Of a DNA stretch of 64,000 bases, positions 1 to 64,000 are shown in pieces. Both the position numbers and the translations under genes were made by a program. Below the pieces are notes generated by a model. That model had not been told where the DNA came from and made no database searches. It saw nothing but the letters and a program-made list of their open reading frames with translations. The first letter of the stretch is position 1. Each line of letters starts with the position of its first letter. The DNA comes from Streptoalloteichus hindustanus (lineage in GTDB: Bacteria; Actinomycetota; Actinomycetes; Mycobacteriales; Pseudonocardiaceae), in NCBI RefSeq assembly GCF_900129375.1, contig NZ_FQVN01000001.1:620001-684000 (forward strand). Direction: 5' to 3'.

Positions 1-1
1 G

Positions 2-304
2 GAGGCGTTCGTCCCGACCTCCGAGGACGTGCCGGCCGAGCTGCACGACGACCTGGTCACCTACCGGCAGCGGCTGCTGGAGTCACTGGCCGAGGTCGGC
101 GTCACCGTGCCGGCCGAGCTGCTCCAGCTCGACGGCGTGTACTTCATCCTCAAGTGGTGGGTGCGGCTCTACGGACACATCGCGCTGGAGGTCTTCGACC
201 GCTTCCCGTTCCCGCTGCGCGACGCCGAGCCCCTCTTCGAGCGCATGCTCACCGAGCTCGCCGTCGAGTCGGGCTTCCCGAACCCAGCCGCGAACGACGG
301 CTGA
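2..304 (+). CDS. TetR/AcrR-family regulator, C-terminal part (cut by window edge)
   Basis: Only the last 100 codons are visible; the DNA-binding N-terminus lies before the window. The visible part is an all-helical ligand-binding/dimerisation region, with a tail around WVRLYGHIALEVFDRF and LFERMLTELA that is typical of actinobacterial TetR C-terminal domains. The family represses neighbouring genes until a small ligand binds, but target and ligand cannot be inferred here. The gene converges on leuS, with a shared strong hairpin between them. The TetR assignment is likely but rests on this C-terminal pattern alone. Confidence 0.6.
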   Translation, partial: EAFVPTSEDVPAELHDDLVTYRQRLLESLAEVGVTVPAELLQLDGVYFILKWWVRLYGHIALEVFDRFPFPLRDAEPLFERMLTELAVESGFPNPAANDG

Positions 305-385
305 CGCCCCACCCCCACCGGTCGCTCGGGCGCTGGTCAGGGCGCGGTCCTGCCACCTCCCGGCGGGCGGAGACCATGCGCGAAA

Positions 386-422
386 AGGCGGGGTCGGCGC
401 TCGAACAGCGCCGGCCCCGCCT
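386..422. terminator. Bidirectional terminator between the TetR gene and leuS
   Basis: A 16-bp stem with one T-G wobble and a CGAAC loop. Read on the minus strand it is followed by a TTTT run, so it is a good intrinsic terminator for leuS. It also lies downstream of the TetR gene on the plus strand. Confidence 0.75.
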
Positions 423-436
423 CTGCTCGTCCCGGC

Positions 437-3310
437 TCAGGCCACGACGTTGACCAGGCGACCGGGCACCACGATCACCTTGCGCGGCTCCCTGCCCTCC
501 AGCAACGCGACGATCTTCTCGTCGGCCAGGGCCGCCGCCCGGACCTCGTCCTGGGTCGCCGCCGCCGGCACCGCCACCCGCGAGCGCACCTTGCCGTTGA
601 CCTGGATCGGGTACTCGACCGTGTCCTCCACCAGGTACCGCTCGTCGGCCTCCGGGAACGGCCCGTGGGTCAGCGACTCGGCGTGCCCCAGCCGCTCCCA
701 CAGCTCCTCGGCCACGTGCGGGCACAGCGGCGCCAGCATGAGCACCAGCGGCTCGGCCAGCGCGCGCGGCGTGCCCTCCCGCGAGCTGTACGTCTTGGTG
801 ACGTGGTTGTTCAGCTCGATGAGCTTCGCGGCCGCGGTGTTGTAGCGCAGGTTGTCGTAGTCCTCGCGGACCCCGGCGATGGCCTTGTGCAGCACCCGCA
901 GCGCCTCGTCGTCGGGCTGCTCGTCGGTGACCCGCAGCTCGCCGGTCCGCTCGTCGACCAGGTTGCGCCACAGCCGCTGCAGGAAGCGGTGCGGGCCCAC
1001 CACGTCCCGGGTGGACCACGGCCGCGACGCCTCCAGCGGCCCCATGGACATCTCGTAGAGCCGGAACGTGTCGGCCCCGTAGCGAGCGCACATCTCGTCC
1101 GGGGTGACGACGTTCTTCAGGCTCTTGCCCATCTTGCCGTACTCGCGGTCGACCTCCTGGCCCTGCCAGAAGAACCGCCCGTCGCGCTCCTCCACCTCCT
1201 CCGCGGGGACGTACGCGCCCCGCGCATCGGTGTAGGCGTACGCCTGGACGTACCCCTGGTTGACCAGCCGGCGGAACGGCTCCTCGGAGCTGACGTGGCC
1301 CAGGTCGTACAGCACCTTGTGCCAGAACCGGGCGTAGAGCAGGTGCAGCACGGCGTGCTCCACACCGCCGACGTACAGGTCGACGCCGCCCGGGTCGTCC
1401 GGGCCGTGCAGCTCGGGCTTCTTGCCCAGCCAGTACCGCTCCAGCTCCGGCGCGCAGAACTCCTGGTCGTTGTGCGGGTCCAGGTAGCGCAGGTAGTACC
1501 AGCACGAGCCGGCCCAGTTGGGCATCGTGTTGGTCTCCCTGCGGTACCGCCGGGGCCCGTCGCCCAGGTCGAGCTCGACCTCCACCCAGTCGGTGGCGCG
1601 GGCCAGCGGGGGCGCCGGCTCGCTGTCGGCGTCCTCGGGCTCGAACGTCCGCGGGGAGTAGTCGTCGATGTCGGGCAGCACCACCGGGAGCTGGTCCTCG
1701 GGCAGCGCCACCGGCGTGCCGTCCTCGTCGTAGACGACCGGGAACGGCTCGCCCCAGTACCGCTGCCGGGAGAACAGCCAGTCCCGCAGCTTGTACTGGA
1801 CCGCGCCCTCGCCGTGCCCGTGCTCCTCCAGCCAGCTCGTGACCGCCTTCTTGGCCTCCTCGACGCCCATGCCGTCCAGGAAGCCGGAGTTGGTCAGCGG
1901 GCCCTCGCCGGTGTGGGCCTCGCCGTCGAAGCCCTCCGGCGCGGTCACGACGCGCACGACCGGCAGCCCGAAGGCGGAGGCGAAGTCCCAGTCGCGCTGG
2001 TCGTGGCCGGGCACGGCCATGATCGCGCCGGTGCCGTAGCCCATCAGCACGTAGTCGGCGACGAACACCGGCATGCGGGCGCCGCTGGCCGGGTTGGTGG
2101 CGTAGGCGCCGGTGAACACACCGGTCTTCTCCCGGCTCTCCTGCCGGTCCATCTCCGACTTCGTCGACACGGCCCGGCGGTAGCCGGCGACCGCCTCCCG
2201 CGGGGTGGCGGCGCCGTCGGTCCAGCGCACGTCCACGCCGGCCGGCCACTCGGCGGTCACGAGCTGGTCGACCAGCGGGTGCTCCGGCGCCAGCACCAGG
2301 TAGGTGGCGCCGAAGAGGGTGTCCGGGCGGGTCGTGAAGACCTCGACGCCCGCCTCCCCGCCGGTGGCGGTGCCCACCGGGAAGCGGACCCGGGCGCCGT
2401 ACGAGCGGCCGATCCAGTTCCGCTGCATGGCCTTGACCGGTTCCGGCCAGTCCATCCGGTCCAGGTCGTCGACCAGCCGGTCGGCGTAGGCGGTGATCCG
2501 CATCATCCACTGCCGCAGGTTGCGGCGGAAGACCGGGAAGTTGCCGCGCTCGCTGCGGCCGTCGGCGGTGACCTCCTCGTTGGCCAGCACGGTGCCCAGC
2601 CCCGGGCACCAGTTCACCGGCTCCTCGGACAGGTAGGCCAGCCGGTGCGAGTCGACCAGCCGGCGCCGCTCGTCGGCGGCCAGCTCCGACCACGGCCGGC
2701 CGTCCGGGGTGGGCCGCTCGCCGGTCTCGTACCGGCGGACCAGCTCGGCGATCGGCCGGGCGCGGTTCGCCTCGGCGTCGTACCAGGAGTCGTAGATCTT
2801 CAGGAAGATCCACTGGGTCCAGCGGTAGTACTCGACGTCGGTGGTGGCGAACGTGCGGCGCGGGTCGTGGGCCAGGCCCAGCTGCCGGAGCTGGGCCCGG
2901 TAGCGGGCCATGTTGGTCTCGGTGGTGGTCCTGGGGTGGGTGCCGGTCTGCACCGCGTACTGCTCCGCGGGCAGGCCGAACGCGTCGAAGCCCAGCGCGT
3001 GCAGCACGTTGCGGCCGGTCATGCGCTTGTAGCGGCCCAGCACGTCGGTGCCGATGTAGCCCAGGGGGTGGCCGACGTGCAGTCCCGCGCCCGACGGGTA
3101 CGGGAACATGTCCATCAGGAAGAGCTTCTCGCCGGCCGCCGGGTGCTCCGGGTCGGCGAGCTCGCCGGACGGGTTCGGGGCGTGGAAGGTGCCCCGCTCG
3201 TCCCAGAGGTCCTGCCACCGCCGCTCGACGCGGGCGGCCAGCTCCGCCGTGTAGCGGAAGGCCGGCACCTCCTCCTGGGCCTGGCCGTTCTGGGCCACGT
3301 CCGTGCTCAT
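437..3310 (-). CDS. leuS: Leucyl-tRNA synthetase
   Basis: Class I aminoacyl-tRNA synthetase that charges tRNA-Leu; about 957 aa, normal for the bacterial enzyme. The HIGH motif is seen as HVGHPLG (about residue 75) and the KMSKS loop as KMGKS (about 727), with the CP1 editing insertion between them and the anticodon-binding helices and C-terminal domain after. The ATG at 3310 is chosen because GGGAGGA lies 7 nt upstream. An in-frame ATG at 3376 would run through the leader terminator and is less likely. Expression appears to be controlled by the upstream leader peptide and terminator, entries 3407-3445 and 3344-3373. Confidence 0.97.
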
Positions 3311-3343
3311 CGCTCGTCCTCCCGGTTCCGTCCCGCCCCCTGA

Positions 3344-3373
3344 CAACAACAAACCCCCCAGCCCGTGGAGGGG
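3344..3373 (-). terminator. Attenuator-type terminator in the leuS leader
   Basis: On the minus strand CCCCTCC pairs with GGGGGG around an 8-nt loop and is followed by TTTGTTGTTG, the pattern of an intrinsic terminator. It sits between the leucine leader peptide and the leuS ribosome-binding site. A second strong hairpin (3386-3415, CCGCGC/GCGCGG plus GACC/GGTC) overlaps the leader stop codon and could be the pause stem. It could alternatively simply terminate the gene that ends at 3494. Confidence 0.6.
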
Positions 3374-3406
3374 CATGAGGGGTCGCCGCGCGGACCTTCT
3401 CGCGGG

Positions 3407-3445
3407 TCAGCGCGGCCAGGTAAGAAGGAGGCGGGCCGTGCTCAC
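3407..3445 (-). CDS. Leucine-rich leader peptide of leuS (12 aa)
   Basis: A GTG-started 13-codon reading frame encodes MSTARLLLTWPR. It has three consecutive leucine codons (CTC CTT CTT), two of them CTT, which is rare in this GC-rich DNA. A -10 element TATCCT at 3453-3458 on the minus strand puts transcription start at about 3446, so the peptide would be leaderless. A pause-like stem over its stop codon and a terminator before leuS complete a classical ribosome-mediated attenuation layout: stalling at Leu codons when charged tRNA-Leu is low would favour leuS read-through. The regulation is inferred from layout only. Confidence 0.6.
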   Translation of the reverse strand: MSTARLLLTWPR

Positions 3446-3493
3446 GCCGTCGAGGATAGCGCGCGCACGACCCGCCCCGCCCGGGTGTCGCCG

Positions 3494-4642
3494 CTACCGG
3501 ACCGCGACCGCGATCACCTGGCTGACCTGGGACGCCGCGAAGTTGTCGTCGCTGACCAGCATCAGGACGCGCTCCCCGGTGGGCAGCGTCGGCCCCCACG
3601 CCATGCCCTCCACGTTGTCCACAGTGGACAGAGGGAGGTCGGCGAGGTCGAGCACCAGGCGCTTGTGGACCGGGCGGAACCCGCCGTCGGCCAGCGACGC
3701 CCGGCCCAGGACGTCGGTCGCGCCCCGCACGTCGACCTCGTACACCCGCACCCGGTTGCCCACGCCGGTGACGAACGACCGCTCCATCACCAGGTAGCGG
3801 TGCCGGTCCACCGCGAGCACCTCGACGACGCCGTTGTTGCTGAACGCCCCGGCCGGCTTCGGCTCCGCGAACACCGGCTCGACGGGGTAGGCGAGCTGGC
3901 GCACCGCCCGCCCCCGGTACTTGTCGACGAAGGTCAGCCGGGTGGTGGCGCCGGCGCGCGTGGTGGGCTCCGGCCCGTCCTGGAGCAGCGGACCCTCCAT
4001 CGCGGTCACGAGCTGGCGGCCGTCCGTGCTGATGGCGAGCCCCTCCAGCGCTGCGTTGCGCCTCGGCCCGGTCTGGCCCGCGCTCATCCGCAGGTTGTCC
4101 GGCAGCCGCAGCTCCCGGACGTGCGACCCGCTCGGCCGGGCCTGCCGCAGGAACGGGTCGATCAGCGTCGGCGCACCGTCGGCGGGCACGACCCGGTCAC
4201 CCTCGCTGGTCCAGTAGAGGCTGCCGTCGAACGGGTCGACCCGGATCGCCTCCGGGTCCGGGGTGTCGGCCGCCCTGGGCGGGAAGGTCGTGCCGTCCGG
4301 GCGGCGCAGCGGGCGGGTGCCCGTGATCCGGACGTCCCGCAGCCCCCGGGCGTCCACCTGGATCCGCGCGGTGTAGAACCGCGCCGGCTGCCGGTCGGAC
4401 CGGTCGTCGCTGATCAGGTACCACTCGCCGGTCCACCGGTTGTAGTCCAGCCCGGAGAGGCCGCCGACGGTGGTGCCGCCGACCTCCATCGCGTGGGGCA
4501 ACGTCTTCTCGCCGAGGAAGCGCACGTGACGCACGGCGGGGGAGCCGGGCGGGCCGAAGGCCTCCGGCTCGGCCGAGGCCACGCCGGCGGTGGTGAGCAG
4601 GGCGGTGGCCGCCAGCGCGGTGCACAGGACGCGTCGCAACAT
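3494..4642 (-). CDS. Secreted esterase-like / phytase-like family protein
   Basis: About 382 aa with a signal peptide (basic start, hydrophobic stretch to about residue 25, ASA cleavage site), so exported. The body matches the beta-propeller 'esterase-like activity of phytase' family (PF13449 type): GGLSGLDYN near the N-terminus, DPEAI, ALEGLAIS, and a C-terminal DNVEGMAWGP segment. Substrate is unknown; calcium-binding propeller folds are usual for the family. An in-frame GTG at 4654 is an alternative start, and neither start has a strong ribosome-binding site. A DnaA-box-like TTGTCCACA lies inside the coding sequence at 3615. Confidence 0.8.
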   Translation of the reverse strand: MLRRVLCTALAATALLTTAGVASAEPEAFGPPGSPAVRHVRFLGEKTLPHAMEVGGTTVGGLSGLDYNRWTGEWYLISDDRSDRQPARFYTARIQVDARGLRDVRITGTRPLRRPDGTTFPPRAADTPDPEAIRVDPFDGSLYWTSEGDRVVPADGAPTLIDPFLRQARPSGSHVRELRLPDNLRMSAGQTGPRRNAALEGLAISTDGRQLVTAMEGPLLQDGPEPTTRAGATTRLTFVDKYRGRAVRQLAYPVEPVFAEPKPAGAFSNNGVVEVLAVDRHRYLVMERSFVTGVGNRVRVYEVDVRGATDVLGRASLADGGFRPVHKRLVLDLADLPLSTVDNVEGMAWGPTLPTGERVLMLVSDDNFAASQVSQVIAVAVR

Positions 4643-4695
4643 GGCGCGCAGCACACCCGATCGGGGTGACGGCGAGGTGGCCGGCGGGTCACGCT

Positions 4696-4701
4696 TACGC
4701 T
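4696..4701 (+). promoter_or_regulatory. -10 element for the SdpI-like gene
   Basis: TACGCT sits 7 nt before the GTG at 4709, so transcription would begin at or next to the start codon. This is the leaderless arrangement common in actinomycetes and is the reason the GTG at 4709 is preferred over the one at 4703. Confidence 0.45.
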
Positions 4702-4708
4702 CGTGGAC

Positions 4709-5155
4709 GTGAACCTCGCAGTTCAGGCCTCCGGCGCCCCGCTCGGTCTGCAGATCGCGTTCTGCGTCGTGCTCCTGGCGCTGGGCGTCGGGCTCGTGCT
4801 CATCGGCTCGCGGGGCCTGCGCGGCACCCTGCCGCGCAACCGGTTCGCCGGCGTCCGCACCGAGCCGGCGCTGCGCAGCGAGGACACCTTCCGCCTGGCC
4901 AACCGGGTGGCCGGCCTGCCCAACGTGGTGGCCGGCGGCGTCGGCGGGCTGGCCGGCCTGGCCGTCCTCGGCCTGCCGTCCACCGCGAGCGTGCTGGTGG
5001 TCGGCCTGGTGGGGCTGGCCGGCGCCTTCGGCCTCGCCGTCGCCGGCAACGTGTTGGGCACCAGGGCCGCGGCCGCGCTGCCCCAGCCGAAGGCGGCCGG
5101 GTGCGGCGGTTGCTGCGGCGGCTGCACCGTCAAGCAGTCCCTCTGCGGTAGCTGA
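4709..5155 (+). CDS. SdpI-family membrane protein with a cysteine-rich tail
   Basis: 148 aa. Three to four hydrophobic segments surround the SdpI signature region GTLPRNRFAGVRTEPALRS and a conserved FRLANRVAG segment. The family includes the Bacillus toxin-immunity/signalling protein SdpI, but actinobacterial members are of unknown role. The C-terminus is unusual: GCGGCCGGC followed by a last cysteine, five cysteines in 16 residues, a possible metal or redox site. Probably a single gene; it runs towards the opposite-strand yqgE. Confidence 0.75.
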   Translation: MNLAVQASGAPLGLQIAFCVVLLALGVGLVLIGSRGLRGTLPRNRFAGVRTEPALRSEDTFRLANRVAGLPNVVAGGVGGLAGLAVLGLPSTASVLVVGLVGLAGAFGLAVAGNVLGTRAAAALPQPKAAGCGGCCGGCTVKQSLCGS

Positions 5156-5239
5156 CCCGCCCGGACCAACACCCAGGTAGCCGACGTCGGCCCGCGCCGC
5201 CCGCGTCGGCGCACCAGCGGGGAGGGCCGGCCGCGCCCG

Positions 5240-5812
5240 TCAGTTCCTGGTGACGTCGATCGGGTGAGTGGCCAACAACGCCAGCGGGAGTCCCTGCCGA
5301 CGCAGGACCCGTCCCCACAGGTCGATGCCGGGCGGGGTGAGCACGTCGTCCGGCAGCGCGGGCACCACGATCCAGTCGCCGCGCTCGATCTCGTCGGCGA
5401 GCTGGTCGGCGCCCCAGCCGGAGTAGCCCGCGAAGACCCGCAACCCCCGCACCTTCGGCGCGAGCTCCTCCGGGTCGCTGTCCAGGTCCACCAGCGCCAC
5501 CGGCCCGCGCACCCCGATCACGCCGGACACGTCCGCCGCGTCCTGGCCGGTGCGCAGCGCCGCCAGGCACAACGCGGTCTTCTGCTCCACCGGGCCGCCC
5601 ACGAACACCGCCCGGGGGCGGCTGGCGAACGGCCCCCAGATCGGCAGCACGTCGTGCACCGAGACCTCGCTCGGGCGGTTGAGCACGACCCCGAGCGTGC
5701 CCTCACCGCGGTGGTCGATGACGTAGACCACCGTCCGGCGGAAGTTCGGGTCGAGCAGACCGGGCGCGGCCACCAGCAGCGTGCCCGGCTCGACGTCGGC
5801 ATCGGGTCGCAC
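5240..5812 (-). CDS. YqgE/AlgH family protein (UPF0301)
   Basis: 190 aa from the GTG at 5812, the usual family length. It shows the family hallmarks PGTLLVAAPGLLDPNF at the N-terminus, VVLNRPS, VFVGGPVE and RVFAGYSGWGADQL. The molecular function is not established; the AlgH name comes from alginate regulation in Pseudomonas and should not be transferred. A longer reading frame opens at 5881, but its extra 23 residues are basic, atypical and overlap the divergent promoter region, so the internal GTG (GGTGGGA upstream) is preferred. Confidence 0.85.
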   Translation of the reverse strand: MRPDADVEPGTLLVAAPGLLDPNFRRTVVYVIDHRGEGTLGVVLNRPSEVSVHDVLPIWGPFASRPRAVFVGGPVEQKTALCLAALRTGQDAADVSGVIGVRGPVALVDLDSDPEELAPKVRGLRVFAGYSGWGADQLADEIERGDWIVVPALPDDVLTPPGIDLWGRVLRRQGLPLALLATHPIDVTRN

Positions 5813-5874
5813 CGGCCCATGATCCCACCGACCACGCCTGCGACACGGGTCACGCCGCGCTCGGGTCGGAGTGG

Positions 5875-6050
5875 GGAACACCCGGCCGGCGGGCTACGTT
5901 GGTACCCGTGGTCGGTGGCCTCCGTGTCCCCCGGGCCCACAGTAGAAGAGCCTTCGCGGAATACCGTACGGCTGGAGCCGCGTCGCGCCACGCCGCCGAG
6001 AGGCGACCGGGTCACCGACCACCGCTGGCCGGGCCGAAAGGCCCGGCCAG
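5875..6050 (+). ncRNA. Candidate short stress transcript (ECF promoter to strong terminator)
   Basis: A sequence of ECF sigma type, GGAAC (5875-5879), 17 nt, CGTT (5897-5900), is followed 125 nt later by a perfect 11-bp GC hairpin with a GAAA loop (6025-6050). No closed short reading frame fits, since the frames run on past the hairpin. The unit could be a small RNA, or a long leader and attenuator for the MFS gene at 6219, which has its own -10. Nothing else is visible in the 5813-6218 gap. Confidence 0.35.
6025..6050 (+). terminator. Perfect 11-bp hairpin with GAAA tetraloop
   Basis: CTGGCCGGGCC, GAAA, then the exact complement. It is not followed by a T-run, which is common for actinobacterial terminators. 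It lies in the gap between yqgE and the MFS gene. Confidence 0.55.
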
Positions 6051-6204
6051 TCGTGTCTCCGGGGCCGGAACGCCCTGCCCGGCGCCCCAGCGGCGGTCGT
6101 CGTCCCGCGCGCCCCGCTCGCGCCCCGCGCCCGCCTCGCCCGGTGATCCTTTCTCCGGTCGACCAACCGCCGGGAAATCCGGCCCGACCGGGGCCTCCCA
6201 CCCG

Positions 6205-6210
6205 TAGGCT
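6205..6210 (+). promoter_or_regulatory. -10 element TAGGCT of the MFS gene (leaderless)
   Basis: TAGGCT lies 8 nt before the GTG at 6219, so the mRNA should start at or very near the start codon, with no ribosome-binding site. This supports the GTG at 6219 as the true start. Confidence 0.5.
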
Positions 6211-6218
6211 GGGGCCTC

Positions 6219-7535
6219 GTGACGACCGCCGCCGGTTCGGCGACCAGCCCCGCCAGGAAGGTGGGAGCGCGTCGGCTGTTCGCCGGCGGCGGCTTCCGCC
6301 GGCTGCTGCTCTCCCGCCTCACCGCCCAGTGGGGCGACGGCGTCTTCCAGGCCGGCCTCGGCGGCGCGGTGCTGTTCAACCCGGAACGACAGGCCGACCC
6401 GGCCGCGGTCGCCGCCGGCCTCGCCGTGCTGCTGCTCCCGTACTCGGTGATCGGGCCGTTCGCCGGGGCGTTGCTCGACCGCTGGGACCGGAGACGGGTG
6501 CTCGTCGCGGCGAACCTGCTGCGCGGCGCGCTCGTCGTGCTGACCGTCGTCGCGGTCGGCACCGGCATGGAGGGCGTGCCGCTCTACGCCGGGGCCCTGC
6601 TCGTCATGGGGGTGAGCCGCTTCGTCGGCGCCGGGTTGTCCGCCTCGCTGCCGCACGTCGTCGACCGGGACCACCTCGTGGAGGCCAACGCGCTGGCCGC
6701 CACCCTGGGCGCCGTCGCCGCGGCGGTGGGCGGCGCGTGCGCGATCGGGCTGCGCGGTGTCGTCGGCGCGGACAACGCGGGCTCGGCCGTGGTCACCGCC
6801 GTGGCGGTGGTGGGGTCGGCGGTCGCGGCGCTCGTCGCGGCCGGGTTCGCCCGAGGCCAGCTCGGCCCCGACGAGTTCGACGAACCGGCGCAGACCATGG
6901 TGGCCGTCGCCCACGGCCTCGGCGACGGCGCCCGCGCGGTGGCCAGGACCCCGTCCGTCGCGGCCGGCTTCGTCGCGTTGATGGCCCACCGGCTGGTGTT
7001 CGGCGCCTCGACGCTCGCCGGCGTGCTGCTCATGCGGTACGCGTTCGGCGACGACGGCCTCTTCCGCTCGGGGATGGCCGGTGTGGGGCAGGCGGTCGCC
7101 GCGGGCGCGGCCGGGATGCTGGTCGCCGCCGTCGTCACCGCGCCCCTGGTGAACAGGTTCGGCCGCCGGGCCACGATCACCGCCGCGCTGCTCACGGCGG
7201 CGACCGCGCAGCTCTGCGTGGGACTGGTCCTGTCGCTGCCGACGGTCGTGGTGGTGACGTTCTTCATCGCCGGCGGCGGCCAGGTGGTGAAGCTCTGCGT
7301 CGACGCGGCCGTGCAGCAGGACGTGGGCGACGAGGTCCGAGGCCGGGTGTTCGCGCTTTACGACACGCTCTTCAACAGCATGTACGTGTTGGCCATTTCG
7401 CTGACCGCCATCGTGCTGCCGCAGAACGGTTACGCGCCCGGCCTTCTCGTCGCCGTGGCATCGGTCTACCTCATCGGCATGGTCGGTTATCTCGCGATGG
7501 ACCGCCGCTCCGGCGCCTCCCGCCACCGGCCGTGA
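6219..7535 (+). CDS. MFS transporter
   Basis: 438 aa with about 12 hydrophobic segments. The cytoplasmic loop between helices 2 and 3 shows the major-facilitator motif as GALLDRWDRRRVL, and a second half-repeat begins near residue 240. The layout resembles the actinobacterial macrolide-efflux/DHA3-like MFS proteins that accompany oriC-proximal housekeeping genes. The substrate cannot be told from sequence. The GTG start is supported by the adjoining -10. It converges with the CCA-adding enzyme gene, with repeat element 1 between them. Confidence 0.85.
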   Translation: MTTAAGSATSPARKVGARRLFAGGGFRRLLLSRLTAQWGDGVFQAGLGGAVLFNPERQADPAAVAAGLAVLLLPYSVIGPFAGALLDRWDRRRVLVAANLLRGALVVLTVVAVGTGMEGVPLYAGALLVMGVSRFVGAGLSASLPHVVDRDHLVEANALAATLGAVAAAVGGACAIGLRGVVGADNAGSAVVTAVAVVGSAVAALVAAGFARGQLGPDEFDEPAQTMVAVAHGLGDGARAVARTPSVAAGFVALMAHRLVFGASTLAGVLLMRYAFGDDGLFRSGMAGVGQAVAAGAAGMLVAAVVTAPLVNRFGRRATITAALLTAATAQLCVGLVLSLPTVVVVTFFIAGGGQVVKLCVDAAVQQDVGDEVRGRVFALYDTLFNSMYVLAISLTAIVLPQNGYAPGLLVAVASVYLIGMVGYLAMDRRSGASRHRP

Positions 7536-7625
7536 CAGCGCGTTTCACGAGCTGCTCGCCCCACCCGACCGGAAGAGCCAGCGACCCCGCCTGACCAGCG
7601 CCTTCCCCCTCTTCCACACCCCTCA

Positions 7626-7719
7626 GGACAGCCCCCACCCGCCCTGGGGGGCGAGCCCCGCTCCAGCCTATCGACCACGAAAAGGCCGGCGAAAGTCCCG
7701 CCCGCCAGCCTGTGGACAA
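7626..7719 (-). repeat. Dispersed DnaA-box/promoter/GC-core element, copy 1
   Basis: The 47-nt core occupies 7626-7672 on the minus strand: GATAGGCTGGAGC, then GGGGCTCGCCCCCC, then three G-runs ending in CTGTCC. A TTGTCCACA box lies at 7711-7719, 41 nt before the -10-like TAGGCT, and a further box lies at 7783-7791. The -35 is poor in this copy. It fills the convergent gap between the MFS gene and the CCA-adding enzyme gene (7536-7886), in which I see no gene or tail-type terminator. Confidence 0.8.
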
Positions 7720-7886
7720 CTCAGGCCGGCATCACCCGACCATCGGGTTCATTCACTCCTTGGCACAACCGGAGCCAAACCCTGTGGACAACTATTCGCC
7801 ACGAGGCTCCGATAATGCTATAAGCCCGAACCCGACGGCCGCGAAAAGCAAATCGCGAGAAACACCCGCGCCGGTGAGGACCCCGC

Positions 7887-9392
7887 TCAGGCCTGCTCGG
7901 GCACGTCGACACCCTGCTCCCGCGCCCACCGGAACAGCTCGGCCACGGCCTCGTCGTGCTCCAGCGGCCCCCGGTCCAGGCGCAGCTCCTTGAGGTGCTT
8001 CCACGCCCGGCCCACCAGCGGCCCCGGCGGCAGCCCGAGCAACCGCATGATCTCGTTGCCGTCGAGGTCCGGCCGCACCCGGCGCAGGTCCTCCTCGTCG
8101 GACAACCGCGCGATGCGCGTCTCCAGGTCGTCGTAGGTGCGCTGCAACGCCTGCGCCTTGCGCCGGTTGCGCGTGGTGCAGTCGGCCCGCACGAGCTTGT
8201 GCAGCCGCGACACCAGCGGTCCCGCGTCGGTGACGTAGCGGCGCACGGCGGAGTCGGTCCACTGGCCCGTGCCGTAGCCGTGGAACCGCAGGTGCAGGTA
8301 CACCAGCTTCGCGACGTCCTCGGTGATCTCCTTCGAGAACCGCAGCGCCTTCAGCCGCTTGCGCACCATCTTCGCGCCCACCACCTCATGGTGGTGGAAG
8401 CTCACCCCGCCGCCCGACTCGAAGCGGCGGGTCGCCGGCTTGCCGATGTCGTGCAACAACGCCGCCAGCCGCAGCACCAGGTCCGGCTCGGCGTCCGGGT
8501 CGTCCCGCTTCTCCAGCGCGATCGCCTGGTCGAGCACCACGAGCGAGTGGTGGTAGACGTCCTTGTGCTGGTGGTGCTCGTCGATCTCCAGCCGCATCGC
8601 CGGCACCTCGGGCAGCACGTGGTCGGCCAGCCCGGTGTCCACGAGCAGCTCGATGCCCTTCCTGGGGTGCGCGCCGCACACCAGCTTGGTCAGCTCCGCC
8701 TGGACGCGCTCCGCCGTGATGCGGTTGATCTCCTCGGCCATCGCGGTCATCGCCGCCACGACCCTGGGCGCCGGCTCGAACCCGAGCTGCGACACGAACC
8801 GCGCGGCCCGCAGCATCCGGAGCGGGTCGTCGGCGAAGGACTCCTCGGGGGTGGCCGGGGTGTCCAGCACCCGGTCGACCAGCGCCTCCATGCCGTCGTG
8901 CGGGTCGACGAACCGGCGCTCCGGCAGCTCGACGGCCATGGCGTTGACGGTGAAGTCCCGCCGCACCAGGTCGCCCTCGATGCTGTCCCCGAAGGTGACC
9001 TCCGGGTTGCGGCTCGCCCGGTCGTAGACGTCCGCGCGGAACGTGGTGATCTCCAGCGTGGCGCCGCGCTTGGTCGCCCCGACCGTGCCGAACGCGATGC
9101 CGGTGTCCCAGACCGCCTCGGCCCAGCCGGCCAGCACGCGCTGCACCTGCTCGGGCCGGGCGTCGGTGGTGAAGTCGAGGTCGGTTCCGAGCCGACCGAG
9201 CAACGCGTCCCGCACGCTGCCGCCCACCAGGAACAGCCGGTGCCCCGCCGCGACGAACCGCTCCGCGAGCTCGTCCGCGACTGGTGCGATCCGGAGCAGC
9301 TCCAGCACGGCGTTGCGCTGGGCCTTGCCGCGGTGCACCGGCACCGGGCGCGCGGCGGAGTTGCTCGGCTGGGCGGAGTTGGTCGGCGGCAC
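7887..9392 (-). CDS. pcnA: CCA tRNA nucleotidyltransferase
   Basis: 501 aa class II CCA-adding enzyme, which builds or repairs the CCA end of tRNAs. The N-terminal nucleotidyltransferase head has [13 protein letters not shown] and the metal-binding DLDFTT (about residues 50-75). The [10 protein letters not shown] motif follows, then the RNA-binding domain with [12 protein letters not shown], and finally an HD phosphohydrolase-type domain with LLHDIGK. The GTG at 9392 is chosen because a minus-strand -10, TACCCT (9401-9406), sits 8 nt before it (leaderless). The open frame to 9761 would run through the divergent Nudix gene. In Mycobacterium the orthologue (Rv3907c) has the same divergent neighbours. 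Confidence 0.95.
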
Positions 9393-9400
9393 GGAGGACC

Positions 9401-9470
9401 AGGGTACTTGCCGCAGCTCACCTCGCCCGCGTGCGGAGGCGGACGCCGGCACCCTCCGCATCACTACCAT
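9401..9470. promoter_or_regulatory. Divergent promoter pair, both leaderless
   Basis: Minus-strand TACCCT (9401-9406) serves the GTG of the CCA-adding enzyme at 9392. Plus-strand TACCAT (9465-9470) is 7 nt before the Nudix ATG at 9478. Both mRNAs would begin at their start codons, so about 60 bp holds the control of two operons. Confidence 0.5.
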
Positions 9471-9477
9471 CACAACC

Positions 9478-9975
9478 ATGCCCCCGTCGTCCGGCCGTTC
9501 CGGCGGTAGCAAGCCGGGGCGCCGGAGCAGGCGCCGGGGTCGCCGGCTGCGGACCGTCGACGAGACCTCCGCCGGCGGGCTGGTGTTGGACAACGGGCGG
9601 CGCAACGCCGCGGTCATCGGCCGGCTGGACCGGCGCGGTCGACTGCTGTGGTCGCTGCCCAAGGGCCACATCGAGCCCGGCGAGACCGCGGAGCAGGCCG
9701 CCGTGCGCGAGGTGGCCGAGGAGACGGGCATCGAGGGCCGTGTGCTGACCCCGCTGGGCACGATCGACTACTGGTTCGTCGCCGACGACCGACGGGTGCA
9801 CAAGACGGTGCACCACTTCCTGCTGGAAGCGGTGGGCGGCGAGCTTTCCGACGAGGACGTGGAGGTCACCGAGGTGGCGTGGGTGCCGCTTGGTGAGTTG
9901 GACGAGCTGCTCGCCTACGCCGACGAGCGCAGGCTGGTGCGCCGGGCGGCCGAGCTGCTGGCGGAGCAGGCGTGA
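9478..9975 (+). CDS. NUDIX hydrolase (MutT4 position)
   Basis: 165 aa. A basic 24-residue head precedes a complete Nudix box: G-x5-E-x7-RE-V-x-EE-x-G-I, seen as [20 protein letters not shown] followed by TGI. Nudix enzymes hydrolyse nucleoside diphosphates linked to another moiety; the substrate is unknown. By position it corresponds to Rv3908 (mutT4), first gene of the murJ operon. Its stop overlaps the next start by 4 nt (GTGA), so translation is probably coupled. Confidence 0.9.
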
Positions 9976-12236
9976 GCGGGCGGGTTCCCTGGCGGCTGTG
10001 GGCCGCGCTGCTCACCGGTGTCGTCGCCGTCCTGACCACGCCGTTCGCCTGGCCGGCGGACGCGCAGCCCGGCAGGGGGGACGATCCGGCGCACGCGGTG
10101 CGGGTGGACGTGACCTCGCTGAGCCCGCAAGTGGTCACGGGGAACGGCCCGAACAAGGTGACCGTCACCGGACGGGTCACCAACACGAGCGCGCGGCGGA
10201 TCGAGAACATCGAGGTCAAGGTGCAGCGCGGCGAGGGGCTGCGGACGACCGACCAGCTCCGCGACGCGTTGCACGGGTCGGGCAACTTCGGCTACATCGT
10301 GCCCGCCCCGCACCAGGTCGCCGAGGGGGTGGACCCGGGGCAGAGCGTGACCTTCACGCTGGAGACGAAGCTCCGGCCGATCGCCTCGGACTCGTTGCGG
10401 GTGAACGAGCCGGGCGTGTACCCGGTGGCGGTCGTGGTCAGCGGACGCCCGCAGCGCGGCAACTCGGCCAACCTGGACGAGGCCCGCACGCTGCTGCCGG
10501 TGACCGGCCTGCCCGACGGCGGCCCGAACGCGTCCGCCGACCGGCCGGCGCCCCTGACGATGATGTGGCCGCTGGTCGACCGGCCCAGGGTCGTGGACAC
10601 CGCCGACGACGGCCGGGCCGTGCTGGGCGACGACGAGCTCGCGACCTCGCTCGCCGCCGGCGGTCGGCTGTCCGACCTGGTGCAGGCGGTCGAGCTGGAG
10701 GCGCAGGCGGGCTCCCCCCTCGCCGCCGCGCTGTGCCTCGCGGTCGACCCCGACCTGCTGGCGACCGTCGAGGCGATGACCAGGGGCTACCTGGTGCGCC
10801 GGGACGGGACCGCCGAGGTCGAGGGCGGCGGCGGGAACGCGGCGAAGAGCTGGCTGGGGCGGGTCAGGGAGATCGCCAAGGGGCGCTGCGTGCTGGCGCT
10901 GCCCACCGCCGACGCCGACGTCGTCGCCCTGTCCCGCGCCGGGTTGTCCGAGGCGACCGGCAGGGCCGTCACCGAGGGCGCCCGGACCGTGAAGGACGTC
11001 CTGGGCGTGGAACCGGTGCCCAGGACCGTGTGGCCGCACAGCGGCGTGCTCGACGAGCGCGCCATGGCCGACCTCGCCGCGGCGGGCACGCAGAGCGTGT
11101 TGCTGGAGCCGCGCGGCCTGCAGGGCGGCCCCGCCAACGCGGCCCCCGTCCGGGTGGCCACGGGCCAGAACCCGGGTGGACAGGCCCAGACCCCGGTCGC
11201 CCTCCGGGTCGAACCGCTGTTCGGCGCCGCGCTGGACCCGGTGGCCCGGGGCGCCGGCGAGGGCGGGCAGGCGGCGACCGCCGCCCAGAACGCCCTGGGT
11301 GTCCTGGTGCACCGGACGACGGTGAGCCGACCGGACGGCCCGCTCCTGCTCGCGCCGCCCCGCAGGTGGGCCCTGCCGGTGGACGCCCTGCGCTCCCTGC
11401 TGCAGACCGCGCGGTCCCTCGTCACGGGCAGGCTCGCCGAGGCGGCCGGGCTGGCCCAGCTCGCCGCCGCGCCCCCGGGCGCGGGCGCGGTCCCGCTGGC
11501 CTATCCCGTCGACGCCGGCGCCCAGGAGATCCCGCCCACCGTGACCGCGCGCCTGTCCGAGGTCAACAACCAGGTCCGGGACCTGCTCTCGGCGATGAAG
11601 CCGGACCCGGCCAACAACAACTACCAGCCGAGCAACCTGGTCAACCCCGTCCAGCTCGGCGTCCTCCGCGCGGCGTCCACGGCGTGGCGCGGCACTCCGG
11701 CGCTGGCCGAGCGGTGGACGGCGGCCACGGTCGCCCAGCTCGCCGACCTCCGGGACGGCGTGAAGGTCCTGGGCCAGGCCACCCCGTACACGCTGGCCTC
11801 CTCCGACAGCCCGCTGCCGCTGACGATCGCCAACACGCTGCCCGTCACCGTGCACGTCCAGATCAACATCCTCAGCGCCACCGGCCTGCGCACGCAGAAG
11901 CTGGAGGTCCAGCAGGTGTCGGCCCGGACCAGCCGGTCCCTGCGCATCCCCACCGAGGTGCAGCGCTCCGGGCAGTTCTACATCGACGTCTCGGTGTCAA
12001 CTCCGGGTGGCACACCTCTCGGTCAGACCACCAGACTCCGCGTCACCTCCAGCGCGTACGGCACCATCACCACGGCCATCACCGCCGGAGCGGCGGTCCT
12101 GCTGGTCGCGTTGGTCGCCCGCCGGCTCGTCCGCCGCGTGCGGGCGGCGCGCGCCGGCGCCACCACGGACCAGGGTGTTCCGGTGGCACACGGAACGACC
12201 GGGCGGTCCGGGGACGAAGGGGCGAGCGAGAGCTGA
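9972..12236 (+). CDS. DUF6049 membrane-anchored extracellular protein (Rv3909-like)
   Basis: 754 aa. An N-terminal signal sequence (hydrophobic residues about 10-28, cut after the WPADAQ region) is followed by about 670 mostly extracytoplasmic residues, then one C-terminal membrane helix (about 705-725) and a basic tail. This is the DUF6049 family, which lies between the Nudix gene and murJ throughout Actinobacteria; the mycobacterial member is reported essential. The function is unknown, but the operon points to peptidoglycan precursor flipping or its control. Start and stop overlap both neighbours (GTGA, TGATG). Confidence 0.85.
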
Positions 12237-14185
12237 TGCACGGGCGACAGGTGGGTCCGACAGGTCCGTACCGCCCGTCGGGGCCGACCGGTCCCGACGG
12301 CGCGTCGGCGCCTCGTCGGCCGGGGCCGGGGCCGGTGCCCCCACCGCCCGTCCGCCCTGCCGGGACCGGCGCCGGTCCCAGCGACCGGGGCGACGAGGTC
12401 GACCAGACCCAGCGCATCCCCCGCATCCCCCACGGCGCCGACGCGCCGACCGAGCCGATCCGGCGGGTTCCCGCGCCCCCGGCCGACTCCCTGGCGGCGG
12501 CCGAGACCCAGATCATCCCGACCGTCCCCGAGGGGCCGGAGGCGCTGGCGGCCGGCCAGTCCCAGCTCGAGTCCGGGGTGCGGGACGAGAAGTCGCTGGC
12601 CAGGGACAGCGCGTCGATGGCGGTCCCGACCCTGATCAGCCGCGCCACGGGGTTCCTGTCCAAGCTGCTGCTCGCCGCCGCGGTGGGCACCGGCGCGGTC
12701 AACGACTCGTACCAGATCGCCCAGACGCTGCCCATGATCATCAACGAGCTCCTGCTCGGTGGTGTGCTGACCAGCGTCGTGGTCCCGCTCCTGGTGCGGT
12801 CGCAGAAGGAGGACGCCGACGGGGGCGAGGGCTACACCCAGCTCCTGATCACCGTCTCGACGGTCCTGCTCGGCGTCGCCACCGTCGTCGCGACCGTGGC
12901 CGCCCCGCTGCTGGTCGGCATCTACGTCAGCTCGGACAGCCGCGCCGACCCGGCGATGACCGCGGCCCTGTCCTACCTGCTGCTCCCGGAGATCGTGTTC
13001 CTCGGGCTCAGCGCGTTGTTCGGCGCGATCCTCAACGCCAGGCACGTGTTCGGCCCACCCGCGTGGGCGCCGGTGCTGAACAACCTGGTCGTGATCGTCG
13101 TCCTGGCCGTCTACTGGGTGCTGCCGGGCAGCCTGCGCGCCGGGGACGTGAGCCTGAGCCACCCCAAGCTCCTGCTCCTGGGACTGGGCACCACCCTGGG
13201 CATCGTCCTGCAGGCCGGGTACATGGTGCCGGCGCTCCGGCGGTCGGGGTTCCGGTTCCGCTGGCGGTGGGGCTGGGACCGCAGGCTGAACGAGTTCGGC
13301 GGGCTCGCCGCCTGGGTGATCGGCTACGTCGCCGTCAGCCAGGTCGGGGTCACCGTGCACACCCGGGTGGCCGCCGACCACGCCGAGGGCGGCATCACGG
13401 CGTTCAACTACGCGTGGCTGCTGCTCCAGCTCCCCTACGGCATCCTGGGCTTCTCGCTGCTCGCGGCGATCATGCCCAGGATGAGCGCGGCGGCGGCGGA
13501 CGACGACGTCCCCGGCGTGGTGGCGCACCTGTCCCAGGGCGCGCGGCTGATGGCGGTCATGCTGATCCCGCTCAGCGGCGTGCTGACCGTGGTCGGCGGA
13601 CCGCTGGGCGTGGCGTTCTTCTCGTTCGGCCAGTCCAGCGTGACGAGCGCCAGCCGGGTGGGCCTCGCCCTGGCCTTCTCCGCGTTCGGGCTCTTCCCGT
13701 TCGCGCTGACCATGCTCCAGTTCCGGGTGTTCTACGCCATGAAGGACGCGCGCACCCCGACGCTGCTGATGGTCGTCATGATGGCCGTGAAGGTCCCGCT
13801 GTCCTACCTGGTGCCGCTCGTGTGCGACTCCGACCAGGTCGTGATCGGGCTGTCGCTGGTCAACTCCCTGAGCTTCGCCGCGGGCGCAGTGGCCGGCCAG
13901 ATCTGGCTGCGGGTCCGGCTGGGTCGGTTGGAGACCCGGCGGCTGCTGGTCTCGACCGGCAAGGCCACCGGGGCCACGGTGGTGGGCTGCGCCGCGGCGT
14001 TCGGGGTCGTCGCCCTGCTCTTCGTCGCGCTGCCCGACATGGGCGCGGTTCCCCAGGCGTGGATCACCCTCGTCCTGGAGTCGCTGCTCGCGTTGCTCGC
14101 CTCGTTCGGGCTGCTGATGGTGTTCGACGCCGAGGAGCTGCGGCCGGCGATCCGACGCATCGGCGGTCTCGTCCGCCGTCGTTGA
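12236..14185 (+). CDS. murJ: Lipid II flippase MurJ with proline-rich cytoplasmic head
   Basis: 649 aa. About 115 residues of Pro/Gly-rich hydrophilic sequence with TQ-containing stretches are followed by 14 membrane segments of the MviN/MurJ (MOP) family. These start at SMAVPTLISRATGFLSKLLL and include the conserved INELLLGG segment of the first helices. It moves lipid II across the membrane for wall synthesis. In Mycobacterium the MurJ protein carries a C-terminal pseudokinase fused in the same chain (Rv3910); here that part is a separate gene 97 bp downstream. Confidence 0.93.
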   Translation: MHGRQVGPTGPYRPSGPTGPDGASAPRRPGPGPVPPPPVRPAGTGAGPSDRGDEVDQTQRIPRIPHGADAPTEPIRRVPAPPADSLAAAETQIIPTVPEGPEALAAGQSQLESGVRDEKSLARDSASMAVPTLISRATGFLSKLLLAAAVGTGAVNDSYQIAQTLPMIINELLLGGVLTSVVVPLLVRSQKEDADGGEGYTQLLITVSTVLLGVATVVATVAAPLLVGIYVSSDSRADPAMTAALSYLLLPEIVFLGLSALFGAILNARHVFGPPAWAPVLNNLVVIVVLAVYWVLPGSLRAGDVSLSHPKLLLLGLGTTLGIVLQAGYMVPALRRSGFRFRWRWGWDRRLNEFGGLAAWVIGYVAVSQVGVTVHTRVAADHAEGGITAFNYAWLLLQLPYGILGFSLLAAIMPRMSAAAADDDVPGVVAHLSQGARLMAVMLIPLSGVLTVVGGPLGVAFFSFGQSSVTSASRVGLALAFSAFGLFPFALTMLQFRVFYAMKDARTPTLLMVVMMAVKVPLSYLVPLVCDSDQVVIGLSLVNSLSFAAGAVAGQIWLRVRLGRLETRRLLVSTGKATGATVVGCAAAFGVVALLFVALPDMGAVPQAWITLVLESLLALLASFGLLMVFDAEELRPAIRRIGGLVRRR

Positions 14186-14282
14186 GCCGCCACTTCCCGT
14201 ACCCTCGTCTCGGAGTCTCCGTCGCGCCGATGGGGGGCCGGCCGGGCGATCCCGGGAGCGCGCGGAGCGGGAGAGCGCACGG

Positions 14283-15860
14283 GTGAGTGGAAAGCCGACG
14301 GAGTCCGTCACGCCACGCCAGGACGGCGGGGTTCCCAGCCGCGTCGGCCTTCCGGCCGGCGCGATCCTCGGCGAGGGGCGGTACCGGCTGCTGGCGCGGC
14401 TGGGCGCCGACCACCGCGCGCACGCCGAGTTCTGGCGGGCCCGCGACGGGGCGCTGAGCCGGGACGTGGCGATGACCGTGCTCGTCAGCGGTTCCGAAGA
14501 GAGTGCGGCGGGCGGGGCCGCCAGTGCCTCCGGGAACGCCGAGGTCGTCGCCCGGACCCGCAAGACACTGGAGCGGACCTCGCACATCGGCGGTTTCATC
14601 CACCCCGGGATGGCCCGCGTGCTGGACGTGCTCCCGGCGGGGAAGGGCGATCCGCCGGGCGTGCTCGGGATCATCGTCGCCGAGTGGACCCAGGGTCACG
14701 ACCTGGTCGACCTGGTCGCCGACGGGCCGCTGCCCGCGGGCACCGCGGCCCGGCTGCTGGAGCCCCTCGCCGCCGCCGTCGAGGCCGCGCACCACGTCGG
14801 GCTGGTGCTGGGCGCTGACCACCCCCAGCGCATCCGCGTCACCCCCGAGGGCGAGCTGCGGTTGGCCTTCCCTGCCCCCAGACCCGAGGCCACGCCCCGC
14901 GACGACGTGCGCGGTGTCGGCGCGGCGCTCTACCTGATGCTGACCGGGCGGTGGGCACTGCCGGGCGGGCCGAACAGCCTGCCCGCGGCGCCGACCGGAC
15001 CGGACGGCACGATCGTCGCGCCGAGGACCCTGCAGCCCGCCGTGCCGCACCAGCTGTCGGCCATCGCGGTCCGCAGCCTGGTCGACACCAGCGTCGGCGG
15101 CGTGCGCACCGGCGCGGCGATCCTGCAGGTGCTGGAGCAGGCCGCCGCCGCCGAGGCCGAGACCGCGATGATGCGCGCGATCGAGGAGCGCGGCGAGCCG
15201 GCCGAGCTGACGCCCGCCGAGGCCAAGGAGAAGGCCAGGGAGCGGGTGCGGCGGCGCAAGCTCGTGGCGGGCGTGATGGTGCTCGCGCTGGCCACGGCGG
15301 CCGTGCTGATCTTCGTGGTGATGTCTGCGGTCGACATGTTCGCCGGGGACAAGAAGCACACGACGCCGCCCCTGGTCGTGGGGCAGAGCCACGGCGGGAA
15401 CGCCGCGCCGCCGGTGGGCCCGGTGGTCGAGGTGGCCAGCGCGGAGATCTACAACGTCAAGGGCACCCCGGACAACCGGGACCAGGTCGCCCGGGTCGTC
15501 GACGGCGACCCGGAGTCGAGGTGGCGGACGGACAGCTACCGCCAGCAGTTCCCCGCCCTCAAGCCGGGCATCGGCGTGCAGTTCCGGCTGAAGGAGCCGA
15601 CGGCGTTGTCGAAGCTCGTCGTGGAGTCGCCGAGCCAGGGCACGGTGGTGGAGGTCCGCGCCGCGACCGGCCGTAACCCGCGGCTCGACGACACCCGGGT
15701 GATCGGCCAGGCGCGGCTGGACCAGCGGCAGACCGACGTGCAGATCACCAGCGCCGAGCCGGTCCAGCACGTGATCCTGTGGATCACCGAGCTCGCCGGC
15801 GCCCCCAGCGGCGGGAACCTCTCGGAGATCGCCGAGGTCAAGATCTACTCCCGGGGCTGA
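14283..15860 (+). CDS. Membrane pseudokinase with C-terminal discoidin-like domain (MviN C-terminal counterpart)
   Basis: 525 aa. Residues about 25-290 have a Ser/Thr-kinase fold outline (GEGRYRLLARLG glycine loop) but lack catalytic residues: the VAxK lysine is gone (DVAMTVLV), no HRD-xxxxN is present, and DFG is absent. One membrane helix lies at about 325-347, and about 150 extracellular residues with DGDPESRWRTDSY resemble a galactose-binding/discoidin fold. It corresponds to the C-terminal half of mycobacterial MviN, which when phosphorylated by PknB is bound by FhaA; both pknB and fhaA are in this window. SD-like GGGAGAG precedes the GTG. Partner roles are inferred from mycobacteria. 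Confidence 0.8.
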   Translation: MSGKPTESVTPRQDGGVPSRVGLPAGAILGEGRYRLLARLGADHRAHAEFWRARDGALSRDVAMTVLVSGSEESAAGGAASASGNAEVVARTRKTLERTSHIGGFIHPGMARVLDVLPAGKGDPPGVLGIIVAEWTQGHDLVDLVADGPLPAGTAARLLEPLAAAVEAAHHVGLVLGADHPQRIRVTPEGELRLAFPAPRPEATPRDDVRGVGAALYLMLTGRWALPGGPNSLPAAPTGPDGTIVAPRTLQPAVPHQLSAIAVRSLVDTSVGGVRTGAAILQVLEQAAAAEAETAMMRAIEERGEPAELTPAEAKEKARERVRRRKLVAGVMVLALATAAVLIFVVMSAVDMFAGDKKHTTPPLVVGQSHGGNAAPPVGPVVEVASAEIYNVKGTPDNRDQVARVVDGDPESRWRTDSYRQQFPALKPGIGVQFRLKEPTALSKLVVESPSQGTVVEVRAATGRNPRLDDTRVIGQARLDQRQTDVQITSAEPVQHVILWITELAGAPSGGNLSEIAEVKIYSRG

Positions 15861-16013
15861 CCTGACCGGCACCACGTCTCCCGGCCGATGCCGGGGTGCC
15901 TGCCACCGGCAGGGGCTCCGGGCGCGCCTTCACGGCGTCTGTGTCCCCGATCGTGATCGCGCACGGTCCTCCCTTCGTGGTGTTCGGGCCGGCTGATCTG
16001 GTACTACCGGGAG

Positions 16014-16126
16014 TTGTCCACAGTCACCCGAATTTATCCACAGCACAGGGTGAGCAGCTTTGACGCTGGGTGATTGATCGATAGGCTGGTAGCGGGGCTC
16101 GCCCCCCAGGGCGGGTGGGGGCTGTC
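16014..16126 (+). repeat. Dispersed DnaA-box/promoter/GC-core element, copy 2
   Basis: DnaA boxes TTGTCCACA (16014-16022) and TTATCCACA (16034-16042) start 20 bp apart. The promoter has TTGACG (16060-16065), a 16-nt spacer and TAGGCT (16082-16087). The 47-nt core is 16080-16126, with one extra T and one changed end base compared with copy 1. It lies in the 15861-16251 gap between the pseudokinase gene and sigM, the only copy in a codirectional gap. Transcription from it would head into sigM. Confidence 0.85.
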
Positions 16127-16238
16127 GCCAGGAGCGGGGAGAGGGGCGACGCGGTCGGGCCGGGCCCGTGGTCCCGCCCGGGGGCCGACGCCGGCGCTCA
16201 CGGACAGGTGTGGCGCATGTGGCTGCGGTGACTGTGGA

Positions 16239-16244
16239 TATCCT
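16239..16244 (+). promoter_or_regulatory. -10 element TATCCT of sigM (leaderless)
   Basis: TATCCT is 7 nt before the GTG at 16252, so the transcript should begin on the start codon. This makes the upstream in-frame GTGs at 16168 and 16228 unlikely starts. Confidence 0.45.
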
Positions 16245-16251
16245 CTCGCGC

Positions 16252-16860
16252 GTGACAGCCGCCGCCAGTTCGGACGCCGACCTCATCGCGGCACATGCCG
16301 CCGGCGATCCGCACGCGTTCTCCGAGCTGGTGCGCCGCCACCGAGACCGCATGTGGGCGGTGGCCCTGCGCACGCTCCGCGACCCCGAGGAGGCCGCGGA
16401 CGCCCTGCAGGAGGCGTTCATCTCGGCGTTCCGCGCCGCCTCGTCGTTCCGGGCCGAGTCCCAGGTGACGACGTGGCTGCACCGGATCGTCGTGAACGCC
16501 TGCCTGGACCGGGTCCGACGCCGGCAGAGCCGGCCCACCGTGCCCCTGCCGGAAGCCGGGCCCGGCGAACCCGCCGTGCCCCGCGACGCGATGGCCGAGC
16601 GGGAGACCCGACTGGCTGTGCGGGACGCGTTGGCGGAGCTCCCCGAGGAGCAGCGCGCCGCCATCGTCCTGGTGGACGTGGAGGGGTACTCGGTGGCCGA
16701 AACAGCCCAACTCCTGGGTGTCGCCGAGGGCACCGTGAAGAGCCGCTGCGCGCGCGGACGGGCCAAGCTCGCCAAACTCCTGGGACACCTTCGGAACCCC
16801 GATGCAGTTGCGAACGTCCCAGATGGCGCAGTGAGCACGCGTCGACGGGAGGGACGATGA
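16252..16860 (+). CDS. sigM: ECF RNA polymerase sigma factor SigM
   Basis: 202 aa, normal for an ECF sigma factor. Region 2 spans FSELVRRHRDRMWAVALRTL through WLHRIVVNACLDRVRRR. Region 4 spans ALAELPEEQRAAIVLVDVEG and the helix-turn-helix VAETAQLLGVAEGTVKSRCA. It directs polymerase to envelope or oxidative stress promoters. The assignment to SigM rests on position (murJ operon before, anti-sigma gene and trxB after, as Rv3911). It overlaps the next gene by 4 nt (ATGA), the usual sigma/anti-sigma coupling. Confidence 0.9.
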   Translation: MTAAASSDADLIAAHAAGDPHAFSELVRRHRDRMWAVALRTLRDPEEAADALQEAFISAFRAASSFRAESQVTTWLHRIVVNACLDRVRRRQSRPTVPLPEAGPGEPAVPRDAMAERETRLAVRDALAELPEEQRAAIVLVDVEGYSVAETAQLLGVAEGTVKSRCARGRAKLAKLLGHLRNPDAVANVPDGAVSTRRREGR

Positions 16861-17693
16861 CCGGCAACGAGCGGCCGGGGACGCCGGGGGGCCCGCCGTG
16901 GTCACTCGACCTCCTCGCCGACCTGCACGCCGGCGCGCTCGACGCCGAGCTGGCGGACCGGCTGCGCCCCCAGGTGGAGGCCGATCCGGAGGCCCGAGCC
17001 GTGCTCGCCGCCCTGGACGCCACGGTCGACGACCTGGCGGGCCTCGCGGACCTGCCGCCGGTGCCGATGCCCGCCGACGTGGCGGCCCGGATCGAGGCGG
17101 CGTTGGCCGAGGAGGCCCGGGCGATGGCGGGTCGTCCCGTCGTCGCCCCACCGACACCGCTGCCCATCCCACCCGCCGTGACCGAACGCCCCGTCGAAGG
17201 GCCCATCGCGCCCGTCGTGGACATCGCGGAAGCCCGGCGCAGACGGAACCGACGCATGGGCTGGGGCGCGGGGGTTCTGGCCGCCGCGGCGGCCGTGCTG
17301 GGCATCGTCTTCGTGAGCCTGCCCGGCGCCGAGCGGACCGGCGGCACTCCACAGGCCCAGAACACGACCTCGGCCCACGACGCGGGGCTCCCGCCGTTGG
17401 CGCTGAAGCAGGGCGACCTCCAGGGAGGCAGGGCCCCGCTAACCGACGTGATGGGCGCGAAGGACTACGGGCCGCTGGAGAACCCCGACCGCATCAAGGC
17501 GTGCCTGGCCGCCGGGGGAGTCAGGACCACCGGTGAGCCGCTGGGCGTCCGGGAGGTGCAACTCGACGGCAGGACCGGCGTGGTCGTGGTCCTGCCGACC
17601 GGCGAGTTCACCAAGTTCCGCCTGGTCGTGCTCGGTCCGGACTGCGGCGAGTCCAAGGCTCAGGTCCTCTCGGACAACGTCATCGGCCGTTGA
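16857..17693 (+). CDS. Anti-sigma-M factor, one-TM
   Basis: 278 aa. A cytoplasmic N-terminal helical domain (WSLDLLADLHAGALDAE, about 14-95) would hold the sigma factor. A proline-rich linker, one membrane helix (about 132-155, WGAGVLAAAAAVLGIVFVSL) and an extracytoplasmic domain of about 120 residues follow. The zinc-type H-x3-C-x2-C anti-sigma motif is absent, matching the RsmA type. Position equals Rv3912. The two cysteines at ACLAAGG and GPDCGES are extracytoplasmic and could form a disulfide. Confidence 0.82.
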   Translation: MTGNERPGTPGGPPWSLDLLADLHAGALDAELADRLRPQVEADPEARAVLAALDATVDDLAGLADLPPVPMPADVAARIEAALAEEARAMAGRPVVAPPTPLPIPPAVTERPVEGPIAPVVDIAEARRRRNRRMGWGAGVLAAAAAVLGIVFVSLPGAERTGGTPQAQNTTSAHDAGLPPLALKQGDLQGGRAPLTDVMGAKDYGPLENPDRIKACLAAGGVRTTGEPLGVREVQLDGRTGVVVVLPTGEFTKFRLVVLGPDCGESKAQVLSDNVIGR

Positions 17694-17699
17694 GGCCCC

Positions 17700-17739
17700 G
17701 GGCGGTCACCCGGCACCTTCCCGTGCCGGGTGACCGCCC
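17700..17739 (+). terminator. Terminator of the sigM operon
   Basis: A perfect 17-bp stem (GGGCGGTCACCCGGCAC and its complement) with a CTTCCC loop, followed by TCTTCG, starting six bases after the anti-sigma stop codon. Confidence 0.85.
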
Positions 17740-17861
17740 TCTTCGCGCCCCGGCCTTGCCGATTCCGCACACTGTCGGGTTCGTTCGACCACAGATCACC
17801 CGGCCCGGCCGGCGAACCCCCTGCTCACCGCTCCTGTGTCCTGGGTCACTGAACCGGGCGC

Positions 17862-17887
17862 GGAACAGGCGTGCCTACGATCGTGTT
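17862..17887 (+). promoter_or_regulatory. SigR/SigH-type (thiol-stress) promoter of trxB
   Basis: GGAAC (17862-17866), 18 nt, GTT (17885-17887) fits the GGAAY-N18/19-GTT consensus of the thiol-oxidative-stress sigma factors SigR (Streptomyces) and SigH (Mycobacterium), whose best-known target is the thioredoxin system. Transcription would start near 17895, giving a leader of about 90 nt. The remainder of the 17694-17987 gap holds the sigM operon terminator. Confidence 0.6.
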
Positions 17888-17987
17888 GAAGGCAGGTGCG
17901 CCCGGTCTTCCACCTCGGACGATCCCTCGCCCGGGTCGACCGGCGGCGCCTGGACAGCCGTTCTGCGGCGACGAGACGGAAGGGCCG

Positions 17988-18989
17988 ATGGTGACTGGCG
18001 AGATCCGGGACCTGATCGTGGTGGGCTCGGGGCCGGCCGGCTACACCGCAGCGGTGTACGCCGCCCGTGCTCAGCTGCGTCCGCTGGTGTTCGAGGGCAC
18101 CCAGTACGGCGGCGCGTTGATGACCACCACCGAGGTGGAGAACTACCCGGGCTTCCGCGAGGGGATCATGGGCCCGGAGCTCATGGAGCACATGCGGGCC
18201 CAGGCGGAGCGGTTCGGCGCCGAGCTGCGCGCCGAGGACGTCGAGGCGCTCGACCTCGCCGGCCCGGTCAAGAAGGTCACCGTGAACGGCGTCGAGCACC
18301 AGGCGCGCGCGGTCGTCCTCGCGATGGGGGCCGCGCCCCGCTACCTGCACGTCCCCGGTGAGCAGGAGCTGCTCGGCCGGGGCGTGTCGGCCTGCGCGAC
18401 CTGCGACGGCTTCTTCTTCCGCGACCAGGACATCGCGGTGGTCGGCGGTGGCGACTCGGCGATGGAGGAGGCCACCTTCCTCACCCGGTTCGCCCGCTCG
18501 GTCACCATCGTCCACCGGCGGGACGACTTCCGCGCCTCCCGGATCATGCTGGAGCGCGCCCAGGCCAACGAGAAGATCCGTTGGGCGACGAACACCGTGG
18601 TCACCGAGGTGCTCGGCGACGGGACGGTGTCGGGCGTGAAGGTGCGCGACACCAGGACCGGCGAGGAGTCCACCCTCGACGTGACCGGCCTGTTCGTGGC
18701 CATCGGCCACGACCCCCGCAGCGAGCTGGTGCGGGGCCAGGTGGACACCGACGCCGAGGGCTACGTCCAGGTCGAGCACCCGAGCACCCGGACGAACCTG
18801 TCGGGTGTGTTCGCCGCCGGCGACCTCGTGGACCGCAACTACCGGCAGGCCATCACCGCGGCCGGCTCCGGCTGCTCGGCGGCGATCGACGCGGAGCGCT
18901 GGCTGGCCGAGCACCCGGTCTCCACGGAGCAGGTGGGCGGCGGGTACGGGCACGCCGCCGACGCGGTCGAGGCCACGGCCGCGAAGTGA
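17988..18989 (+). CDS. trxB: Thioredoxin-disulfide reductase
   Basis: 333 aa NADPH-dependent flavoenzyme that reduces thioredoxin. It has the FAD dinucleotide-binding motif [16 protein letters not shown] (about residue 12), the redox-active CATC pair within CATCDGFF (about 140), the NADPH site [12 protein letters not shown] and the C-terminal FAD motif [11 protein letters not shown]. The ATG at 17988 is preceded by GACGGAAGGG. The partner thioredoxin gene that normally follows (trxA/trxC) is missing here; a terminator comes immediately after. Confidence 0.96.
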
Positions 18990-18995
18990 CCCGCA

Positions 18996-19034
18996 GGGGG
19001 TGGCCGTCACGGGTGGACCGTGGCGGCCACCCCC
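18996..19034 (+). terminator. Terminator of trxB
   Basis: An 11-bp perfect stem (GGGGGTGGCCG with CGGCCACCCCC) and a 17-nt loop, starting 7 nt after the trxB stop codon. The remaining gap to cwlM (19035-19313) contains no recognisable gene. CACAATAGGAC near 19255 is a weak promoter-like sequence for cwlM. Confidence 0.75.
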
Positions 19035-19313
19035 GTTCTCGCTGGTGGGAACGGCCGCTCGGACCGCGCTGCCGGCGAACCGGGCCGACGCGCGGTACGG
19101 GGTCCCCTGACGGCGGGCAACACCGCGGCGGTCTCTGCGTCCTGTAGTGAGAAGGGCCCGCCACCGGGTCTTGCGGTAACTCCAACGGGTACATCTGCGT
19201 GGCCGAGCGACCGCAACCCGTAGCCCCGCAGGGGCCGTCCGCGGCGGCAGGGCACAATAGGACGGCACGTTCCGCGCCGGATCCCGCCGGCGCCCGATAC
19301 GAGCGAGGGGTGC

Positions 19314-20462
19314 ATGCAGCTGCTCCGCCGCGGTGACACCGGCCCGGCCGTTGCCGAGATCAGGGCCACCCTCGTGTCGCTGGGGCTCCTCCCGCCGACC
19401 AACGGGCAGCACCACGGCCCCGCGGTGTTCGACGTCGCCACCGAGCAGGCGGTCCGGGCGTTCCAGCAGCAACGCGGCATGATCACCGACGGGATCGTCG
19501 GTCCGGCCACGTACAACGCGCTGGCCGGCGCCCGCTGGCGGCTGGGCGACCGCAACCTCGCCTACCTGGTGTCGCAGCCGATCACCGGGGACGACGTCTT
19601 CGCGCTCCAGGAGCGGTTGCTGGAGCTGGGCTACGACGCCGGACGGCCCGACGGGGTGTTCGGCAAGCAGACCGAGCTCGCGCTCCGCAGCTTCCAGCGC
19701 GACTACGGCCTCGGCGTCGACGGCATGTGCGGCCCGGCGACCCTGCGCGCGTTGCGCCAGCTCGCGCCGAAGGTCCGGGGCGGTCGGCCCGTGTTCCTGC
19801 GCGAGCAGGAGCGGGTGCGGATGGCCGGGCCCCGCCTGCGGGGCAAGCGCATCGTGATCGACGCCGGGCACGGTGGTCGCGACCGGGGCGTGCTGGTCGC
19901 CGGCGCCTCCGAGGCCGACCTGATGTGGGACCTGGCCCGCCGGCTGGAGGGCCGGATGGTGGCCACCGGCATGGAGGCCCTGCTCTCGCGCGGGCCGGAC
20001 GTCTGCCCGGCCGAGGCCGAGCGCGCACAGTTCGCGAACAACGCCGGCGCCGACCTGTTCCTGTCCCTGCACGTGGACGCGAACCCGTCCGGTCTGGCCC
20101 AGGGCGTGGCCAGCTTCCACTTCGGCACGGGCAACGGCCCGACGTCGACGGTGGGGGAGGCGCTGGCCGGGTTCATCCAGCGGGAGCTGGTCGCGCGCAC
20201 CGGGATGCTCGACTGCCGCATCCACCCGAAGACGTGGGACACCCTGCGGCTGACGCGGTGCCCGGCGGTGCGGGTCGAGGTCGGCTACCTGACCAACCCG
20301 GACGACCGGCGGCGGCTGCTCGACCCGACGTTCCGGGACATCGTGGCCGAGGGCATCCTGGTCGCGGTGAAGCGGCTCTACCTGCTCGGCAAGGACGACC
20401 AGCCGACCGGCACCTTCACCTTCGACGACCTGCTCCGGTACGAGCTGGCCAAGGCGGAGTGA
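19314..20462 (+). CDS. cwlM: N-acetylmuramoyl-L-alanine amidase homologue CwlM
   Basis: 382 aa with no signal peptide. Two peptidoglycan-binding domains of the PG_binding_1 type (about 5-62 and 82-140, each ending in D-G-x-x-GP-ATxxAL) precede an Amidase_3 domain (about 177-350). The metal-ligand motifs DAGHGG, EADLMW and SLHVDAN are intact, and EVGYLTN is at the end. In mycobacteria the cytoplasmic CwlM is phosphorylated by PknB and activates MurA, and also interacts with MurJ and FhaA. The absence of a signal sequence fits that regulatory role, which is inferred here. Confidence 0.9.
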   Translation: MQLLRRGDTGPAVAEIRATLVSLGLLPPTNGQHHGPAVFDVATEQAVRAFQQQRGMITDGIVGPATYNALAGARWRLGDRNLAYLVSQPITGDDVFALQERLLELGYDAGRPDGVFGKQTELALRSFQRDYGLGVDGMCGPATLRALRQLAPKVRGGRPVFLREQERVRMAGPRLRGKRIVIDAGHGGRDRGVLVAGASEADLMWDLARRLEGRMVATGMEALLSRGPDVCPAEAERAQFANNAGADLFLSLHVDANPSGLAQGVASFHFGTGNGPTSTVGEALAGFIQRELVARTGMLDCRIHPKTWDTLRLTRCPAVRVEVGYLTNPDDRRRLLDPTFRDIVAEGILVAVKRLYLLGKDDQPTGTFTFDDLLRYELAKAE

Positions 20463-20482
20463 GAGGCGGAACCAGGACGTTC

Positions 20483-20515
20483 GCGGGGCCGTCAGCCTTC
20501 GGGCGACGGCCCCGC
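20483..20515 (+). terminator. Terminator of cwlM
   Basis: An 11-bp stem (GCGGGGCCGTC / GACGGCCCCGC) with an 11-nt loop, 20 nt after the stop codon. Confidence 0.75.
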
Positions 20516-20556
20516 GCCGCTGTCTCCCCGGCATGTTCGCGGCGCCTTCCGCGCTG

Positions 20557-20611
20557 GCTGTTCAGGTGAGGGCCGACGAGCTCACGGTTCGTGGCGAGAT
20601 CACTGAACAGC
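20557..20611. repeat. Inverted repeats in the cwlM-GNAT convergent gap
   Basis: The arms GCTGTTCAG and CTGAACAGC (extended by TGA/TCA past a bulged G) enclose about 30 nt. Further on, 20756-20767 is a perfect 12-nt palindrome TTTGTCGACAAA. The convergent gap 20463-20794 shows no supportable gene; a 66-codon frame there has no family features. The role is unknown. Confidence 0.4.
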
Positions 20612-20794
20612 GGCCCTGAGAGGCCCGGAGCCGCACGTCTGTCGGCCCGCGCGGATCTTTCCCAGATCACTTCACCCCGGGCTGCCGACGGGGCACTCAG
20701 CGCCTCACAAGTGCTTGTTGCGTGGATCGAGGGGCACGCGGTCACCACAGGACGCTTTGTCGACAAATCGACCGAGGGTCAGCTCGACTGAGGA

Positions 20795-21421
20795 TCAGCG
20801 GGGGATGGCCGGGGTCACCTGACCGATGGTGACCGTGCCGAGCAGGCGCTCCAGCGCGGCCTCCACGTCTTCCTTCCACGACAGCGCCGTGCGCAGCTCC
20901 AGTCGCAGCCGGGGCCACCGGGGGTGCGGGCGCACCGTCTTGAACCCGACCCGGAGCAGGAAGTCCGCGGGGATGACGCAGGTGCTGTCGGCGTCGGCCC
21001 TGGCGTCGCCGAACGCCTCGATCGCCTTCACGCCGCGGCGGGTGAGGTCCTTGGCCACCGCCTGGACCAGCATCCGGCCGAGACCGCCGCCGGCGAACTC
21101 CGGCAGCACGTGCAACGCGGTCAACAGGACCGCGTCCGGGCTGACCGGGGCGGTCGGGAAGGCGGCGGACCTGGGCACCGCGGCCGGAGGGGCGTAGAGG
21201 GCGTAGCCGGCGGGTACGCCGTCGGCGTAGACGACGCGCCCGCAGGAACCCCACTCGAGCAGGACGCTGGAGACCCAGGCCTCCTTCTCCAGCTCGGTCT
21301 GCCCGAACTCCTCGGCCTGCTCCCGCAGGTGCGGCGCGAGCTCCCAGAACACACAGCCCCGACACCGTCGGGGAAGGTGGTCGAGGTTGTCCAGCGTGAC
21401 GCCAATGACGCGTCGCGACAC
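20795..21421 (-). CDS. GNAT-family N-acetyltransferase
   Basis: 208 aa. The N-terminal part holds CRGCVFWEL, a conserved actinobacterial lead-in, followed by a GNAT core with HVLPEFAGGGLGRMLVQAVA (acetyl-CoA pyrophosphate loop, about 103-122) and a typical C-terminal strand FLLRVGFKTVRPHP. GNAT enzymes transfer acetyl groups from acetyl-CoA to amines or proteins; the substrate is unknown. An acetyltransferase gene at this place between cwlM and parB is conserved in many actinomycetes. The GTG at 21421 is the outermost plausible start. Confidence 0.82.
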   Translation of the reverse strand: MSRRVIGVTLDNLDHLPRRCRGCVFWELAPHLREQAEEFGQTELEKEAWVSSVLLEWGSCGRVVYADGVPAGYALYAPPAAVPRSAAFPTAPVSPDAVLLTALHVLPEFAGGGLGRMLVQAVAKDLTRRGVKAIEAFGDARADADSTCVIPADFLLRVGFKTVRPHPRWPRLRLELRTALSWKEDVEAALERLLGTVTIGQVTPAIPR

Positions 21422-21525
21422 CTGACCTCCCGCGGACCGCGGCGTCCACCGACGTGGACGCAGATCAAGAATGGGCGGGTGTGCGCTTCCCCGGGAAGTC
21501 TCCCGCCCGGTTCGGCCACGCCCCG

Positions 21526-21531
21526 TACACT
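21526..21531 (+). promoter_or_regulatory. -10 element for the aminotransferase gene
   Basis: TACACT lies 54 nt before the ATG at 21586, in the divergent gap with the GNAT gene. No clear -35 is seen. Confidence 0.35.
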
Positions 21532-21585
21532 CGGCCGATCAGCCGGAACCCGTCCTGACGGAGGACCGACGCTCGGAGCGGCACC

Positions 21586-22938
21586 ATGAACCTACCCGGA
21601 GCGCAGCCCACCCGCCAACACCACGCCGGCGACGCCCCGACGGGCCGCAGCCTCGACCCGCACCGGCAACGGTACGCCCAGCGGGCGGCGGGGATGCGGG
21701 CCTCGGAGGTCCGGGCGCTGTTCGCGGTGGCCAGCCGTCCCGAGGTGGTCTCCCTGGCCGGGGGGATGCCGAACCTGGCCGCCCTGCCCCTCGACGCGCT
21801 GGCCGAGGACGTGGCGCGGTTGGTGGCCGCCGAGGGGCAGACGGTGCTGCAGTACGGCTCCGCGCAGGGCCTGCCGGCGTTGCGGGAGCAGATCTGCGAG
21901 GTCATGTCCCTGGAGGGCATCTCGGCACACCCGGACGACGTCGTGGTGACCGTCGGCTCGCAGATGGCGCTGGACATGGTCACCCGGGTGTTCTGCGACC
22001 CCGGGGACGTCGTGCTCGCCGAGGCACCGTCCTACGTGGGCGCGTTGAGCACCTTCTCCGCGTACCAGGCGGAGGTCGTCCACGTCGGGATGGACGACGA
22101 GGGCCTGGTGCCGGAGGCGCTGCGGCAGGTGCTCGGCGCGTTGTCCGCCCAGGGCCGCCGGGTGAAGTTCCTCTACACGATCCCGAACTTCCACAACCCC
22201 GCCGGCGTCACGCTCGCCGAGCGGCGGCGGGCCGAGGTGCTGGAGATCTGCGCCCGGCACGACGTGCTGGTGGTGGAGGACAACCCGTACGGCCTGCTGG
22301 GCTTCGGCGACCAGACCCACCCCGCGCTGCGGTCGACCGAGCCGGACAACGTGGTCTACCTGGGCTCGTTCTCCAAGACGTTCGCGTCGGGACTGCGGGT
22401 CGGCTGGGCGTTGGCGCCGCACGCGGTGCGGGAGAAGCTGGTCCTGGCCGCCGAGTCGGCCACCCTGTGCCCGCCGGCGTTCACCCAGGCCGTCGTGTCC
22501 CGCTTCCTGGCCCGCCACGACTGGCGGGGTCAGGTGAAGCAGTTCCGCGCGGCGTACCGGGAACGGCGCGACGCGATGGTGTCCGCTCTGGAGCAGCACC
22601 TGCCGGCCGGCTGCCGGTGGACCAGACCGGACGGGGGCTTCTACGTCTGGCTGACGGTGCCGGAGGGTGTGGACACCAGGGCCATGCTGCCCCGGGCCGT
22701 GACCGAGCGCGTCGCCTACGTTCCCGGCGCCGCCTTCTACGCGGACGGCCTGGGTTCGAGGCAGATGCGCCTGTCCTACTGCTACCCGACTCCGGAGCGG
22801 ATTCAGGAGGGTGTGCGGCGGCTGGCGGCGGTCCTGGAGGGGGAGCTGGACGTGCTCCGCACCTTCGGCGGACGCGGCTCGCCCGGGCGACATCCAGGTC
22901 TGGCCGGACCGCACTCGCCGTCCCCGGACACCGCGTAG
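21586..22938 (+). CDS. PLP-dependent aminotransferase, class I/II (2-aminoadipate/kynurenine type)
   Basis: 450 aa fold-type I aminotransferase. Visible elements are SLAGGMPNLAALPLDAL near the N-terminus, QYGSAQGLPALREQI, the cofactor-binding NPAGVTL and VVEDNPYG segments, and the PLP lysine in SFSKTFASGLRVGW (about residue 263). The C-terminal half ends in MRLSYCYPTPE. It lacks the GntR DNA-binding head of MocR regulators. It likely transaminates aromatic or branched/aminoadipate substrates; exact specificity is not readable. It is followed by the D-Ala-D-Ala ligase gene after 89 bp, possibly one transcript. Confidence 0.88.
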   Translation: MNLPGAQPTRQHHAGDAPTGRSLDPHRQRYAQRAAGMRASEVRALFAVASRPEVVSLAGGMPNLAALPLDALAEDVARLVAAEGQTVLQYGSAQGLPALREQICEVMSLEGISAHPDDVVVTVGSQMALDMVTRVFCDPGDVVLAEAPSYVGALSTFSAYQAEVVHVGMDDEGLVPEALRQVLGALSAQGRRVKFLYTIPNFHNPAGVTLAERRRAEVLEICARHDVLVVEDNPYGLLGFGDQTHPALRSTEPDNVVYLGSFSKTFASGLRVGWALAPHAVREKLVLAAESATLCPPAFTQAVVSRFLARHDWRGQVKQFRAAYRERRDAMVSALEQHLPAGCRWTRPDGGFYVWLTVPEGVDTRAMLPRAVTERVAYVPGAAFYADGLGSRQMRLSYCYPTPERIQEGVRRLAAVLEGELDVLRTFGGRGSPGRHPGLAGPHSPSPDTA

Positions 22939-23027
22939 TCGCGTCCGACAAGGTTCTCTTCGGACCCGCGGTGCCCGCGCTCGACGCGTCCACCCGGGGT
23001 TCGGCTCGTGGTGGGAGGAGTCGTCAG

Positions 23028-23984
23028 GTGCCCGATCGTTTCGTCGCCGTGCTCGCTGGTGGGCTGTCGCACGAGCGTGAGGTGTCGCTGCGCTCGGGGC
23101 GGCGACTGTCCGCCGCGCTGCGGTCCAGCGGCCTGTCGGTCGCGGAATGGGACGCCGACGGCCACCTGCTGGAGCGGCTCCGCGCGGAACGCCCCGACGC
23201 GGTGGTGATCGCCCTGCACGGGGGCGAGGGGGAGAACGGGTCGGTCCAGTCGGTGCTGGACGTGGTGGGGGTCCCCTACGTGGGCGCTGATCCCCGCGCG
23301 TGCCGACGGGCCTGGGACAAGCCCACCGCCAAGGCGGAGCTCGACCGGGTCGGGCTGAGCACCCCGGACTGGGTGGTGCTGCCGCACACCACGTTCCGCG
23401 AACTGGGCGCGCAGCCGGTCCTCGACGCCCTCGTCGAGCGGATGGGGCTGCCGCTGATGCTCAAGCCGGACCAGGGCGGCTCCGCTCTGGGCGCGCGGGT
23501 CGTGCGGGACGCCGCGGAGCTGCCGACGGCCGTGGTGGGCTGCCTGTCCTACGGCGACACCGTGCTGGTCGAACGCTTCGTCGAGGGTGTCGAGGTGGCC
23601 GTCGCGGTGGTGGAGGGCGAGGACGGCCCGCGGGCACTGCCGGCCGTGGAGATCTCCCCGGAAGGCGGGGTCTACGACTACGAGGCGCGCTATGTCGCCG
23701 GCCTGACCACCTACCACGCGCCGGCGCGGCTGGACGCGGCCGGGGCGCGGGCGGTGGGGGAACTCGCCGTCGCCGCTCATCGTCTGCTGGGGCTGCGGGA
23801 CATCTCGCGGACCGACGCCATCGTCAGCCCGGACGGGTCGGTGCACTTCCTGGAGGTCAACGTCTCGCCGGGGCTCACCGAGACCTCGTTGCTGCCGATG
23901 GCGTTCGAGGCGGCCGGCTCGTCGGTCGGCGAGGTGTACGCACAGCTCGTCGACCGTGCGATCGCTCGGGGATCTCGCCGCTGA
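23028..23984 (+). CDS. D-alanine--D-alanine ligase
   Basis: 318 aa ATP-grasp ligase joining two D-alanines for peptidoglycan. It contains the family signatures HGGEGENGS (about 62), LKPDQGGSALG (ATP loop), YDYEARY with the tyrosine linked to D-Ala rather than D-lactate specificity, and EVNVSPGLTETS at the active-site end. The GTG at 23028 has GGAGGAG 8 nt upstream. The parB-proximal position differs from the usual chromosomal ddl location, so this could be a second paralogue. It was chosen over a far longer open frame that runs antisense or out of frame through the aminotransferase. Confidence 0.88.
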   Translation: MPDRFVAVLAGGLSHEREVSLRSGRRLSAALRSSGLSVAEWDADGHLLERLRAERPDAVVIALHGGEGENGSVQSVLDVVGVPYVGADPRACRRAWDKPTAKAELDRVGLSTPDWVVLPHTTFRELGAQPVLDALVERMGLPLMLKPDQGGSALGARVVRDAAELPTAVVGCLSYGDTVLVERFVEGVEVAVAVVEGEDGPRALPAVEISPEGGVYDYEARYVAGLTTYHAPARLDAAGARAVGELAVAAHRLLGLRDISRTDAIVSPDGSVHFLEVNVSPGLTETSLLPMAFEAAGSSVGEVYAQLVDRAIARGSRR

Positions 23985-24057
23985 GTCCTCCGTCCCCGCC
24001 GTCTTTCCGCTCCCCGCGTCCATGCCGGGACACGTCGACGCACGCCGGCGAGTGGAG

Positions 24058-24184
24058 TTGTCCACAGCCAGTTGTCCACAGTCACCCGATTTTGTCCACA
24101 GGGCAGAGCGGGGTGCTTGGCCGGCCTGAACTGGGCCGATAGGCTGGAGCAGGGCTCGCCCCCCAGGGCGGGTGGGGGCTGTCC
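24058..24184 (+). repeat. Dispersed DnaA-box/promoter/GC-core element, copy 3
   Basis: Three TTGTCCACA boxes at 24058-24066, 24072-24080 and 24092-24100. The promoter has TTGGCC (24117-24122), 17 nt and TAGGCT (24140-24145). The 47-nt core is 24138-24184. It lies in the convergent gap between the ligase gene and parB. Confidence 0.85.
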
Positions 24185-24213
24185 GAAGTGAAGAGGCGCG
24201 GCCGGGAATGGCA

Positions 24214-24229
24214 TGTTTCCCGTGAAACA
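24214..24229. other. parS site 1 (ParB-binding centromere)
   Basis: TGTTTCCCGTGAAACA differs from the bacterial parS consensus TGTTTCACGTGAAACA at one central base. It is 30 bp beyond repeat copy 3 and about 450 bp from the parB stop codon. ParB loads here and spreads to segregate the origin region. Confidence 0.85.
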
Positions 24230-24230
24230 T

Positions 24231-24587
24231 CGCGCGAGCGGTGCCAGGATCGGCCGTCAGGGGCTTAGCCGGGGCCTGCCGTCAGCAGTGCGATCGTTCG
24301 AAATGCCGCCGACCCGCCTGACGCACGAAACGGCGAAGGTCTGACCTGCCGCCAGGACAGCCTCCAGGTCAGAAGTGTCTTCTGACCGGAGTGTGTCTTC
24401 GGCTCTTTGTCGATTCGTCGTCACCATCGGCAGCCCAGACGTCGGCAACGAAACCACACCCCGGCCCGCAGCTGACCACAACTGCGGCATTCGGGGTACG
24501 TGGTCCTCTGTGCGAAGGACCGCGGTGAATCGGCTCCTTCTGGAAGGTGCCGACGCGGGACACCGAGGGGAGTGCCGGAAAAAGAGG
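24231..24587. other. Gene-free, less GC-rich spacer downstream of parB
   Basis: No coding sequence can be supported in this part of the 23985-24673 gap. It contains a perfect 9-bp hairpin with a 3-nt loop at 24367-24387 (GGTCAGAAG / CTTCTGACC) and a smaller stem GGTCCT/AGGACC near 24505. Base composition is visibly more AT-rich than the flanking genes. It could carry an untranslated RNA or simply be spacer. Confidence 0.3.
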
Positions 24588-24620
24588 GGGCGGCTGGCTC
24601 CCTCGGAGAACCAGCCGCCC
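24588..24620 (-). terminator. Terminator of the rsmG-parA-parB operon
   Basis: A 10-bp stem (GGGCGGCTGG / CCAGCCGCCC). On the minus strand it is followed by CCTCTTTTTCC, a classical intrinsic terminator 50 nt after the parB stop codon. Confidence 0.85.
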
Positions 24621-24673
24621 AACTCAGATCGTCACCGTGACGAAACTCGGTGGGGTGGGAAGTACCCGCCCCG

Positions 24674-25660
24674 TCAGCCCCGTTCGGCGGTGCTGGGCGC
24701 CATCATCTGCACGATGCGCTCCAGATCGTCGACCGAACCGAACTCCACGACGATCCGTCCCTTCCGCCGGCCGAGCTCGACCTTGACCCGGGTGTCGAAC
24801 GCGTCCGAGAGCTTCTCGGCCAGGTCCTGGATGCCCGGCGCCTGCATCGGACGGCGAACCGCCGGCTTCGGCTTCGCCGGCTGCTCGCTCTTGGCGAGCA
24901 CGACCGCCTCCTCGGTGGCCCGGACCGACAGCCCCTCGGCCACGATGCGGGTGGCGAGCTCCTCCTGCGCGCCCGGCTCCTCCAGGCTCAGCAGGGCCCG
25001 CGCGTGCCCGGCGGAGAGCACCCCGGCCGCCACCCGCCGTTGCACGGGAAGCGGCAGCTTCAGCAGGCGGATGGTGTTGGTGATGACCGGGCGGCTGCGA
25101 CCGATGCGGCTGGCCAGTTCCTCGTGGGTGACCTCGAACTCCTCCAGCAGTTGCTGGTAGGCGGCCGCCTCCTCCAGCGGGTTGAGCTGCACCCGGTGGA
25201 TGTTCTCCAGCAACGCGTCCCGCAGCATGGCGTCGTCCGCGGTCTGCCGCACGATCGCCGGAATGCGCTCCAGCCCGGCCCGCTGGCTGGCCCGCCACCG
25301 GCGCTCGCCCATCACCAGCTCGTAGGAGTCCCGACCCAACTCCCGCACGACGATCGGCTGCATCAGCCCGAACTCGCGCACCGAGTGCTCCAGCTCGGCG
25401 AGGGCCTCCTCGTCGAAGACCTGACGCGGCTGCTTCGGGTTCGGCTGGATCGACCCGATGGGCACCTCGCGGTACACGGCACCGGCCACCCGCCCGGCCT
25501 CCACCGGAGCGTGCCCGTTCGGCACCGGCACCGCGCTCGCGCCGACCCCCGGGTCCCGCACCGCTCGGGTCCCGCCCAGCACCGCGGAGCCACCGGCCGA
25601 TGGCCCGCTCGGGATCAGGGCGGCCAGCCCACGACCGAGTCCTCCCTTGCGCTCGCTCAT
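24674..25660 (-). CDS. parB: Chromosome-partitioning protein ParB
   Basis: 328 aa. A variable head that starts [17 protein letters not shown] is followed by the N-terminal CTPase/ParB domain ([47 protein letters not shown], about 63-170). The helix-turn-helix parS-binding domain comes next ([21 protein letters not shown], about 180-200), then a C-terminal dimerisation domain. It binds parS and slides as a CTP-dependent clamp for origin segregation. Its start overlaps the parA stop by 4 nt. Confidence 0.97.
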
Positions 25661-26688
25661 GACATCTCCTCCTGCGCACCGCGCTCAGCCAGTTCACGAG
25701 CCGCGTCGAGGTAACTCATCGCCCCACGCGACCCCGGGTCGTAGGTCAACACCGTCTGCCCGTAGCCGGGCGCCTCGGAGACCTTCACGCTGCGCGGGAT
25801 CACGGTGCGCAGCACCAGGTCGCCGAAGTGGCCACGCACCTCGCTGGTCACCTGGTCGGCCAGCTTCGTGCGGCCGTCGTACATCGTGAGCAGGATCGTC
25901 GAGACGTTGAGCACCGGGTTGAGGTGGCTCTGCACCAACTCGATGTTGCGCAGCAGCTGGCTCAACCCCTCCAGCGCGTAGTACTCGCACTGGATCGGGA
26001 TCAGCACCTCCTGCGCCGCCACCATCGCGTTCACCGTGAGCAGGCCGAGCGACGGCGGGCAGTCGATGAAGACGTAGTCGGGGTTGAGCTGGTCGAGCGC
26101 CTCGCTCGTCAGCGCCTCCTTCAACCGCGACTCCCGGGCCACCATCGAGACCAGCTCGATCTCGGCGCCGGCGAGGTCGATGGTCGCCGGAACGCACAGC
26201 AGGTTCGGCGTCTGGGTGCTCACGGCCGCGGCCTCGCCCAGCGAGAGCTCACCGATGAGCACCTCGTAGACCGACGGCGTCCCGGAGCGGTGGTCCACAC
26301 CGAGCGCGGTGCTCGCGTTGCCCTGCGGATCCAGGTCGATCACGAGCACCTTGAGCCCGTGCAGGGCGAGGCCGGCGGCCAGGTTCACCGTGGTCGTGGT
26401 CTTGCCGACGCCGCCCTTCTGGTTGGCCACCGTGAGCACACGGCGCCGGGTCGGGCGGGGGAGTCGCAGCGAATGGGGGTGCAGGACACGGGTTGCCCGC
26501 TCGGCTTCCTCGGCGATCGGCGTCCACACGGCGCTCTCCTCGGGGGTCTGCTGCTGGGTGGTCGGGCGGAGCACCTCACCGGCACGCGAGGCGCCCCGCA
26601 GGTGCTCGGTGGGGGTCGATGTCGACGCTGTTCCACGTGAAACACGCGCCGGTGCGGTCTCTGGCTGCGACTCCCGGTACACGCTCAC
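25657..26688 (-). CDS. parA: Chromosome-partitioning ATPase ParA
   Basis: 343 aa Walker-type ATPase. A disordered head of about 80 residues is followed by [16 protein letters not shown] (deviant Walker A with the signature lysine), [12 protein letters not shown] (A') and [12 protein letters not shown] (Walker B). It works with ParB to pull duplicated origins apart. A parS site is embedded in the coding sequence for residues 15-20 (26629-26644). The GTG start overlaps rsmG by 4 nt, giving an rsmG-parA-parB operon. Confidence 0.97.
26629..26644. other. parS site 2, inside parA
   Basis: TGTTCCACGTGAAACA is one base off the palindromic parS consensus, located in the 5' coding region of parA. ParB bound here could also repress the operon. 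Confidence 0.85.
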
Positions 26689-27368
26689 CGATCCTTCCGT
26701 CTCCGCCGTCCGCCGTCACGACCTCGCGGCGCCTCGCCGCGCTCGACCACGACCACCGTGGTCGGCACGTCGAGCACCTCGGCGCCGCACGTCACGAGTT
26801 CCCATCGCACGCCGCCCGCCTTCCGCACGGCGACCGCGTCCCGCGTGATCTCCTCGCGCGCGCTGGCCCCCTTGAGCGCGACCATCAGGCCGCCCGGCCG
26901 CACCAGGGGCAGCGACCACTCGGCCAGTCGCGCCAGCGGCGCCACCGCGCGGGCGGTGGCGGCGTCGCACCCAACCAGTCGGTCGCGCACCGCGGCCTCC
27001 TCGGCGCGACCCCGCACGATGGTCACCGAGAGGTCGAGTTCCCGCGCCACGTCCTCCAGCCACGCCACCCGGCGCGCCATGGGCTCCAGCAGGACGACGT
27101 CCAGATCCGGCCGCGCGATCGCCAGCGGGATGCCCGGGAAACCCGCTCCGGACCCCACGTCGACCACTCGCCAGCCCTCGGGGAACACCTCCGCCACGAC
27201 GGCGGAGTTCAGCACGTGCCGGTCCCAGATCCGGTCGACCTCCCGGGGACCGATCAACCCCCGCACGACACCGTGCTCCGCGAGCAGCTCGGCGAACCGC
27301 GCCGCCATCGGCAGCCGGTCCCCGAACACCTGCTCGGCGCCCTCGGGCGGATTGGCCAGATCGGTCAC
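26685..27368 (-). CDS. rsmG: 16S rRNA (guanine-N7)-methyltransferase RsmG
   Basis: 227 aa SAM-dependent methyltransferase modifying G527 of 16S rRNA; loss gives low-level streptomycin resistance in other bacteria. SAM-binding motif VVDVGSGAGFPGIPLA (about 67-82), then LEPMARRVAWLE and the conserved ATARAVAPLARLAEW. A basic tail ([12 protein letters not shown]) is typical of actinobacteria. GTG start; first gene of the par operon. Confidence 0.96.
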   Translation of the reverse strand: MTDLANPPEGAEQVFGDRLPMAARFAELLAEHGVVRGLIGPREVDRIWDRHVLNSAVVAEVFPEGWRVVDVGSGAGFPGIPLAIARPDLDVVLLEPMARRVAWLEDVARELDLSVTIVRGRAEEAAVRDRLVGCDAATARAVAPLARLAEWSLPLVRPGGLMVALKGASAREEITRDAVAVRKAGGVRWELVTCGAEVLDVPTTVVVVERGEAPRGRDGGRRRRKDR

Positions 27369-27442
27369 GCTGTCATCCCCGTCCGCTCGTTCCCGGTGAA
27401 ACGCGCCCCGTTCCCCGCGCCCGGCCCGCCCGTGGAACCGGT

Positions 27443-27458
27443 CGTTTCACGTGAAACA
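27443..27458. other. parS site 3, upstream of rsmG
   Basis: CGTTTCACGTGAAACA carries the full GTTTCACGTGAAAC palindrome with one end base different from consensus. It lies in the rsmG-jag gap (27369-27727), which otherwise contains only the jag terminator and no supportable gene. Confidence 0.9.
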
Positions 27459-27677
27459 CGGGGCAGGTCTCCGCCTCGCCGCCTCTCGGCGGCTCGATCA
27501 GACGATGCGGGCGGCGCGCAAAAAGAATGCCAGGCGCATCACATCCGTGCTTCGCCAACCCCGTCAATCGATCGGTTCCATCACCCGGCACCCGACAGCG
27601 CCCGGGCGGCGACCACACTCCCTCGTCGCATCCCGCGGCGACCGGGGAGACAAGGCGACAAAGAGATGGCGGAAATG

Positions 27678-27712
27678 CCGAGGACCCCGGGGCACAGCCC
27701 CGGGGTCCTCGG
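27678..27712 (-). terminator. Terminator of the rpmH-rnpA-yidD-yidC-jag operon
   Basis: A perfect 16-bp stem (CCGAGGACCCCGGGGC and complement) with a 3-nt loop, 16 nt after the jag stop codon. Confidence 0.85.
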
Positions 27713-27727
27713 TGAACCAGCGGCGGA

Positions 27728-28276
27728 TCAGTCCGTCTTGAACACGACCACCCGTCGGTTGGGCTCCTCGCCCTCGCTCTCGCTGTGCACGCCGTCCACC
27801 TCGGCGACCGCGTCGTGCACGACCTTCCGCTCGAACGGGGTCATCGGCTGGAGCCGGGACGCCGAGCCGGTGGCCAGCACCTTCTCCGCCGTCGCCCGGC
27901 CGAGGTCCGCGAGCTCGTTGCGCCGGTTCGCCCGCCAGCCCGCGACGTCCAGCATCAGCCGGCTCCGCGCTCCGGTCTCCTGCTGCACCGCCAGCCGCGT
28001 CAGCTCCTGCAGCGCCTCCAGCACCTCACCGCGACGCCCCACGAGCTTCTCGAGGTCCTCACCGCCGTCGATGCTCACCACGGCGCGCCCGGCCTCGACG
28101 TCGAGGTCGATGTCCCCGTCGTAGTCGAGCAGGTCGAGCAGCCGCTCCAGGTAGTCGCCGGCGATGTCGCCCTCGCGGACGAGGAGCTCCTCCAGCTCGG
28201 CTGGGGAGGTACCGCCCTCGGCCCGGTCGGTGTCGACGTCCCGGTCGGCCCCGGACGCCTGCAACGTCTCCGACAC
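27728..28276 (-). CDS. Jag/KhpB-type RNA-binding protein (KH-R3H)
   Basis: 182 aa. An acidic head is followed by a type II KH domain (VSIDGGEDLEKLVGRRGEVL, about 67-86, with the GxxG loop as GRRG) and a C-terminal R3H domain (LQPMTPFERKVVHDAVAEV). It binds RNA and is linked to cell-wall and division control in Firmicutes (KhpB/EloR); in actinobacteria it always accompanies yidC. The N-terminal Jag-N domain of Firmicutes is missing, which is normal here. GTG start. Confidence 0.92.
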   Translation of the reverse strand: MSETLQASGADRDVDTDRAEGGTSPAELEELLVREGDIAGDYLERLLDLLDYDGDIDLDVEAGRAVVSIDGGEDLEKLVGRRGEVLEALQELTRLAVQQETGARSRLMLDVAGWRANRRNELADLGRATAEKVLATGSASRLQPMTPFERKVVHDAVAEVDGVHSESEGEEPNRRVVVFKTD

Positions 28277-28338
28277 CGTGTCTCCTCTCGGATCTGTTCG
28301 CGCCCGCCCGTCACCGCGGCCGACGCGAACCGCTGGGC

Positions 28339-29349
28339 TCAGCGGCGCTTGCGCGCCTGCTTGGGCTTGTGCTGCTGCTTCCGGCCACGGGAGCTGTCCG
28401 ACACCATGCCGGGCACCTCGCCCGGCTTCAACGCCGCCGAGTCGGTGGTCTCCACGACCTCCGACGGCGTCGCCGCGTCACCGGCGGAGCGGGTCGCCTT
28501 CGGCCGGACCGGCTTCTGCCCGGGCTTCGGCGCCAGCGCCTGCCGCTGGACGGTGACGGCCTCCTTCTTGGCCTCCTCCTCGCGGTCCAGGCGGTGGTAC
28601 ACGACGTACTGCTGCCCCAGCGTCCACATGTTGTTGGAGAGCCAGTAGAGCAGGATCGCGATGGGGAAGAAGGGGCCACCGGCCAGCACGCCCAGCGGGA
28701 ACAGGTACATCGTGACCTTGTTCATGATGGCCGTCTGCGGGTTGGCCGACGCCGTGGCGGTCTGCCGGGCCACCGAGTGCCGCGCGGTGAAGTGGGTCGC
28801 CACGCTGGCCACCACCATGAGCGGGATCGCCACCAGGGCCACGTGCGACCGCTCGACCCCGAAGCTGGCCAGCTCCTGGGTCGACATGCTGATCCAGGTG
28901 TTCAGCTTGGCCCCGAAGATGCTGGCCTGGTTGAACGAGTCGACCTCGGCCGCGCCGAAGATGTAGTTCTCGGTCTTGCCCGGCCGGAACTCCTTCAGCA
29001 CGTGGAACAGGCCGATGAAGACCGGGATCTGCACGAGCGCGGGCAGGCAGCCGCCCAGCGGGTTCACCCCGTGCTCGGCCTGGAGCTTCTGCATCTCCTG
29101 GGCGAGCTTCTGCCGGTCGCTGCCGTACTTCTCCTGCAGCTTCTTGATCTGCGGGGCGAACTCCTGCATCTTCCGCATCGACCGCATCTGGTGCAGCATC
29201 GGCTTGAAGAGCAGGGCGCGCAGCGTGAAGACCAGGAAGACCACGGCCAGCGCCCATGCCGCGCCGGTGGACGGCCCGAACACTGCGCCGAAGACCTTGT
29301 GCCAGAACCAGAGGATGGCTGACACCGGGTAGTAGATGAAGTTCAGCAC
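28339..29349 (-). CDS. yidC: Membrane protein insertase YidC
   Basis: 336 aa. It begins VLNFIYYPVSAILWFWHKVF and carries five membrane segments of the YidC/Oxa1/Alb3 family, a cytoplasmic coiled region after the first (SMRKMQEFAPQIKKLQEKYG), the conserved GGCLPALVQIPVFIGLF, and a long basic Lys/Arg tail for ribosome contact. It inserts and folds membrane proteins with or without SecYEG. The GTG at 29349 is chosen for its GAGGAG ribosome site and for position right after yidD; the frame open to 29421 would overlap yidD. Confidence 0.95.
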   Translation of the reverse strand: MLNFIYYPVSAILWFWHKVFGAVFGPSTGAAWALAVVFLVFTLRALLFKPMLHQMRSMRKMQEFAPQIKKLQEKYGSDRQKLAQEMQKLQAEHGVNPLGGCLPALVQIPVFIGLFHVLKEFRPGKTENYIFGAAEVDSFNQASIFGAKLNTWISMSTQELASFGVERSHVALVAIPLMVVASVATHFTARHSVARQTATASANPQTAIMNKVTMYLFPLGVLAGGPFFPIAILLYWLSNNMWTLGQQYVVYHRLDREEEAKKEAVTVQRQALAPKPGQKPVRPKATRSAGDAATPSEVVETTDSAALKPGEVPGMVSDSSRGRKQQHKPKQARKRR

Positions 29350-29353
29350 AGAC

Positions 29354-29674
29354 CTACTCCTCGGCAGGGGTGTGTGGTGACTCGGGTCCGGGTGTCCCGA
29401 GGAACCGGCGTCCGGAACCACGTGGCGGAACGGGGTCCAGGCCTCCAGGGTGCCAGGGACCGCAGCGCAGCAGGCGGCGCGCGGTCAACCAGGCGCCCCG
29501 CACCGCGCCGTGGACCGTCAGCGCCTCCACCGCGTAGGTGCTGCAGGTGGGGTGGAACCGGCACGTGGGCGGGAGGTACGGGGAGATCCACCGGCGGTAG
29601 ACCCGGACCGGTGCCAGCAGGACCCGCGCGAGCGGGCTCGGCCGCGCGCCAGCCTCGCCGGACGACGGGCTCAT
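29354..29674 (-). CDS. yidD: Membrane protein insertion efficiency factor YidD
   Basis: 106 aa. The short amphipathic YidD family core is complete: [27 protein letters not shown], with three cysteines, and [18 protein letters not shown]. It assists YidC-dependent insertion. The ATG overlaps the rnpA stop by 4 nt and the stop is 4 nt from yidC, so translation is coupled. Confidence 0.95.
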
Positions 29675-30117
29675 GCCGCACCCGCCGCCGGGTCGTGGGG
29701 GGAGTGGTCGGGCAGCAGTCGCAGTCGGCGCAGCGCCGCGTCGAGGTCGGCGGCCAGCTCGGCGCTGGTCGCCTCGGCCGCCGGCGGCAGCGCGCGGACC
29801 ACCAGGTCGAGGTCCGCGGGCAGCGCGGCGAGCCGGTCGCGCACCACGTGGCGCAACCGGCGCTGCACCGCGTGGCGCACGACGGAGCCGCCCACGGACT
29901 TGCTCACGACGAAGCCCACCCGGGCCGGACCCTGCCGTTCCCGGGTGGGCGATGTCTCGTCCGCTCCGTGCGGTCCCGGACGCCGTCCCCGCTCGGGGGA
30001 GCCGGCGCCGCCCAGCACCGCGTGCACCACGAGCCGGGCCCGCCCGGCCCTACGGCCGCGGCGAACCACCAGCGCGAAGTCCTGGCCGCGGGTCAGCCGG
30101 GCGGCCGCGGGAAGCAC
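29671..30117 (-). CDS. rnpA: Ribonuclease P protein component
   Basis: 148 aa, longer than the usual 115-125. The family elements [39 protein letters not shown] and [13 protein letters not shown] are present. The RNR motif normally reads VxRNxxKRxLR; here it is [10 protein letters not shown], with histidine in place of the asparagine. About 30 Gly/Pro/charged residues (about 36-65) are inserted between the two halves of the first sheet, explaining the length. It processes tRNA 5' ends with the RNA subunit. GTG start, directly after rpmH. Confidence 0.95.
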
Positions 30118-30132
30118 GGCGCGGAGGGGTGC

Positions 30133-30276
30133 TCAGGCGGACAGTTCGACGCGACCCTTGCGACGGCGAGCGGCCAGGATGGCGCGGCCGGCGCGGGTGC
30201 GCATGCGCAGCCGGAACCCGTGGGTCTTGGCGCGGCGGCGGTTGTTGGGCTGGAAGGTGCGCTTGCCCTTGCTCAC
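30133..30276 (-). CDS. rpmH: 50S ribosomal protein L34
   Basis: 47 aa, highly basic, with the L34 pattern [20 protein letters not shown] and [18 protein letters not shown] start with GGGAGAA upstream. First gene of the rpmH-rnpA-yidD-yidC-jag operon, driven by the promoter at 30442-30471. Confidence 0.97.
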
Positions 30277-30441
30277 GGCGGTTCTCCCGGTGCTCACTGC
30301 AGGCAGGTCTGGGGTCGTCTCCAGCCACTGATCACGAGCGGTGCTCGTGAGCGCAGTGACCCGAAGTCACTGAGGTGGGTGTGTCCTGGGCGCCGTTCCG
30401 GCACAGCACGACACGCCCGCCAGTCAGCGGGAGACCGTACG

Positions 30442-30471
30442 AGACTACGCACCCACCTCGGTGGAGCTCAA
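30442..30471 (-). promoter_or_regulatory. rpmH operon promoter
   Basis: On the minus strand TTGAGC (30466-30471), 18-nt spacer, TAGTCT (30442-30447). This is close to the housekeeping consensus and about 165 nt upstream of rpmH. Confidence 0.55.
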
Positions 30472-30550
30472 ATCCGGGGTCGTCCGCGGCGGCCTCCGAC
30501 CCCGGTCGACACGCCCCGAACGGCGGCCCCGCTTGCCTGGCTGGCGCTTG

Positions 30551-30579
30551 TTGTGGCATCGCGCACACCTTGTTAGCGT
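30551..30579 (+). promoter_or_regulatory. dnaA promoter
   Basis: TTGTGG (30551-30556), 17-nt spacer, TAGCGT (30574-30579), about 250 nt before the dnaA GTG. The long leader contains the DnaA boxes at 30697-30717. Confidence 0.5.
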
Positions 30580-30696
30580 GCCCCTCCACGATCGCCTGCC
30601 GGAGGGCGGAGAAGGAGGAGACGGCGGCCCGTGTGACGCGGCACGCCGGGGGGCTGTGGGGGCTCCCGCCCGATCCGTCGTACCTTCGTACACAGT

Positions 30697-30717
30697 TGTG
30701 GACAACTTTGTGGACGC
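30697..30717 (-). promoter_or_regulatory. DnaA boxes in the dnaA leader
   Basis: TGTGGACAA (30697-30705, perfect) and TGTGGACGC (30709-30717, imperfect) lie between the dnaA promoter and the gene, consistent with autoregulation by DnaA. Apart from these and the two promoters, the 30277-30833 gap shows nothing further. Confidence 0.65.
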
Positions 30718-30833
30718 CCGTATCGTCCGGTGTCGGCGTCCACGGTCAGGGCTTGCTTCGCCTGAGTGGGCCCGAGCGAACCGGGTCGCCGGCAGGGCGG
30801 CCCGGCGACCGGTGAGGGGAGGGGAGCCCGCAG

Positions 30834-32507
30834 GTGTCCGACCACCAGACCGACCTCGGTCTCGTGTGGGAACAGGTGGTGCACGAGTTGTCCTCGGGCA
30901 CCCTGTCCCCGCAGCAGCGTGCCTGGATGCGGGTGACCCGCCCGATCGGGCTGCTGGACGGCACCGCCCTGCTGGCCGCCCCGAGCGAGTTCGCCAAGGA
31001 CGCCATCGAGCGGGTGCTCCGCGAGCCGATCACCACCGCGCTGTCCCGACGCCTGGGTCGCCCGGTGTCCCTCGCCGTGAAGGTGGACACGGCCGCGCCG
31101 GTGCCGGCGCCCGTTCCCCCCGTCCGGCAGGTCCCGCCCGGCCCGCCCGCGCCGCAGGCCCCTCCGGTGCCGTCGCGCCCGGTGGAGACGCTGTCGCCGA
31201 TCGAGCCGCCGCTGGGGCCCGGCGCCGCCACGACCGTGCTGGCCGGACCGCTGGCTCCGGGGTCGATGAGCCCGGCCCCCATCGGCGCTGGTCCGACCGG
31301 CTACCCCTCGCCCGCGCCCACCCACTCCCCGCCCGGCCACGGCGGTCAGCCCACCGAGGAGGGCGACGGCGAGGAGGAGGTGGACGAGGAGCGCGAGGCG
31401 CTCGCCACGGTCCACGAGATCTGGCCCACGTTCTCCGGCGCGGCGGCGGCGCAGCCCAGCCGCCCGCCGTCGCAGACCCGGCTCAACGAGAAGTACACGT
31501 TCGACACGTTCGTGATCGGCGCGTCCAACCGGTTCGCGCACGCCGCGGCGGTCGCCGTGTCCGAGGCCCCGGCCCGCGCCTACAACCCGCTGTTCATCTG
31601 GGGTGAGTCCGGGCTCGGCAAGACCCACCTCCTGCACGCCGTCGGGCACTACGCCCAGCGGTTGTTCCCCGGCATGCGGGTGCGGTACGTGTCGACCGAG
31701 GAGTTCACCAACGAGTTCATCAACTCGCTGCGGGACGACCGCAAGGTCGCCTTCCAACGCCGCTACCGGGACGTCGACGTGCTGTTGGTCGACGACATCC
31801 AGTTCCTGGAGGGCAAGGAGGGCACCCAGGAGGAGTTCTTCCACACCTTCAACACGCTCCACAACGCGAACAAGCAGATCGTGGTCTCCTCGGACCGGCC
31901 GCCCAAGCGGCTGGAGACGCTGGAGGACCGGCTGCGCACGCGGTTCGAGTGGGGACTGATCACCGACATCCAGCCGCCCGAGCTGGAGACGCGGATCGCG
32001 ATCCTGCGCAAGAAGGCCGCCCAGGACCGGCTGGCCGCGCCGGCGGAGGTGCTGGAGTTCATCGCGGCGCGGATCGAGCGCAACATCCGCGAGCTGGAGG
32101 GCGCGCTGATCCGGGTCACCGCGTTCGCCTCGCTGAACCGGCAGCCGGTGGACGTCCACCTGGCCGAGATCGTGCTCCGGGACCTGATCCCGGACTCGCA
32201 CCAGCCGGAGATCACCGCACCCATGATCATGGCCGCCACCGCCGAGTTCTTCGGCGTCGGCATCGACGACCTGTGCGGGCCGGGCAAGACCAAGGCGCTG
32301 GCCCAGGCCAGGCAGATCGCCATGTACCTGTGCCGGGAGCTCACCGACCTGTCGTTGCCCAAGATCGGGCAGACCTTCGGCGGCCGCGACCACACCACGG
32401 TCATGCACGCGGACAAGAAGATCCGCAAGGAGATGGCCGAGCGGCGCCGCATCTACGACCAGGTGCAGGAGCTCACCGCGCGGATCAAGCAGCGCGCCCG
32501 CGGCTGA
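30834..32507 (+). CDS. dnaA: Chromosomal replication initiator DnaA
   Basis: 557 aa. Domain I (about 1-85) handles protein contacts. A long proline-rich linker with an acidic [16 protein letters not shown] stretch follows (about 90-210), as in actinomycetes. The AAA+ domain has Walker [10 protein letters not shown] (about 257) and Walker B LLVDDIQF (about 317). Domain IV carries the DnaA-box-recognition signature [11 protein letters not shown] (about 515). It opens oriC, which lies directly downstream. GTG start with a GAGGGGAGGGGAG ribosome site. Confidence 0.98.
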
Positions 32508-33765
32508 GGCCGCCGCACCCCCACCTCCTCCTCCGCTCGTTCCCCTGACGGCGGTCGTCGCGCGTCGGCCTCCCGTCGTCGGGCGCGCCCCGGCGCGGCG
32601 CGCGGATCTTTTCTGGTGGTGTGGGGGCCGCGCCTGTTCCGGGGCGACTCGGAAAAGTCGGCGTCGGGCCCGGGTGTCCTCACCTTCGCCGCCGAACCCC
32701 TCCGAACCGCCGTTCGCCAGCTCCGGCGCGCGAGTTCGCGCGCCACGCGCCACCGAGCCGTGACCGTCCACATCTCCTTCGTCGACGCGCTGGGGGCGAG
32801 GGGCGTCGGCGGCTCCGCCGGTGGGACGGACCGGCCGAGCGCAGGAGTCCACCAGCGCGAACACACGTTCTCCCGGCTGGGAGGGCCCTCGTGTTCCCGG
32901 CTCGGCCCGCGGAACAGGCAGGTTCCGGCGGGGGTGCTGACCCCGGCGGGGACGACGGGGCTAACGAGTTCGGGTGGTGGGGGCGCGGCCTCCACCGGTT
33001 TCGTTTTCTCGCAGGTCCGCGCGACGGTCCGACCGGGCGGCAAGCGGGTGAGAACCGTCGCGTGGGTCACTGCCGGCGGCTCGCCACCACCCCGGCCGCG
33101 CCCTCCGGAGGACGCCGAACCCGCCCCGACGCGCCATCTTTTTCAGGGCTGTGGGCACTCGATCGGGTGTGGACAACCAGAAAAGTTCGAGATCCGCGCC
33201 ACCGGAAGCCTGTGCACGCCCTGGGGACTAGTCGACCCACATCTGTGGAGAACTCTGTGGACAACTCGGGCTTCCTGTGGACCGTTCGGAGCAGCCGCCG
33301 AGTTGTCCACGGGGGCCCCGAGTTGTCCACGGGCTCCATCCACGGGTGCTCCACATCGGAGCGAGGCCTCTGACCTGCGGTTTAGGGCAGTTGTCCACAC
33401 TGCCCACAACCCCTATTACTACGGCTGTTCATCTCTCTCGAAGAGAAAACCCCAAAACCAGTAGGGCGGCGCCGCGCTTGGGGACAGACCCGCCGGGACG
33501 GGGCGAACCCCCGGGATGACGGGAGCCGCCGCGACGCTCTACGGTGAGAACCCACCGCGCCGGTACCCGGCAGCGCTCAGCGCTCCACTGGTCCGCCGCC
33601 GCCCGGATCGGGCTCGACCCGGCGGCCCGCGGCCCCCTGAGTCACGCTCGTCCTCGTACCGCCGGCTCGTGTTCAACCGACCCGTCGTCCGGACCGGATC
33701 ACCTCCGTGCTGGTCAGGACGGTGGGCCGCACCACTGGGCACTGTCGAACCCGAAAGGACGCCCG
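32508..33765. other. oriC: Replication origin oriC (dnaA-dnaN gap)
   Basis: 1.26 kb between dnaA and dnaN with no supportable gene. DnaA boxes cluster at 33168-33399. Perfect TGTGGACAA occurs at 33168 and 33256 and perfect TTGTCCACA at 33391. One-mismatch TGTGGAGAA is at 33244, TTGTCCACG at 33303 and 33323, and a weaker TGTGGACCG at 33276. An AT-richer tract at 33410-33470 (CTATTACTACGG to CCCCAAAACC) follows and is the likely unwinding element. Boxes point in both directions. The first 600 bp are GC-rich with no clear signal. A -10-like TACGGT at about 33540 may serve dnaN. Confidence 0.9.
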
Positions 33766-34908
33766 ATGAAGATCCGCGTCGAGCGCGACGGCCTGGCCGA
33801 CGCCGTCGCCTGGGTCGCGCGCAGCCTGCCGTCCCGGCCGCCGGTGCCGGTCCTGGGTGGAGTGCTGCTGGATGCCGGTTCCGGCGAGGGCGGGGAGACC
33901 GGTGACGCCCTCACCGTGTCCGGGTTCGACTACGAGGTCTCCGCGCAGGTCGGCGTGCCCGCCACCGTCGCGGCCGGCGGTCGCACGCTCGTCTCCGGCC
34001 GGCTGCTCGCCGACATCACCAAGGCGCTGCCGAACCACCCCGTCGAGATCGCGGTGGACGGCGCCCGGGTGACGATCACCTGCGGCAGCTCCCGGTTCAG
34101 CCTGCCCACCATGCCGGTCGAGGACTACCCCCAGCTCCCGGCGATGCCCCAGCGCACCGGCTCGGTGCTGGGCGAGGTGCTCAGCGAGGCCGTCTCCCAG
34201 GTGGCCGTCGCCGCCGGCAAGGACGACACGCTGCCGATGCTGACCGGCGTCCGGCTGGAGATCGACGGCGACCGGCTGACCATGGTCGCCACCGACCGGT
34301 TCCGGCTCGCGATGCGCGAGTTCACCTGGGAGCCGGCCACCGAGGTCGCCGCGACCTCGGTGCTCGTCCCGGCGCGCACGCTGGCCGAGGCGGCCAAGAC
34401 GCTGGGTGCGGCGGGCAGCCGGGTCGAGCTGTCCCTGGGCTCCGGCGACGGCCTGCTCGGCCTGGCCGGCAGCGCCAAGCGCACCACCACCCGGCTGCTC
34501 GACGCCGAGTTCCCCGGTTACCGCAAGCTGCTGCCGGCCGAGCACAGCGCCGCCGCGATCGTCGACGTCGCGCCGCTGGTCGAGGCGATCAAGCGGGTGT
34601 CGCTGGTGGCCGAGCGCGGCACCCAGGTCCGGCTGGAGTTCACCGGTTCCGCGGTGAAGCTCACCGCCGGCGGCGACGACGAGGGGAGCGCCGAGGAGGA
34701 GCTGCCCGCCGAGCTGACCGGCGAGCCGCTGACCATCGCCTTCAACCCGGGCTACCTGCTCGACGGCCTCGCGGCGGTGCGCACCGAGCGCGCCCACCTG
34801 TCCTTCACCACGCCGACCCGCCCTGCGTTGGTCAAGCCGGTGAACGAGGATGGCGAGGTGGCGCCGGGCTACCTGTACCTGCTCATGCCGGTGCGGCTGC
34901 CCGGCTGA
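33766..34908 (+). CDS. dnaN: DNA polymerase III subunit beta (sliding clamp)
   Basis: 380 aa, [22 protein letters not shown] at the start, three repeated clamp domains of about 120 residues, family motifs YPQLP, DKFRLAMRE-like [11 protein letters not shown], and a C-terminal [10 protein letters not shown] end as in actinobacteria. It forms the ring that tethers polymerase to DNA. The ATG at 33766 has GAAAGGACG upstream; the frame open to 33544 is upstream noncoding sequence. It is the first gene after oriC. Confidence 0.97.
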
Positions 34909-35003
34909 CCCCGGACCCGGCGCGACCACGCCGACCAGCGACAACGTCGGCAGACGTCGACAGACCCCCGTCGACGTGCCCCAACGGCAGGAGGACAGCA
35001 ACC

Positions 35004-35915
35004 GTGCAGCTCGGACTCGTCGGCCTCGGCAAGATGGGCTTCAACATGCGGGAGCGGCTGCGCCGAGCCGGCCACGAGGTCGTCGGCTTCGACCGCAACC
35101 AGGAGGTCAGCGACGCCGAGTCGCTGGCCGACATGGTGGGCCGGCTCGCGGCGCCGCGGATCGTCTGGATCATGGTGCCGCACGGCGCGCCGACCCGGCA
35201 GACCGTGGAGGAGCTCGGCGACCTGCTGGAGCCCGGCGACATCGTGATCGAGGGCGGCAACTCGCGGTGGACCGAGGACCAGGCCAACGCGGCGCTGCTG
35301 GCCGAGAAGGGCGTCGGTTACCTCGACTGCGGCGTCTCCGGCGGGGTGTGGGGCCTGGAGAACGGCTACGGCCTGATGGTCGGCGGTGACGCGGAGCTGG
35401 TGGAGCGGGCGATGCCCGTCTTCGACGCGCTGCGCCCGGAGGGCCCGCGGGACGAGGGCTTCGCGCACGCGGGCGAGGTCGGCGCCGGCCACTTCGCGAA
35501 GATGGTGCACAACGGCATCGAGTACGGCCTGATGCAGGCGTACGCCGAGGGGTACGAGCTGCTCGCCGCGGCCGACGTGGTCAAGGACGTCCCCGCGGTG
35601 CTCAAGGCGTGGACCCGGGGCACCGTCGTCCGCTCCTGGCTGCTGGACCTGCTGGTCAACGCGCTGGGGGAGGACCCGGAGCTGACCCAGCTCCGGGGCT
35701 ACGTCGAGGACTCCGGCGAGGGCCGGTGGACCATCGAGGCCGCGATCGCGCACGCGGTCCCGGCTCCGGTGATGTCGGCCGCGCTGTTCTCCCGGTTCGC
35801 CTCGCGGCAGGAGGACTCCCCGGCGATGAAGGCGGTGGCCGCGCTGCGCAACCAGTTCGGCGGCCACGCGGTGCACAAGGCCGGCCCCACCTCGGGTGCG
35901 GGCGAGGTCAAGTGA
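35004..35915 (+). CDS. gnd: 6-phosphogluconate dehydrogenase, decarboxylating (short YqeC/GndA type)
   Basis: 303 aa. N-terminal Rossmann domain LGLVGLGKMGFNMRERLRRAGHEV, conserved GGNSRWTEDQ, the catalytic CGVSGGVWGLENGYGLMVGG and HFAKMVHNGIEYGLMQAYAEG, and a short all-helical C-terminus. The pentose-phosphate enzyme oxidises 6-phosphogluconate to ribulose-5-phosphate. The roughly 300-residue form is shorter than the 470-residue NADP enzyme and is often NAD-linked. GCAGGAGG precedes the GTG. Conserved between dnaN and recF in actinomycetes. Confidence 0.95.
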   Translation: MQLGLVGLGKMGFNMRERLRRAGHEVVGFDRNQEVSDAESLADMVGRLAAPRIVWIMVPHGAPTRQTVEELGDLLEPGDIVIEGGNSRWTEDQANAALLAEKGVGYLDCGVSGGVWGLENGYGLMVGGDAELVERAMPVFDALRPEGPRDEGFAHAGEVGAGHFAKMVHNGIEYGLMQAYAEGYELLAAADVVKDVPAVLKAWTRGTVVRSWLLDLLVNALGEDPELTQLRGYVEDSGEGRWTIEAAIAHAVPAPVMSAALFSRFASRQEDSPAMKAVAALRNQFGGHAVHKAGPTSGAGEVK

Positions 35916-35941
35916 GGAACGGCTCGACCCGGTCCGTCCGT

Positions 35942-35985
35942 CGGTGTTCCGGTCGGGTTGACGTCGTCCGCTGACCGGAACACCG
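35942..35985 (+). terminator. Terminator after gnd
   Basis: A perfect 13-bp stem (CGGTGTTCCGGTC / GACCGGAACACCG) with an 18-nt loop, 26 nt after the gnd stop codon. Confidence 0.65.
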
Positions 35986-36073
35986 GCGCGACGCGCGGGC
36001 GTCGCCGGGCCACCCCTCCCACCCGCTCCGACGGGCGCTGCCCCGACCTGCCGAAACGGGAAGGCTTCCCTCC

Positions 36074-37249
36074 TTGTACGTCAGACACCTCCAGGTCACC
36101 GACTTCCGGTCCTGGGCGCACGCCGACGTGGCCTTCGAGCCGGGGCCGAGCGTGCTGGTCGGGGCGAACGGGCAGGGCAAGACCAACCTGGTGGAGGCCG
36201 TCGGGTACGTCGCCACCCTCGGCTCGCATCGGGTGGCCGCCGACGCCCCGCTGGTGCGGCACGGCACGCAGCGCGCGATCGTGCGCACCGCCGTCGTCAA
36301 CGCCGGCCGGGAGCTGCTGGTCGAGCTGGAGATCACCCCCGGTCGGTCGAACCGGGCGCGGGTCAACCGCGCGCCTGTCCCACGGCCCCGGGACGTGCTG
36401 GGCATCCTCCGTACCGTGCTGTTCGCGCCGGAGGACCTGTCACTGGTCCGCGGCGATCCCGGTGAGCGGCGGGGTTTCCTGGACGAGCTGCTCGTGTTGC
36501 GCGCTCCGCGGTTCGCGGGGGTGCGGGCCGACTACGAGCGGGTGTTGAAGCAGCGCAGCGCGTTGCTGAAGAGCGCGGGCGCCGCGCGTCGGGCCGGGCG
36601 CAGGAGCGCCGAGGGCCCGGGCGAGGCGGGGGACATCCGCACGTTGGACGTGTGGGACGGGCACCTCGCCCGGCACGGCGCTGAGCTGCTGGCGGCGCGG
36701 TTGGACCTGGTCGCCGACCTCGCTCCGCACGTCGCCGCGGCGTACGCGGGGGTCGCGCCGGAGTCGCGTCCGGTGTCGATCGGCTACCGCAGCTCCCTGG
36801 GCGGGGCGTTGCCCGAGGGCTACGGGCGGCCGGGCGGAGCGCGGGCGGACGTCGCGGTGCTGGAGGTGGCGCTGCTCGCCGAGCTCGGCAGGGTGCGCGC
36901 GCAGGAGTTGGAACGCGGTGTGTGCCTCGTGGGGCCGCACCGCGACGAGCTGGACCTGGTGCTCGGCGAGGCGCCGGCCAAGGGGTACGCCAGCCACGGC
37001 GAGTCCTGGTCGTTCGCCCTCGCGTTGCGGTTGGGCTCCTTCGAGCTGCTCCGGGCCGACGGCGCGGAGCCGGTGCTCGTGCTGGACGACGTGTTCGCCG
37101 AGCTGGACCGGCGGCGCCGGCAGCGGCTGGCCGAGGTGGCGGTGGCCGCGGAGCAGGTCCTCGTGACCGCGGCCGTGGCCGAGGACGTGCCCGAGGAGCT
37201 GGTGGGCGCCCGGTACGAGGTGCGGGACGGAGTGGTGCGCCGTGTCTGA
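36074..37249 (+). CDS. recF: DNA replication/repair protein RecF
   Basis: 391 aa SMC-like ATPase that helps load RecA at single-strand gaps. It begins [13 protein letters not shown] and has Walker [14 protein letters not shown] (about 34), the RecF signature [32 protein letters not shown] and Walker [16 protein letters not shown] is the start codon; no ATG or GTG fits the conserved N-terminus. It overlaps the next gene by 8 nt, indicating coupled translation. Confidence 0.96.
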
Positions 37250-38054
37250 CCCGGAGGCGCGCGGCGGTGGGCGGGGGCAGAGCCCCCCGCCCACCCGGCG
37301 GGGGACCCAGCCTGTGCACAACCGGGCTGTGAGTCCTCGCACATCTGGGGATAACCCTGTGGATTGTGTGGATAACTCCGTGACGCCGGGGCTCCGAAGC
37401 GATTCAGGTCCCCGCACCGCGCGGGACCCTGTCACCCGAACGGGGGTAGCGGGCGGCGGCTCCGGCCCGGCGGGGGCCGCGGGAACCGGTGACCGGCCGG
37501 CATCCGCGCCCCTCGGCGGGGCCGCGGACCCGGAGTTGTCCACAGGCGCGTTGCGCGGACCGGACCTGGCGCGCGCGGCGTTGGAGGCCGCGCGGGCGGC
37601 GGCGAAGGCCAGGGGGCGCGGCCCCGGCCGGCCGCGTCGCGGCGGTGGGGCCGGCCAGTCCCGCCGGCGGCGGAGCTGGTCCGGGGCGCGGCCGGACGAC
37701 CGCGACCCCCAGCCGCTGGGGCGACTCGCCTCCCGGCTGGCCGCCGACCGGGGCTGGACCGACCGGCTCGCCGGCGGCCAGGTGTTCGGCCGGTGGGCCA
37801 CCCTGGTCGGCGCGGACGTGGCTGAACACGCCCGGCCGGTGACCCTGCGGGACGGCGAGCTCACGGTGCAGGCCAGCTCGACGGCGTGGGCCACCCAGCT
37901 CCGGCTGTTGCAGCGCCAGCTGCTCGCCAAGATCGCCGCCGGGGTGGGGCCGGACGTGGTCAAGCGGCTGCGGGTCCAGGGGCCGGCCGCGCCGAGCTGG
38001 CGCAAGGGGCCGTTGCACGTTCCCGGGCGCGGCCCCCGCGACACCTACGGCTGA
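37242..38054 (+). CDS. DUF721 domain (DciA-like) protein
   Basis: 270 aa. The conserved DUF721 part is C-terminal (about 150-250): [62 protein letters not shown]721 is related to DciA, the ancestral helicase-loading factor, and the gene follows recF across actinobacteria. The first 140 residues are low-complexity, and their DNA holds a hairpin and DnaA boxes: TGGGGATAA 37346, TGTGGATTG 37358, TGTGGATAA 37367, TTGTCCACA 37536. Coding and replication signals therefore share sequence. The true start could be further in. Confidence 0.85.
37266..37316 (-). repeat. Degenerate copy of the dispersed element core, in the DUF721 gene
   Basis: On the minus strand CACAGGCTGG is followed by a C-run, GGGTGGGCGGGGGG and CTCTGCC, a decayed match to the core at 7626, 16080, 24138, 50226 and 54877. 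A 12-bp hairpin is centred at 37266-37295. DnaA boxes precede it (minus direction 37375 to 37346), but the 40-nt spacing of the other copies is not kept. Confidence 0.4.
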
Positions 38055-38400
38055 CGGCTGACCGCCGGCCGCCGGCGCGTCCGGTTCACCGCGGGCGGAC
38101 ACCCCGAACGAGGCGGTCGTCGCGTTGGTCGTCACGGAGCGCGGGCAGGGGGCAGGATGGGCGAACGGGTTGTCACCCGTTGACGGGAAAGAGGTCAACA
38201 AGGCGGACCGGGCGGGTTACCGTCACGTCACCACCTGTCGCGCGAGCGCGTTGGTGGGATGGGTCCGACCGTTCCCCGCCGGGGTGGGCCGGCGCCGAGG
38301 CGGCCGGACCGTGCGACGGCCGCGCTGGTCGCGGCGCTCGCCCCGGGTGGCGCGGTGGCAGCCCGGACGCGGCGCGCCCGGTCGGGGCGGCCGGGGGTCG
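38055..38400. other. Gap between the DUF721 gene and the small gene at 38401
   Basis: No gene or strong terminator is seen. A 6-bp inverted repeat GTTGAC/GTCAAC spans 38179-38199 and includes a -35-like TTGACG; no -10 is at the right distance. Confidence 0.3.
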
Positions 38401-38848
38401 ATGCCCACCTGGCGGACCGAGGAGGCCCAAGATCCGCAGACGATGGTCAGAGCGCTGGACGCGGTGGTCGCGTCGGTCACCGCGGCCGACGGAGGCTCGG
38501 AGCACCCCGGCGCGGGTCGAACCGGAGCGGGCTCCGGTCCCGGCGCCCCTGCTGTCCGCGACGGAGAAGCGCCGTCTCCTGGAGCTGACCATGGTCGTCG
38601 ACCAGCTCGTCGACTTCATGGCGCGCACCGACTTCGGGCTCTCCCGCGAGGCCCGGCAGGTGCTGGTCGACGTGTACGCGGACGTGGCCGTCACCGCGGC
38701 GCGGGGCAGGGCGGCGATCGCCGAGCTGTCCAGCGTCGAGGAGCGCATCGGGGACCTGGACTTCGAGTCGGAGCCCGCCGACGACCACCAGTCCGAGTCC
38801 GACGGCGACCGGGACGCCGGCGGCGGGGAGCCCCGCGCGCACGGCTGA
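38401..38848 (+). pseudogene. Small conserved-looking protein with an apparent frameshift
   Basis: Reading frame 1 from the ATG at 38401 encodes MPTWRTEEAQDPQTMVRALD and continues with strong GC-rich third positions until about 38505. Coding character then moves to frame 2: an acidic/proline linker, SATEKRRLLELTMVVDQLVD, LSREARQVLVDVYADVA and an acidic tail to the stop at 38848. Joining the two gives about 148 aa. As a minimal intact gene, the ATG at 38591 gives 85 aa. The break may be a sequencing error, true decay or a programmed shift. I do not recognise the family. Confidence 0.45.
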
Positions 38849-39018
38849 TCACCGACCGGCGCGCGGCGCGCTGGCCGCACCCGCGCCGACCGCCGATCGA
38901 GAGCCGCTCAGCGGCCCGGTTTCCCGCTCTCCGCTCCCCGCACCCGACCGACTTCGCGACGGGCGCTCTGTGACGTTCTCAGGGGTGTCCTTGACCCCGT
39001 CTTGTGGGACCTGCCCGG

Positions 39019-41067
<2,049 letters not shown>

Positions 41068-41074
41068 CGCGGCC

Positions 41075-41101
41075 GGGGGCGGTCCCGCCGGGGCCGCCCC
41101 C
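41075..41101 (+). terminator. Weak hairpin between gyrB and gyrA
   Basis: An 8-bp GC stem (GGGGGCGG / CCGCCCCC) with an 11-nt loop right after gyrB, without a T-run. It may partially separate gyrB and gyrA expression, but the genes can still be cotranscribed. Confidence 0.3.
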
Positions 41102-41151
41102 GCCGACCGCAGCGTTCCACCGTCCACTGAGGACATACGAGAAGGACAGGA

Positions 41152-43641
<2,490 letters not shown>

Positions 43642-43691
43642 CCGGAGACAAGCGTCTAACTCGACGGAACACCGTCGGCAAAGGACCGCCC

Positions 43692-44588
43692 ATGACTGCT
43701 CCCCAGGACCCGAACCGCCCGTCGCGTGACGCCGAGAAGACGTCGGTGATCACCCACCCGGCGCAGGCCGGGAAGAACGGCACGCCCGAGGCGGACGGGG
43801 AGGGAGCCCGGTCCGTGGAGGCGGCCGACCAGCCGACGGTGAAGCAGCCGAAGCCGGAACCCCCGGCCGGTGGGGTGGGTCAGCCCACCCCACCGGCCGG
43901 GGACGGCGAGTTCCCCGTCGAGTCCGGCGGGACGCCCCCGTGGCAGCGCGTGGCCGTGACGGGGCCGGCGGGCGCGGAGCCCGCCTCCCCGCACGGTCTG
44001 GGGCAGCCGCCGGCGGCCCTGCCGGTGGACGCGCTGACCGCCACCCCGCCCGACGGAACACCGGAGGGCCAGCCGTGGGGCGCCGCCGACGCGGCCGCGC
44101 AGGCGGCGCCGACAGCGCAGTCGTCCTCGGGCGGCCGCACGGCCGTGCGGCTCGGTGGTCTCAAGGCCAGCCTCGGCTCGTCGTCGGGCGGCGGCGGGGG
44201 CGGAACCGCCCGCCGGCCCGGTCGCGGCCCGCGACGGGCGAGCCTCCAGGTCAAGCGGATCGACCCGTGGTCGGTGCTGAAGCTGGCCCTGGTGCTGTCG
44301 GTCGCGTTGTTCTTCGTCTGGCTGGTCGCCGTGGGCGTGCTCTACGGCGTGCTGGACGGCATGGGCGTGTGGGACCAGATCAACGGCACCTACACCGACC
44401 TCGTGCAGAGCGGGGAGAGCGGCTCCGAGGCGCTGATCAGCGCGGGCCGGGTGTTCGGGGTGGCGGCCGTGATCGGCGCGATCAACATCGTGCTGTTCAC
44501 CGCGTTGGCCACGGTCTCCGCGTTCGTCTACAACGTCTCCGCCGACCTGGTCGGTGGGGTGGAGCTCACACTCTCCGAGCGCGAGTGA
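43692..44588 (+). CDS. DUF3566 membrane protein
   Basis: 298 aa. A long Pro/Gly/Ala-rich cytoplasmic head (about 1-180) is followed by the DUF3566 domain: ASLQVKRIDPWSVLKLALVL, two membrane segments (about 195-220 and 260-285) and a loop GVLDGMGVWDQINGTYTDL. It always lies after gyrA in actinobacteria (Rv0007). The function is unknown; the context is envelope and division genes. Confidence 0.93.
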   Translation: MTAPQDPNRPSRDAEKTSVITHPAQAGKNGTPEADGEGARSVEAADQPTVKQPKPEPPAGGVGQPTPPAGDGEFPVESGGTPPWQRVAVTGPAGAEPASPHGLGQPPAALPVDALTATPPDGTPEGQPWGAADAAAQAAPTAQSSSGGRTAVRLGGLKASLGSSSGGGGGGTARRPGRGPRRASLQVKRIDPWSVLKLALVLSVALFFVWLVAVGVLYGVLDGMGVWDQINGTYTDLVQSGESGSEALISAGRVFGVAAVIGAINIVLFTALATVSAFVYNVSADLVGGVELTLSERE

Positions 44589-44603
44589 CGAAGCCGTGAC
44601 GAA

Positions 44604-44639
44604 AGGCCCCGCCGGATCCACCCGGAACCGGCGGGGCCT
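44604..44639 (+). terminator. Terminator of the gyrA-DUF3566 unit
   Basis: A perfect 12-bp stem (AGGCCCCGCCGG / CCGGCGGGGCCT), followed by CGTCGTTCG. Confidence 0.8.
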
Positions 44640-44807
44640 CGTCGTTCGGGCGAACCCGCTGCTCTTCCGGCGTTGTCCCGATCGCGGGGGAGTCCGTCTG
44701 ACCTGCGCGATTACTGGCGCCCGTCGGGGGCCGGTTAGGCTGGCGGAAGCGCCGTTCCCGGGATGAGCAGGGCTTTCCCGTCAGGAGAACGGTGTCGGGG
44801 GACCCGA

Positions 44808-44837
44808 TTTGGGGACAGCGGGACCCGTCGGGTAATC
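44808..44837 (+). promoter_or_regulatory. tRNA-Ile promoter
   Basis: TTGGGG, 18 nt, TAATCT (44832-44837), 15 nt before the mature tRNA. A second -10-like TAGGCT occurs near 44736. No small gene is evident in the 44640-44807 stretch. Confidence 0.5.
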
Positions 44838-44852
44838 TCTGTGACGCACCAA

Positions 44853-44926
44853 GGGCCTATAGCTCAGACGGTTAGAGCGCTTCGCTGATAACGAAGAGGT
44901 CGCTGGTTCAAGTCCAGCTAGGCCCA
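44853..44926 (+). tRNA. tRNA-Ile (GAU)
   Basis: Cloverleaf with acceptor GGGCCTA/TAGGCCC, D-arm AGCTCAGACGGTTAGAGCGC, anticodon loop with GAT, and T-arm GCTGGTTCAAGTCCAGC. The CCA end is not encoded. The ileT-alaT pair after gyrA is standard in actinobacteria. Confidence 0.98.
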
Positions 44927-44988
44927 CTACCCATGCTCCGTGTGGGTGAACTCTCCCGGCTCTCGCGCCGCTAAGGAGGCGACCGGAC

Positions 44989-45111
44989 GTGAAGAAGCTG
45001 CTCGCTCTTGCCGCTGTGGCTGGTGTTGTCCTGCTGCTGGTTCGGCGCAACCGCTCGGCCAAGGCCGAGGCTGACCTGTGGCGTGAGGCCACCGCTCCGA
45101 CCGAGGGCTGA
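44989..45111 (+). CDS. DLW-39 family small protein
   Basis: 40 aa: a hydrophobic N-terminal stretch (MKKLLALAAVAGVVLLLV), then RRNRSAKAEADLWREATA, containing the diagnostic DLW. AAGGAGG precedes the GTG. This small actinobacterial family sits beside the tRNA-Ile/tRNA-Ala pair. The function is unknown; a membrane anchor facing a short cytoplasmic tail is likely. Confidence 0.9.
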   Translation: MKKLLALAAVAGVVLLLVRRNRSAKAEADLWREATAPTEG

Positions 45112-45142
45112 GCCGGCGCGAGCGGAGCGCTCCCGCTCGCCG

Positions 45143-45218
45143 GGGGACGTAGCTCAATTGGCAGAGCACCGCCTTTGCAAGGCGGGGGTTAGGGGTTCGA
45201 TTCCCCTCGTCTCCACCA
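45143..45218 (+). tRNA. tRNA-Ala (UGC)
   Basis: Acceptor GGGGACG pairs with CGTCTCC. The anticodon stem is CCGCC/GGCGG with loop TTTGCAA (anticodon TGC), and the T-arm AGGGGTTCGATTCCCCT is complete. CCA is encoded at 45216-45218, unlike the neighbouring tRNA-Ile. Confidence 0.98.
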
Positions 45219-45266
45219 CCCTCGCCGAGCTCGCGAGGACTGCGGGTGCTCACCCCAGAATCTGAC

Positions 45267-45302
45267 GAAGGGCACTCCCGGCACCGGCCGGGAGTGCCCT
45301 TC
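45267..45302 (+). terminator. Terminator after tRNA-Ala
   Basis: A perfect 16-bp stem (GAAGGGCACTCCCGGC and complement) with a 4-nt loop, followed by CGTTTCTC. Confidence 0.9.
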
Positions 45303-45366
45303 CGTTTCTCACCCGACGCGCACCCCCGAGGCGACCGGGGCTGACCCACGAGGGGACCCACGCGGC

Positions 45367-45930
45367 ATGGCCCGTCCTGCGACCCGTGTCCTGCTCCCCG
45401 CGGCCGTCGTGGCCGCGACCGCCCTGCTCGCCGCCTGCGACAGCGGAACACCCGCGGCGGGGGGAGCGGCGACCACGAGCCAGACGTCCTCCTCCGCGGC
45501 CCCGACCACGGCGGTCGCCGCCCCGCCGGCCAGCGTGGAGCCCGCGAAGGACGGGGACTGCCCCTACCTGGAGCGGGCGTGGGTCGCCGAGGCCAACGGG
45601 CAGAAGGTGAGCAAGGTTCGGTTGTCCGCCGACCAGCCGAATCCCGCCTGCTTCTTCTACGGGCTCGACGGCAAGGAGCAGCTGCGGGCGCGCGTCTACG
45701 TCGGCGACGCGAAGGCGGCCAAGGCGCTGGTCGACCAGGCCGCCCCGGTCGAGACCTCGTCCAGGGCCGAGCTCGCCGGCGGGTGGAAGGGCGGCAGCAT
45801 GCCCACCCAGGACGGCTCGGTGTTCGCCGTGGCCAGGGAGGGCAAGGCCGTGGTCGTGCGCTCCAACCAGACGACGACGTTCAAGGCGAAGCGCGTCGCC
45901 GAGCGGGCCATCCAGACCCTGGGCCTCTGA
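45367..45930 (+). CDS. DUF2020 lipoprotein
   Basis: 187 aa. Signal peptide with lipobox LLAAC (Cys about 24), then a Ser/Thr/Ala/Pro linker and a compact domain of the DUF2020 type beginning DGDCPYLERAWVAEANGQ, with CFFYG and a C-terminal FKAKRVAERAIQTL. Anchored on the outer face of the membrane; function unknown. ATG start after GAGGGGACC. Confidence 0.85.
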   Translation: MARPATRVLLPAAVVAATALLAACDSGTPAAGGAATTSQTSSSAAPTTAVAAPPASVEPAKDGDCPYLERAWVAEANGQKVSKVRLSADQPNPACFFYGLDGKEQLRARVYVGDAKAAKALVDQAAPVETSSRAELAGGWKGGSMPTQDGSVFAVAREGKAVVVRSNQTTTFKAKRVAERAIQTLGL

Positions 45931-45973
45931 CCCGGACCTCCGGACCTCTGACGGGCCTCTGACGCGGGTCCGG

Positions 45974-46019
45974 CGCGGAGGGAACCCCTGCCCCGAGGGG
46001 CGCCGCGGCTCCCTCCGCG
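45974..46019. terminator. Hairpin between convergent DUF2020 and CwsA-like genes
   Basis: A 10-bp stem (CGCGGAGGGA / TCCCTCCGCG) around a 26-nt internal region, placed between the two stop codons so it can act in both directions. Confidence 0.6.
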
Positions 46020-46027
46020 TCCGCGCG

Positions 46028-46600
46028 TCAGGGAGCCGGCGAGGGCCGGACGTGCTCGTTGCGGGCCTGCCCGTCCCGGCTGTGCGGCATCGGCATCTCC
46101 GCCCGGTCGTCCCCCTGCGGCTCCTCCTGGAGGTGGACCTCCTGGGGCCGGCGGGTGAGGACGACGGCGACGCCCAACGCCGCCGCCAGCACCGCGATGG
46201 CCCACGGCCAGCGGCGACGGTGCCGACGCCGGTCGGGGCGCACGGCCGCGGCGATCTCCCTGCGCGCCGCCCTCGTCCGCTTCGCGAGGTCGCGGCGCTG
46301 CCTGTCCATGCGCTTGCGGGCCCTGCGGCTCCGGTGGGTCAGCTCGTCCTGGGCCTTGCCCAGCCGGCGCCGAACCAGGTCGGCCTGGTCGACCACGGCG
46401 GACTGCACCTGCTCCGGCGCCGCGCCGTGCGCGGACAGCCGGCGGTGCGCTTCGGCCGCAGCCTTGGCCGCCATCTCCCGGGACGCCCGGTACCCCTGCT
46501 GGCCGGCGTGCACCGCGCCGATCCTGGCCCGGTGCAGTCCGGCCCCGACGGCGTGACCCATCCGTTCCCCGGCGCGGGTCATGGCCTCCACCTCGTCCAT
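46028..46600 (-). CDS. One-TM envelope protein in the cwsA position
   Basis: 190 aa. A long Ala/Arg-rich helical region (about 10-125, coiled-coil-like, ending in a very basic RRAR-rich part) is followed by one membrane helix (about 130-150, WAIAVLAAALGVAVVL) and a short tail rich in charge and proline. The ATG has GGAGG upstream. In Mycobacterium this place, between the tRNAs and ppiA on the opposite strand, is held by CwsA (Rv0008c), a one-TM partner of CrgA and Wag31. The sequence alone does not prove homology. Confidence 0.6.
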   Translation of the reverse strand: MDEVEAMTRAGERMGHAVGAGLHRARIGAVHAGQQGYRASREMAAKAAAEAHRRLSAHGAAPEQVQSAVVDQADLVRRRLGKAQDELTHRSRRARKRMDRQRRDLAKRTRAARREIAAAVRPDRRRHRRRWPWAIAVLAAALGVAVVLTRRPQEVHLQEEPQGDDRAEMPMPHSRDGQARNEHVRPSPAP

Positions 46601-46741
46601 CGTCTTGCCTCCTCGGTGCGCCTCCGGGCAGCCGCCCGGCGACGCCTGTCCTCCCCGGGGCGCGTGGTCCACGCCCCTCGGCACGTGACGATCAGAACTC
46701 CATCGTGCCCCGATCCCGCGGATCCCGCTGTGGATGGCACG

Positions 46742-47305
46742 ATGGCGGACGTGGCAGACAGCAACGGATCGTTGGTGGGCAAGAAGGTCACCGCCACCCT
46801 GCACACCACGCTGGGTGACATTCGGCTGACCCTGTTCCCCAACCAGGCGCCCAAGACCGTGGCCAACTTCGTGGGCCTCGCGGAGGGCACCAGGGAGTAC
46901 ACGGAGCCGAACGCCAGGGAGGGCGACTCCGGGCCGTTCTACGACGGGTCGATCTTCCACCGGGTCATCGACGGCTTCATGATCCAGGGCGGCGACCCGA
47001 CGGGCACCGGCCGGGGCGGCCCCGGCTACAAGTTCGCCGACGAGTTCCACCCGGACCTGCAGTTCAACCGGCCGTACCTGTTGGCGATGGCCAACGCCGG
47101 CGCGAACACGAACGGCTCGCAGTTCTTCATCACGGTCACGGCGACCGACTGGCTGAACTTCAAGCACACGATCTTCGGCGAGGTGGCCGACGAGGCCTCC
47201 CGCAAGGTCGTGAACGCCATCGCCACCACTCCCACCAGCGCGGGCGACCGGCCGGTCACCGACGTGGTGATCGAGAAGGTCACGATCGAGCGCTCCGAGG
47301 GCTGA
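46742..47305 (+). CDS. ppiA: Peptidyl-prolyl cis-trans isomerase, cyclophilin type
   Basis: 187 aa single-domain cyclophilin without signal peptide, so cytoplasmic. Active-site motifs are FHRVIDGFMIQGGDPTGTG (catalytic Arg and Gln), the MANAGANTNGSQFFIT segment, WLNFKHTIFGEV and a closing VVIEKVTIE. It accelerates proline isomerisation in folding. Syntenic with Rv0009. A GTG at 46751 is an alternative start. Confidence 0.96.
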   Translation: MADVADSNGSLVGKKVTATLHTTLGDIRLTLFPNQAPKTVANFVGLAEGTREYTEPNAREGDSGPFYDGSIFHRVIDGFMIQGGDPTGTGRGGPGYKFADEFHPDLQFNRPYLLAMANAGANTNGSQFFITVTATDWLNFKHTIFGEVADEASRKVVNAIATTPTSAGDRPVTDVVIEKVTIERSEG

Positions 47306-47313
47306 CCGGACGC

Positions 47314-48243
47314 TTGACGACGCCACCAGGGCCACCCGTCCCGCCGGCCGGCGAGCACCCGCCGGCGGTGGAGGGGTGCGTCCGTCACCCGGACCGGGCG
47401 ACCGGGCTGCGCTGCACGCGGTGCGGCCGCCCCGCCTGCCCGGAATGTCTGCGTGAGGCGTCCGTCGGCTACCAGTGCGTGGACTGCGTCGCCGACGGTC
47501 ACCGGGGCATGCGACAGGCGGTCACCGTCGCGGGCGCCGTGGTGCGCCGGACGCCGCTCGTCGTGCCGGTGCTCATCCTGCTCAACGTCGCCGTGTTCGC
47601 CTGGACCGCCGTACAGGCCGGCAGCATCGCCGACAACTCCGCGTCCCCGCTGTTCTCCCGCTGGGCCCTGTGGCCGCCCGCCGTGGCCGGCGGGCAGTGG
47701 TGGCGGGTGATGACCTCGGGCTTCCTCCACATCGGTCCCGTGCACCTGGCCCTCAACATGATCGCCCTGTGGGTGCTCGGGCGGGACCTGGAGATGATCC
47801 TCGGTCGGCTCCGGTTCCTCGCGGTCTACCTGGTCTCCCTGCTCGGCGGCTCGGCCGCGGTGTTCCTGCTGGGCGACACCCGGGTCCCGGTCGCCGGCGC
47901 GTCCGGCGCCGTGTTCGGGCTGATGGGTGCGACCGCGGTGGCCGTGGTCCGGCTCCGCCTCGACCCGCGCTCGACGCTCGCCGTGATCGGCGTGAACGTC
48001 GTGCTGAGCGTCGTGGTGCCCAACGTGTCGCTGCTCGGCCACCTGGGCGGCCTGGTCGTGGGCGCGGTGGCCGCGGTGGGCATGGTCTACGCGCCGGCCA
48101 GCCGGCGCGCCCTCGTGCAGTCGGGGGTGCTCGTCGGTCTTCTCGTGGTGGTCCTGGTCGTCTTCGTGCTCCGGGACGCCTCGTTCGGCGGGATGGAGTG
48201 CTTCGAGGTGGACAACGAGCCGTACTGCGTCCGGACCGACTGA
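47314..48243 (+). CDS. Rhomboid-family intramembrane serine protease with zinc-binding head
   Basis: 309 aa. The N-terminal 65 residues form a B-box-like zinc site (CVRHP, CTRCGRPACPECL, CVDC). Six to seven membrane helices follow, with WWRVMTSGFLHIGPVHLALNM, the catalytic serine in GASGAVFGLMGA and the catalytic histidine in SLLGHLGGLVVGA. It cuts membrane proteins within the bilayer. The start is TTG at 47314, only 8 nt after ppiA, so one operon. Rv0110-like rhomboids share this head. Confidence 0.92.
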   Translation: MTTPPGPPVPPAGEHPPAVEGCVRHPDRATGLRCTRCGRPACPECLREASVGYQCVDCVADGHRGMRQAVTVAGAVVRRTPLVVPVLILLNVAVFAWTAVQAGSIADNSASPLFSRWALWPPAVAGGQWWRVMTSGFLHIGPVHLALNMIALWVLGRDLEMILGRLRFLAVYLVSLLGGSAAVFLLGDTRVPVAGASGAVFGLMGATAVAVVRLRLDPRSTLAVIGVNVVLSVVVPNVSLLGHLGGLVVGAVAAVGMVYAPASRRALVQSGVLVGLLVVVLVVFVLRDASFGGMECFEVDNEPYCVRTD

Positions 48244-48278
48244 GCGGCTTCCGGTGGTTTCCCGCCCCGGGGGCGGGG

Positions 48279-48716
48279 TCAGCCCTCGTCCTCGGGGCGG
48301 AGCACGGCGAGCGCGTCGGCGACGTCGTCCGGCTCGGCGCCCAGGTCCAGCCGGGTGAGGACGAACAGGTGCTCGTGCTCCCCGTCCTCGACGTCGACCT
48401 CCAACACCGGGACGTCGCGGCCGAAGCGGCGGATGCGGACGACGCGCACCCGGCGCACCGTGGACCACGGGTAGCGGCGGCGACCGAGGAGCGAGCGGGT
48501 CGTCAGCCCCTCGTCGTCAGCCGAGAGGCGCGGGCGGCCGAGCGTGCCCTGCGCGGCGAGCAGGGCGAGGGCGAGCGCGGCGACGCCGGCCAGGAGGCGG
48601 GCGGCCGGGTCCTCGGTCGACAGCAGCCAGAGCAGCGCGCCCGCCAGCAGCAGCCACACGAGGGCGACCAGCCCGGGCGACGGGGACCAGCTTCGCGTCG
48701 TCACGGCGGTCAGCAT
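48279..48716 (-). CDS. PH-domain membrane protein (Rv0010c-like)
   Basis: 145 aa. Two membrane helices (about 16-35 and 40-58) are followed by a PH-like domain: RPRLSADDEGLTTRSLLGRR, the YPWSTVRRVRVV strand and VPVLEVDVEDGEHEHLFVL. Function unknown; the position between ppiA/rhomboid and crgA matches Rv0010c. The ATG at 48716 is favoured; a GTG at 48704 is possible. The frame open to 48923 overlaps the divergent thiolase gene. Confidence 0.82.
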   Translation of the reverse strand: MLTAVTTRSWSPSPGLVALVWLLLAGALLWLLSTEDPAARLLAGVAALALALLAAQGTLGRPRLSADDEGLTTRSLLGRRRYPWSTVRRVRVVRIRRFGRDVPVLEVDVEDGEHEHLFVLTRLDLGAEPDDVADALAVLRPEDEG

Positions 48717-48795
48717 CCCGCGTTCTTCTTCTCCTGTTTCGCACGGGTGGCCGCGAGTAGCATCGCGAGGAGAACGAGCTACTGAGGAGTAACAT

Positions 48796-49965
48796 ATGCG
48801 GGACGCGGTGATCTGCGCGGCGGTGCGCACTCCGGTCGGACGCCGCAAGGGCGGGCTGCGCGACGTGCACGCGGTGGACCTCGGCGCGGTGGCGCTGCGC
48901 GCGCTCGCCGAGCGGTCCGGCATCGACCCCGCCGTCGTGGACGACGTGCACTGGGGCTGCGTGACGCAGGTGGGCGAGCAGGCGTTCTGCGTGGGCCGTC
49001 AGGTGGTGTTGGCCGCCGGGTGGCCCGAGACCGTGCCCGCGGTGACCGTCGACCGCCAGTGCGGCTCGTCGCAGCAGGCGCTGCACCAGGCGGCCGCCGC
49101 CGTGATCTCCGGCCAGGCCGACGTCGTCGTCGCCGGGGGCGTCGAGTCGATGACCCGGGTGCCGATGGGCGCCAACTTCCTCAACGGCCCGGGCGTGCCG
49201 TTCGGCCCCGCTGTGGAACAGCGGTACGCCGACCGGCTCGCGAGCACCGGGGGCACGTTCAACCAGGGGCTCGGTGCCGAGTTGATCGCCGAGAAGTGGG
49301 GGCTGGGCCGGACCCGCCTCGACGAGTACGCCCTCGCCTCGCACGCGAAGGCCGCCGCCGCCCAGGACGCCGGCGCGTTCGACGAGGAGATCGTCCCGGT
49401 GCCGCTGCCGGACGGCTCGGCGGTGACGCGGGACGAGGGCGTGCGCCGCGACTCCACGCTCGACGCCCTCGCCGGGCTCAAGCCCGCGTTCCGCCCGGAC
49501 GGCGTGGTGACCGCGGCGAGCTCCTCGCAGATCTCTGACGGCGCGGCCGCGCTCCTGGTCACCACCTCCGAGCGCGCCCGTGAGCTCGGGCTGACCCCGA
49601 TCGCGCGGGTGGCGGCCACCGCGGTGCTCGGCGACGACCCGGTGCTCATGCTCACCGCGCCGATCCCGGCGACGGCGGTGGCGCTCCGCCGGGCCGGCCT
49701 GACCGTCGCCGACATCGGCGCGTTCGAGGTCAACGAGGCGTTCGCGGCCGTGCCGCTGGCCTGGCTCGTCGAGACCGGCGCGGACCCGGAACGGCTCAAC
49801 CCGCTGGGCGGCGCCATCGCGTTGGGCCACCCGCTGGGCGCGTCGGGCGCGCGGTTGACCACGACGTTGCTGCACCACATGCGGCGCAACGGCATCCGCT
49901 ACGGCCTGCAGACCATGTGCGAGGGCGGCGGGATGGCGAACGCGACCGTCTTCGAGCTGCTCTGA
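48796..49965 (+). CDS. Acetyl-CoA acyltransferase (thiolase)
   Basis: 389 aa, full-length thiolase. The nucleophilic cysteine lies in VDRQCGSSQQA (about 89), GGVESMTRVPMG follows, the catalytic histidine is in GHPLGASGARL and the second cysteine in CEGGGMANA. It cleaves or forms 3-ketoacyl-CoA in fatty-acid oxidation or related degradation. It is not part of the conserved oriC gene set, so it is a lineage insertion between the PH gene and crgA. GAGGAG precedes the ATG. Confidence 0.95.
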   Translation: MRDAVICAAVRTPVGRRKGGLRDVHAVDLGAVALRALAERSGIDPAVVDDVHWGCVTQVGEQAFCVGRQVVLAAGWPETVPAVTVDRQCGSSQQALHQAAAAVISGQADVVVAGGVESMTRVPMGANFLNGPGVPFGPAVEQRYADRLASTGGTFNQGLGAELIAEKWGLGRTRLDEYALASHAKAAAAQDAGAFDEEIVPVPLPDGSAVTRDEGVRRDSTLDALAGLKPAFRPDGVVTAASSSQISDGAAALLVTTSERARELGLTPIARVAATAVLGDDPVLMLTAPIPATAVALRRAGLTVADIGAFEVNEAFAAVPLAWLVETGADPERLNPLGGAIALGHPLGASGARLTTTLLHHMRRNGIRYGLQTMCEGGGMANATVFELL

Positions 49966-50159
49966 GTCAGTTTCGCGAGGCCAGTTCGCTGGGCCGGTTT
50001 CGCCGCGCCGTCCCGCTGGTCGGCCTCCGCCGTCGTTCCGCGCGACTGGCGGGGGCCGGGCTGCGGAGTGATCAGGCGGGGAGCTCACCAGAGGGCTGGG
50101 CGGCATGAGGCGCGGGATTGTTCCACGAGGAGGCTTCTTCCGCCTCTCGGAGGCTCGGG

Positions 50160-50272
50160 TTGTCCACAGGGGCCGCGAGTTGTCCACAGCGGAGCGTCAT
50201 GGTTTTTGACGCTCCGTGCTGGGCAGATAGGCTGGAGCGGGGCTCGCCCCCCAGGGCGGGTGGGGGCTGTCC
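50160..50272 (+). repeat. Dispersed DnaA-box/promoter/GC-core element, copy 4
   Basis: TTGTCCACA boxes at 50160-50168 and 50180-50188. The promoter has TTGACG (50206-50211), 16 nt and TAGGCT (50228-50233). The core is 50226-50272. Total 113 bp. It lies in the convergent gap between the thiolase gene and crgA. Confidence 0.87.
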
Positions 50273-50464
50273 GCGGTGCGGGGAGATCCCCGCGGGTGGC
50301 TCGGGGTGCCTCCGTCGGGCGTCGCGCCGTCGGGGGTGTTGGCGAGCAGAACTCGCGATCTTCGTTACTCCACAGGAAGTCCGTGTCTGTCCCCCGGATG
50401 GGGATGGGGACGGCCGCGCGGAGCGGGTGCGCCGGCGGCTCCGGTGGGGGTTGACCACAGGGCC

Positions 50465-50547
50465 TGTGGACAACTCGGTGGATAACTCCGGTTCCCCTGT
50501 GGATTGCGCACCTCCTGGGAGCGAGTTGTCCACAGGAGTTATCCCCA
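50465..50547. other. Second DnaA-box cluster in the thiolase-crgA gap
   Basis: TGTGGACAA 50465, GGTGGATAA 50477 (one mismatch), TGTGGATTG 50498 (imperfect), TTGTCCACA 50526 and TTATCCCCA 50539 (one mismatch), in 83 bp and both orientations. With copy 4 the gap 49966-50687 holds seven boxes, a density like that of oriC. No gene is supportable in this gap. Confidence 0.7.
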
Positions 50548-50610
50548 GTGGGGATGAGTTACAACGATGTGGTTCGCGCACTCTCCGCCGAACGGGCCAC
50601 CCGGAAGAAG

Positions 50611-50641
50611 ACGGCCCGGACGCGTGACACGTCCGGGCCGT
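50611..50641 (-). terminator. Terminator of crgA
   Basis: A 12-bp perfect stem (ACGGCCCGGACG / CGTCCGGGCCGT), followed on the minus strand by CTTCTTCC, 47 nt after the crgA stop codon. Confidence 0.8.
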
Positions 50642-50687
50642 GACGACGGCGGGCGACGAACGGAGCAGTGCCCCGGCGCCCGCGCGA

Positions 50688-50954
50688 TCAACGCCAACGC
50701 ATGGTCATGAGCAGACCGGTGATCATGAGCGCGAAGCCGACCGCGAAGTTCCACCCGCCCAGGTCCGCCATGAAGCCGATCTTGTCGCTGGCCAGGTAGT
50801 AGACCACCAACCAGGCCAGCCCCAGCAGCATCAGACCGAGCATCACGGTCACGTAGACCGGGTGCGACGGGCCGACGGCCTTGGCCCTGACCGGCGTGCG
50901 GCGGTCGGGCGGCGGGGTGTAGACGGTCTTCTTCCGGACCTTGGACTTCGGCAT
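50688..50954 (-). CDS. crgA: Cell division protein CrgA
   Basis: 88 aa, the expected size. Cytoplasmic head [15 protein letters not shown] and two membrane helices (about 33-53 and 68-85) with the conserved [20 protein letters not shown]-type end. CrgA coordinates septal wall synthesis with FtsZ and PBPs and, in mycobacteria, CwsA. Confidence 0.97.
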
Positions 50955-51056
50955 GCTGTCCTCGCCTCACGTCGGGCGGACGCTCTGGTTCTGACGGGCG
51001 AACGCGCCGAGCCGACCGGCGTTCTCCGGTTGGCGCGACACTCCCGCCCGCGTGAC

Positions 51057-51066
51057 ACGTTAACGT
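51057..51066. promoter_or_regulatory. Palindrome with divergent -10 elements (crgA / DUF881)
   Basis: ACGTTAACGT is a perfect palindrome and contains TAACGT on both strands, so it could serve as a -10 in both directions for crgA (100 nt away) and the DUF881 gene (150 nt away). Confidence 0.3.
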
Positions 51067-51216
51067 AACCGAGGAGGGGAGCGAACAGCTCGCGTCCCCC
51101 GACCGACGGAGCAACCCCACCCGACGGGAAGATCCGCTCGCGGGATCGGCCCGCCCGGATCGCGGGACCCGCTCGCGGGGCGACCCCGAGCAGCCCGAGT
51201 GAGGAGAGGAGTCCGC

Positions 51217-51969
51217 GTGCGCCGGCCCAGCCCGCCCCGGGGTGTTCGGACCGGCTGGCGGATCGCCGCCCCGGCTGTCTGCCTCCTCGCCGGCCTGCTG
51301 TTCGCGGTGAGCCACAATGCCGCCGACGGCTACGACCTGCGGGGCGGTCGGACCACCGAGTTGTCCGGACTGGTCAGGGACGCCGACGCGCGGGTCGGCG
51401 CCGCCGAGCAGCGGCTCGGCGAGCTGCGGGCCCAGCTCCGCCAGGAGGAGGCGGCCAGCGGGGCCGACCAGCGGGTCGCCGAGGCCCGCCGACGGGCCGA
51501 CGGCCTGAGCCCGGTCGTCGGGCTGACCCCGCTGCGCGGCGCGGGTCTGCGCGTCACGCTGACCGACGCCCCCCGCGGTCCCGACGGCCGCTACCCTTCG
51601 GGCGCCAAGCCCAACGACCTCGTCGTGCACCAGCAGGACCTGCAGAGCGCGCTGAACGCCCTCTGGGGCGGGGGCGCGGAGGCGATCTCCGTGGCCGACC
51701 AGCGCCTGACCAGCACGTCCGCCCCGCGCTGCGTGGGCAACACGCTCCTGCTGCACGGCCGCACCTACTCCCCGCCCTACGTGATCAACGCGATCGGCGA
51801 CCCCGACCGGATGACCGCCGCGCTGGAGGCCGAGCCCGGCGTCCGCGTCTTCCGGCAGTACGTGCAGACCTTCGGCCTCGGCTACCGCGTGGAGCGGGTG
51901 GATGACCTCCGCGTCCCCGGCTACACCGGTTCGCTGCGGCTCGACGACGCCCAGGAGGTGCCCCGGTGA
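51217..51969 (+). CDS. DUF881 membrane-anchored protein
   Basis: 250 aa. One N-terminal membrane helix (about 14-36), a coiled coil (about 45-95, AAEQRLGELRAQLRQEEAA) and an extracytoplasmic DUF881 domain with LRGAGLRVTLTDAP, NDLVVHQQDLQSALNALWGG and NTLLLHGRTYSPPYVINAIG. The family resembles FtsL-like/YlxW proteins and is near division genes; function unknown. The GTG at 51217 is chosen for GGAGAGGAG 6 nt upstream; a GTG at 51199 is in frame. Confidence 0.88.
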   Translation: MRRPSPPRGVRTGWRIAAPAVCLLAGLLFAVSHNAADGYDLRGGRTTELSGLVRDADARVGAAEQRLGELRAQLRQEEAASGADQRVAEARRRADGLSPVVGLTPLRGAGLRVTLTDAPRGPDGRYPSGAKPNDLVVHQQDLQSALNALWGGGAEAISVADQRLTSTSAPRCVGNTLLLHGRTYSPPYVINAIGDPDRMTAALEAEPGVRVFRQYVQTFGLGYRVERVDDLRVPGYTGSLRLDDAQEVPR

Positions 51970-53897
51970 CGCAGGACCACGGGGAGCAGCGTCCGCTTCC
52001 TCGGGACCTGCCCCCCAGGCCGGCGCAGGAGCGGAGACCGGGAGGTCGACGCCGTGCGCCGGAGCCCGACGAGCAGGGCGCGCCCCCCGCGCCCCGGGCC
52101 ACCCGCACCGGCCGGTACGCCGTGCCGCCGAGCCCGTCGTCCCCCGACGGCGGGACGGGCAGGCACGCGGTGCCGGGAGCCGGACCCACGACCGGTCCCA
52201 CCGCGACCGGCCGGCACTCCCGGCCGCCGGCGGACCCCGCCGCCCGCGGCGACTGGTTCGAGGCGGACGCGGCCCGCCAGCCCGACGGCCCCCCGACGGG
52301 CGCCTCGGGCCGGGGGACCCGTCCGACCCCCACGGCCAAGCCCGTGCCCAGGCGGACCCCGTCGCAGCGGTTCGCCCTGCCCGGAGCGGAGGAGCCGGCT
52401 CCCGAGCCGCCCCCGCCCGCCCGCCGGGTGCAGCCGGCCGTGCCCCCGCCGGTCCCAGCCCTCGACGGCCCGGCCCACGACGGCCCGGCCCGGCCGAACC
52501 CGGACGCCGAGGCGACCGACCTCGCTCCGGCGCTGGACGCCACCTCCCCGCCGCGCCCGCGTCGGGCCGTCCCCGCGGCGGGGCCGGTCCAGCGGCCACC
52601 GGCGCCCTCCCCGGACCCGTCGGCCGCCAACGTCCGGCCGCGCCGGTCCCGTGCCGCCGCCGTGCCCCAGCCTCCGCCGCCCGGAGTGCGGGACGAGGCG
52701 GCGCCTCGGGCCCGCCGCGCCGCCCCGGAGGCCCCGGACGGGCCACCGGCCGCTTCGCCCCGCGCCGCCGTGCCACCGACGGAGGTGGTCGCGCCTCCGG
52801 TCCCCGCGGGCCCGCCGGCCTCGCCGGCGACCGGGCCGGCGAAGGCCGTGCCCCGGCCGGCTCCCCGTCGTCGGCCGGAGCCGGCCGACGCCGAGACCGA
52901 CGTCCTGCCGAGGGTGGTCGGCCCGGACAGCGAGCCCACCGACGTGCTGCCCCGGGTCGTCGACGACCCGCCCGCGCCGGAGCCGGCGGAGACCGCCGAG
53001 GCCAGCGCCGACGGGGCGGACGGCCACGACGGCGAGGGCGCGGAAGCCGCCGCGCCGACCAGGGGCGACCGGATCCGCGCCGCGGTCAGGACGGCCGGTG
53101 AGCTGATGATCACGGCGGGGCTCGTCGTGCTCCTGTTCGTCGTCTACGAGGTCTACGTGACCGACTGGCTGTCGGCGGGCAAGCAGCACGACGCGACCAA
53201 CGCCCTCGACGAGCGCTGGAAGTCCGGCCAGGACCCGTTGCTGACGGGCGGGGAGCGCGGCGAGCACTACAACCTGGCCGAGGGCCAGGGCTTCGCCAAG
53301 ATCTACATCCCCAAGTTCGGCCCCGACTTCGCCTACACGGTCCTGGAGGGCACCACCGACCAGATCCTGGAGAGCGGACCCGGCCACTACAAGGGCACGG
53401 CGTTGCCGGGCCAGCCGGGCAACTTCGCCGTCGCCGGGCACCGGGTCGGCAAGGGCGCGCCCTTCAACGACCTGGACCAGCTGGAGTCCTGCGACTCCCT
53501 GGTCGTCGAGACCTCCTCGTCCTGGTACGTGTACCGGGTGCTGCCGCTGGGCGGCGAGGTGGAGAACTGGACGAGGAACGCCGACAGCAAGGGCAACCAG
53601 CCGCGGTGCGACCAGGTGTCCCCGCTCCGCACCAAGGACCAGGACGGCGGCCCCTACGCCAGGGTGCCCGGCCAGGAGATCGTCACCCCGGACCGGGGGG
53701 AGGTGATCGCCCCGGTGCCGAACAACTCCGCCGCCGCGGTGCCGAAGACCCAGCAGATCCCGCTGATCACCCTGACCACCTGCCACCCCCGGTTCTCGGC
53801 GAAGCAGCGGTTGATCGTCCACGGCCGGCTGGTCAGGGAGTGGAAGAAGGACCAGGGCAAGCCCGGCCAGCTCCCACCCGAACTGAAGGAGGGCTGA
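51966..53897 (+). CDS. Class E sortase with long disordered cytoplasmic head
   Basis: 643 aa. The first 375 residues are Pro/Arg/Ala-rich and probably disordered, with repeated ETDVLPRVV / EPTDVLPRVV motifs near 310-335. A membrane helix (about 380-400) and the sortase barrel follow, with GHYKGTALPGQPGNFAVAGH (catalytic His), the active cysteine in the class E signature TLTTCHPRFSAKQRL, and Arg in that motif. It attaches surface proteins, probably with LAxTG-type signals. Start overlaps DUF881 by 4 nt. Confidence 0.93.
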   Translation: MTQDHGEQRPLPRDLPPRPAQERRPGGRRRAPEPDEQGAPPAPRATRTGRYAVPPSPSSPDGGTGRHAVPGAGPTTGPTATGRHSRPPADPAARGDWFEADAARQPDGPPTGASGRGTRPTPTAKPVPRRTPSQRFALPGAEEPAPEPPPPARRVQPAVPPPVPALDGPAHDGPARPNPDAEATDLAPALDATSPPRPRRAVPAAGPVQRPPAPSPDPSAANVRPRRSRAAAVPQPPPPGVRDEAAPRARRAAPEAPDGPPAASPRAAVPPTEVVAPPVPAGPPASPATGPAKAVPRPAPRRRPEPADAETDVLPRVVGPDSEPTDVLPRVVDDPPAPEPAETAEASADGADGHDGEGAEAAAPTRGDRIRAAVRTAGELMITAGLVVLLFVVYEVYVTDWLSAGKQHDATNALDERWKSGQDPLLTGGERGEHYNLAEGQGFAKIYIPKFGPDFAYTVLEGTTDQILESGPGHYKGTALPGQPGNFAVAGHRVGKGAPFNDLDQLESCDSLVVETSSSWYVYRVLPLGGEVENWTRNADSKGNQPRCDQVSPLRTKDQDGGPYARVPGQEIVTPDRGEVIAPVPNNSAAAVPKTQQIPLITLTTCHPRFSAKQRLIVHGRLVREWKKDQGKPGQLPPELKEG

Positions 53898-53900
53898 CCC

Positions 53901-54056
53901 GTGTACGGCTGGATCTGGCGTCGGCTGCCGGGCTCGCGGGCGCTCAAGGTCGTCCAGGCGCTCGTGCTCGTCCTCGCCGTCGTCGCGTTGCTGCTGTTCG
54001 TGGTGTTCCCCTGGGTCGAGCCGATGCTGCCGTTCAACCAGGTGACCACGGGCTGA
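53901..54056 (+). CDS. Small one-TM protein after the sortase
   Basis: 51 aa, MYGWIWRRLPGSRALKVVQA followed by a membrane helix (about 19-40) and a short outside tail FPWVEPMLPFNQV. The GTG is 3 nt after the sortase stop codon, with GGAGGGCTGA as ribosome site. A short reading frame of this type next to actinobacterial class E sortases is plausible as a sortase partner; function unknown. Confidence 0.75.
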   Translation: MYGWIWRRLPGSRALKVVQALVLVLAVVALLLFVVFPWVEPMLPFNQVTTG

Positions 54057-54089
54057 GAAGCGGGGCGTGACCAGCGGCGTCGGCGTCCG

Positions 54090-54095
54090 TAAGCT
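54090..54095 (+). promoter_or_regulatory. -10 element of the trpG/pabA-like gene (leaderless)
   Basis: TAAGCT lies 6 nt before the GTG at 54102, another start-codon-proximal promoter. Confidence 0.45.
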
Positions 54096-54101
54096 GGCCG
54101 G

Positions 54102-54743
54102 GTGCGCGTGCTCGTCGTCGACAACTACGACAGCTTCGTCTACAACCTCGTCCAGTACCTGGCCCAGCTCGGCGCCGACCCCGTGGTCCGGCGCAACGAC
54201 GCGGTCGGGACGGGCGAGCTGGACGGGGTCGACGGGGTGTTGGTCAGCCCCGGTCCCGGCACGCCGGAGCGCGCGGGGGCCAGCATGGACGTCATCCGCC
54301 GGTGCGCGGACCGCCGTCTCCCGCTGCTGGGCGTGTGCCTGGGACACCAGGCGATCGGCGCGGTCTGGGGCGCCACGGTCGAGCGCGCGCCCGAGCTGCT
54401 GCACGGGAAGACGAGCCAGGTGCACCACTTCGGCGTCGGCGTGCTCGCCGGCCTGCCGGACCCGTTCACCGCGACCCGCTACCACTCGTTGGCGGTTCGG
54501 CCCGAGACCATCCCGGACGAGCTGGAGGTCACCGGGCGCACCGAGTCCGGTGTGGTGATGGCGATGCGGCACCGGGAGCTGCCGATCGAGGGCGTGCAGT
54601 TCCACCCCGAGTCGGTGCTGACCGAGGGCGGGCACCGCATGTTGGCGAACTGGATGGCCGGTTGCGGCCATCCCGTGCCCTCGGGGCGGGTCGCCGAGCT
54701 GGAGGCGGGGATGCGCCAGCTCGCCGCCGCCGCTCGTCCCTGA
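54102..54743 (+). CDS. pabA: Aminodeoxychorismate/anthranilate synthase glutaminase subunit
   Basis: 213 aa class I glutamine amidotransferase. Starts MRVLVVDNYDSFVYNLVQYL, oxyanion loop SPGPGTPERAG, nucleophilic Cys in LGVCLGHQAIG (about 80), His and Glu in GVQFHPESVLTEGG. It supplies ammonia to PabB or TrpE, for folate or tryptophan. The oriC-linked copy (Rv0013) is called trpG or pabA in different genomes, so the specific partner is uncertain. Leaderless GTG start. Confidence 0.93.
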   Translation: MRVLVVDNYDSFVYNLVQYLAQLGADPVVRRNDAVGTGELDGVDGVLVSPGPGTPERAGASMDVIRRCADRRLPLLGVCLGHQAIGAVWGATVERAPELLHGKTSQVHHFGVGVLAGLPDPFTATRYHSLAVRPETIPDELEVTGRTESGVVMAMRHRELPIEGVQFHPESVLTEGGHRMLANWMAGCGHPVPSGRVAELEAGMRQLAAAARP

Positions 54744-54811
54744 TCTCCCTGCCGCCGAGCTCCGCGGGATTGCGTTCGCTGAGCTGGGCTTTTCCTGGGT
54801 ACTGACCTGAG

Positions 54812-54923
54812 TTGTCCACAGGGCATCCAGTTATCCACAGGGCAGCGTGATGGCCTTGGGCGGTCCGGGTTGGGCCGATAGGCTGGAGCAGGGCTCGCCC
54901 CCCAGGGCGGGTGGGGGCTGTCC
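54812..54923 (+). repeat. Dispersed DnaA-box/promoter/GC-core element, copy 5
   Basis: DnaA boxes TTGTCCACA (54812-54820) and TTATCCACA (54831-54839). The promoter has TTGGGC (54856-54861), 17 nt and TAGGCT (54879-54884). The core is 54877-54923. It lies in the convergent gap (54744-55126) between pabA and pknB, which otherwise contains only the pknB terminator. Confidence 0.87.
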
Positions 54924-55078
54924 TCGGGGAGAGGGGACGCGCCGTCCGAGAGGGCGCCTCGTGAGCGGTGCTCCCCGAGGCCCTGGGGTCGGCGTGGGGG
55001 CCGGGGTCGCGGACGAACTCACCAGGACGCGTTCGTGCCTGTTCCGGTTGACCGGAATCGCAAGCGGCGGGGAAAGAC

Positions 55079-55110
55079 GAGCGGCGGGTCCCAGGAGGAA
55101 CCCGCCGCTC
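55079..55110 (-). terminator. Terminator of the fhaA-pknB operon
   Basis: An 11-bp stem (GAGCGGCGGGT / ACCCGCCGCTC), followed on the minus strand by GTCTTTCC, 16 nt after the pknB stop codon. Confidence 0.8.
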
Positions 55111-55126
55111 TGTCGGACGTGTGGGC

Positions 55127-57121
55127 CTAGCGACCGAGGAAACCGCCGCCCGGGGGCGTCGTGGTGGTCGTGGTGCCGTTGTGGCCACCCGACTTGTACT
55201 TGCCGACGGCGACCCTGATCCGCTGGTTCGGGTCGATCTTCTCGCCCGGGTTCGGGCTCTGGTTGAGGATCTTCCCGTCCTCGCTCTGCTTGTCCGTCGG
55301 CGTCTCGGTGGCGTCCAGGGACCCGTTCCAGCCCAGCTGGTTCAGCTTCTGCTTGGCCTGGTCCGGGGTCATCCCGTCCAGCTTCGGCATCTGGATCTTG
55401 TTCTTCTGGCTGCCGTCGGAGACCTGCAGCGTGACGCTGGTGCCCTTCTTGACCCGGGTGCCCTTCGCGGGCGACTGCCCGACCACCGTGCCGGCGTCCT
55501 TGTCGCTGGCCACGTTCGACGTGCTCGCCGTGAGGCCGAGCGAGTCGAGGACGGACCGGGCGTTGTCCAGTGTCATGTCGGTGAGCGGCGGCACCTGCAC
55601 CTGGTCCAGCGCCTTGCCGACGGTGATCGAGACCCGGCTGTTCTTGTCCACCTCGGCGCCGACGGCCGGGCTCTGCTTGACGACCTTGCCGACCAGCGCC
55701 GAGTTGTCGGTCTCCTCCTGGTCGACGTCCAGCGCGAGCTGGAGGCCCTGGTCCGCCAGCAGCTGCCGGGCCTGCTCCTGCGTCTTGCCGCTCAGGTCGG
55801 GGACCTTCGTCCGCTCCGGCCCGCTGCCGACCGTCAGCACGATCGGGTCGTTCTTCCCGACCTGGGTCTCCGCCGGCGGGTTCATGCTCGTCACCATGCC
55901 GCGCTGCTCGGCGGACGACGGCGCCGTCTTCTCCTGGACGTTGGTGAAGCCCTTGGCGGTCAGCTGGTTGCGCGCCTGCACGAGCTCGACGTTGACCACG
56001 TTCGGCAACGCGATCTTCTCCTGCTTCGGCGCCTCGTTGTTGCCCAGGAGGCTGGTCGTCACCCACGCGGCGATCGCCAGCACGGCGACGCACAGCGCGG
56101 TGACGAGCGCGACCATCGTGGTCTTGCGGCGTCGGGCTGCCTGCTCGTCGGCCTGGTCCGCGGCCGAGTCGGCGAGCGCGTTGGGCCGGTGCCGGCCGCC
56201 CATCACCTCGGTCGCGCCGCCCCCGCCGCCGAGCATGGTGGTCCGCTCCTCCTCGGACATCACCGCCGGCGCCGAGGGGCGCTGCCCGGACAGCACCCGC
56301 ACCAGGTCGGCCCGCATCTCGGCGGCCGACTGGTAGCGGTTGGCCGGGTTCTTGCTCATGGCCTTGAGCACCACCGCGTCCAGCACGGTGGGCACCTGCG
56401 GGTTGACGTCGGACGGGGTCCGCGGGTCCTCCCGCACGTGCTGGTAGGCCACGGCCACCGGCGAGTCGCCGGTGAACGGCGGCTCCCCGGTGAGCAGCTC
56501 GAACAGTACGCAGCCGGTGGCGTAGACGTCGGACCGGGCGTCGACGGTCTCGCCCCGCGCCTGCTCCGGGGAGAGGTACTGGGCGGTGCCGATCACCGCC
56601 GCCGTCTGGGTCACCGCGGCCTGGCCGTCGGCCAGGGCGCGGGCGATGCCGAAGTCCATCACCTTCACCGCGCCGGAGCGGGTGATCATGATGTTGGCCG
56701 GCTTGACGTCCCGGTGCACGATGCCGTGCCGGTGGCTGAAGTCCAGCGCGGCGCAGACGTCGGCCATGATCTCCATGGCTCGCCGCGGCGGCAGCGGGCC
56801 CTCGGACTTGATCATGTCCCGGAGGGTCCGGCCGTCCACGAACTCCATGACGATGTACGGGAGCGGACCGTACTCGGTCTCGGTCTCGCCGGTGTCGTAG
56901 ACGGCGACGATCGCGGGGTGGTTCAACGCCGCGGCGTTCTGGGCCTCGCGGCGGAACCGGAGCTGGAACTGGGGGTCACGGGCGAGGTCGGCGCGCAGCA
57001 CCTTCACGGCCACGTCACGGCCAAGGCGAACGTCGCGGCCGCGGTGGACCTCCGACATGCCGCCGTAGCCGAGCGTGTCGCCCAGCTCGTAGCGGTTGGA
57101 GAGCAGTCGCGGAGTGGTCAT
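55127..57121 (-). CDS. pknB: Serine/threonine protein kinase PknB with four PASTA domains
   Basis: 664 aa. Kinase domain about 12-275: glycine loop LGYGGMSEV, Lys40 in VAVKVL, HRDVKPANI, DFG, and an activation loop with TQTAAVIGTAQY (two phosphorylatable threonines). A juxtamembrane region, a membrane helix (about 335-357) and four PASTA repeats (about 370-640) bind muropeptides and lipid II. It controls cell-wall growth through CwlM, MviN and FhaA. A threonine-rich tail ends the protein. Last gene of its operon. Confidence 0.97.
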   Translation of the reverse strand: MTTPRLLSNRYELGDTLGYGGMSEVHRGRDVRLGRDVAVKVLRADLARDPQFQLRFRREAQNAAALNHPAIVAVYDTGETETEYGPLPYIVMEFVDGRTLRDMIKSEGPLPPRRAMEIMADVCAALDFSHRHGIVHRDVKPANIMITRSGAVKVMDFGIARALADGQAAVTQTAAVIGTAQYLSPEQARGETVDARSDVYATGCVLFELLTGEPPFTGDSPVAVAYQHVREDPRTPSDVNPQVPTVLDAVVLKAMSKNPANRYQSAAEMRADLVRVLSGQRPSAPAVMSEEERTTMLGGGGGATEVMGGRHRPNALADSAADQADEQAARRRKTTMVALVTALCVAVLAIAAWVTTSLLGNNEAPKQEKIALPNVVNVELVQARNQLTAKGFTNVQEKTAPSSAEQRGMVTSMNPPAETQVGKNDPIVLTVGSGPERTKVPDLSGKTQEQARQLLADQGLQLALDVDQEETDNSALVGKVVKQSPAVGAEVDKNSRVSITVGKALDQVQVPPLTDMTLDNARSVLDSLGLTASTSNVASDKDAGTVVGQSPAKGTRVKKGTSVTLQVSDGSQKNKIQMPKLDGMTPDQAKQKLNQLGWNGSLDATETPTDKQSEDGKILNQSPNPGEKIDPNQRIRVAVGKYKSGGHNGTTTTTTPPGGGFLGR

Positions 57122-57188
57122 CGCTGCGTCGTCCGTCTCCTCGTCAACGGTGATGTCTCATCATGCCTTGGTTCCCGGCCGTCGCCCG

Positions 57189-58604
57189 TCAGCGTCCTTC
57201 GTCCGGTTTGCACTGCACGGCGACCGTGCTCCCGGCCGGCACCTCGCCGGTGGGGCGCACGGCGGTCACCGCGCACCGGCGCGGGTCGGCCGGCGTGCGC
57301 CCGGCCTCGGTGCGTACCTCGGGCCGCAGGCCCGCCGCGGTCAGCCGGCTCGCCGCCTCCCCGGCCGGCTTGCCCAGGTAATCCTCGCGGTTGATCATGA
57401 CGGGGGAGGGCTCGCCGTGCGACTCACCACCCTGGCCGGGGATCTCCGGCGCCTGTCCGGGTGGGAGCGTGCCGCCCGGACCGGCGGTGGTCGTCCGGGT
57501 GGTGGTCGAACTCTCGGGGGTGATCAACGCCTCCCGCACGCCCCAGGCGCCCAGCGCCAGCAGCGCGGCGACCAGCAGCGCCGCCAGCACCCACAGCCAG
57601 GGCCGCCGGCCGGACGCCGGGGTCGCCGCCGGCGCCGGGTAACCACCGGAGACCACGGCGTGGCCGCCGGCCGGGACCACCGGGACCGCGCCGGTGGGCA
57701 TCGCGGGCGGCAGGGCCATCCCCGGTGCCACCGGTGCGGCGGCCAGCCCGGACGGCGGCGGCAGCGGTCGGCCGGCGCGCACCGCGGCCACCGCCGCCGC
57801 GAACTCGCCGCCCGTGCGGTAGCGCTGCCGCGGGTCCTTCACGAGCGTCGTCTCGACCAGCGCCCTGGCGCCGATCGGCACGTCCGGCGGCAGCGGCGGC
57901 GGGGCGTCCCTGATGTGCATCATCGCCACGGTGACCGCGTTCTCGGAGAGGAACGGCCGCCGCCCGGTCAGGCACTCGTAGCCCACGACGGCCAGCGAGT
58001 ACACGTCGCTGGCCGGTTTGGCCTCGTGGCCCAGCGCCTGCTCCGGTGCGATGTAGTGGGCGGTGCCCATCACCATGCCGGACCGGGTCACCGGGGCCGC
58101 GTGCGCGGCCTTGGCGATGCCGAAGTCGGTCAGCTTCACCCGACCCCCCGGCGTCACCAGGATGTTGCCCGGCTTGACGTCCCGGTGCACCAGCCCGCGC
58201 TCGTGCGCGGCCTGGAGCGCCACTCCCGCCTGTTCGAGGATGTCCAACGTCCGGTCGACGTTGATCCGCCCCTCCCTGGCCAGGATGCCGGCCAGCGGCT
58301 CGCCCTCGACCAGCTCCATCACCAGGTAGGCGGTGTCCTCGGGGCCGCCGGCCACCGCCGCGGTCTCGCCGTAGTCGTGCACGGCGGCGATCCCGGGGTG
58401 GTTGAGCGAGGCGGTGGTCTTGGCCTCGGTGCGGAACCGGTGGAGGAACTCGGCGTTGCCGCACAGCTCCGGTTTGAGCACCTTGACCGCGACCCGGCGG
58501 TCCAGCCGGGTGTCGGCGGCCTCCCAGACCTCGCCCATCCCGCCGACGGCGATGCGCCGCCCGAGCCGGTACCGGTCGGCGAGCAACTGCCCCGAGGTGA
58601 GCAT
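57189..58604 (-). CDS. pknA: Serine/threonine protein kinase PknA
   Basis: 471 aa. Kinase domain about 10-270 with IAVGGMGEVWEA, VAVKVLKPEL, HRDVKPGNILV, DFG and GTAHYIAPEQ. A Pro/Ala linker, membrane helix (about 345-367) and an extracellular part containing one PASTA-like unit (YLGKPAGEAASRLTAAGLRP to VPAGSTVAVQC) follow. PknA and PknB jointly regulate growth and shape. The ATG at 58604 matches the conserved MLTSGQLLADRYRLG start; the frame extending to 58721 enters pbpA. Confidence 0.95.
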   Translation of the reverse strand: MLTSGQLLADRYRLGRRIAVGGMGEVWEAADTRLDRRVAVKVLKPELCGNAEFLHRFRTEAKTTASLNHPGIAAVHDYGETAAVAGGPEDTAYLVMELVEGEPLAGILAREGRINVDRTLDILEQAGVALQAAHERGLVHRDVKPGNILVTPGGRVKLTDFGIAKAAHAAPVTRSGMVMGTAHYIAPEQALGHEAKPASDVYSLAVVGYECLTGRRPFLSENAVTVAMMHIRDAPPPLPPDVPIGARALVETTLVKDPRQRYRTGGEFAAAVAAVRAGRPLPPPSGLAAAPVAPGMALPPAMPTGAVPVVPAGGHAVVSGGYPAPAATPASGRRPWLWVLAALLVAALLALGAWGVREALITPESSTTTRTTTAGPGGTLPPGQAPEIPGQGGESHGEPSPVMINREDYLGKPAGEAASRLTAAGLRPEVRTEAGRTPADPRRCAVTAVRPTGEVPAGSTVAVQCKPDEGR

Positions 58605-58713
58605 CAGCCACCCCCCCGAACCGGGTGGGTGGCCGAGCGGGTGCGCGGGGTGTGCCGCCCCCGTCGTCGGCGGGGCGGCAGCGCGCGGGAGCGCGGCGCG
58701 CGGACGGGCACGC

Positions 58714-60183
58714 TCACCCACCCCCCTGCAGCGCCGCGCGGATCACGGCCCTGCCGATGGGGGCGGCGACCTTGCCGCCGGTCGCGCCGAGGCCGCGGTC
58801 GCCGCCGTCCTCCACGATCACCGCGACCGCGATCTTCGGGTTCTCCGCCGGGGCGAACGCCACGTACCAGGCGTGCGGGTTGGTGTTCCTCGGGTCGGAG
58901 CCGTGCTCGGCGGTGCCGGTCTTGGACGCGATGGTGACCCCGCTGATCTGCCCCTCGCCGCCGGTCTTCTGCTCCGATTTGATCATCATGTCGCGTACCG
59001 TGCTGGCCACCGAACCCGGCATGGCCTGCTCGACCTTCTTCGGCTTGGTCGTGTCCAGCTCGTGCAGGTCGGCCGAGGTGATCGACTTGACCAGGTAGGG
59101 CTGCATGCGCGACCCGCCGTTGGCGATGGTGGCCGCCAGCACCGCGTTCTGCAGCGGGGTCATCTTCACGTCCCGCTGCCCCAGACCGGTCTGGTACAGC
59201 GCGGCCTTGTCCGGGATGTCGCCGAGCGAGGACGCCTCCACGCCCAGCGGGATCTGCTGCTCGCCGGTGCCGATGCCGAGCCGCTCGGCCTGCTGCCGCA
59301 GCTTCTGCTCGCCCACCTGACCGGCCAGCTCGGCGAACCCGGTGTTGCACGACAGGGCCAGTGCGGTCTCCAGGGAGGCGGTGGCGCCGCCGCCGCAGTT
59401 CGTGTGGTTGTAGTTCTCCAGCGTGGTCTGCGTCCCGGGCAGCGTGATGTCCGGGGCGGCGGTGACCTGGCTGTCCTTGTTGAAGCCGTTCTGCAGCGCG
59501 GCGGCGGTGACCACGAGCTTGAACGTCGAGCCCGGCGGGTAGGTCTCCTTGAGCGCCCGGTTCCGCATCGGGCGGGTGCCGTCGCCGGTCAGCTGCTTCC
59601 ACGCCTTCATCTGCTCGTCGCTGTCGTGCACGGCGAGCCGGCTCGGGTCGTAGGACGGCGTGCTCGCCATGCCGAGCACGGCCCCCGTCTTCGGGTCCAT
59701 CGCCACGACCGCGCCGGTGAACCCCTTCTTGTGCAGCCCGTCGTACGCCGCCTGCTGCACCTTCGGGTCGACCGTCAGCTCGACGTTGCCGCCGCGCGGG
59801 TCCCTGCCGGTGATCAGGTCCGACAGCCGGCGGACGAACAGCCGGTCGTCGGAGCCGTTGAGCACCGAGTCCTGCGCGAACTCCATCCCCACCGCGCCGT
59901 AGGACGGTGAGAAGTACCCGGTGATCGGGGCGTACATCTCCCCGGCCGGGTAGGTGCGCAGGAACTTGAGCCGGTCGTTGGTCTCCTTGATGTCGGCGAC
60001 CGCCTGGCCGCCGGCCAGGATCTTGCCGCGCTGCCGGGAGTACTCCTCCAGCAGCACCCGCTGGTTCCGCTGGTCCTTGCGGTACTCGTCGGCCTTGAAC
60101 ACCTGGACGTAGGTGGCGTTGGCCAGCAGCAACAGCACCATGACCATGACGGACATGGCCACGCGACGCAGGGGCGTGTTCAC
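58714..60183 (-). CDS. pbpA: Penicillin-binding protein PbpA (class B transpeptidase)
   Basis: 489 aa. A short cytoplasmic tip and one membrane helix (about 8-28) precede a pedestal domain and the transpeptidase domain, with active-site serine STFK (about 224), SCN and KTGTAEH. It cross-links peptidoglycan, working with the neighbouring SEDS glycosyltransferase RodA. The GTG overlaps the rodA stop by 4 nt. Confidence 0.96.
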   Translation of the reverse strand: MNTPLRRVAMSVMVMVLLLLANATYVQVFKADEYRKDQRNQRVLLEEYSRQRGKILAGGQAVADIKETNDRLKFLRTYPAGEMYAPITGYFSPSYGAVGMEFAQDSVLNGSDDRLFVRRLSDLITGRDPRGGNVELTVDPKVQQAAYDGLHKKGFTGAVVAMDPKTGAVLGMASTPSYDPSRLAVHDSDEQMKAWKQLTGDGTRPMRNRALKETYPPGSTFKLVVTAAALQNGFNKDSQVTAAPDITLPGTQTTLENYNHTNCGGGATASLETALALSCNTGFAELAGQVGEQKLRQQAERLGIGTGEQQIPLGVEASSLGDIPDKAALYQTGLGQRDVKMTPLQNAVLAATIANGGSRMQPYLVKSITSADLHELDTTKPKKVEQAMPGSVASTVRDMMIKSEQKTGGEGQISGVTIASKTGTAEHGSDPRNTNPHAWYVAFAPAENPKIAVAVIVEDGGDRGLGATGGKVAAPIGRAVIRAALQGGG

Positions 60184-61637
60184 TTGGGCCGCTCCACGAG
60201 AACCGTGTGCGCCTCGGCGATGGGCGCCTGCTGCGGACGGGGCTTGGGCAGCGCGGACGGCCGGCGTGCCGCGTCGGAGATCCGCAGCAGCAGGGCGACC
60301 AGCGCGTAGTTGGCGACCAGCGAGGAGCCGCCCTGGGAGAGGAACGGCGCCGTCAGACCGGTCAGCGGGATCAGCGCGGTGACGCCGCCGGCGACGACGA
60401 ACACCTGGAAGCCGACCGCGAACGCGAGGCCGCCGCCGAGCAGCTTGCCGAAGCTGTCCCGCACCGCCAGGGCGCTGCGGAACCCGCGCATCGACAGCAG
60501 CACGTAGAGCATCAGCACCGCGGCGAGACCGACGAACCCGACCTCCTCGGCGATCGAGGAGATGATGAAGTCGCTGTTGGCGAACGGGACGAGCTCCGGC
60601 CGGCCGGCGCCCAGCCCGGTGCCGAACACGCCGCCCGTGCCCATGCCGAACAGGGCGAGGGCGAGCTGCCTGCCCTTGTTGTAGAAGTCCTCGAACGGGT
60701 CCAGCCAGATCGTGACGCGGGTCTGCACGTGGCTGAAGAGGTGGTAGGCCACCACGCAGCCGACGGCGAAGCAGGTCAGGCCGATGCCCAGCCAGATCGC
60801 CCGCTCCGTGGCGATGTAGAGCATCACGAGCACGATGCCGAAGAACAGCAGCGACGTGCCGAGGTCCTTCTCCAGCACCAGCACGCCGACGGACAGGCCC
60901 CACGCCGCGAACAGCGGCGCCATGTCCCGCGCCCTCGGCAGGTCCACGCCCAGCATCCGGCGCCCCGCGTGCGTGAACAGGTCCCGCTTGGCGACCAGGA
61001 ACGACGCGAAGAAGACCAGGAGCAGGATCTTCGCGAACTCGCCCGGCTGGATGGAGAAGACCCCCAGCTTCAGCCAGATCTTCGCGCCGTTCTCCTCCGA
61101 CAGCGAGGCCGGCAGCAGGCCGGGCAGGGCGAGGGCCACCAGGCCGATCAGGCCGGCGGTGTAGCCGTACTTGGCCAGCATCCGGTGGTCCCTGACGAGC
61201 ACCAGCACCGCGATGAACAAGCCGAGCGCGATGGCGGTCCACAGGATCTGCCGGGGCGCCGCGTCCGACGGCACGTCCAGGCCCTGCTGGATCGCGTTGT
61301 CAACCCGCCCGAGGTCGATCCGGTGGATCATCACCAGACCGATGCCGTTGAGCAGCGCCACGCACGGCAGGATCAGCGGGTCGGCGTACGGCGCGAGCAA
61401 CCGCACCGCGACGTGCGCCGCGCCGAACAGCGCCAGGTACGCGCCGCCGTAGTAGACCAGCTCCCTGGTCAGCTCACCGGACTGGTTGGCCTCGACCAGG
61501 ACGTTGGCCAGCGTCACCAGGAACGCCGCGAACGCCAGCAGGAGCAGCTCGGTGCCCCGCCGGGTCGGCACCGCGAGCCCGGGGTTGGTGGAGGTGGCGC
61601 TGGAGGGGACGGCCCCGTCGGTCGTCGGTTGCCCCAT
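60180..61637 (-). CDS. rodA: SEDS peptidoglycan glycosyltransferase RodA/FtsW
   Basis: 485 aa with about 12 membrane helices. SEDS family features are KIWLKLGVFSIQPGEFAKI, GLSVGVLVLEKDLGTSLLFFG (catalytic Asp), and the end GLTAPFLSQGGSSLVANYALVALLL. It polymerises lipid II into glycan strands together with PbpA. The ATG overlaps the pstP stop by one base (TGATG). Confidence 0.96.
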   Translation of the reverse strand: MGQPTTDGAVPSSATSTNPGLAVPTRRGTELLLLAFAAFLVTLANVLVEANQSGELTRELVYYGGAYLALFGAAHVAVRLLAPYADPLILPCVALLNGIGLVMIHRIDLGRVDNAIQQGLDVPSDAAPRQILWTAIALGLFIAVLVLVRDHRMLAKYGYTAGLIGLVALALPGLLPASLSEENGAKIWLKLGVFSIQPGEFAKILLLVFFASFLVAKRDLFTHAGRRMLGVDLPRARDMAPLFAAWGLSVGVLVLEKDLGTSLLFFGIVLVMLYIATERAIWLGIGLTCFAVGCVVAYHLFSHVQTRVTIWLDPFEDFYNKGRQLALALFGMGTGGVFGTGLGAGRPELVPFANSDFIISSIAEEVGFVGLAAVLMLYVLLSMRGFRSALAVRDSFGKLLGGGLAFAVGFQVFVVAGGVTALIPLTGLTAPFLSQGGSSLVANYALVALLLRISDAARRPSALPKPRPQQAPIAEAHTVLVERPK

Positions 61638-63052
61638 CAGCGACAGTCCTTCTTCGGCACCAGCGTGGCGGCCGTCGGCAGCGGGGTGGGGGAGCCGGTG
61701 TCGCCCGTCGTCGGCGCGCCGGTCTGGTTGACCTGCTCACCCGAGGTCGGGGTGGTGGCGGACGTCGTCGGCGCCGCCGAGCCGGCGGGCGGCTCCGTGG
61801 ACTGGGTGTTCGGCGGGCACAGCGGCAGCAGCTTCATCCGCACCCGGCGCACCATCTCCCTGGCGCCCTCGAGGCCGCCGTCGGTGACGATGCCGGCGCT
61901 GACGTCGCCGCGCCAGCCCTGCTCCAGGTCGTCGACCCGGATCTCCTCGCAGGACTGGGCGTCGGGCGGGCACGAGCCCTCCACCTGCCGGTGCAGCGGG
62001 ACGCCGAGCACGGTGCCCCGCACCCCCTTGAAGATCGCGACCTTGCCGTCCTGGGTGGCGCCCACGTAGTGCTGCTGCATCACCAGGACGCTGCCGCCGA
62101 CGCCGAGGCCCACCAGCAGCACGAGCAGCACCAGCAGCAGGATCAGGGCCCGGGTCCGCCGACGGCGCCGGGCCATCGGGTCCGGCGGGGGAGGCGCGAG
62201 CGGGTCGGGCCGCGGCGGCAGCGGCCGGGGCGGGGCGGTGGTCATCGCGGCCCGCGAGGCGGGCGAGTCCGGCGGTGGCGGGTCCTCGCCACCGTCCCCG
62301 GCCGCGCCGCCCACGATGGGCGCGTCCTCGCCGAAGTCGACGTCGACCACGTCGGCGACGATCACCGTGACGTTGTCCGGGCCGCCGCCCTTGAGCGCCA
62401 GCTCGATCAGCCGGTCGGCGCACGCCTGCGGGTCCTGGATGCGCAGCGCCTCGGCCAGCGTCTCCGAGCTGACCACGCCCGACAGGCCGTCGGAGCACAG
62501 CAGGTAGCGGTCCCCGGCGCGGGCCTCGCGCACGTTGAGGCTGGGCTCCACCTCGTGCCCGGTCAGGGCGCGCAGCAGCAACGAGCGCTGGGGGTGGGTG
62601 GCCGCCTCCTCGGCGGTGATCCGTCCCTCGTCGATGAGCGACTGGACGAACGTGTCGTCGTGGGTGATCTGGCTGAAGACGCCGTCGCGCAGCAGGTACG
62701 CGCGGGAGTCGCCGACGTGCACCAGGCCGATCCGGGAGCCGGCGAACAACACCGCGGTGAGCGTCGTGCCCATGCCCTCCAGGTCGGGGTCGCTGGCGAC
62801 GAGCTCGGCGATGGCGCCGTTGCCGGCGTGTACCGCCTCCCGCAGCTCCCCGAGCAGGTCGTCGCCCGGTTCGTCGTCGTCGAGCGGGGCGAGGGCGGCG
62901 ATCACGACCTTGCTCGCCACCTCACCGGCGGCATGGCCGCCCATGCCGTCGGCGAGCGCGAGCAGGCGGGGGCCGGCGTACACGGAGTCCTGGTTGTTCG
63001 AACGGACCAGGCCCCGGTCGCTGCGGGCTGCGTAGCGGAGGACGAGGGTCAT
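61637..63052 (-). CDS. pstP: PP2C-family Ser/Thr phosphatase PstP
   Basis: 471 aa. The PP2C catalytic domain (about 1-235) has metal-binding aspartates in RSNNQDSVYAG, LADGMGGHAAGEVAS, LLCSDGLSGVV and GGPDNVTVIVADVV. A proline-rich linker, membrane helix (about 305-327) and extracytoplasmic domain of about 140 residues with a cysteine pair follow. It reverses phosphorylation by PknA/PknB and acts on their targets. The ATG overlaps fhaB by 4 nt. Confidence 0.96.
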   Translation of the reverse strand: MTLVLRYAARSDRGLVRSNNQDSVYAGPRLLALADGMGGHAAGEVASKVVIAALAPLDDDEPGDDLLGELREAVHAGNGAIAELVASDPDLEGMGTTLTAVLFAGSRIGLVHVGDSRAYLLRDGVFSQITHDDTFVQSLIDEGRITAEEAATHPQRSLLLRALTGHEVEPSLNVREARAGDRYLLCSDGLSGVVSSETLAEALRIQDPQACADRLIELALKGGGPDNVTVIVADVVDVDFGEDAPIVGGAAGDGGEDPPPPDSPASRAAMTTAPPRPLPPRPDPLAPPPPDPMARRRRRTRALILLLVLLVLLVGLGVGGSVLVMQQHYVGATQDGKVAIFKGVRGTVLGVPLHRQVEGSCPPDAQSCEEIRVDDLEQGWRGDVSAGIVTDGGLEGAREMVRRVRMKLLPLCPPNTQSTEPPAGSAAPTTSATTPTSGEQVNQTGAPTTGDTGSPTPLPTAATLVPKKDCR

Positions 63053-63507
63053 GAGCGTAGCTCGATCACCGTCTTGCCGATGCGGATCGGGACACCGAGC
63101 GGGACGCGCGTGGGTGCGGTCACCTTCGCCCGGTCGAGATACGTGCCGTTCGTGGAGCCCAGGTCCTCCACGTACCAGTCGGTGCCCCGGGGCGACAGCC
63201 GCGCGTGCCTGGTGGACGCGTAGTCGTCATCGAGCACCAACGTGGAGTCGTCGGCGCGTCCAATCATGATCGGTCGGCCCTCCAGCGAGATCCGGGTCCC
63301 GGCCAGCGCGCCGTGGGTGACCACGAGTTGCCGGGGCGCCCTGCTGCCCCGCGCCAGCTTGGCCCCGCGCCGAAAGCTCGGCACGGCCGCCCGCAGCCCG
63401 GATGCCGCGTACAGGTCGGAGCGGACCACGCGCAGCGCGGCCAGCACGAACAGCCAGAGCAGGGCGAGGAACCCTGCTCTGGTCAGTTGCATCACCAGCT
63501 CTGGCAC
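63049..63507 (-). CDS. fhaB: FHA-domain protein FhaB (FipA)
   Basis: 152 aa. An N-terminal membrane helix (about 9-29) is followed by a FHA domain (about 65-150) with the phosphothreonine-binding residues GRADDS, TRHARLSP and LGSTNGTYLD. In mycobacteria it interacts with FtsZ/FtsQ and division proteins upon PknA phosphorylation. GTG start; ATG at 63492 is an alternative. In the fhaA-fhaB-pstP operon. Confidence 0.94.
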   Translation of the reverse strand: MPELVMQLTRAGFLALLWLFVLAALRVVRSDLYAASGLRAAVPSFRRGAKLARGSRAPRQLVVTHGALAGTRISLEGRPIMIGRADDSTLVLDDDYASTRHARLSPRGTDWYVEDLGSTNGTYLDRAKVTAPTRVPLGVPIRIGKTVIELRS

Positions 63508-63545
63508 CTGTCGTGACCGCTCCCGTCTTCCGGCGATCGCCCGGC

Positions 63546-64000
63546 TCAGCCCTGGGTCCGGTAGACCAGGGTCGAGTGCCCGATGCGGATCACGTCACCG
63601 TCGTTGAGCTGCCAAGTCTGCATGGGCTGCCCGTTCACCGTGGTGCCGTTGGTGGAACCGAGGTCGGCGAGCATGGCGCTCTGCCCGTCCCAGGTGATCT
63701 CCAGGTGCCGGCGGGAGACGCCGGTGTCGGGCAGCCGGAAGTGCGCGTCCTGGCCGCGGCCCACCACGTTGCTGCCCTGCTGGAGCTGGTAGGTCCGGTT
63801 CGAGCCGTCGTCGAGCTGCAGGATGCCGGTGACCTGGCGGGGACCGCCCTGGACCGCGGGCGGGGCGTAGCCGCCGGTCGGGTCGGGGTAGCCGCCGGGC
63901 TGCTGCCCGTAGCCCTGGTCGTAACCCGGCTGGCCGCCGTAGCCCTGGTCGTAGCCGGGCTGGCCGCCGTAGGCCGGCTGCTGGCCGTAGCCCTGGTCGT
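63546..64000 (-). CDS. fhaA: FHA-domain protein FhaA, C-terminal part (cut by window edge)
   Basis: The visible 151 codons hold a Tyr/Gln/Gly-rich low-complexity region with at least two tandem YDQGYGGQPG-like decapeptide units (63920-64000 region) and then a complete FHA domain (GRGQDAHF, SRRHLEIT, LGSTNGTTVNG). The N-terminal part lies beyond the window. In mycobacteria FhaA binds phosphorylated MviN and regulates peptidoglycan synthesis at the poles; the separate pseudokinase gene at 14283 is the expected partner. Confidence 0.93.
   Translation of the reverse strand, partial: DQGYGQQPAYGGQPGYDQGYGGQPGYDQGYGQQPGGYPDPTGGYAPPAVQGGPRQVTGILQLDDGSNRTYQLQQGSNVVGRGQDAHFRLPDTGVSRRHLEITWDGQSAMLADLGSTNGTTVNGQPMQTWQLNDGDVIRIGHSTLVYRTQG

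Follow-up and report, generated by a model that had tools for sequence, protein, structure and literature searches.

A dispersed element of DnaA-type boxes, promoter-like sequence and G/C hairpin in Streptoalloteichus hindustanus and its relatives

The genome of Streptoalloteichus hindustanus contains 86 copies of a non-coding element, five of them in the window, as we call the whole stretch of 64,000 nucleotides analysed (contig NZ_FQVN01000001.1, positions 620,001 to 684,000). Its parts follow a fixed order, with DnaA-type boxes (TTGTCCACAG), a -35-like TTG, TAGGCT and then GGGGCTCGCCCCCC-AGGGCGGGTGGGGGCTG, and this anatomy is well supported. We tentatively suggest that it may be a very small non-coding unit whose transcription, controlled by DnaA boxes, would yield a short hairpin RNA, and that it was amplified to many copies in Pseudonocardiaceae, a family of soil bacteria. 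Dispersed bacterial repeats are usually viewed as decaying parasites. In contrast, individual copies of this family, for which we found no description, persist from one species to another. The family holds most of the exact TTGTCCACAG of the genome and crowds toward oriC where this is measurable, and a protein-coding gene (cydD) keeps a copy within its reading frame. It provides a case in which the recruitment of non-coding repeats into chromosome-wide control can be tested.

Copies in the window and anatomy of the element

The five copies were located again in the window, and the places and strands given in the original prediction are all correct:

Copy 1, 7626..7719, minus strand: box TTGTCCACA at 7711-7719, GATAGGCTGG at 7663-7672, G/C hairpin at 7626-7659, further box at 7783-7791; convergent genes, MFS transporter (6219-7535, +) and PolyA_pol/HD protein (7887-9392, -)
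Copy 2, 16014..16126, plus strand: boxes at 16014-16022 and 16034-16042, TTGACG at 16060-16065, GATAGGCTGG at 16080-16089, hairpin at 16094-16126; co-directional genes, the next one (16234-16860, +) encoding a sigma-70 family protein
Copy 3, 24058..24184, plus strand: boxes at 24058-24066, 24072-24080 and 24092-24100, GATAGGCTGG at 24138-24147, hairpin at 24152-24184; convergent genes, adjoining parB (24674-25582, -)
Copy 4, 50160..50272, plus strand: boxes at 50160-50168 and 50180-50188, TTGACG at 50206-50211, GATAGGCTGG at 50226-50235, hairpin at 50240-50272; convergent genes, thiolase (48796-49965, +) and crgA (50688-50954, -)
Copy 5, 54812..54923, plus strand: boxes at 54812-54820 and 54831-54839 (TTATCCACA), GATAGGCTGG at 54877-54886, hairpin at 54891-54923; convergent genes, glutamine amidotransferase (54102-54743, +) and PASTA kinase (55127-57121, -)

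As proposed, four of the five are between convergent genes according to independent gene calls, the exception being copy 2 with its co-directional neighbors, and the repetition is not due to chance, since the window contains 21 occurrences of TTNTCCACA where 0.32 would be expected. The description of 113 bp as near-identical is an overstatement, since it suits the core of about 47 nt and the boxes but not the freely differing stretch of approximately 36 bp that separates the core from the last box. Likewise, an almost invariant core ending in CTGTCC describes the copies except copy 2, which has one additional base (GGTAGC) and the terminus CTGTCG.

According to PMC4210621, the classic DnaA box is TT(G/A)TCCACA. 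A recognised box was found in 84 of the 86 copies (at least two in 73, one in 11, none in 2), so the core is not confined to contexts devoid of DnaA boxes, an outcome that the original prediction had considered. The distance from boxes to TAGGCT is fixed, the last box being at -46/-47 in 78 of the 84 box-bearing copies. The TTG upstream of TAGGCT shows spacers of 16, 17 and 18 bp in 8, 20 and 7 copies, respectively, while spacers of 8-15 and 19-23 bp have 0 to 2 copies each. The 16-18 bp spacing is that expected for the promoter of a small RNA gene, but it is present in only 35 of 86 copies, and extending the range to 15-19 bp gives only 38. Among 166 elements of other genera, many of them found through TAGRCTGG, a TTG at 16-18 bp is present in 21, and spacers of 24-26 bp have 3 to 4 elements each. 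In the complete relative G027, most copies have a single box, and TTGACC is just 14-15 bp from TAGACT (read by eye). This promoter geometry had escaped the original prediction. A likeness to PafBC/RecA-NDp promoters was considered and not adopted; GTCGGT precedes TAGGCT in 10 of the 12 G171 matches listed (box-TAGGCTGG pattern, counted by eye). The core does not fold better than its shuffles (z of 0.17, 0.33 and 0.99), and covariation is almost nil, with a double change in 1 of 8 predicted pairs, which falls short of a conserved RNA structure.

Copy number, gene context and conservation

In a whole-genome search, the core pattern had 49+40 matches, against 2+2 for the reversed pattern. The 86 elements are these 89 matches minus four left out on sequence (C14:554574, C14:565632, C18:136807 and C19:7607) plus copy 2 of the window, missed by that pattern. 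The extraction pattern for the 86 copies also demanded TA[GC]G[CT]T. Since copies were located through box and core patterns, decayed ones are under-counted and core identity is partly conditioned on the search. Copies are between convergent genes in 49 of 86 cases; by gaps, convergent sites make up 47 of 82 with an element and 3 of 30 element-free ones (p=4e-6). Promoter-like geometry, and the location of copy 2 at 108 bp ahead of the sigma-70 family gene, would suit a promoter of the adjacent downstream gene. We rejected this reading on gene context and hold it highly improbable, given the convergent majority and, where both neighbors have the same direction, sense copies (18) barely exceeding antisense ones (14).

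Conservation of the element is well supported by sequence comparison with Streptoalloteichus tenebrarius (G001). Across 32 orthologous copies, 27 of them at G001 loci to which the box-TAGGCTGG pattern had led, the core is 96-99% identical, the last box 92% and the spacers 62%, so conservation is higher in the hairpin than in the boxes. GGGTGGGGGCTG, demanded by no search pattern, is kept at 379 of 384 positions over the same pairs. The unit is thus retained almost letter for letter amid drifted surroundings, and therefore the copies are probably functional and do a job; the selection invoked in the original prediction agrees with a core kept where its surroundings diverged. The core subtype is also retained (18 A/A, 7 G/G, 5 exchanged and 2 unclassed; p=0.001 on 30), which disfavors conversion as the sole source of core identity.

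The other process invoked, recent spread, is compatible with near-identical pairs in otherwise unrelated flanks, such as L067/L089 (95.6% over 294 bp) and L005/L014 (100% over 112 bp). These pairs could reflect a mobile repeat of the REP or MITE kind, non-autonomous and spread by a putative transposase, with boxes and core as recognition signals; conservation would then come from recent spread or conversion and not from a function of each copy. From 16 S. hindustanus sites sought in G001, both flanks were located for 11, and the element is present in 9 and absent in 2 (L027 and L067). Such absence, the tandem element pairs of G001, the oppositely oriented element at the copy-2 site in G029 and a copy number that differs among genera, from 1 to over 100, would all fit mobility. 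However, the L027 and L067 sites are too diverged in G001 to define exact ends, and that of L067 retains TGTCCACAG, so it may represent loss rather than gain. The segment shared by L001 and L072 enters an apparent neighboring gene, so the two may simply stem from a segmental duplication. In five near-identical pairs and the two element-less sites, these sites being diverged, we saw neither IS-like ends nor target duplications, the marks of an IS-derived MITE. We regard the mobile repeat as a rather unlikely explanation, since the segments shared by duplicate pairs lack common ends, orthologous-site spacers are near saturation while core and subtype are kept, and the promoter spacing is hard to account for as a transposase signal.

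Distribution in Pseudonocardiaceae and position relative to oriC

The family was found in 59 of 120 Pseudonocardiaceae genomes and the other 61 have no element, with per-genome counts being lower bounds (at most 34 matches scored per genome). Among other complete genomes, exact core matches are 4 in G034 and 2 in G022; G080 and G023 have none, although the model found 13 and 4 there. Among the matches listed (80 of at least 102 stretches), the genera are ones we take to be Pseudonocardiaceae; one further match is a metagenome contig that carries the label Melainabacteria but is identical in sequence to part of G011, itself placed in Pseudonocardiaceae. In five genera a copy separates cydA from cydB and runs antisense to the cyd operon, and three others (four genomes) have a copy in frame inside cydD. 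The element could be a gene for an RNA antisense to the cyd operon, with dispersed copies as duplication by-products: the cyd copies of these eight genera are antisense in every case seen, and four of five single-match genera have one. We consider this very doubtful, since the 32 dispersed copies are conserved between species as strongly as functional sites should be and in 24 of 30 genomes checked no clear element lies closer than 1.5 kb to cydB.

The copies had been placed around oriC. An origin-proximal enrichment exists, but the family is genome-wide, and its 86 copies rule out a feature exclusive to oriC. In S. hindustanus, 12 elements are within 130 kb of oriC, against 3.1 expected in a uniform genome and 6.1 in a uniform contig, a count not independent of the finding since the window was the starting point. 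In G027, all 29 exact core matches are within 3.03 Mb of oriC, closer than tRNA loci, which are likewise origin-biased; the bias seen in these two genomes may be due in part to a greater age of the DNA around the origin. Copies co-directional with replication in G027 (15 of 29, counted from strands) discard a fork-direction signal. From 187 exact TTGTCCACAG in the S. hindustanus genome, 127, about two thirds, are just upstream of the 86 cores, and the dnaA-dnaN gap has four recognised boxes. These numbers, the origin bias and the indifference to fork direction would fit a DnaA-titration or -modulating site (a distributed datA or DARS), whose promoter only clears or loads DnaA by passing transcription, the RNA being a by-product. 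Such a site seems improbable to us, considering a hairpin better conserved than the boxes, the mostly single box of G027 copies and single-copy relatives that do without a box reservoir.

In the transcription unit that we tentatively favor, one to a few boxes upstream, in fixed register, would precede a promoter of the housekeeping-sigma type, in which 16-18 bp separate TTGnnn from TAGGCT or TAGACT. The conserved G run would be the start of transcription, giving a short RNA opening with GGGG..CCCCCC..GGGTGGGGG and capable of a G/C hairpin. DnaA bound to the boxes, or another protein with the same site, would gate the promoter, and each copy would place a short transcript, terminating by itself, between genes that are mostly convergent, possibly as an insulator. 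Since about two thirds of exact TTGTCCACAG are in these units, which are densest near oriC, the copies could jointly act as a sink and read-out of free DnaA. From sequence, we infer that the antisense position in the cyd operon is old, copies having spread later and been held by purifying selection. A broader version, which we judge unlikely, would have some 80-140 DnaA-gated units, dense near oriC and derived from an old antisense unit of the cytochrome bd operon, titrating DnaA and signalling how much of it is present by way of short, G-rich hairpin RNAs that possibly form R-loops, as a chromosome-wide layer of replication control.

Comparison with known systems

The original statement that no named element has this composition holds across Rfam and the literature searched. 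Rfam 15 had no match for the window at gathering scores, nor for one 801-bp stretch of it and five loci at permissive thresholds, which argues against a known RNA family. Copy 4 alone had no match in phages or plasmids, nor did the core pattern occur in viral contigs, which argues against such an origin. No such element is described in the literature searched, as judged by titles and abstract openings, and the matches listed for the decamer are all unrelated by title.

The 6C RNA, an actinobacterial small RNA, shares with our element a C-run hairpin and a promoter of its own, putative in our case; unlike it, our element has no Rfam match and a far higher copy number. Correia elements of Neisseria, BOX of pneumococcus and REP/BIME are dispersed intergenic repeats with internal promoters. 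They share with our family a length of about 100-300 bp, the non-coding, intergenic and hairpin-forming nature, internal promoter-like sequence and tens to over a hundred copies. In ours, however, neither terminal inverted repeats nor target duplications were seen, its DnaA-type boxes are fixed relative to the promoter, and it shows copy-by-copy conservation between species, origin bias and, within the searches made, restriction to Pseudonocardiaceae. The datA and DARS loci of E. coli and the DnaA-box cluster of Streptomyces are non-coding multi-box sites outside oriC, sharing with our family several DnaA-type boxes and an origin-proximal tendency. While these are one or few loci, our family has many small copies, each combining one to a few boxes with a promoter and a G/C hairpin.

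Copy number and anatomy of the element

The five window copies claimed by the original prediction were all found where it had placed them. A pattern search over all 33 contigs of the assembly (7.28 Mb) yielded 89 matches with up to 3 mismatches, against 4 for the reversed pattern. Discarding 4 of them on the printed sequence and adding separately window copy 2, which carries an inserted base, gave the set of 86 elements analyzed here. The family is real and dispersed, with conserved individual sites, and is undescribed within the literature and databases searched.

Column conservation across the 86 copies revealed four islands within otherwise free sequence: (i) boxes, being TTGTCCACAG or near variants; (ii) a -35 position rich in T; (iii) TAGGCT with a GG directly after it; and (iv) (A/G)GGGCTCGCCCCCC, then five less fixed bases and GGGTGGGGGCTG. 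Counting relative to TAGGCT, 78 of the 84 copies having a recognised box have the start of the last one at -46 or -47. Most intervals between successive boxes are near whole helical turns, with 58 of 18-20 bp and 18 of 51-53 bp. The first T, the A and the last T of TAGGCT are invariant in 86/86 copies, these bases being demanded by the extraction pattern. Upstream of TAGGCT, a TTG is separated by 16 bp in 8 copies, 17 bp in 20 and 18 bp in 7, while other spacers have 0-2 copies (8-15 and 19-23 bp) or 3-4 (24-26 bp); a peak at 16-18 bp is what would be expected for a sigma-70-type promoter. The core did not fold better than shuffled sequence, and covariation within it was nearly uninformative, since the paired columns hardly vary.

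Seven copies (L062, L090, L105, L108 and others) contain an ACCCGA...TCGGGT-type palindrome near or between the boxes. In two other genera, g31 and g67 (L123, L126, L127 and genome G171), GTCGGT is often found at the -35 place alongside boxes and TAGGCTGG, including 10 of the 12 G171 matches listed, and the hairpin is shorter in the elements having it. This motif resembles the RecA-NDp/PafBC DNA-damage promoter.

Gene context, conservation and occupancy of sites

Codon-usage gene calls made in this analysis place 49 of the 86 copies in gaps flanked by convergent genes, 18 and 14 in co-directional gaps of the two orientations and 3 in divergent gaps. Of the other two, the cydD copy overlaps an open frame and the last has no assignable context. 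Among gaps of at least 200 bp, 47/82 with an element are convergent versus 3/30 without (p=4e-6). In G027, a Pseudonocardiaceae genome, the contexts are convergent (11), co-directional (5 and 5) and divergent (1), with 7 overlapping or without assigned context. From gene context, the element as promoter of the adjacent gene was rejected as a rule.

Genome G001 belongs to Streptoalloteichus tenebrarius, six of its loci matching records of strain DSM 40477 at 100% identity over 2.4-3.1 kb. Comparing 81 elements of this genome (144 pattern matches in all), we found an orthologue with both flanks matching for 32 of the 86 elements, a set that would miss orthologues that had lost the core. These pairs share 62% identity in the two spacers and 60% in the -150 to -101 stretch, compared with 52-59% over the same stretches in non-orthologous pairs. 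Identity reaches 96% in GATAGGCTGG, 99% in GGGCTCGCCCCCC and 99% (379/384) in GGGTGGGGGCTG, which no search pattern demanded, with 92% in the last box, 84% in the first-box region and 67% in the -35 region. The core is equally alike in non-orthologous pairs, so its homogenisation is possible. Core subtype (A or G) is kept between orthologues, however: 18 pairs are A/A and 7 G/G, 5 have exchanged subtype and 2 are unclassed. This retention (p=0.001 for the 30 pairs with a class) speaks against conversion on a wholesale scale.

From 11 sites with both flanks located in S. tenebrarius, the element is present at 9 and missing at 2. In that species, window copies 1 and 3 are matched by orthologous elements. 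The copy 1 site is a 67-bp gap without the element in G010, and no element was seen in G030 at this site, in G030 and G009 at the copy 2 site, or in G009, G029 and G030 at the copy 3 site. At the copy 2 site G029, from another genus, carries an element in reverse orientation (L151), which is an independent insertion or inversion. Near-identical pairs with otherwise unrelated flanks are L001/L072 (95.6% over 316 bp), L067/L089 (95.6% over 294 bp) and L005/L014 (100% identical across the 112 bp that run from box to core end); those inspected have no common ends of the shared segments. The L014 site has one element in S. hindustanus and two in S. tenebrarius, where the listed pattern positions include at least 15 pairs on the same strand, spaced 192-287 bp apart (L157/L158, L162/L163 and others).

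Distribution in Pseudonocardiaceae and position on the chromosome

The exact box-TAGGCTGG architecture was found in 63 of 249 Pseudonocardiaceae genomes. A sequence-only model, built from 52 sequences and scoring up to 34 matches per genome, had matches in 59 of 120 genomes (26 of 44 genera), with a single match per examined genome in genera g14, g17, g18, g20 and g33. In six g15 genomes a shared copy neighbours the gene for a cwlM-like amidase; in the window, a gene of this type is found at about 10 kb from dnaA. A contig record labelled Candidatus Melainabacteria matches G011, placed in Pseudonocardiaceae, at every one of 1,844 bases (L279/L054) and is probably a mislabelled metagenome bin.

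Several copies are associated with the cyd operon, whose cydA and cydB identities were confirmed by Pfam in representatives. In g14 and g33, for each of which three of the four genomes were inspected, the match sits antisense in the cydA-cydB gap; copies in this gap were also found in g63 and, located via cydB, in g18 and g20, with no element seen near cydB in g17. A clear element occurs within 1.5 kb of cydB in 6 of 30 genomes searched (five by pattern, G020 by reading), and reading also revealed a degenerate core upstream of cydB in G015. Four genomes from three genera (S. hindustanus, G000; G001; G008; G022) have a copy inside cydD:

L219, about 3495 (about 780,783 on G000 contig C19), antisense to cydD
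L223, L229 and L233, antisense to cydD

The cydD reading frame continues through the copy with no stop codon, and the copy falls in the linker that joins the membrane and ATPase parts. Against the CydD model TIGR02857 (cut-off 435 bits), the partial proteins score 428, 432, 417 and 388. Among genomes lacking the element, the linker was readable in G010 and G012 and is shorter in both. Elements at cyd positions across genera make this a plausible, unproven, ancestral site.

In G027 and S. hindustanus, elements are biased toward the origin. The single 11.76-Mb contig of G027, taken here to be circular, starts about 1.8 kb before dnaN; its 29 exact core matches all lie within 3.03 Mb of base 1, with none in the opposite 6.2 Mb, and their median distance is 0.36 Mb versus 1.32 Mb for 44 tRNA loci (p=0.007), themselves biased toward the origin. 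In S. hindustanus, 12 of 86 elements lie within 130 kb of oriC, where 3.1 would be expected genome-wide (p=9e-5) and 6.1 taking the same contig as baseline (p=0.01); within 250 kb there are 16 against 11.8 expected on the contig (p=0.08), and density varies from 1.6 to 44 per Mb across contigs having an element. In G108 (9.49 Mb), the six exact matches (from at least 13 model matches) all fall inside 1.75 Mb, a stretch that includes the cwlM copy. The greater age of origin-proximal DNA may explain part of the bias.

On the 3' side of the element, G027 has additional repeat modules (L396, L400, L404, L406, L412, L416-L421), located between +60 and about +970 as counted from the core. They measure about 300-760 bp, some running past 900 bp. 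These modules contain long inverted repeats (AACCACGGACTGTC...GACAGTCCGTGGTT) and are another dispersed family.

A possible link with DnaA

Exact TTGTCCACAG occurs 187 times in the S. hindustanus genome, 127 of these in the 160 bp preceding the cores of the 86 elements, and 3 to 89 times per genome in the 34 genomes of other genera included in that search. The dnaA-dnaN gap contains four boxes. We regard the element boxes as putative DnaA binding sites, and the best mechanism we can offer from sequence is a DnaA-box-gated promoter for a short RNA. Such a promoter would drive each element, with transcription starting at the G run and yielding a short G/C hairpin RNA, and copies of the transcription unit would have multiplied across the genome, most densely near oriC. 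The least secure parts of this model are DnaA binding, transcription and the cellular role of the RNA or sites. As given in PMC4210621, the classic DnaA box is TT(G/A)TCCACA, the same as the box of this element.
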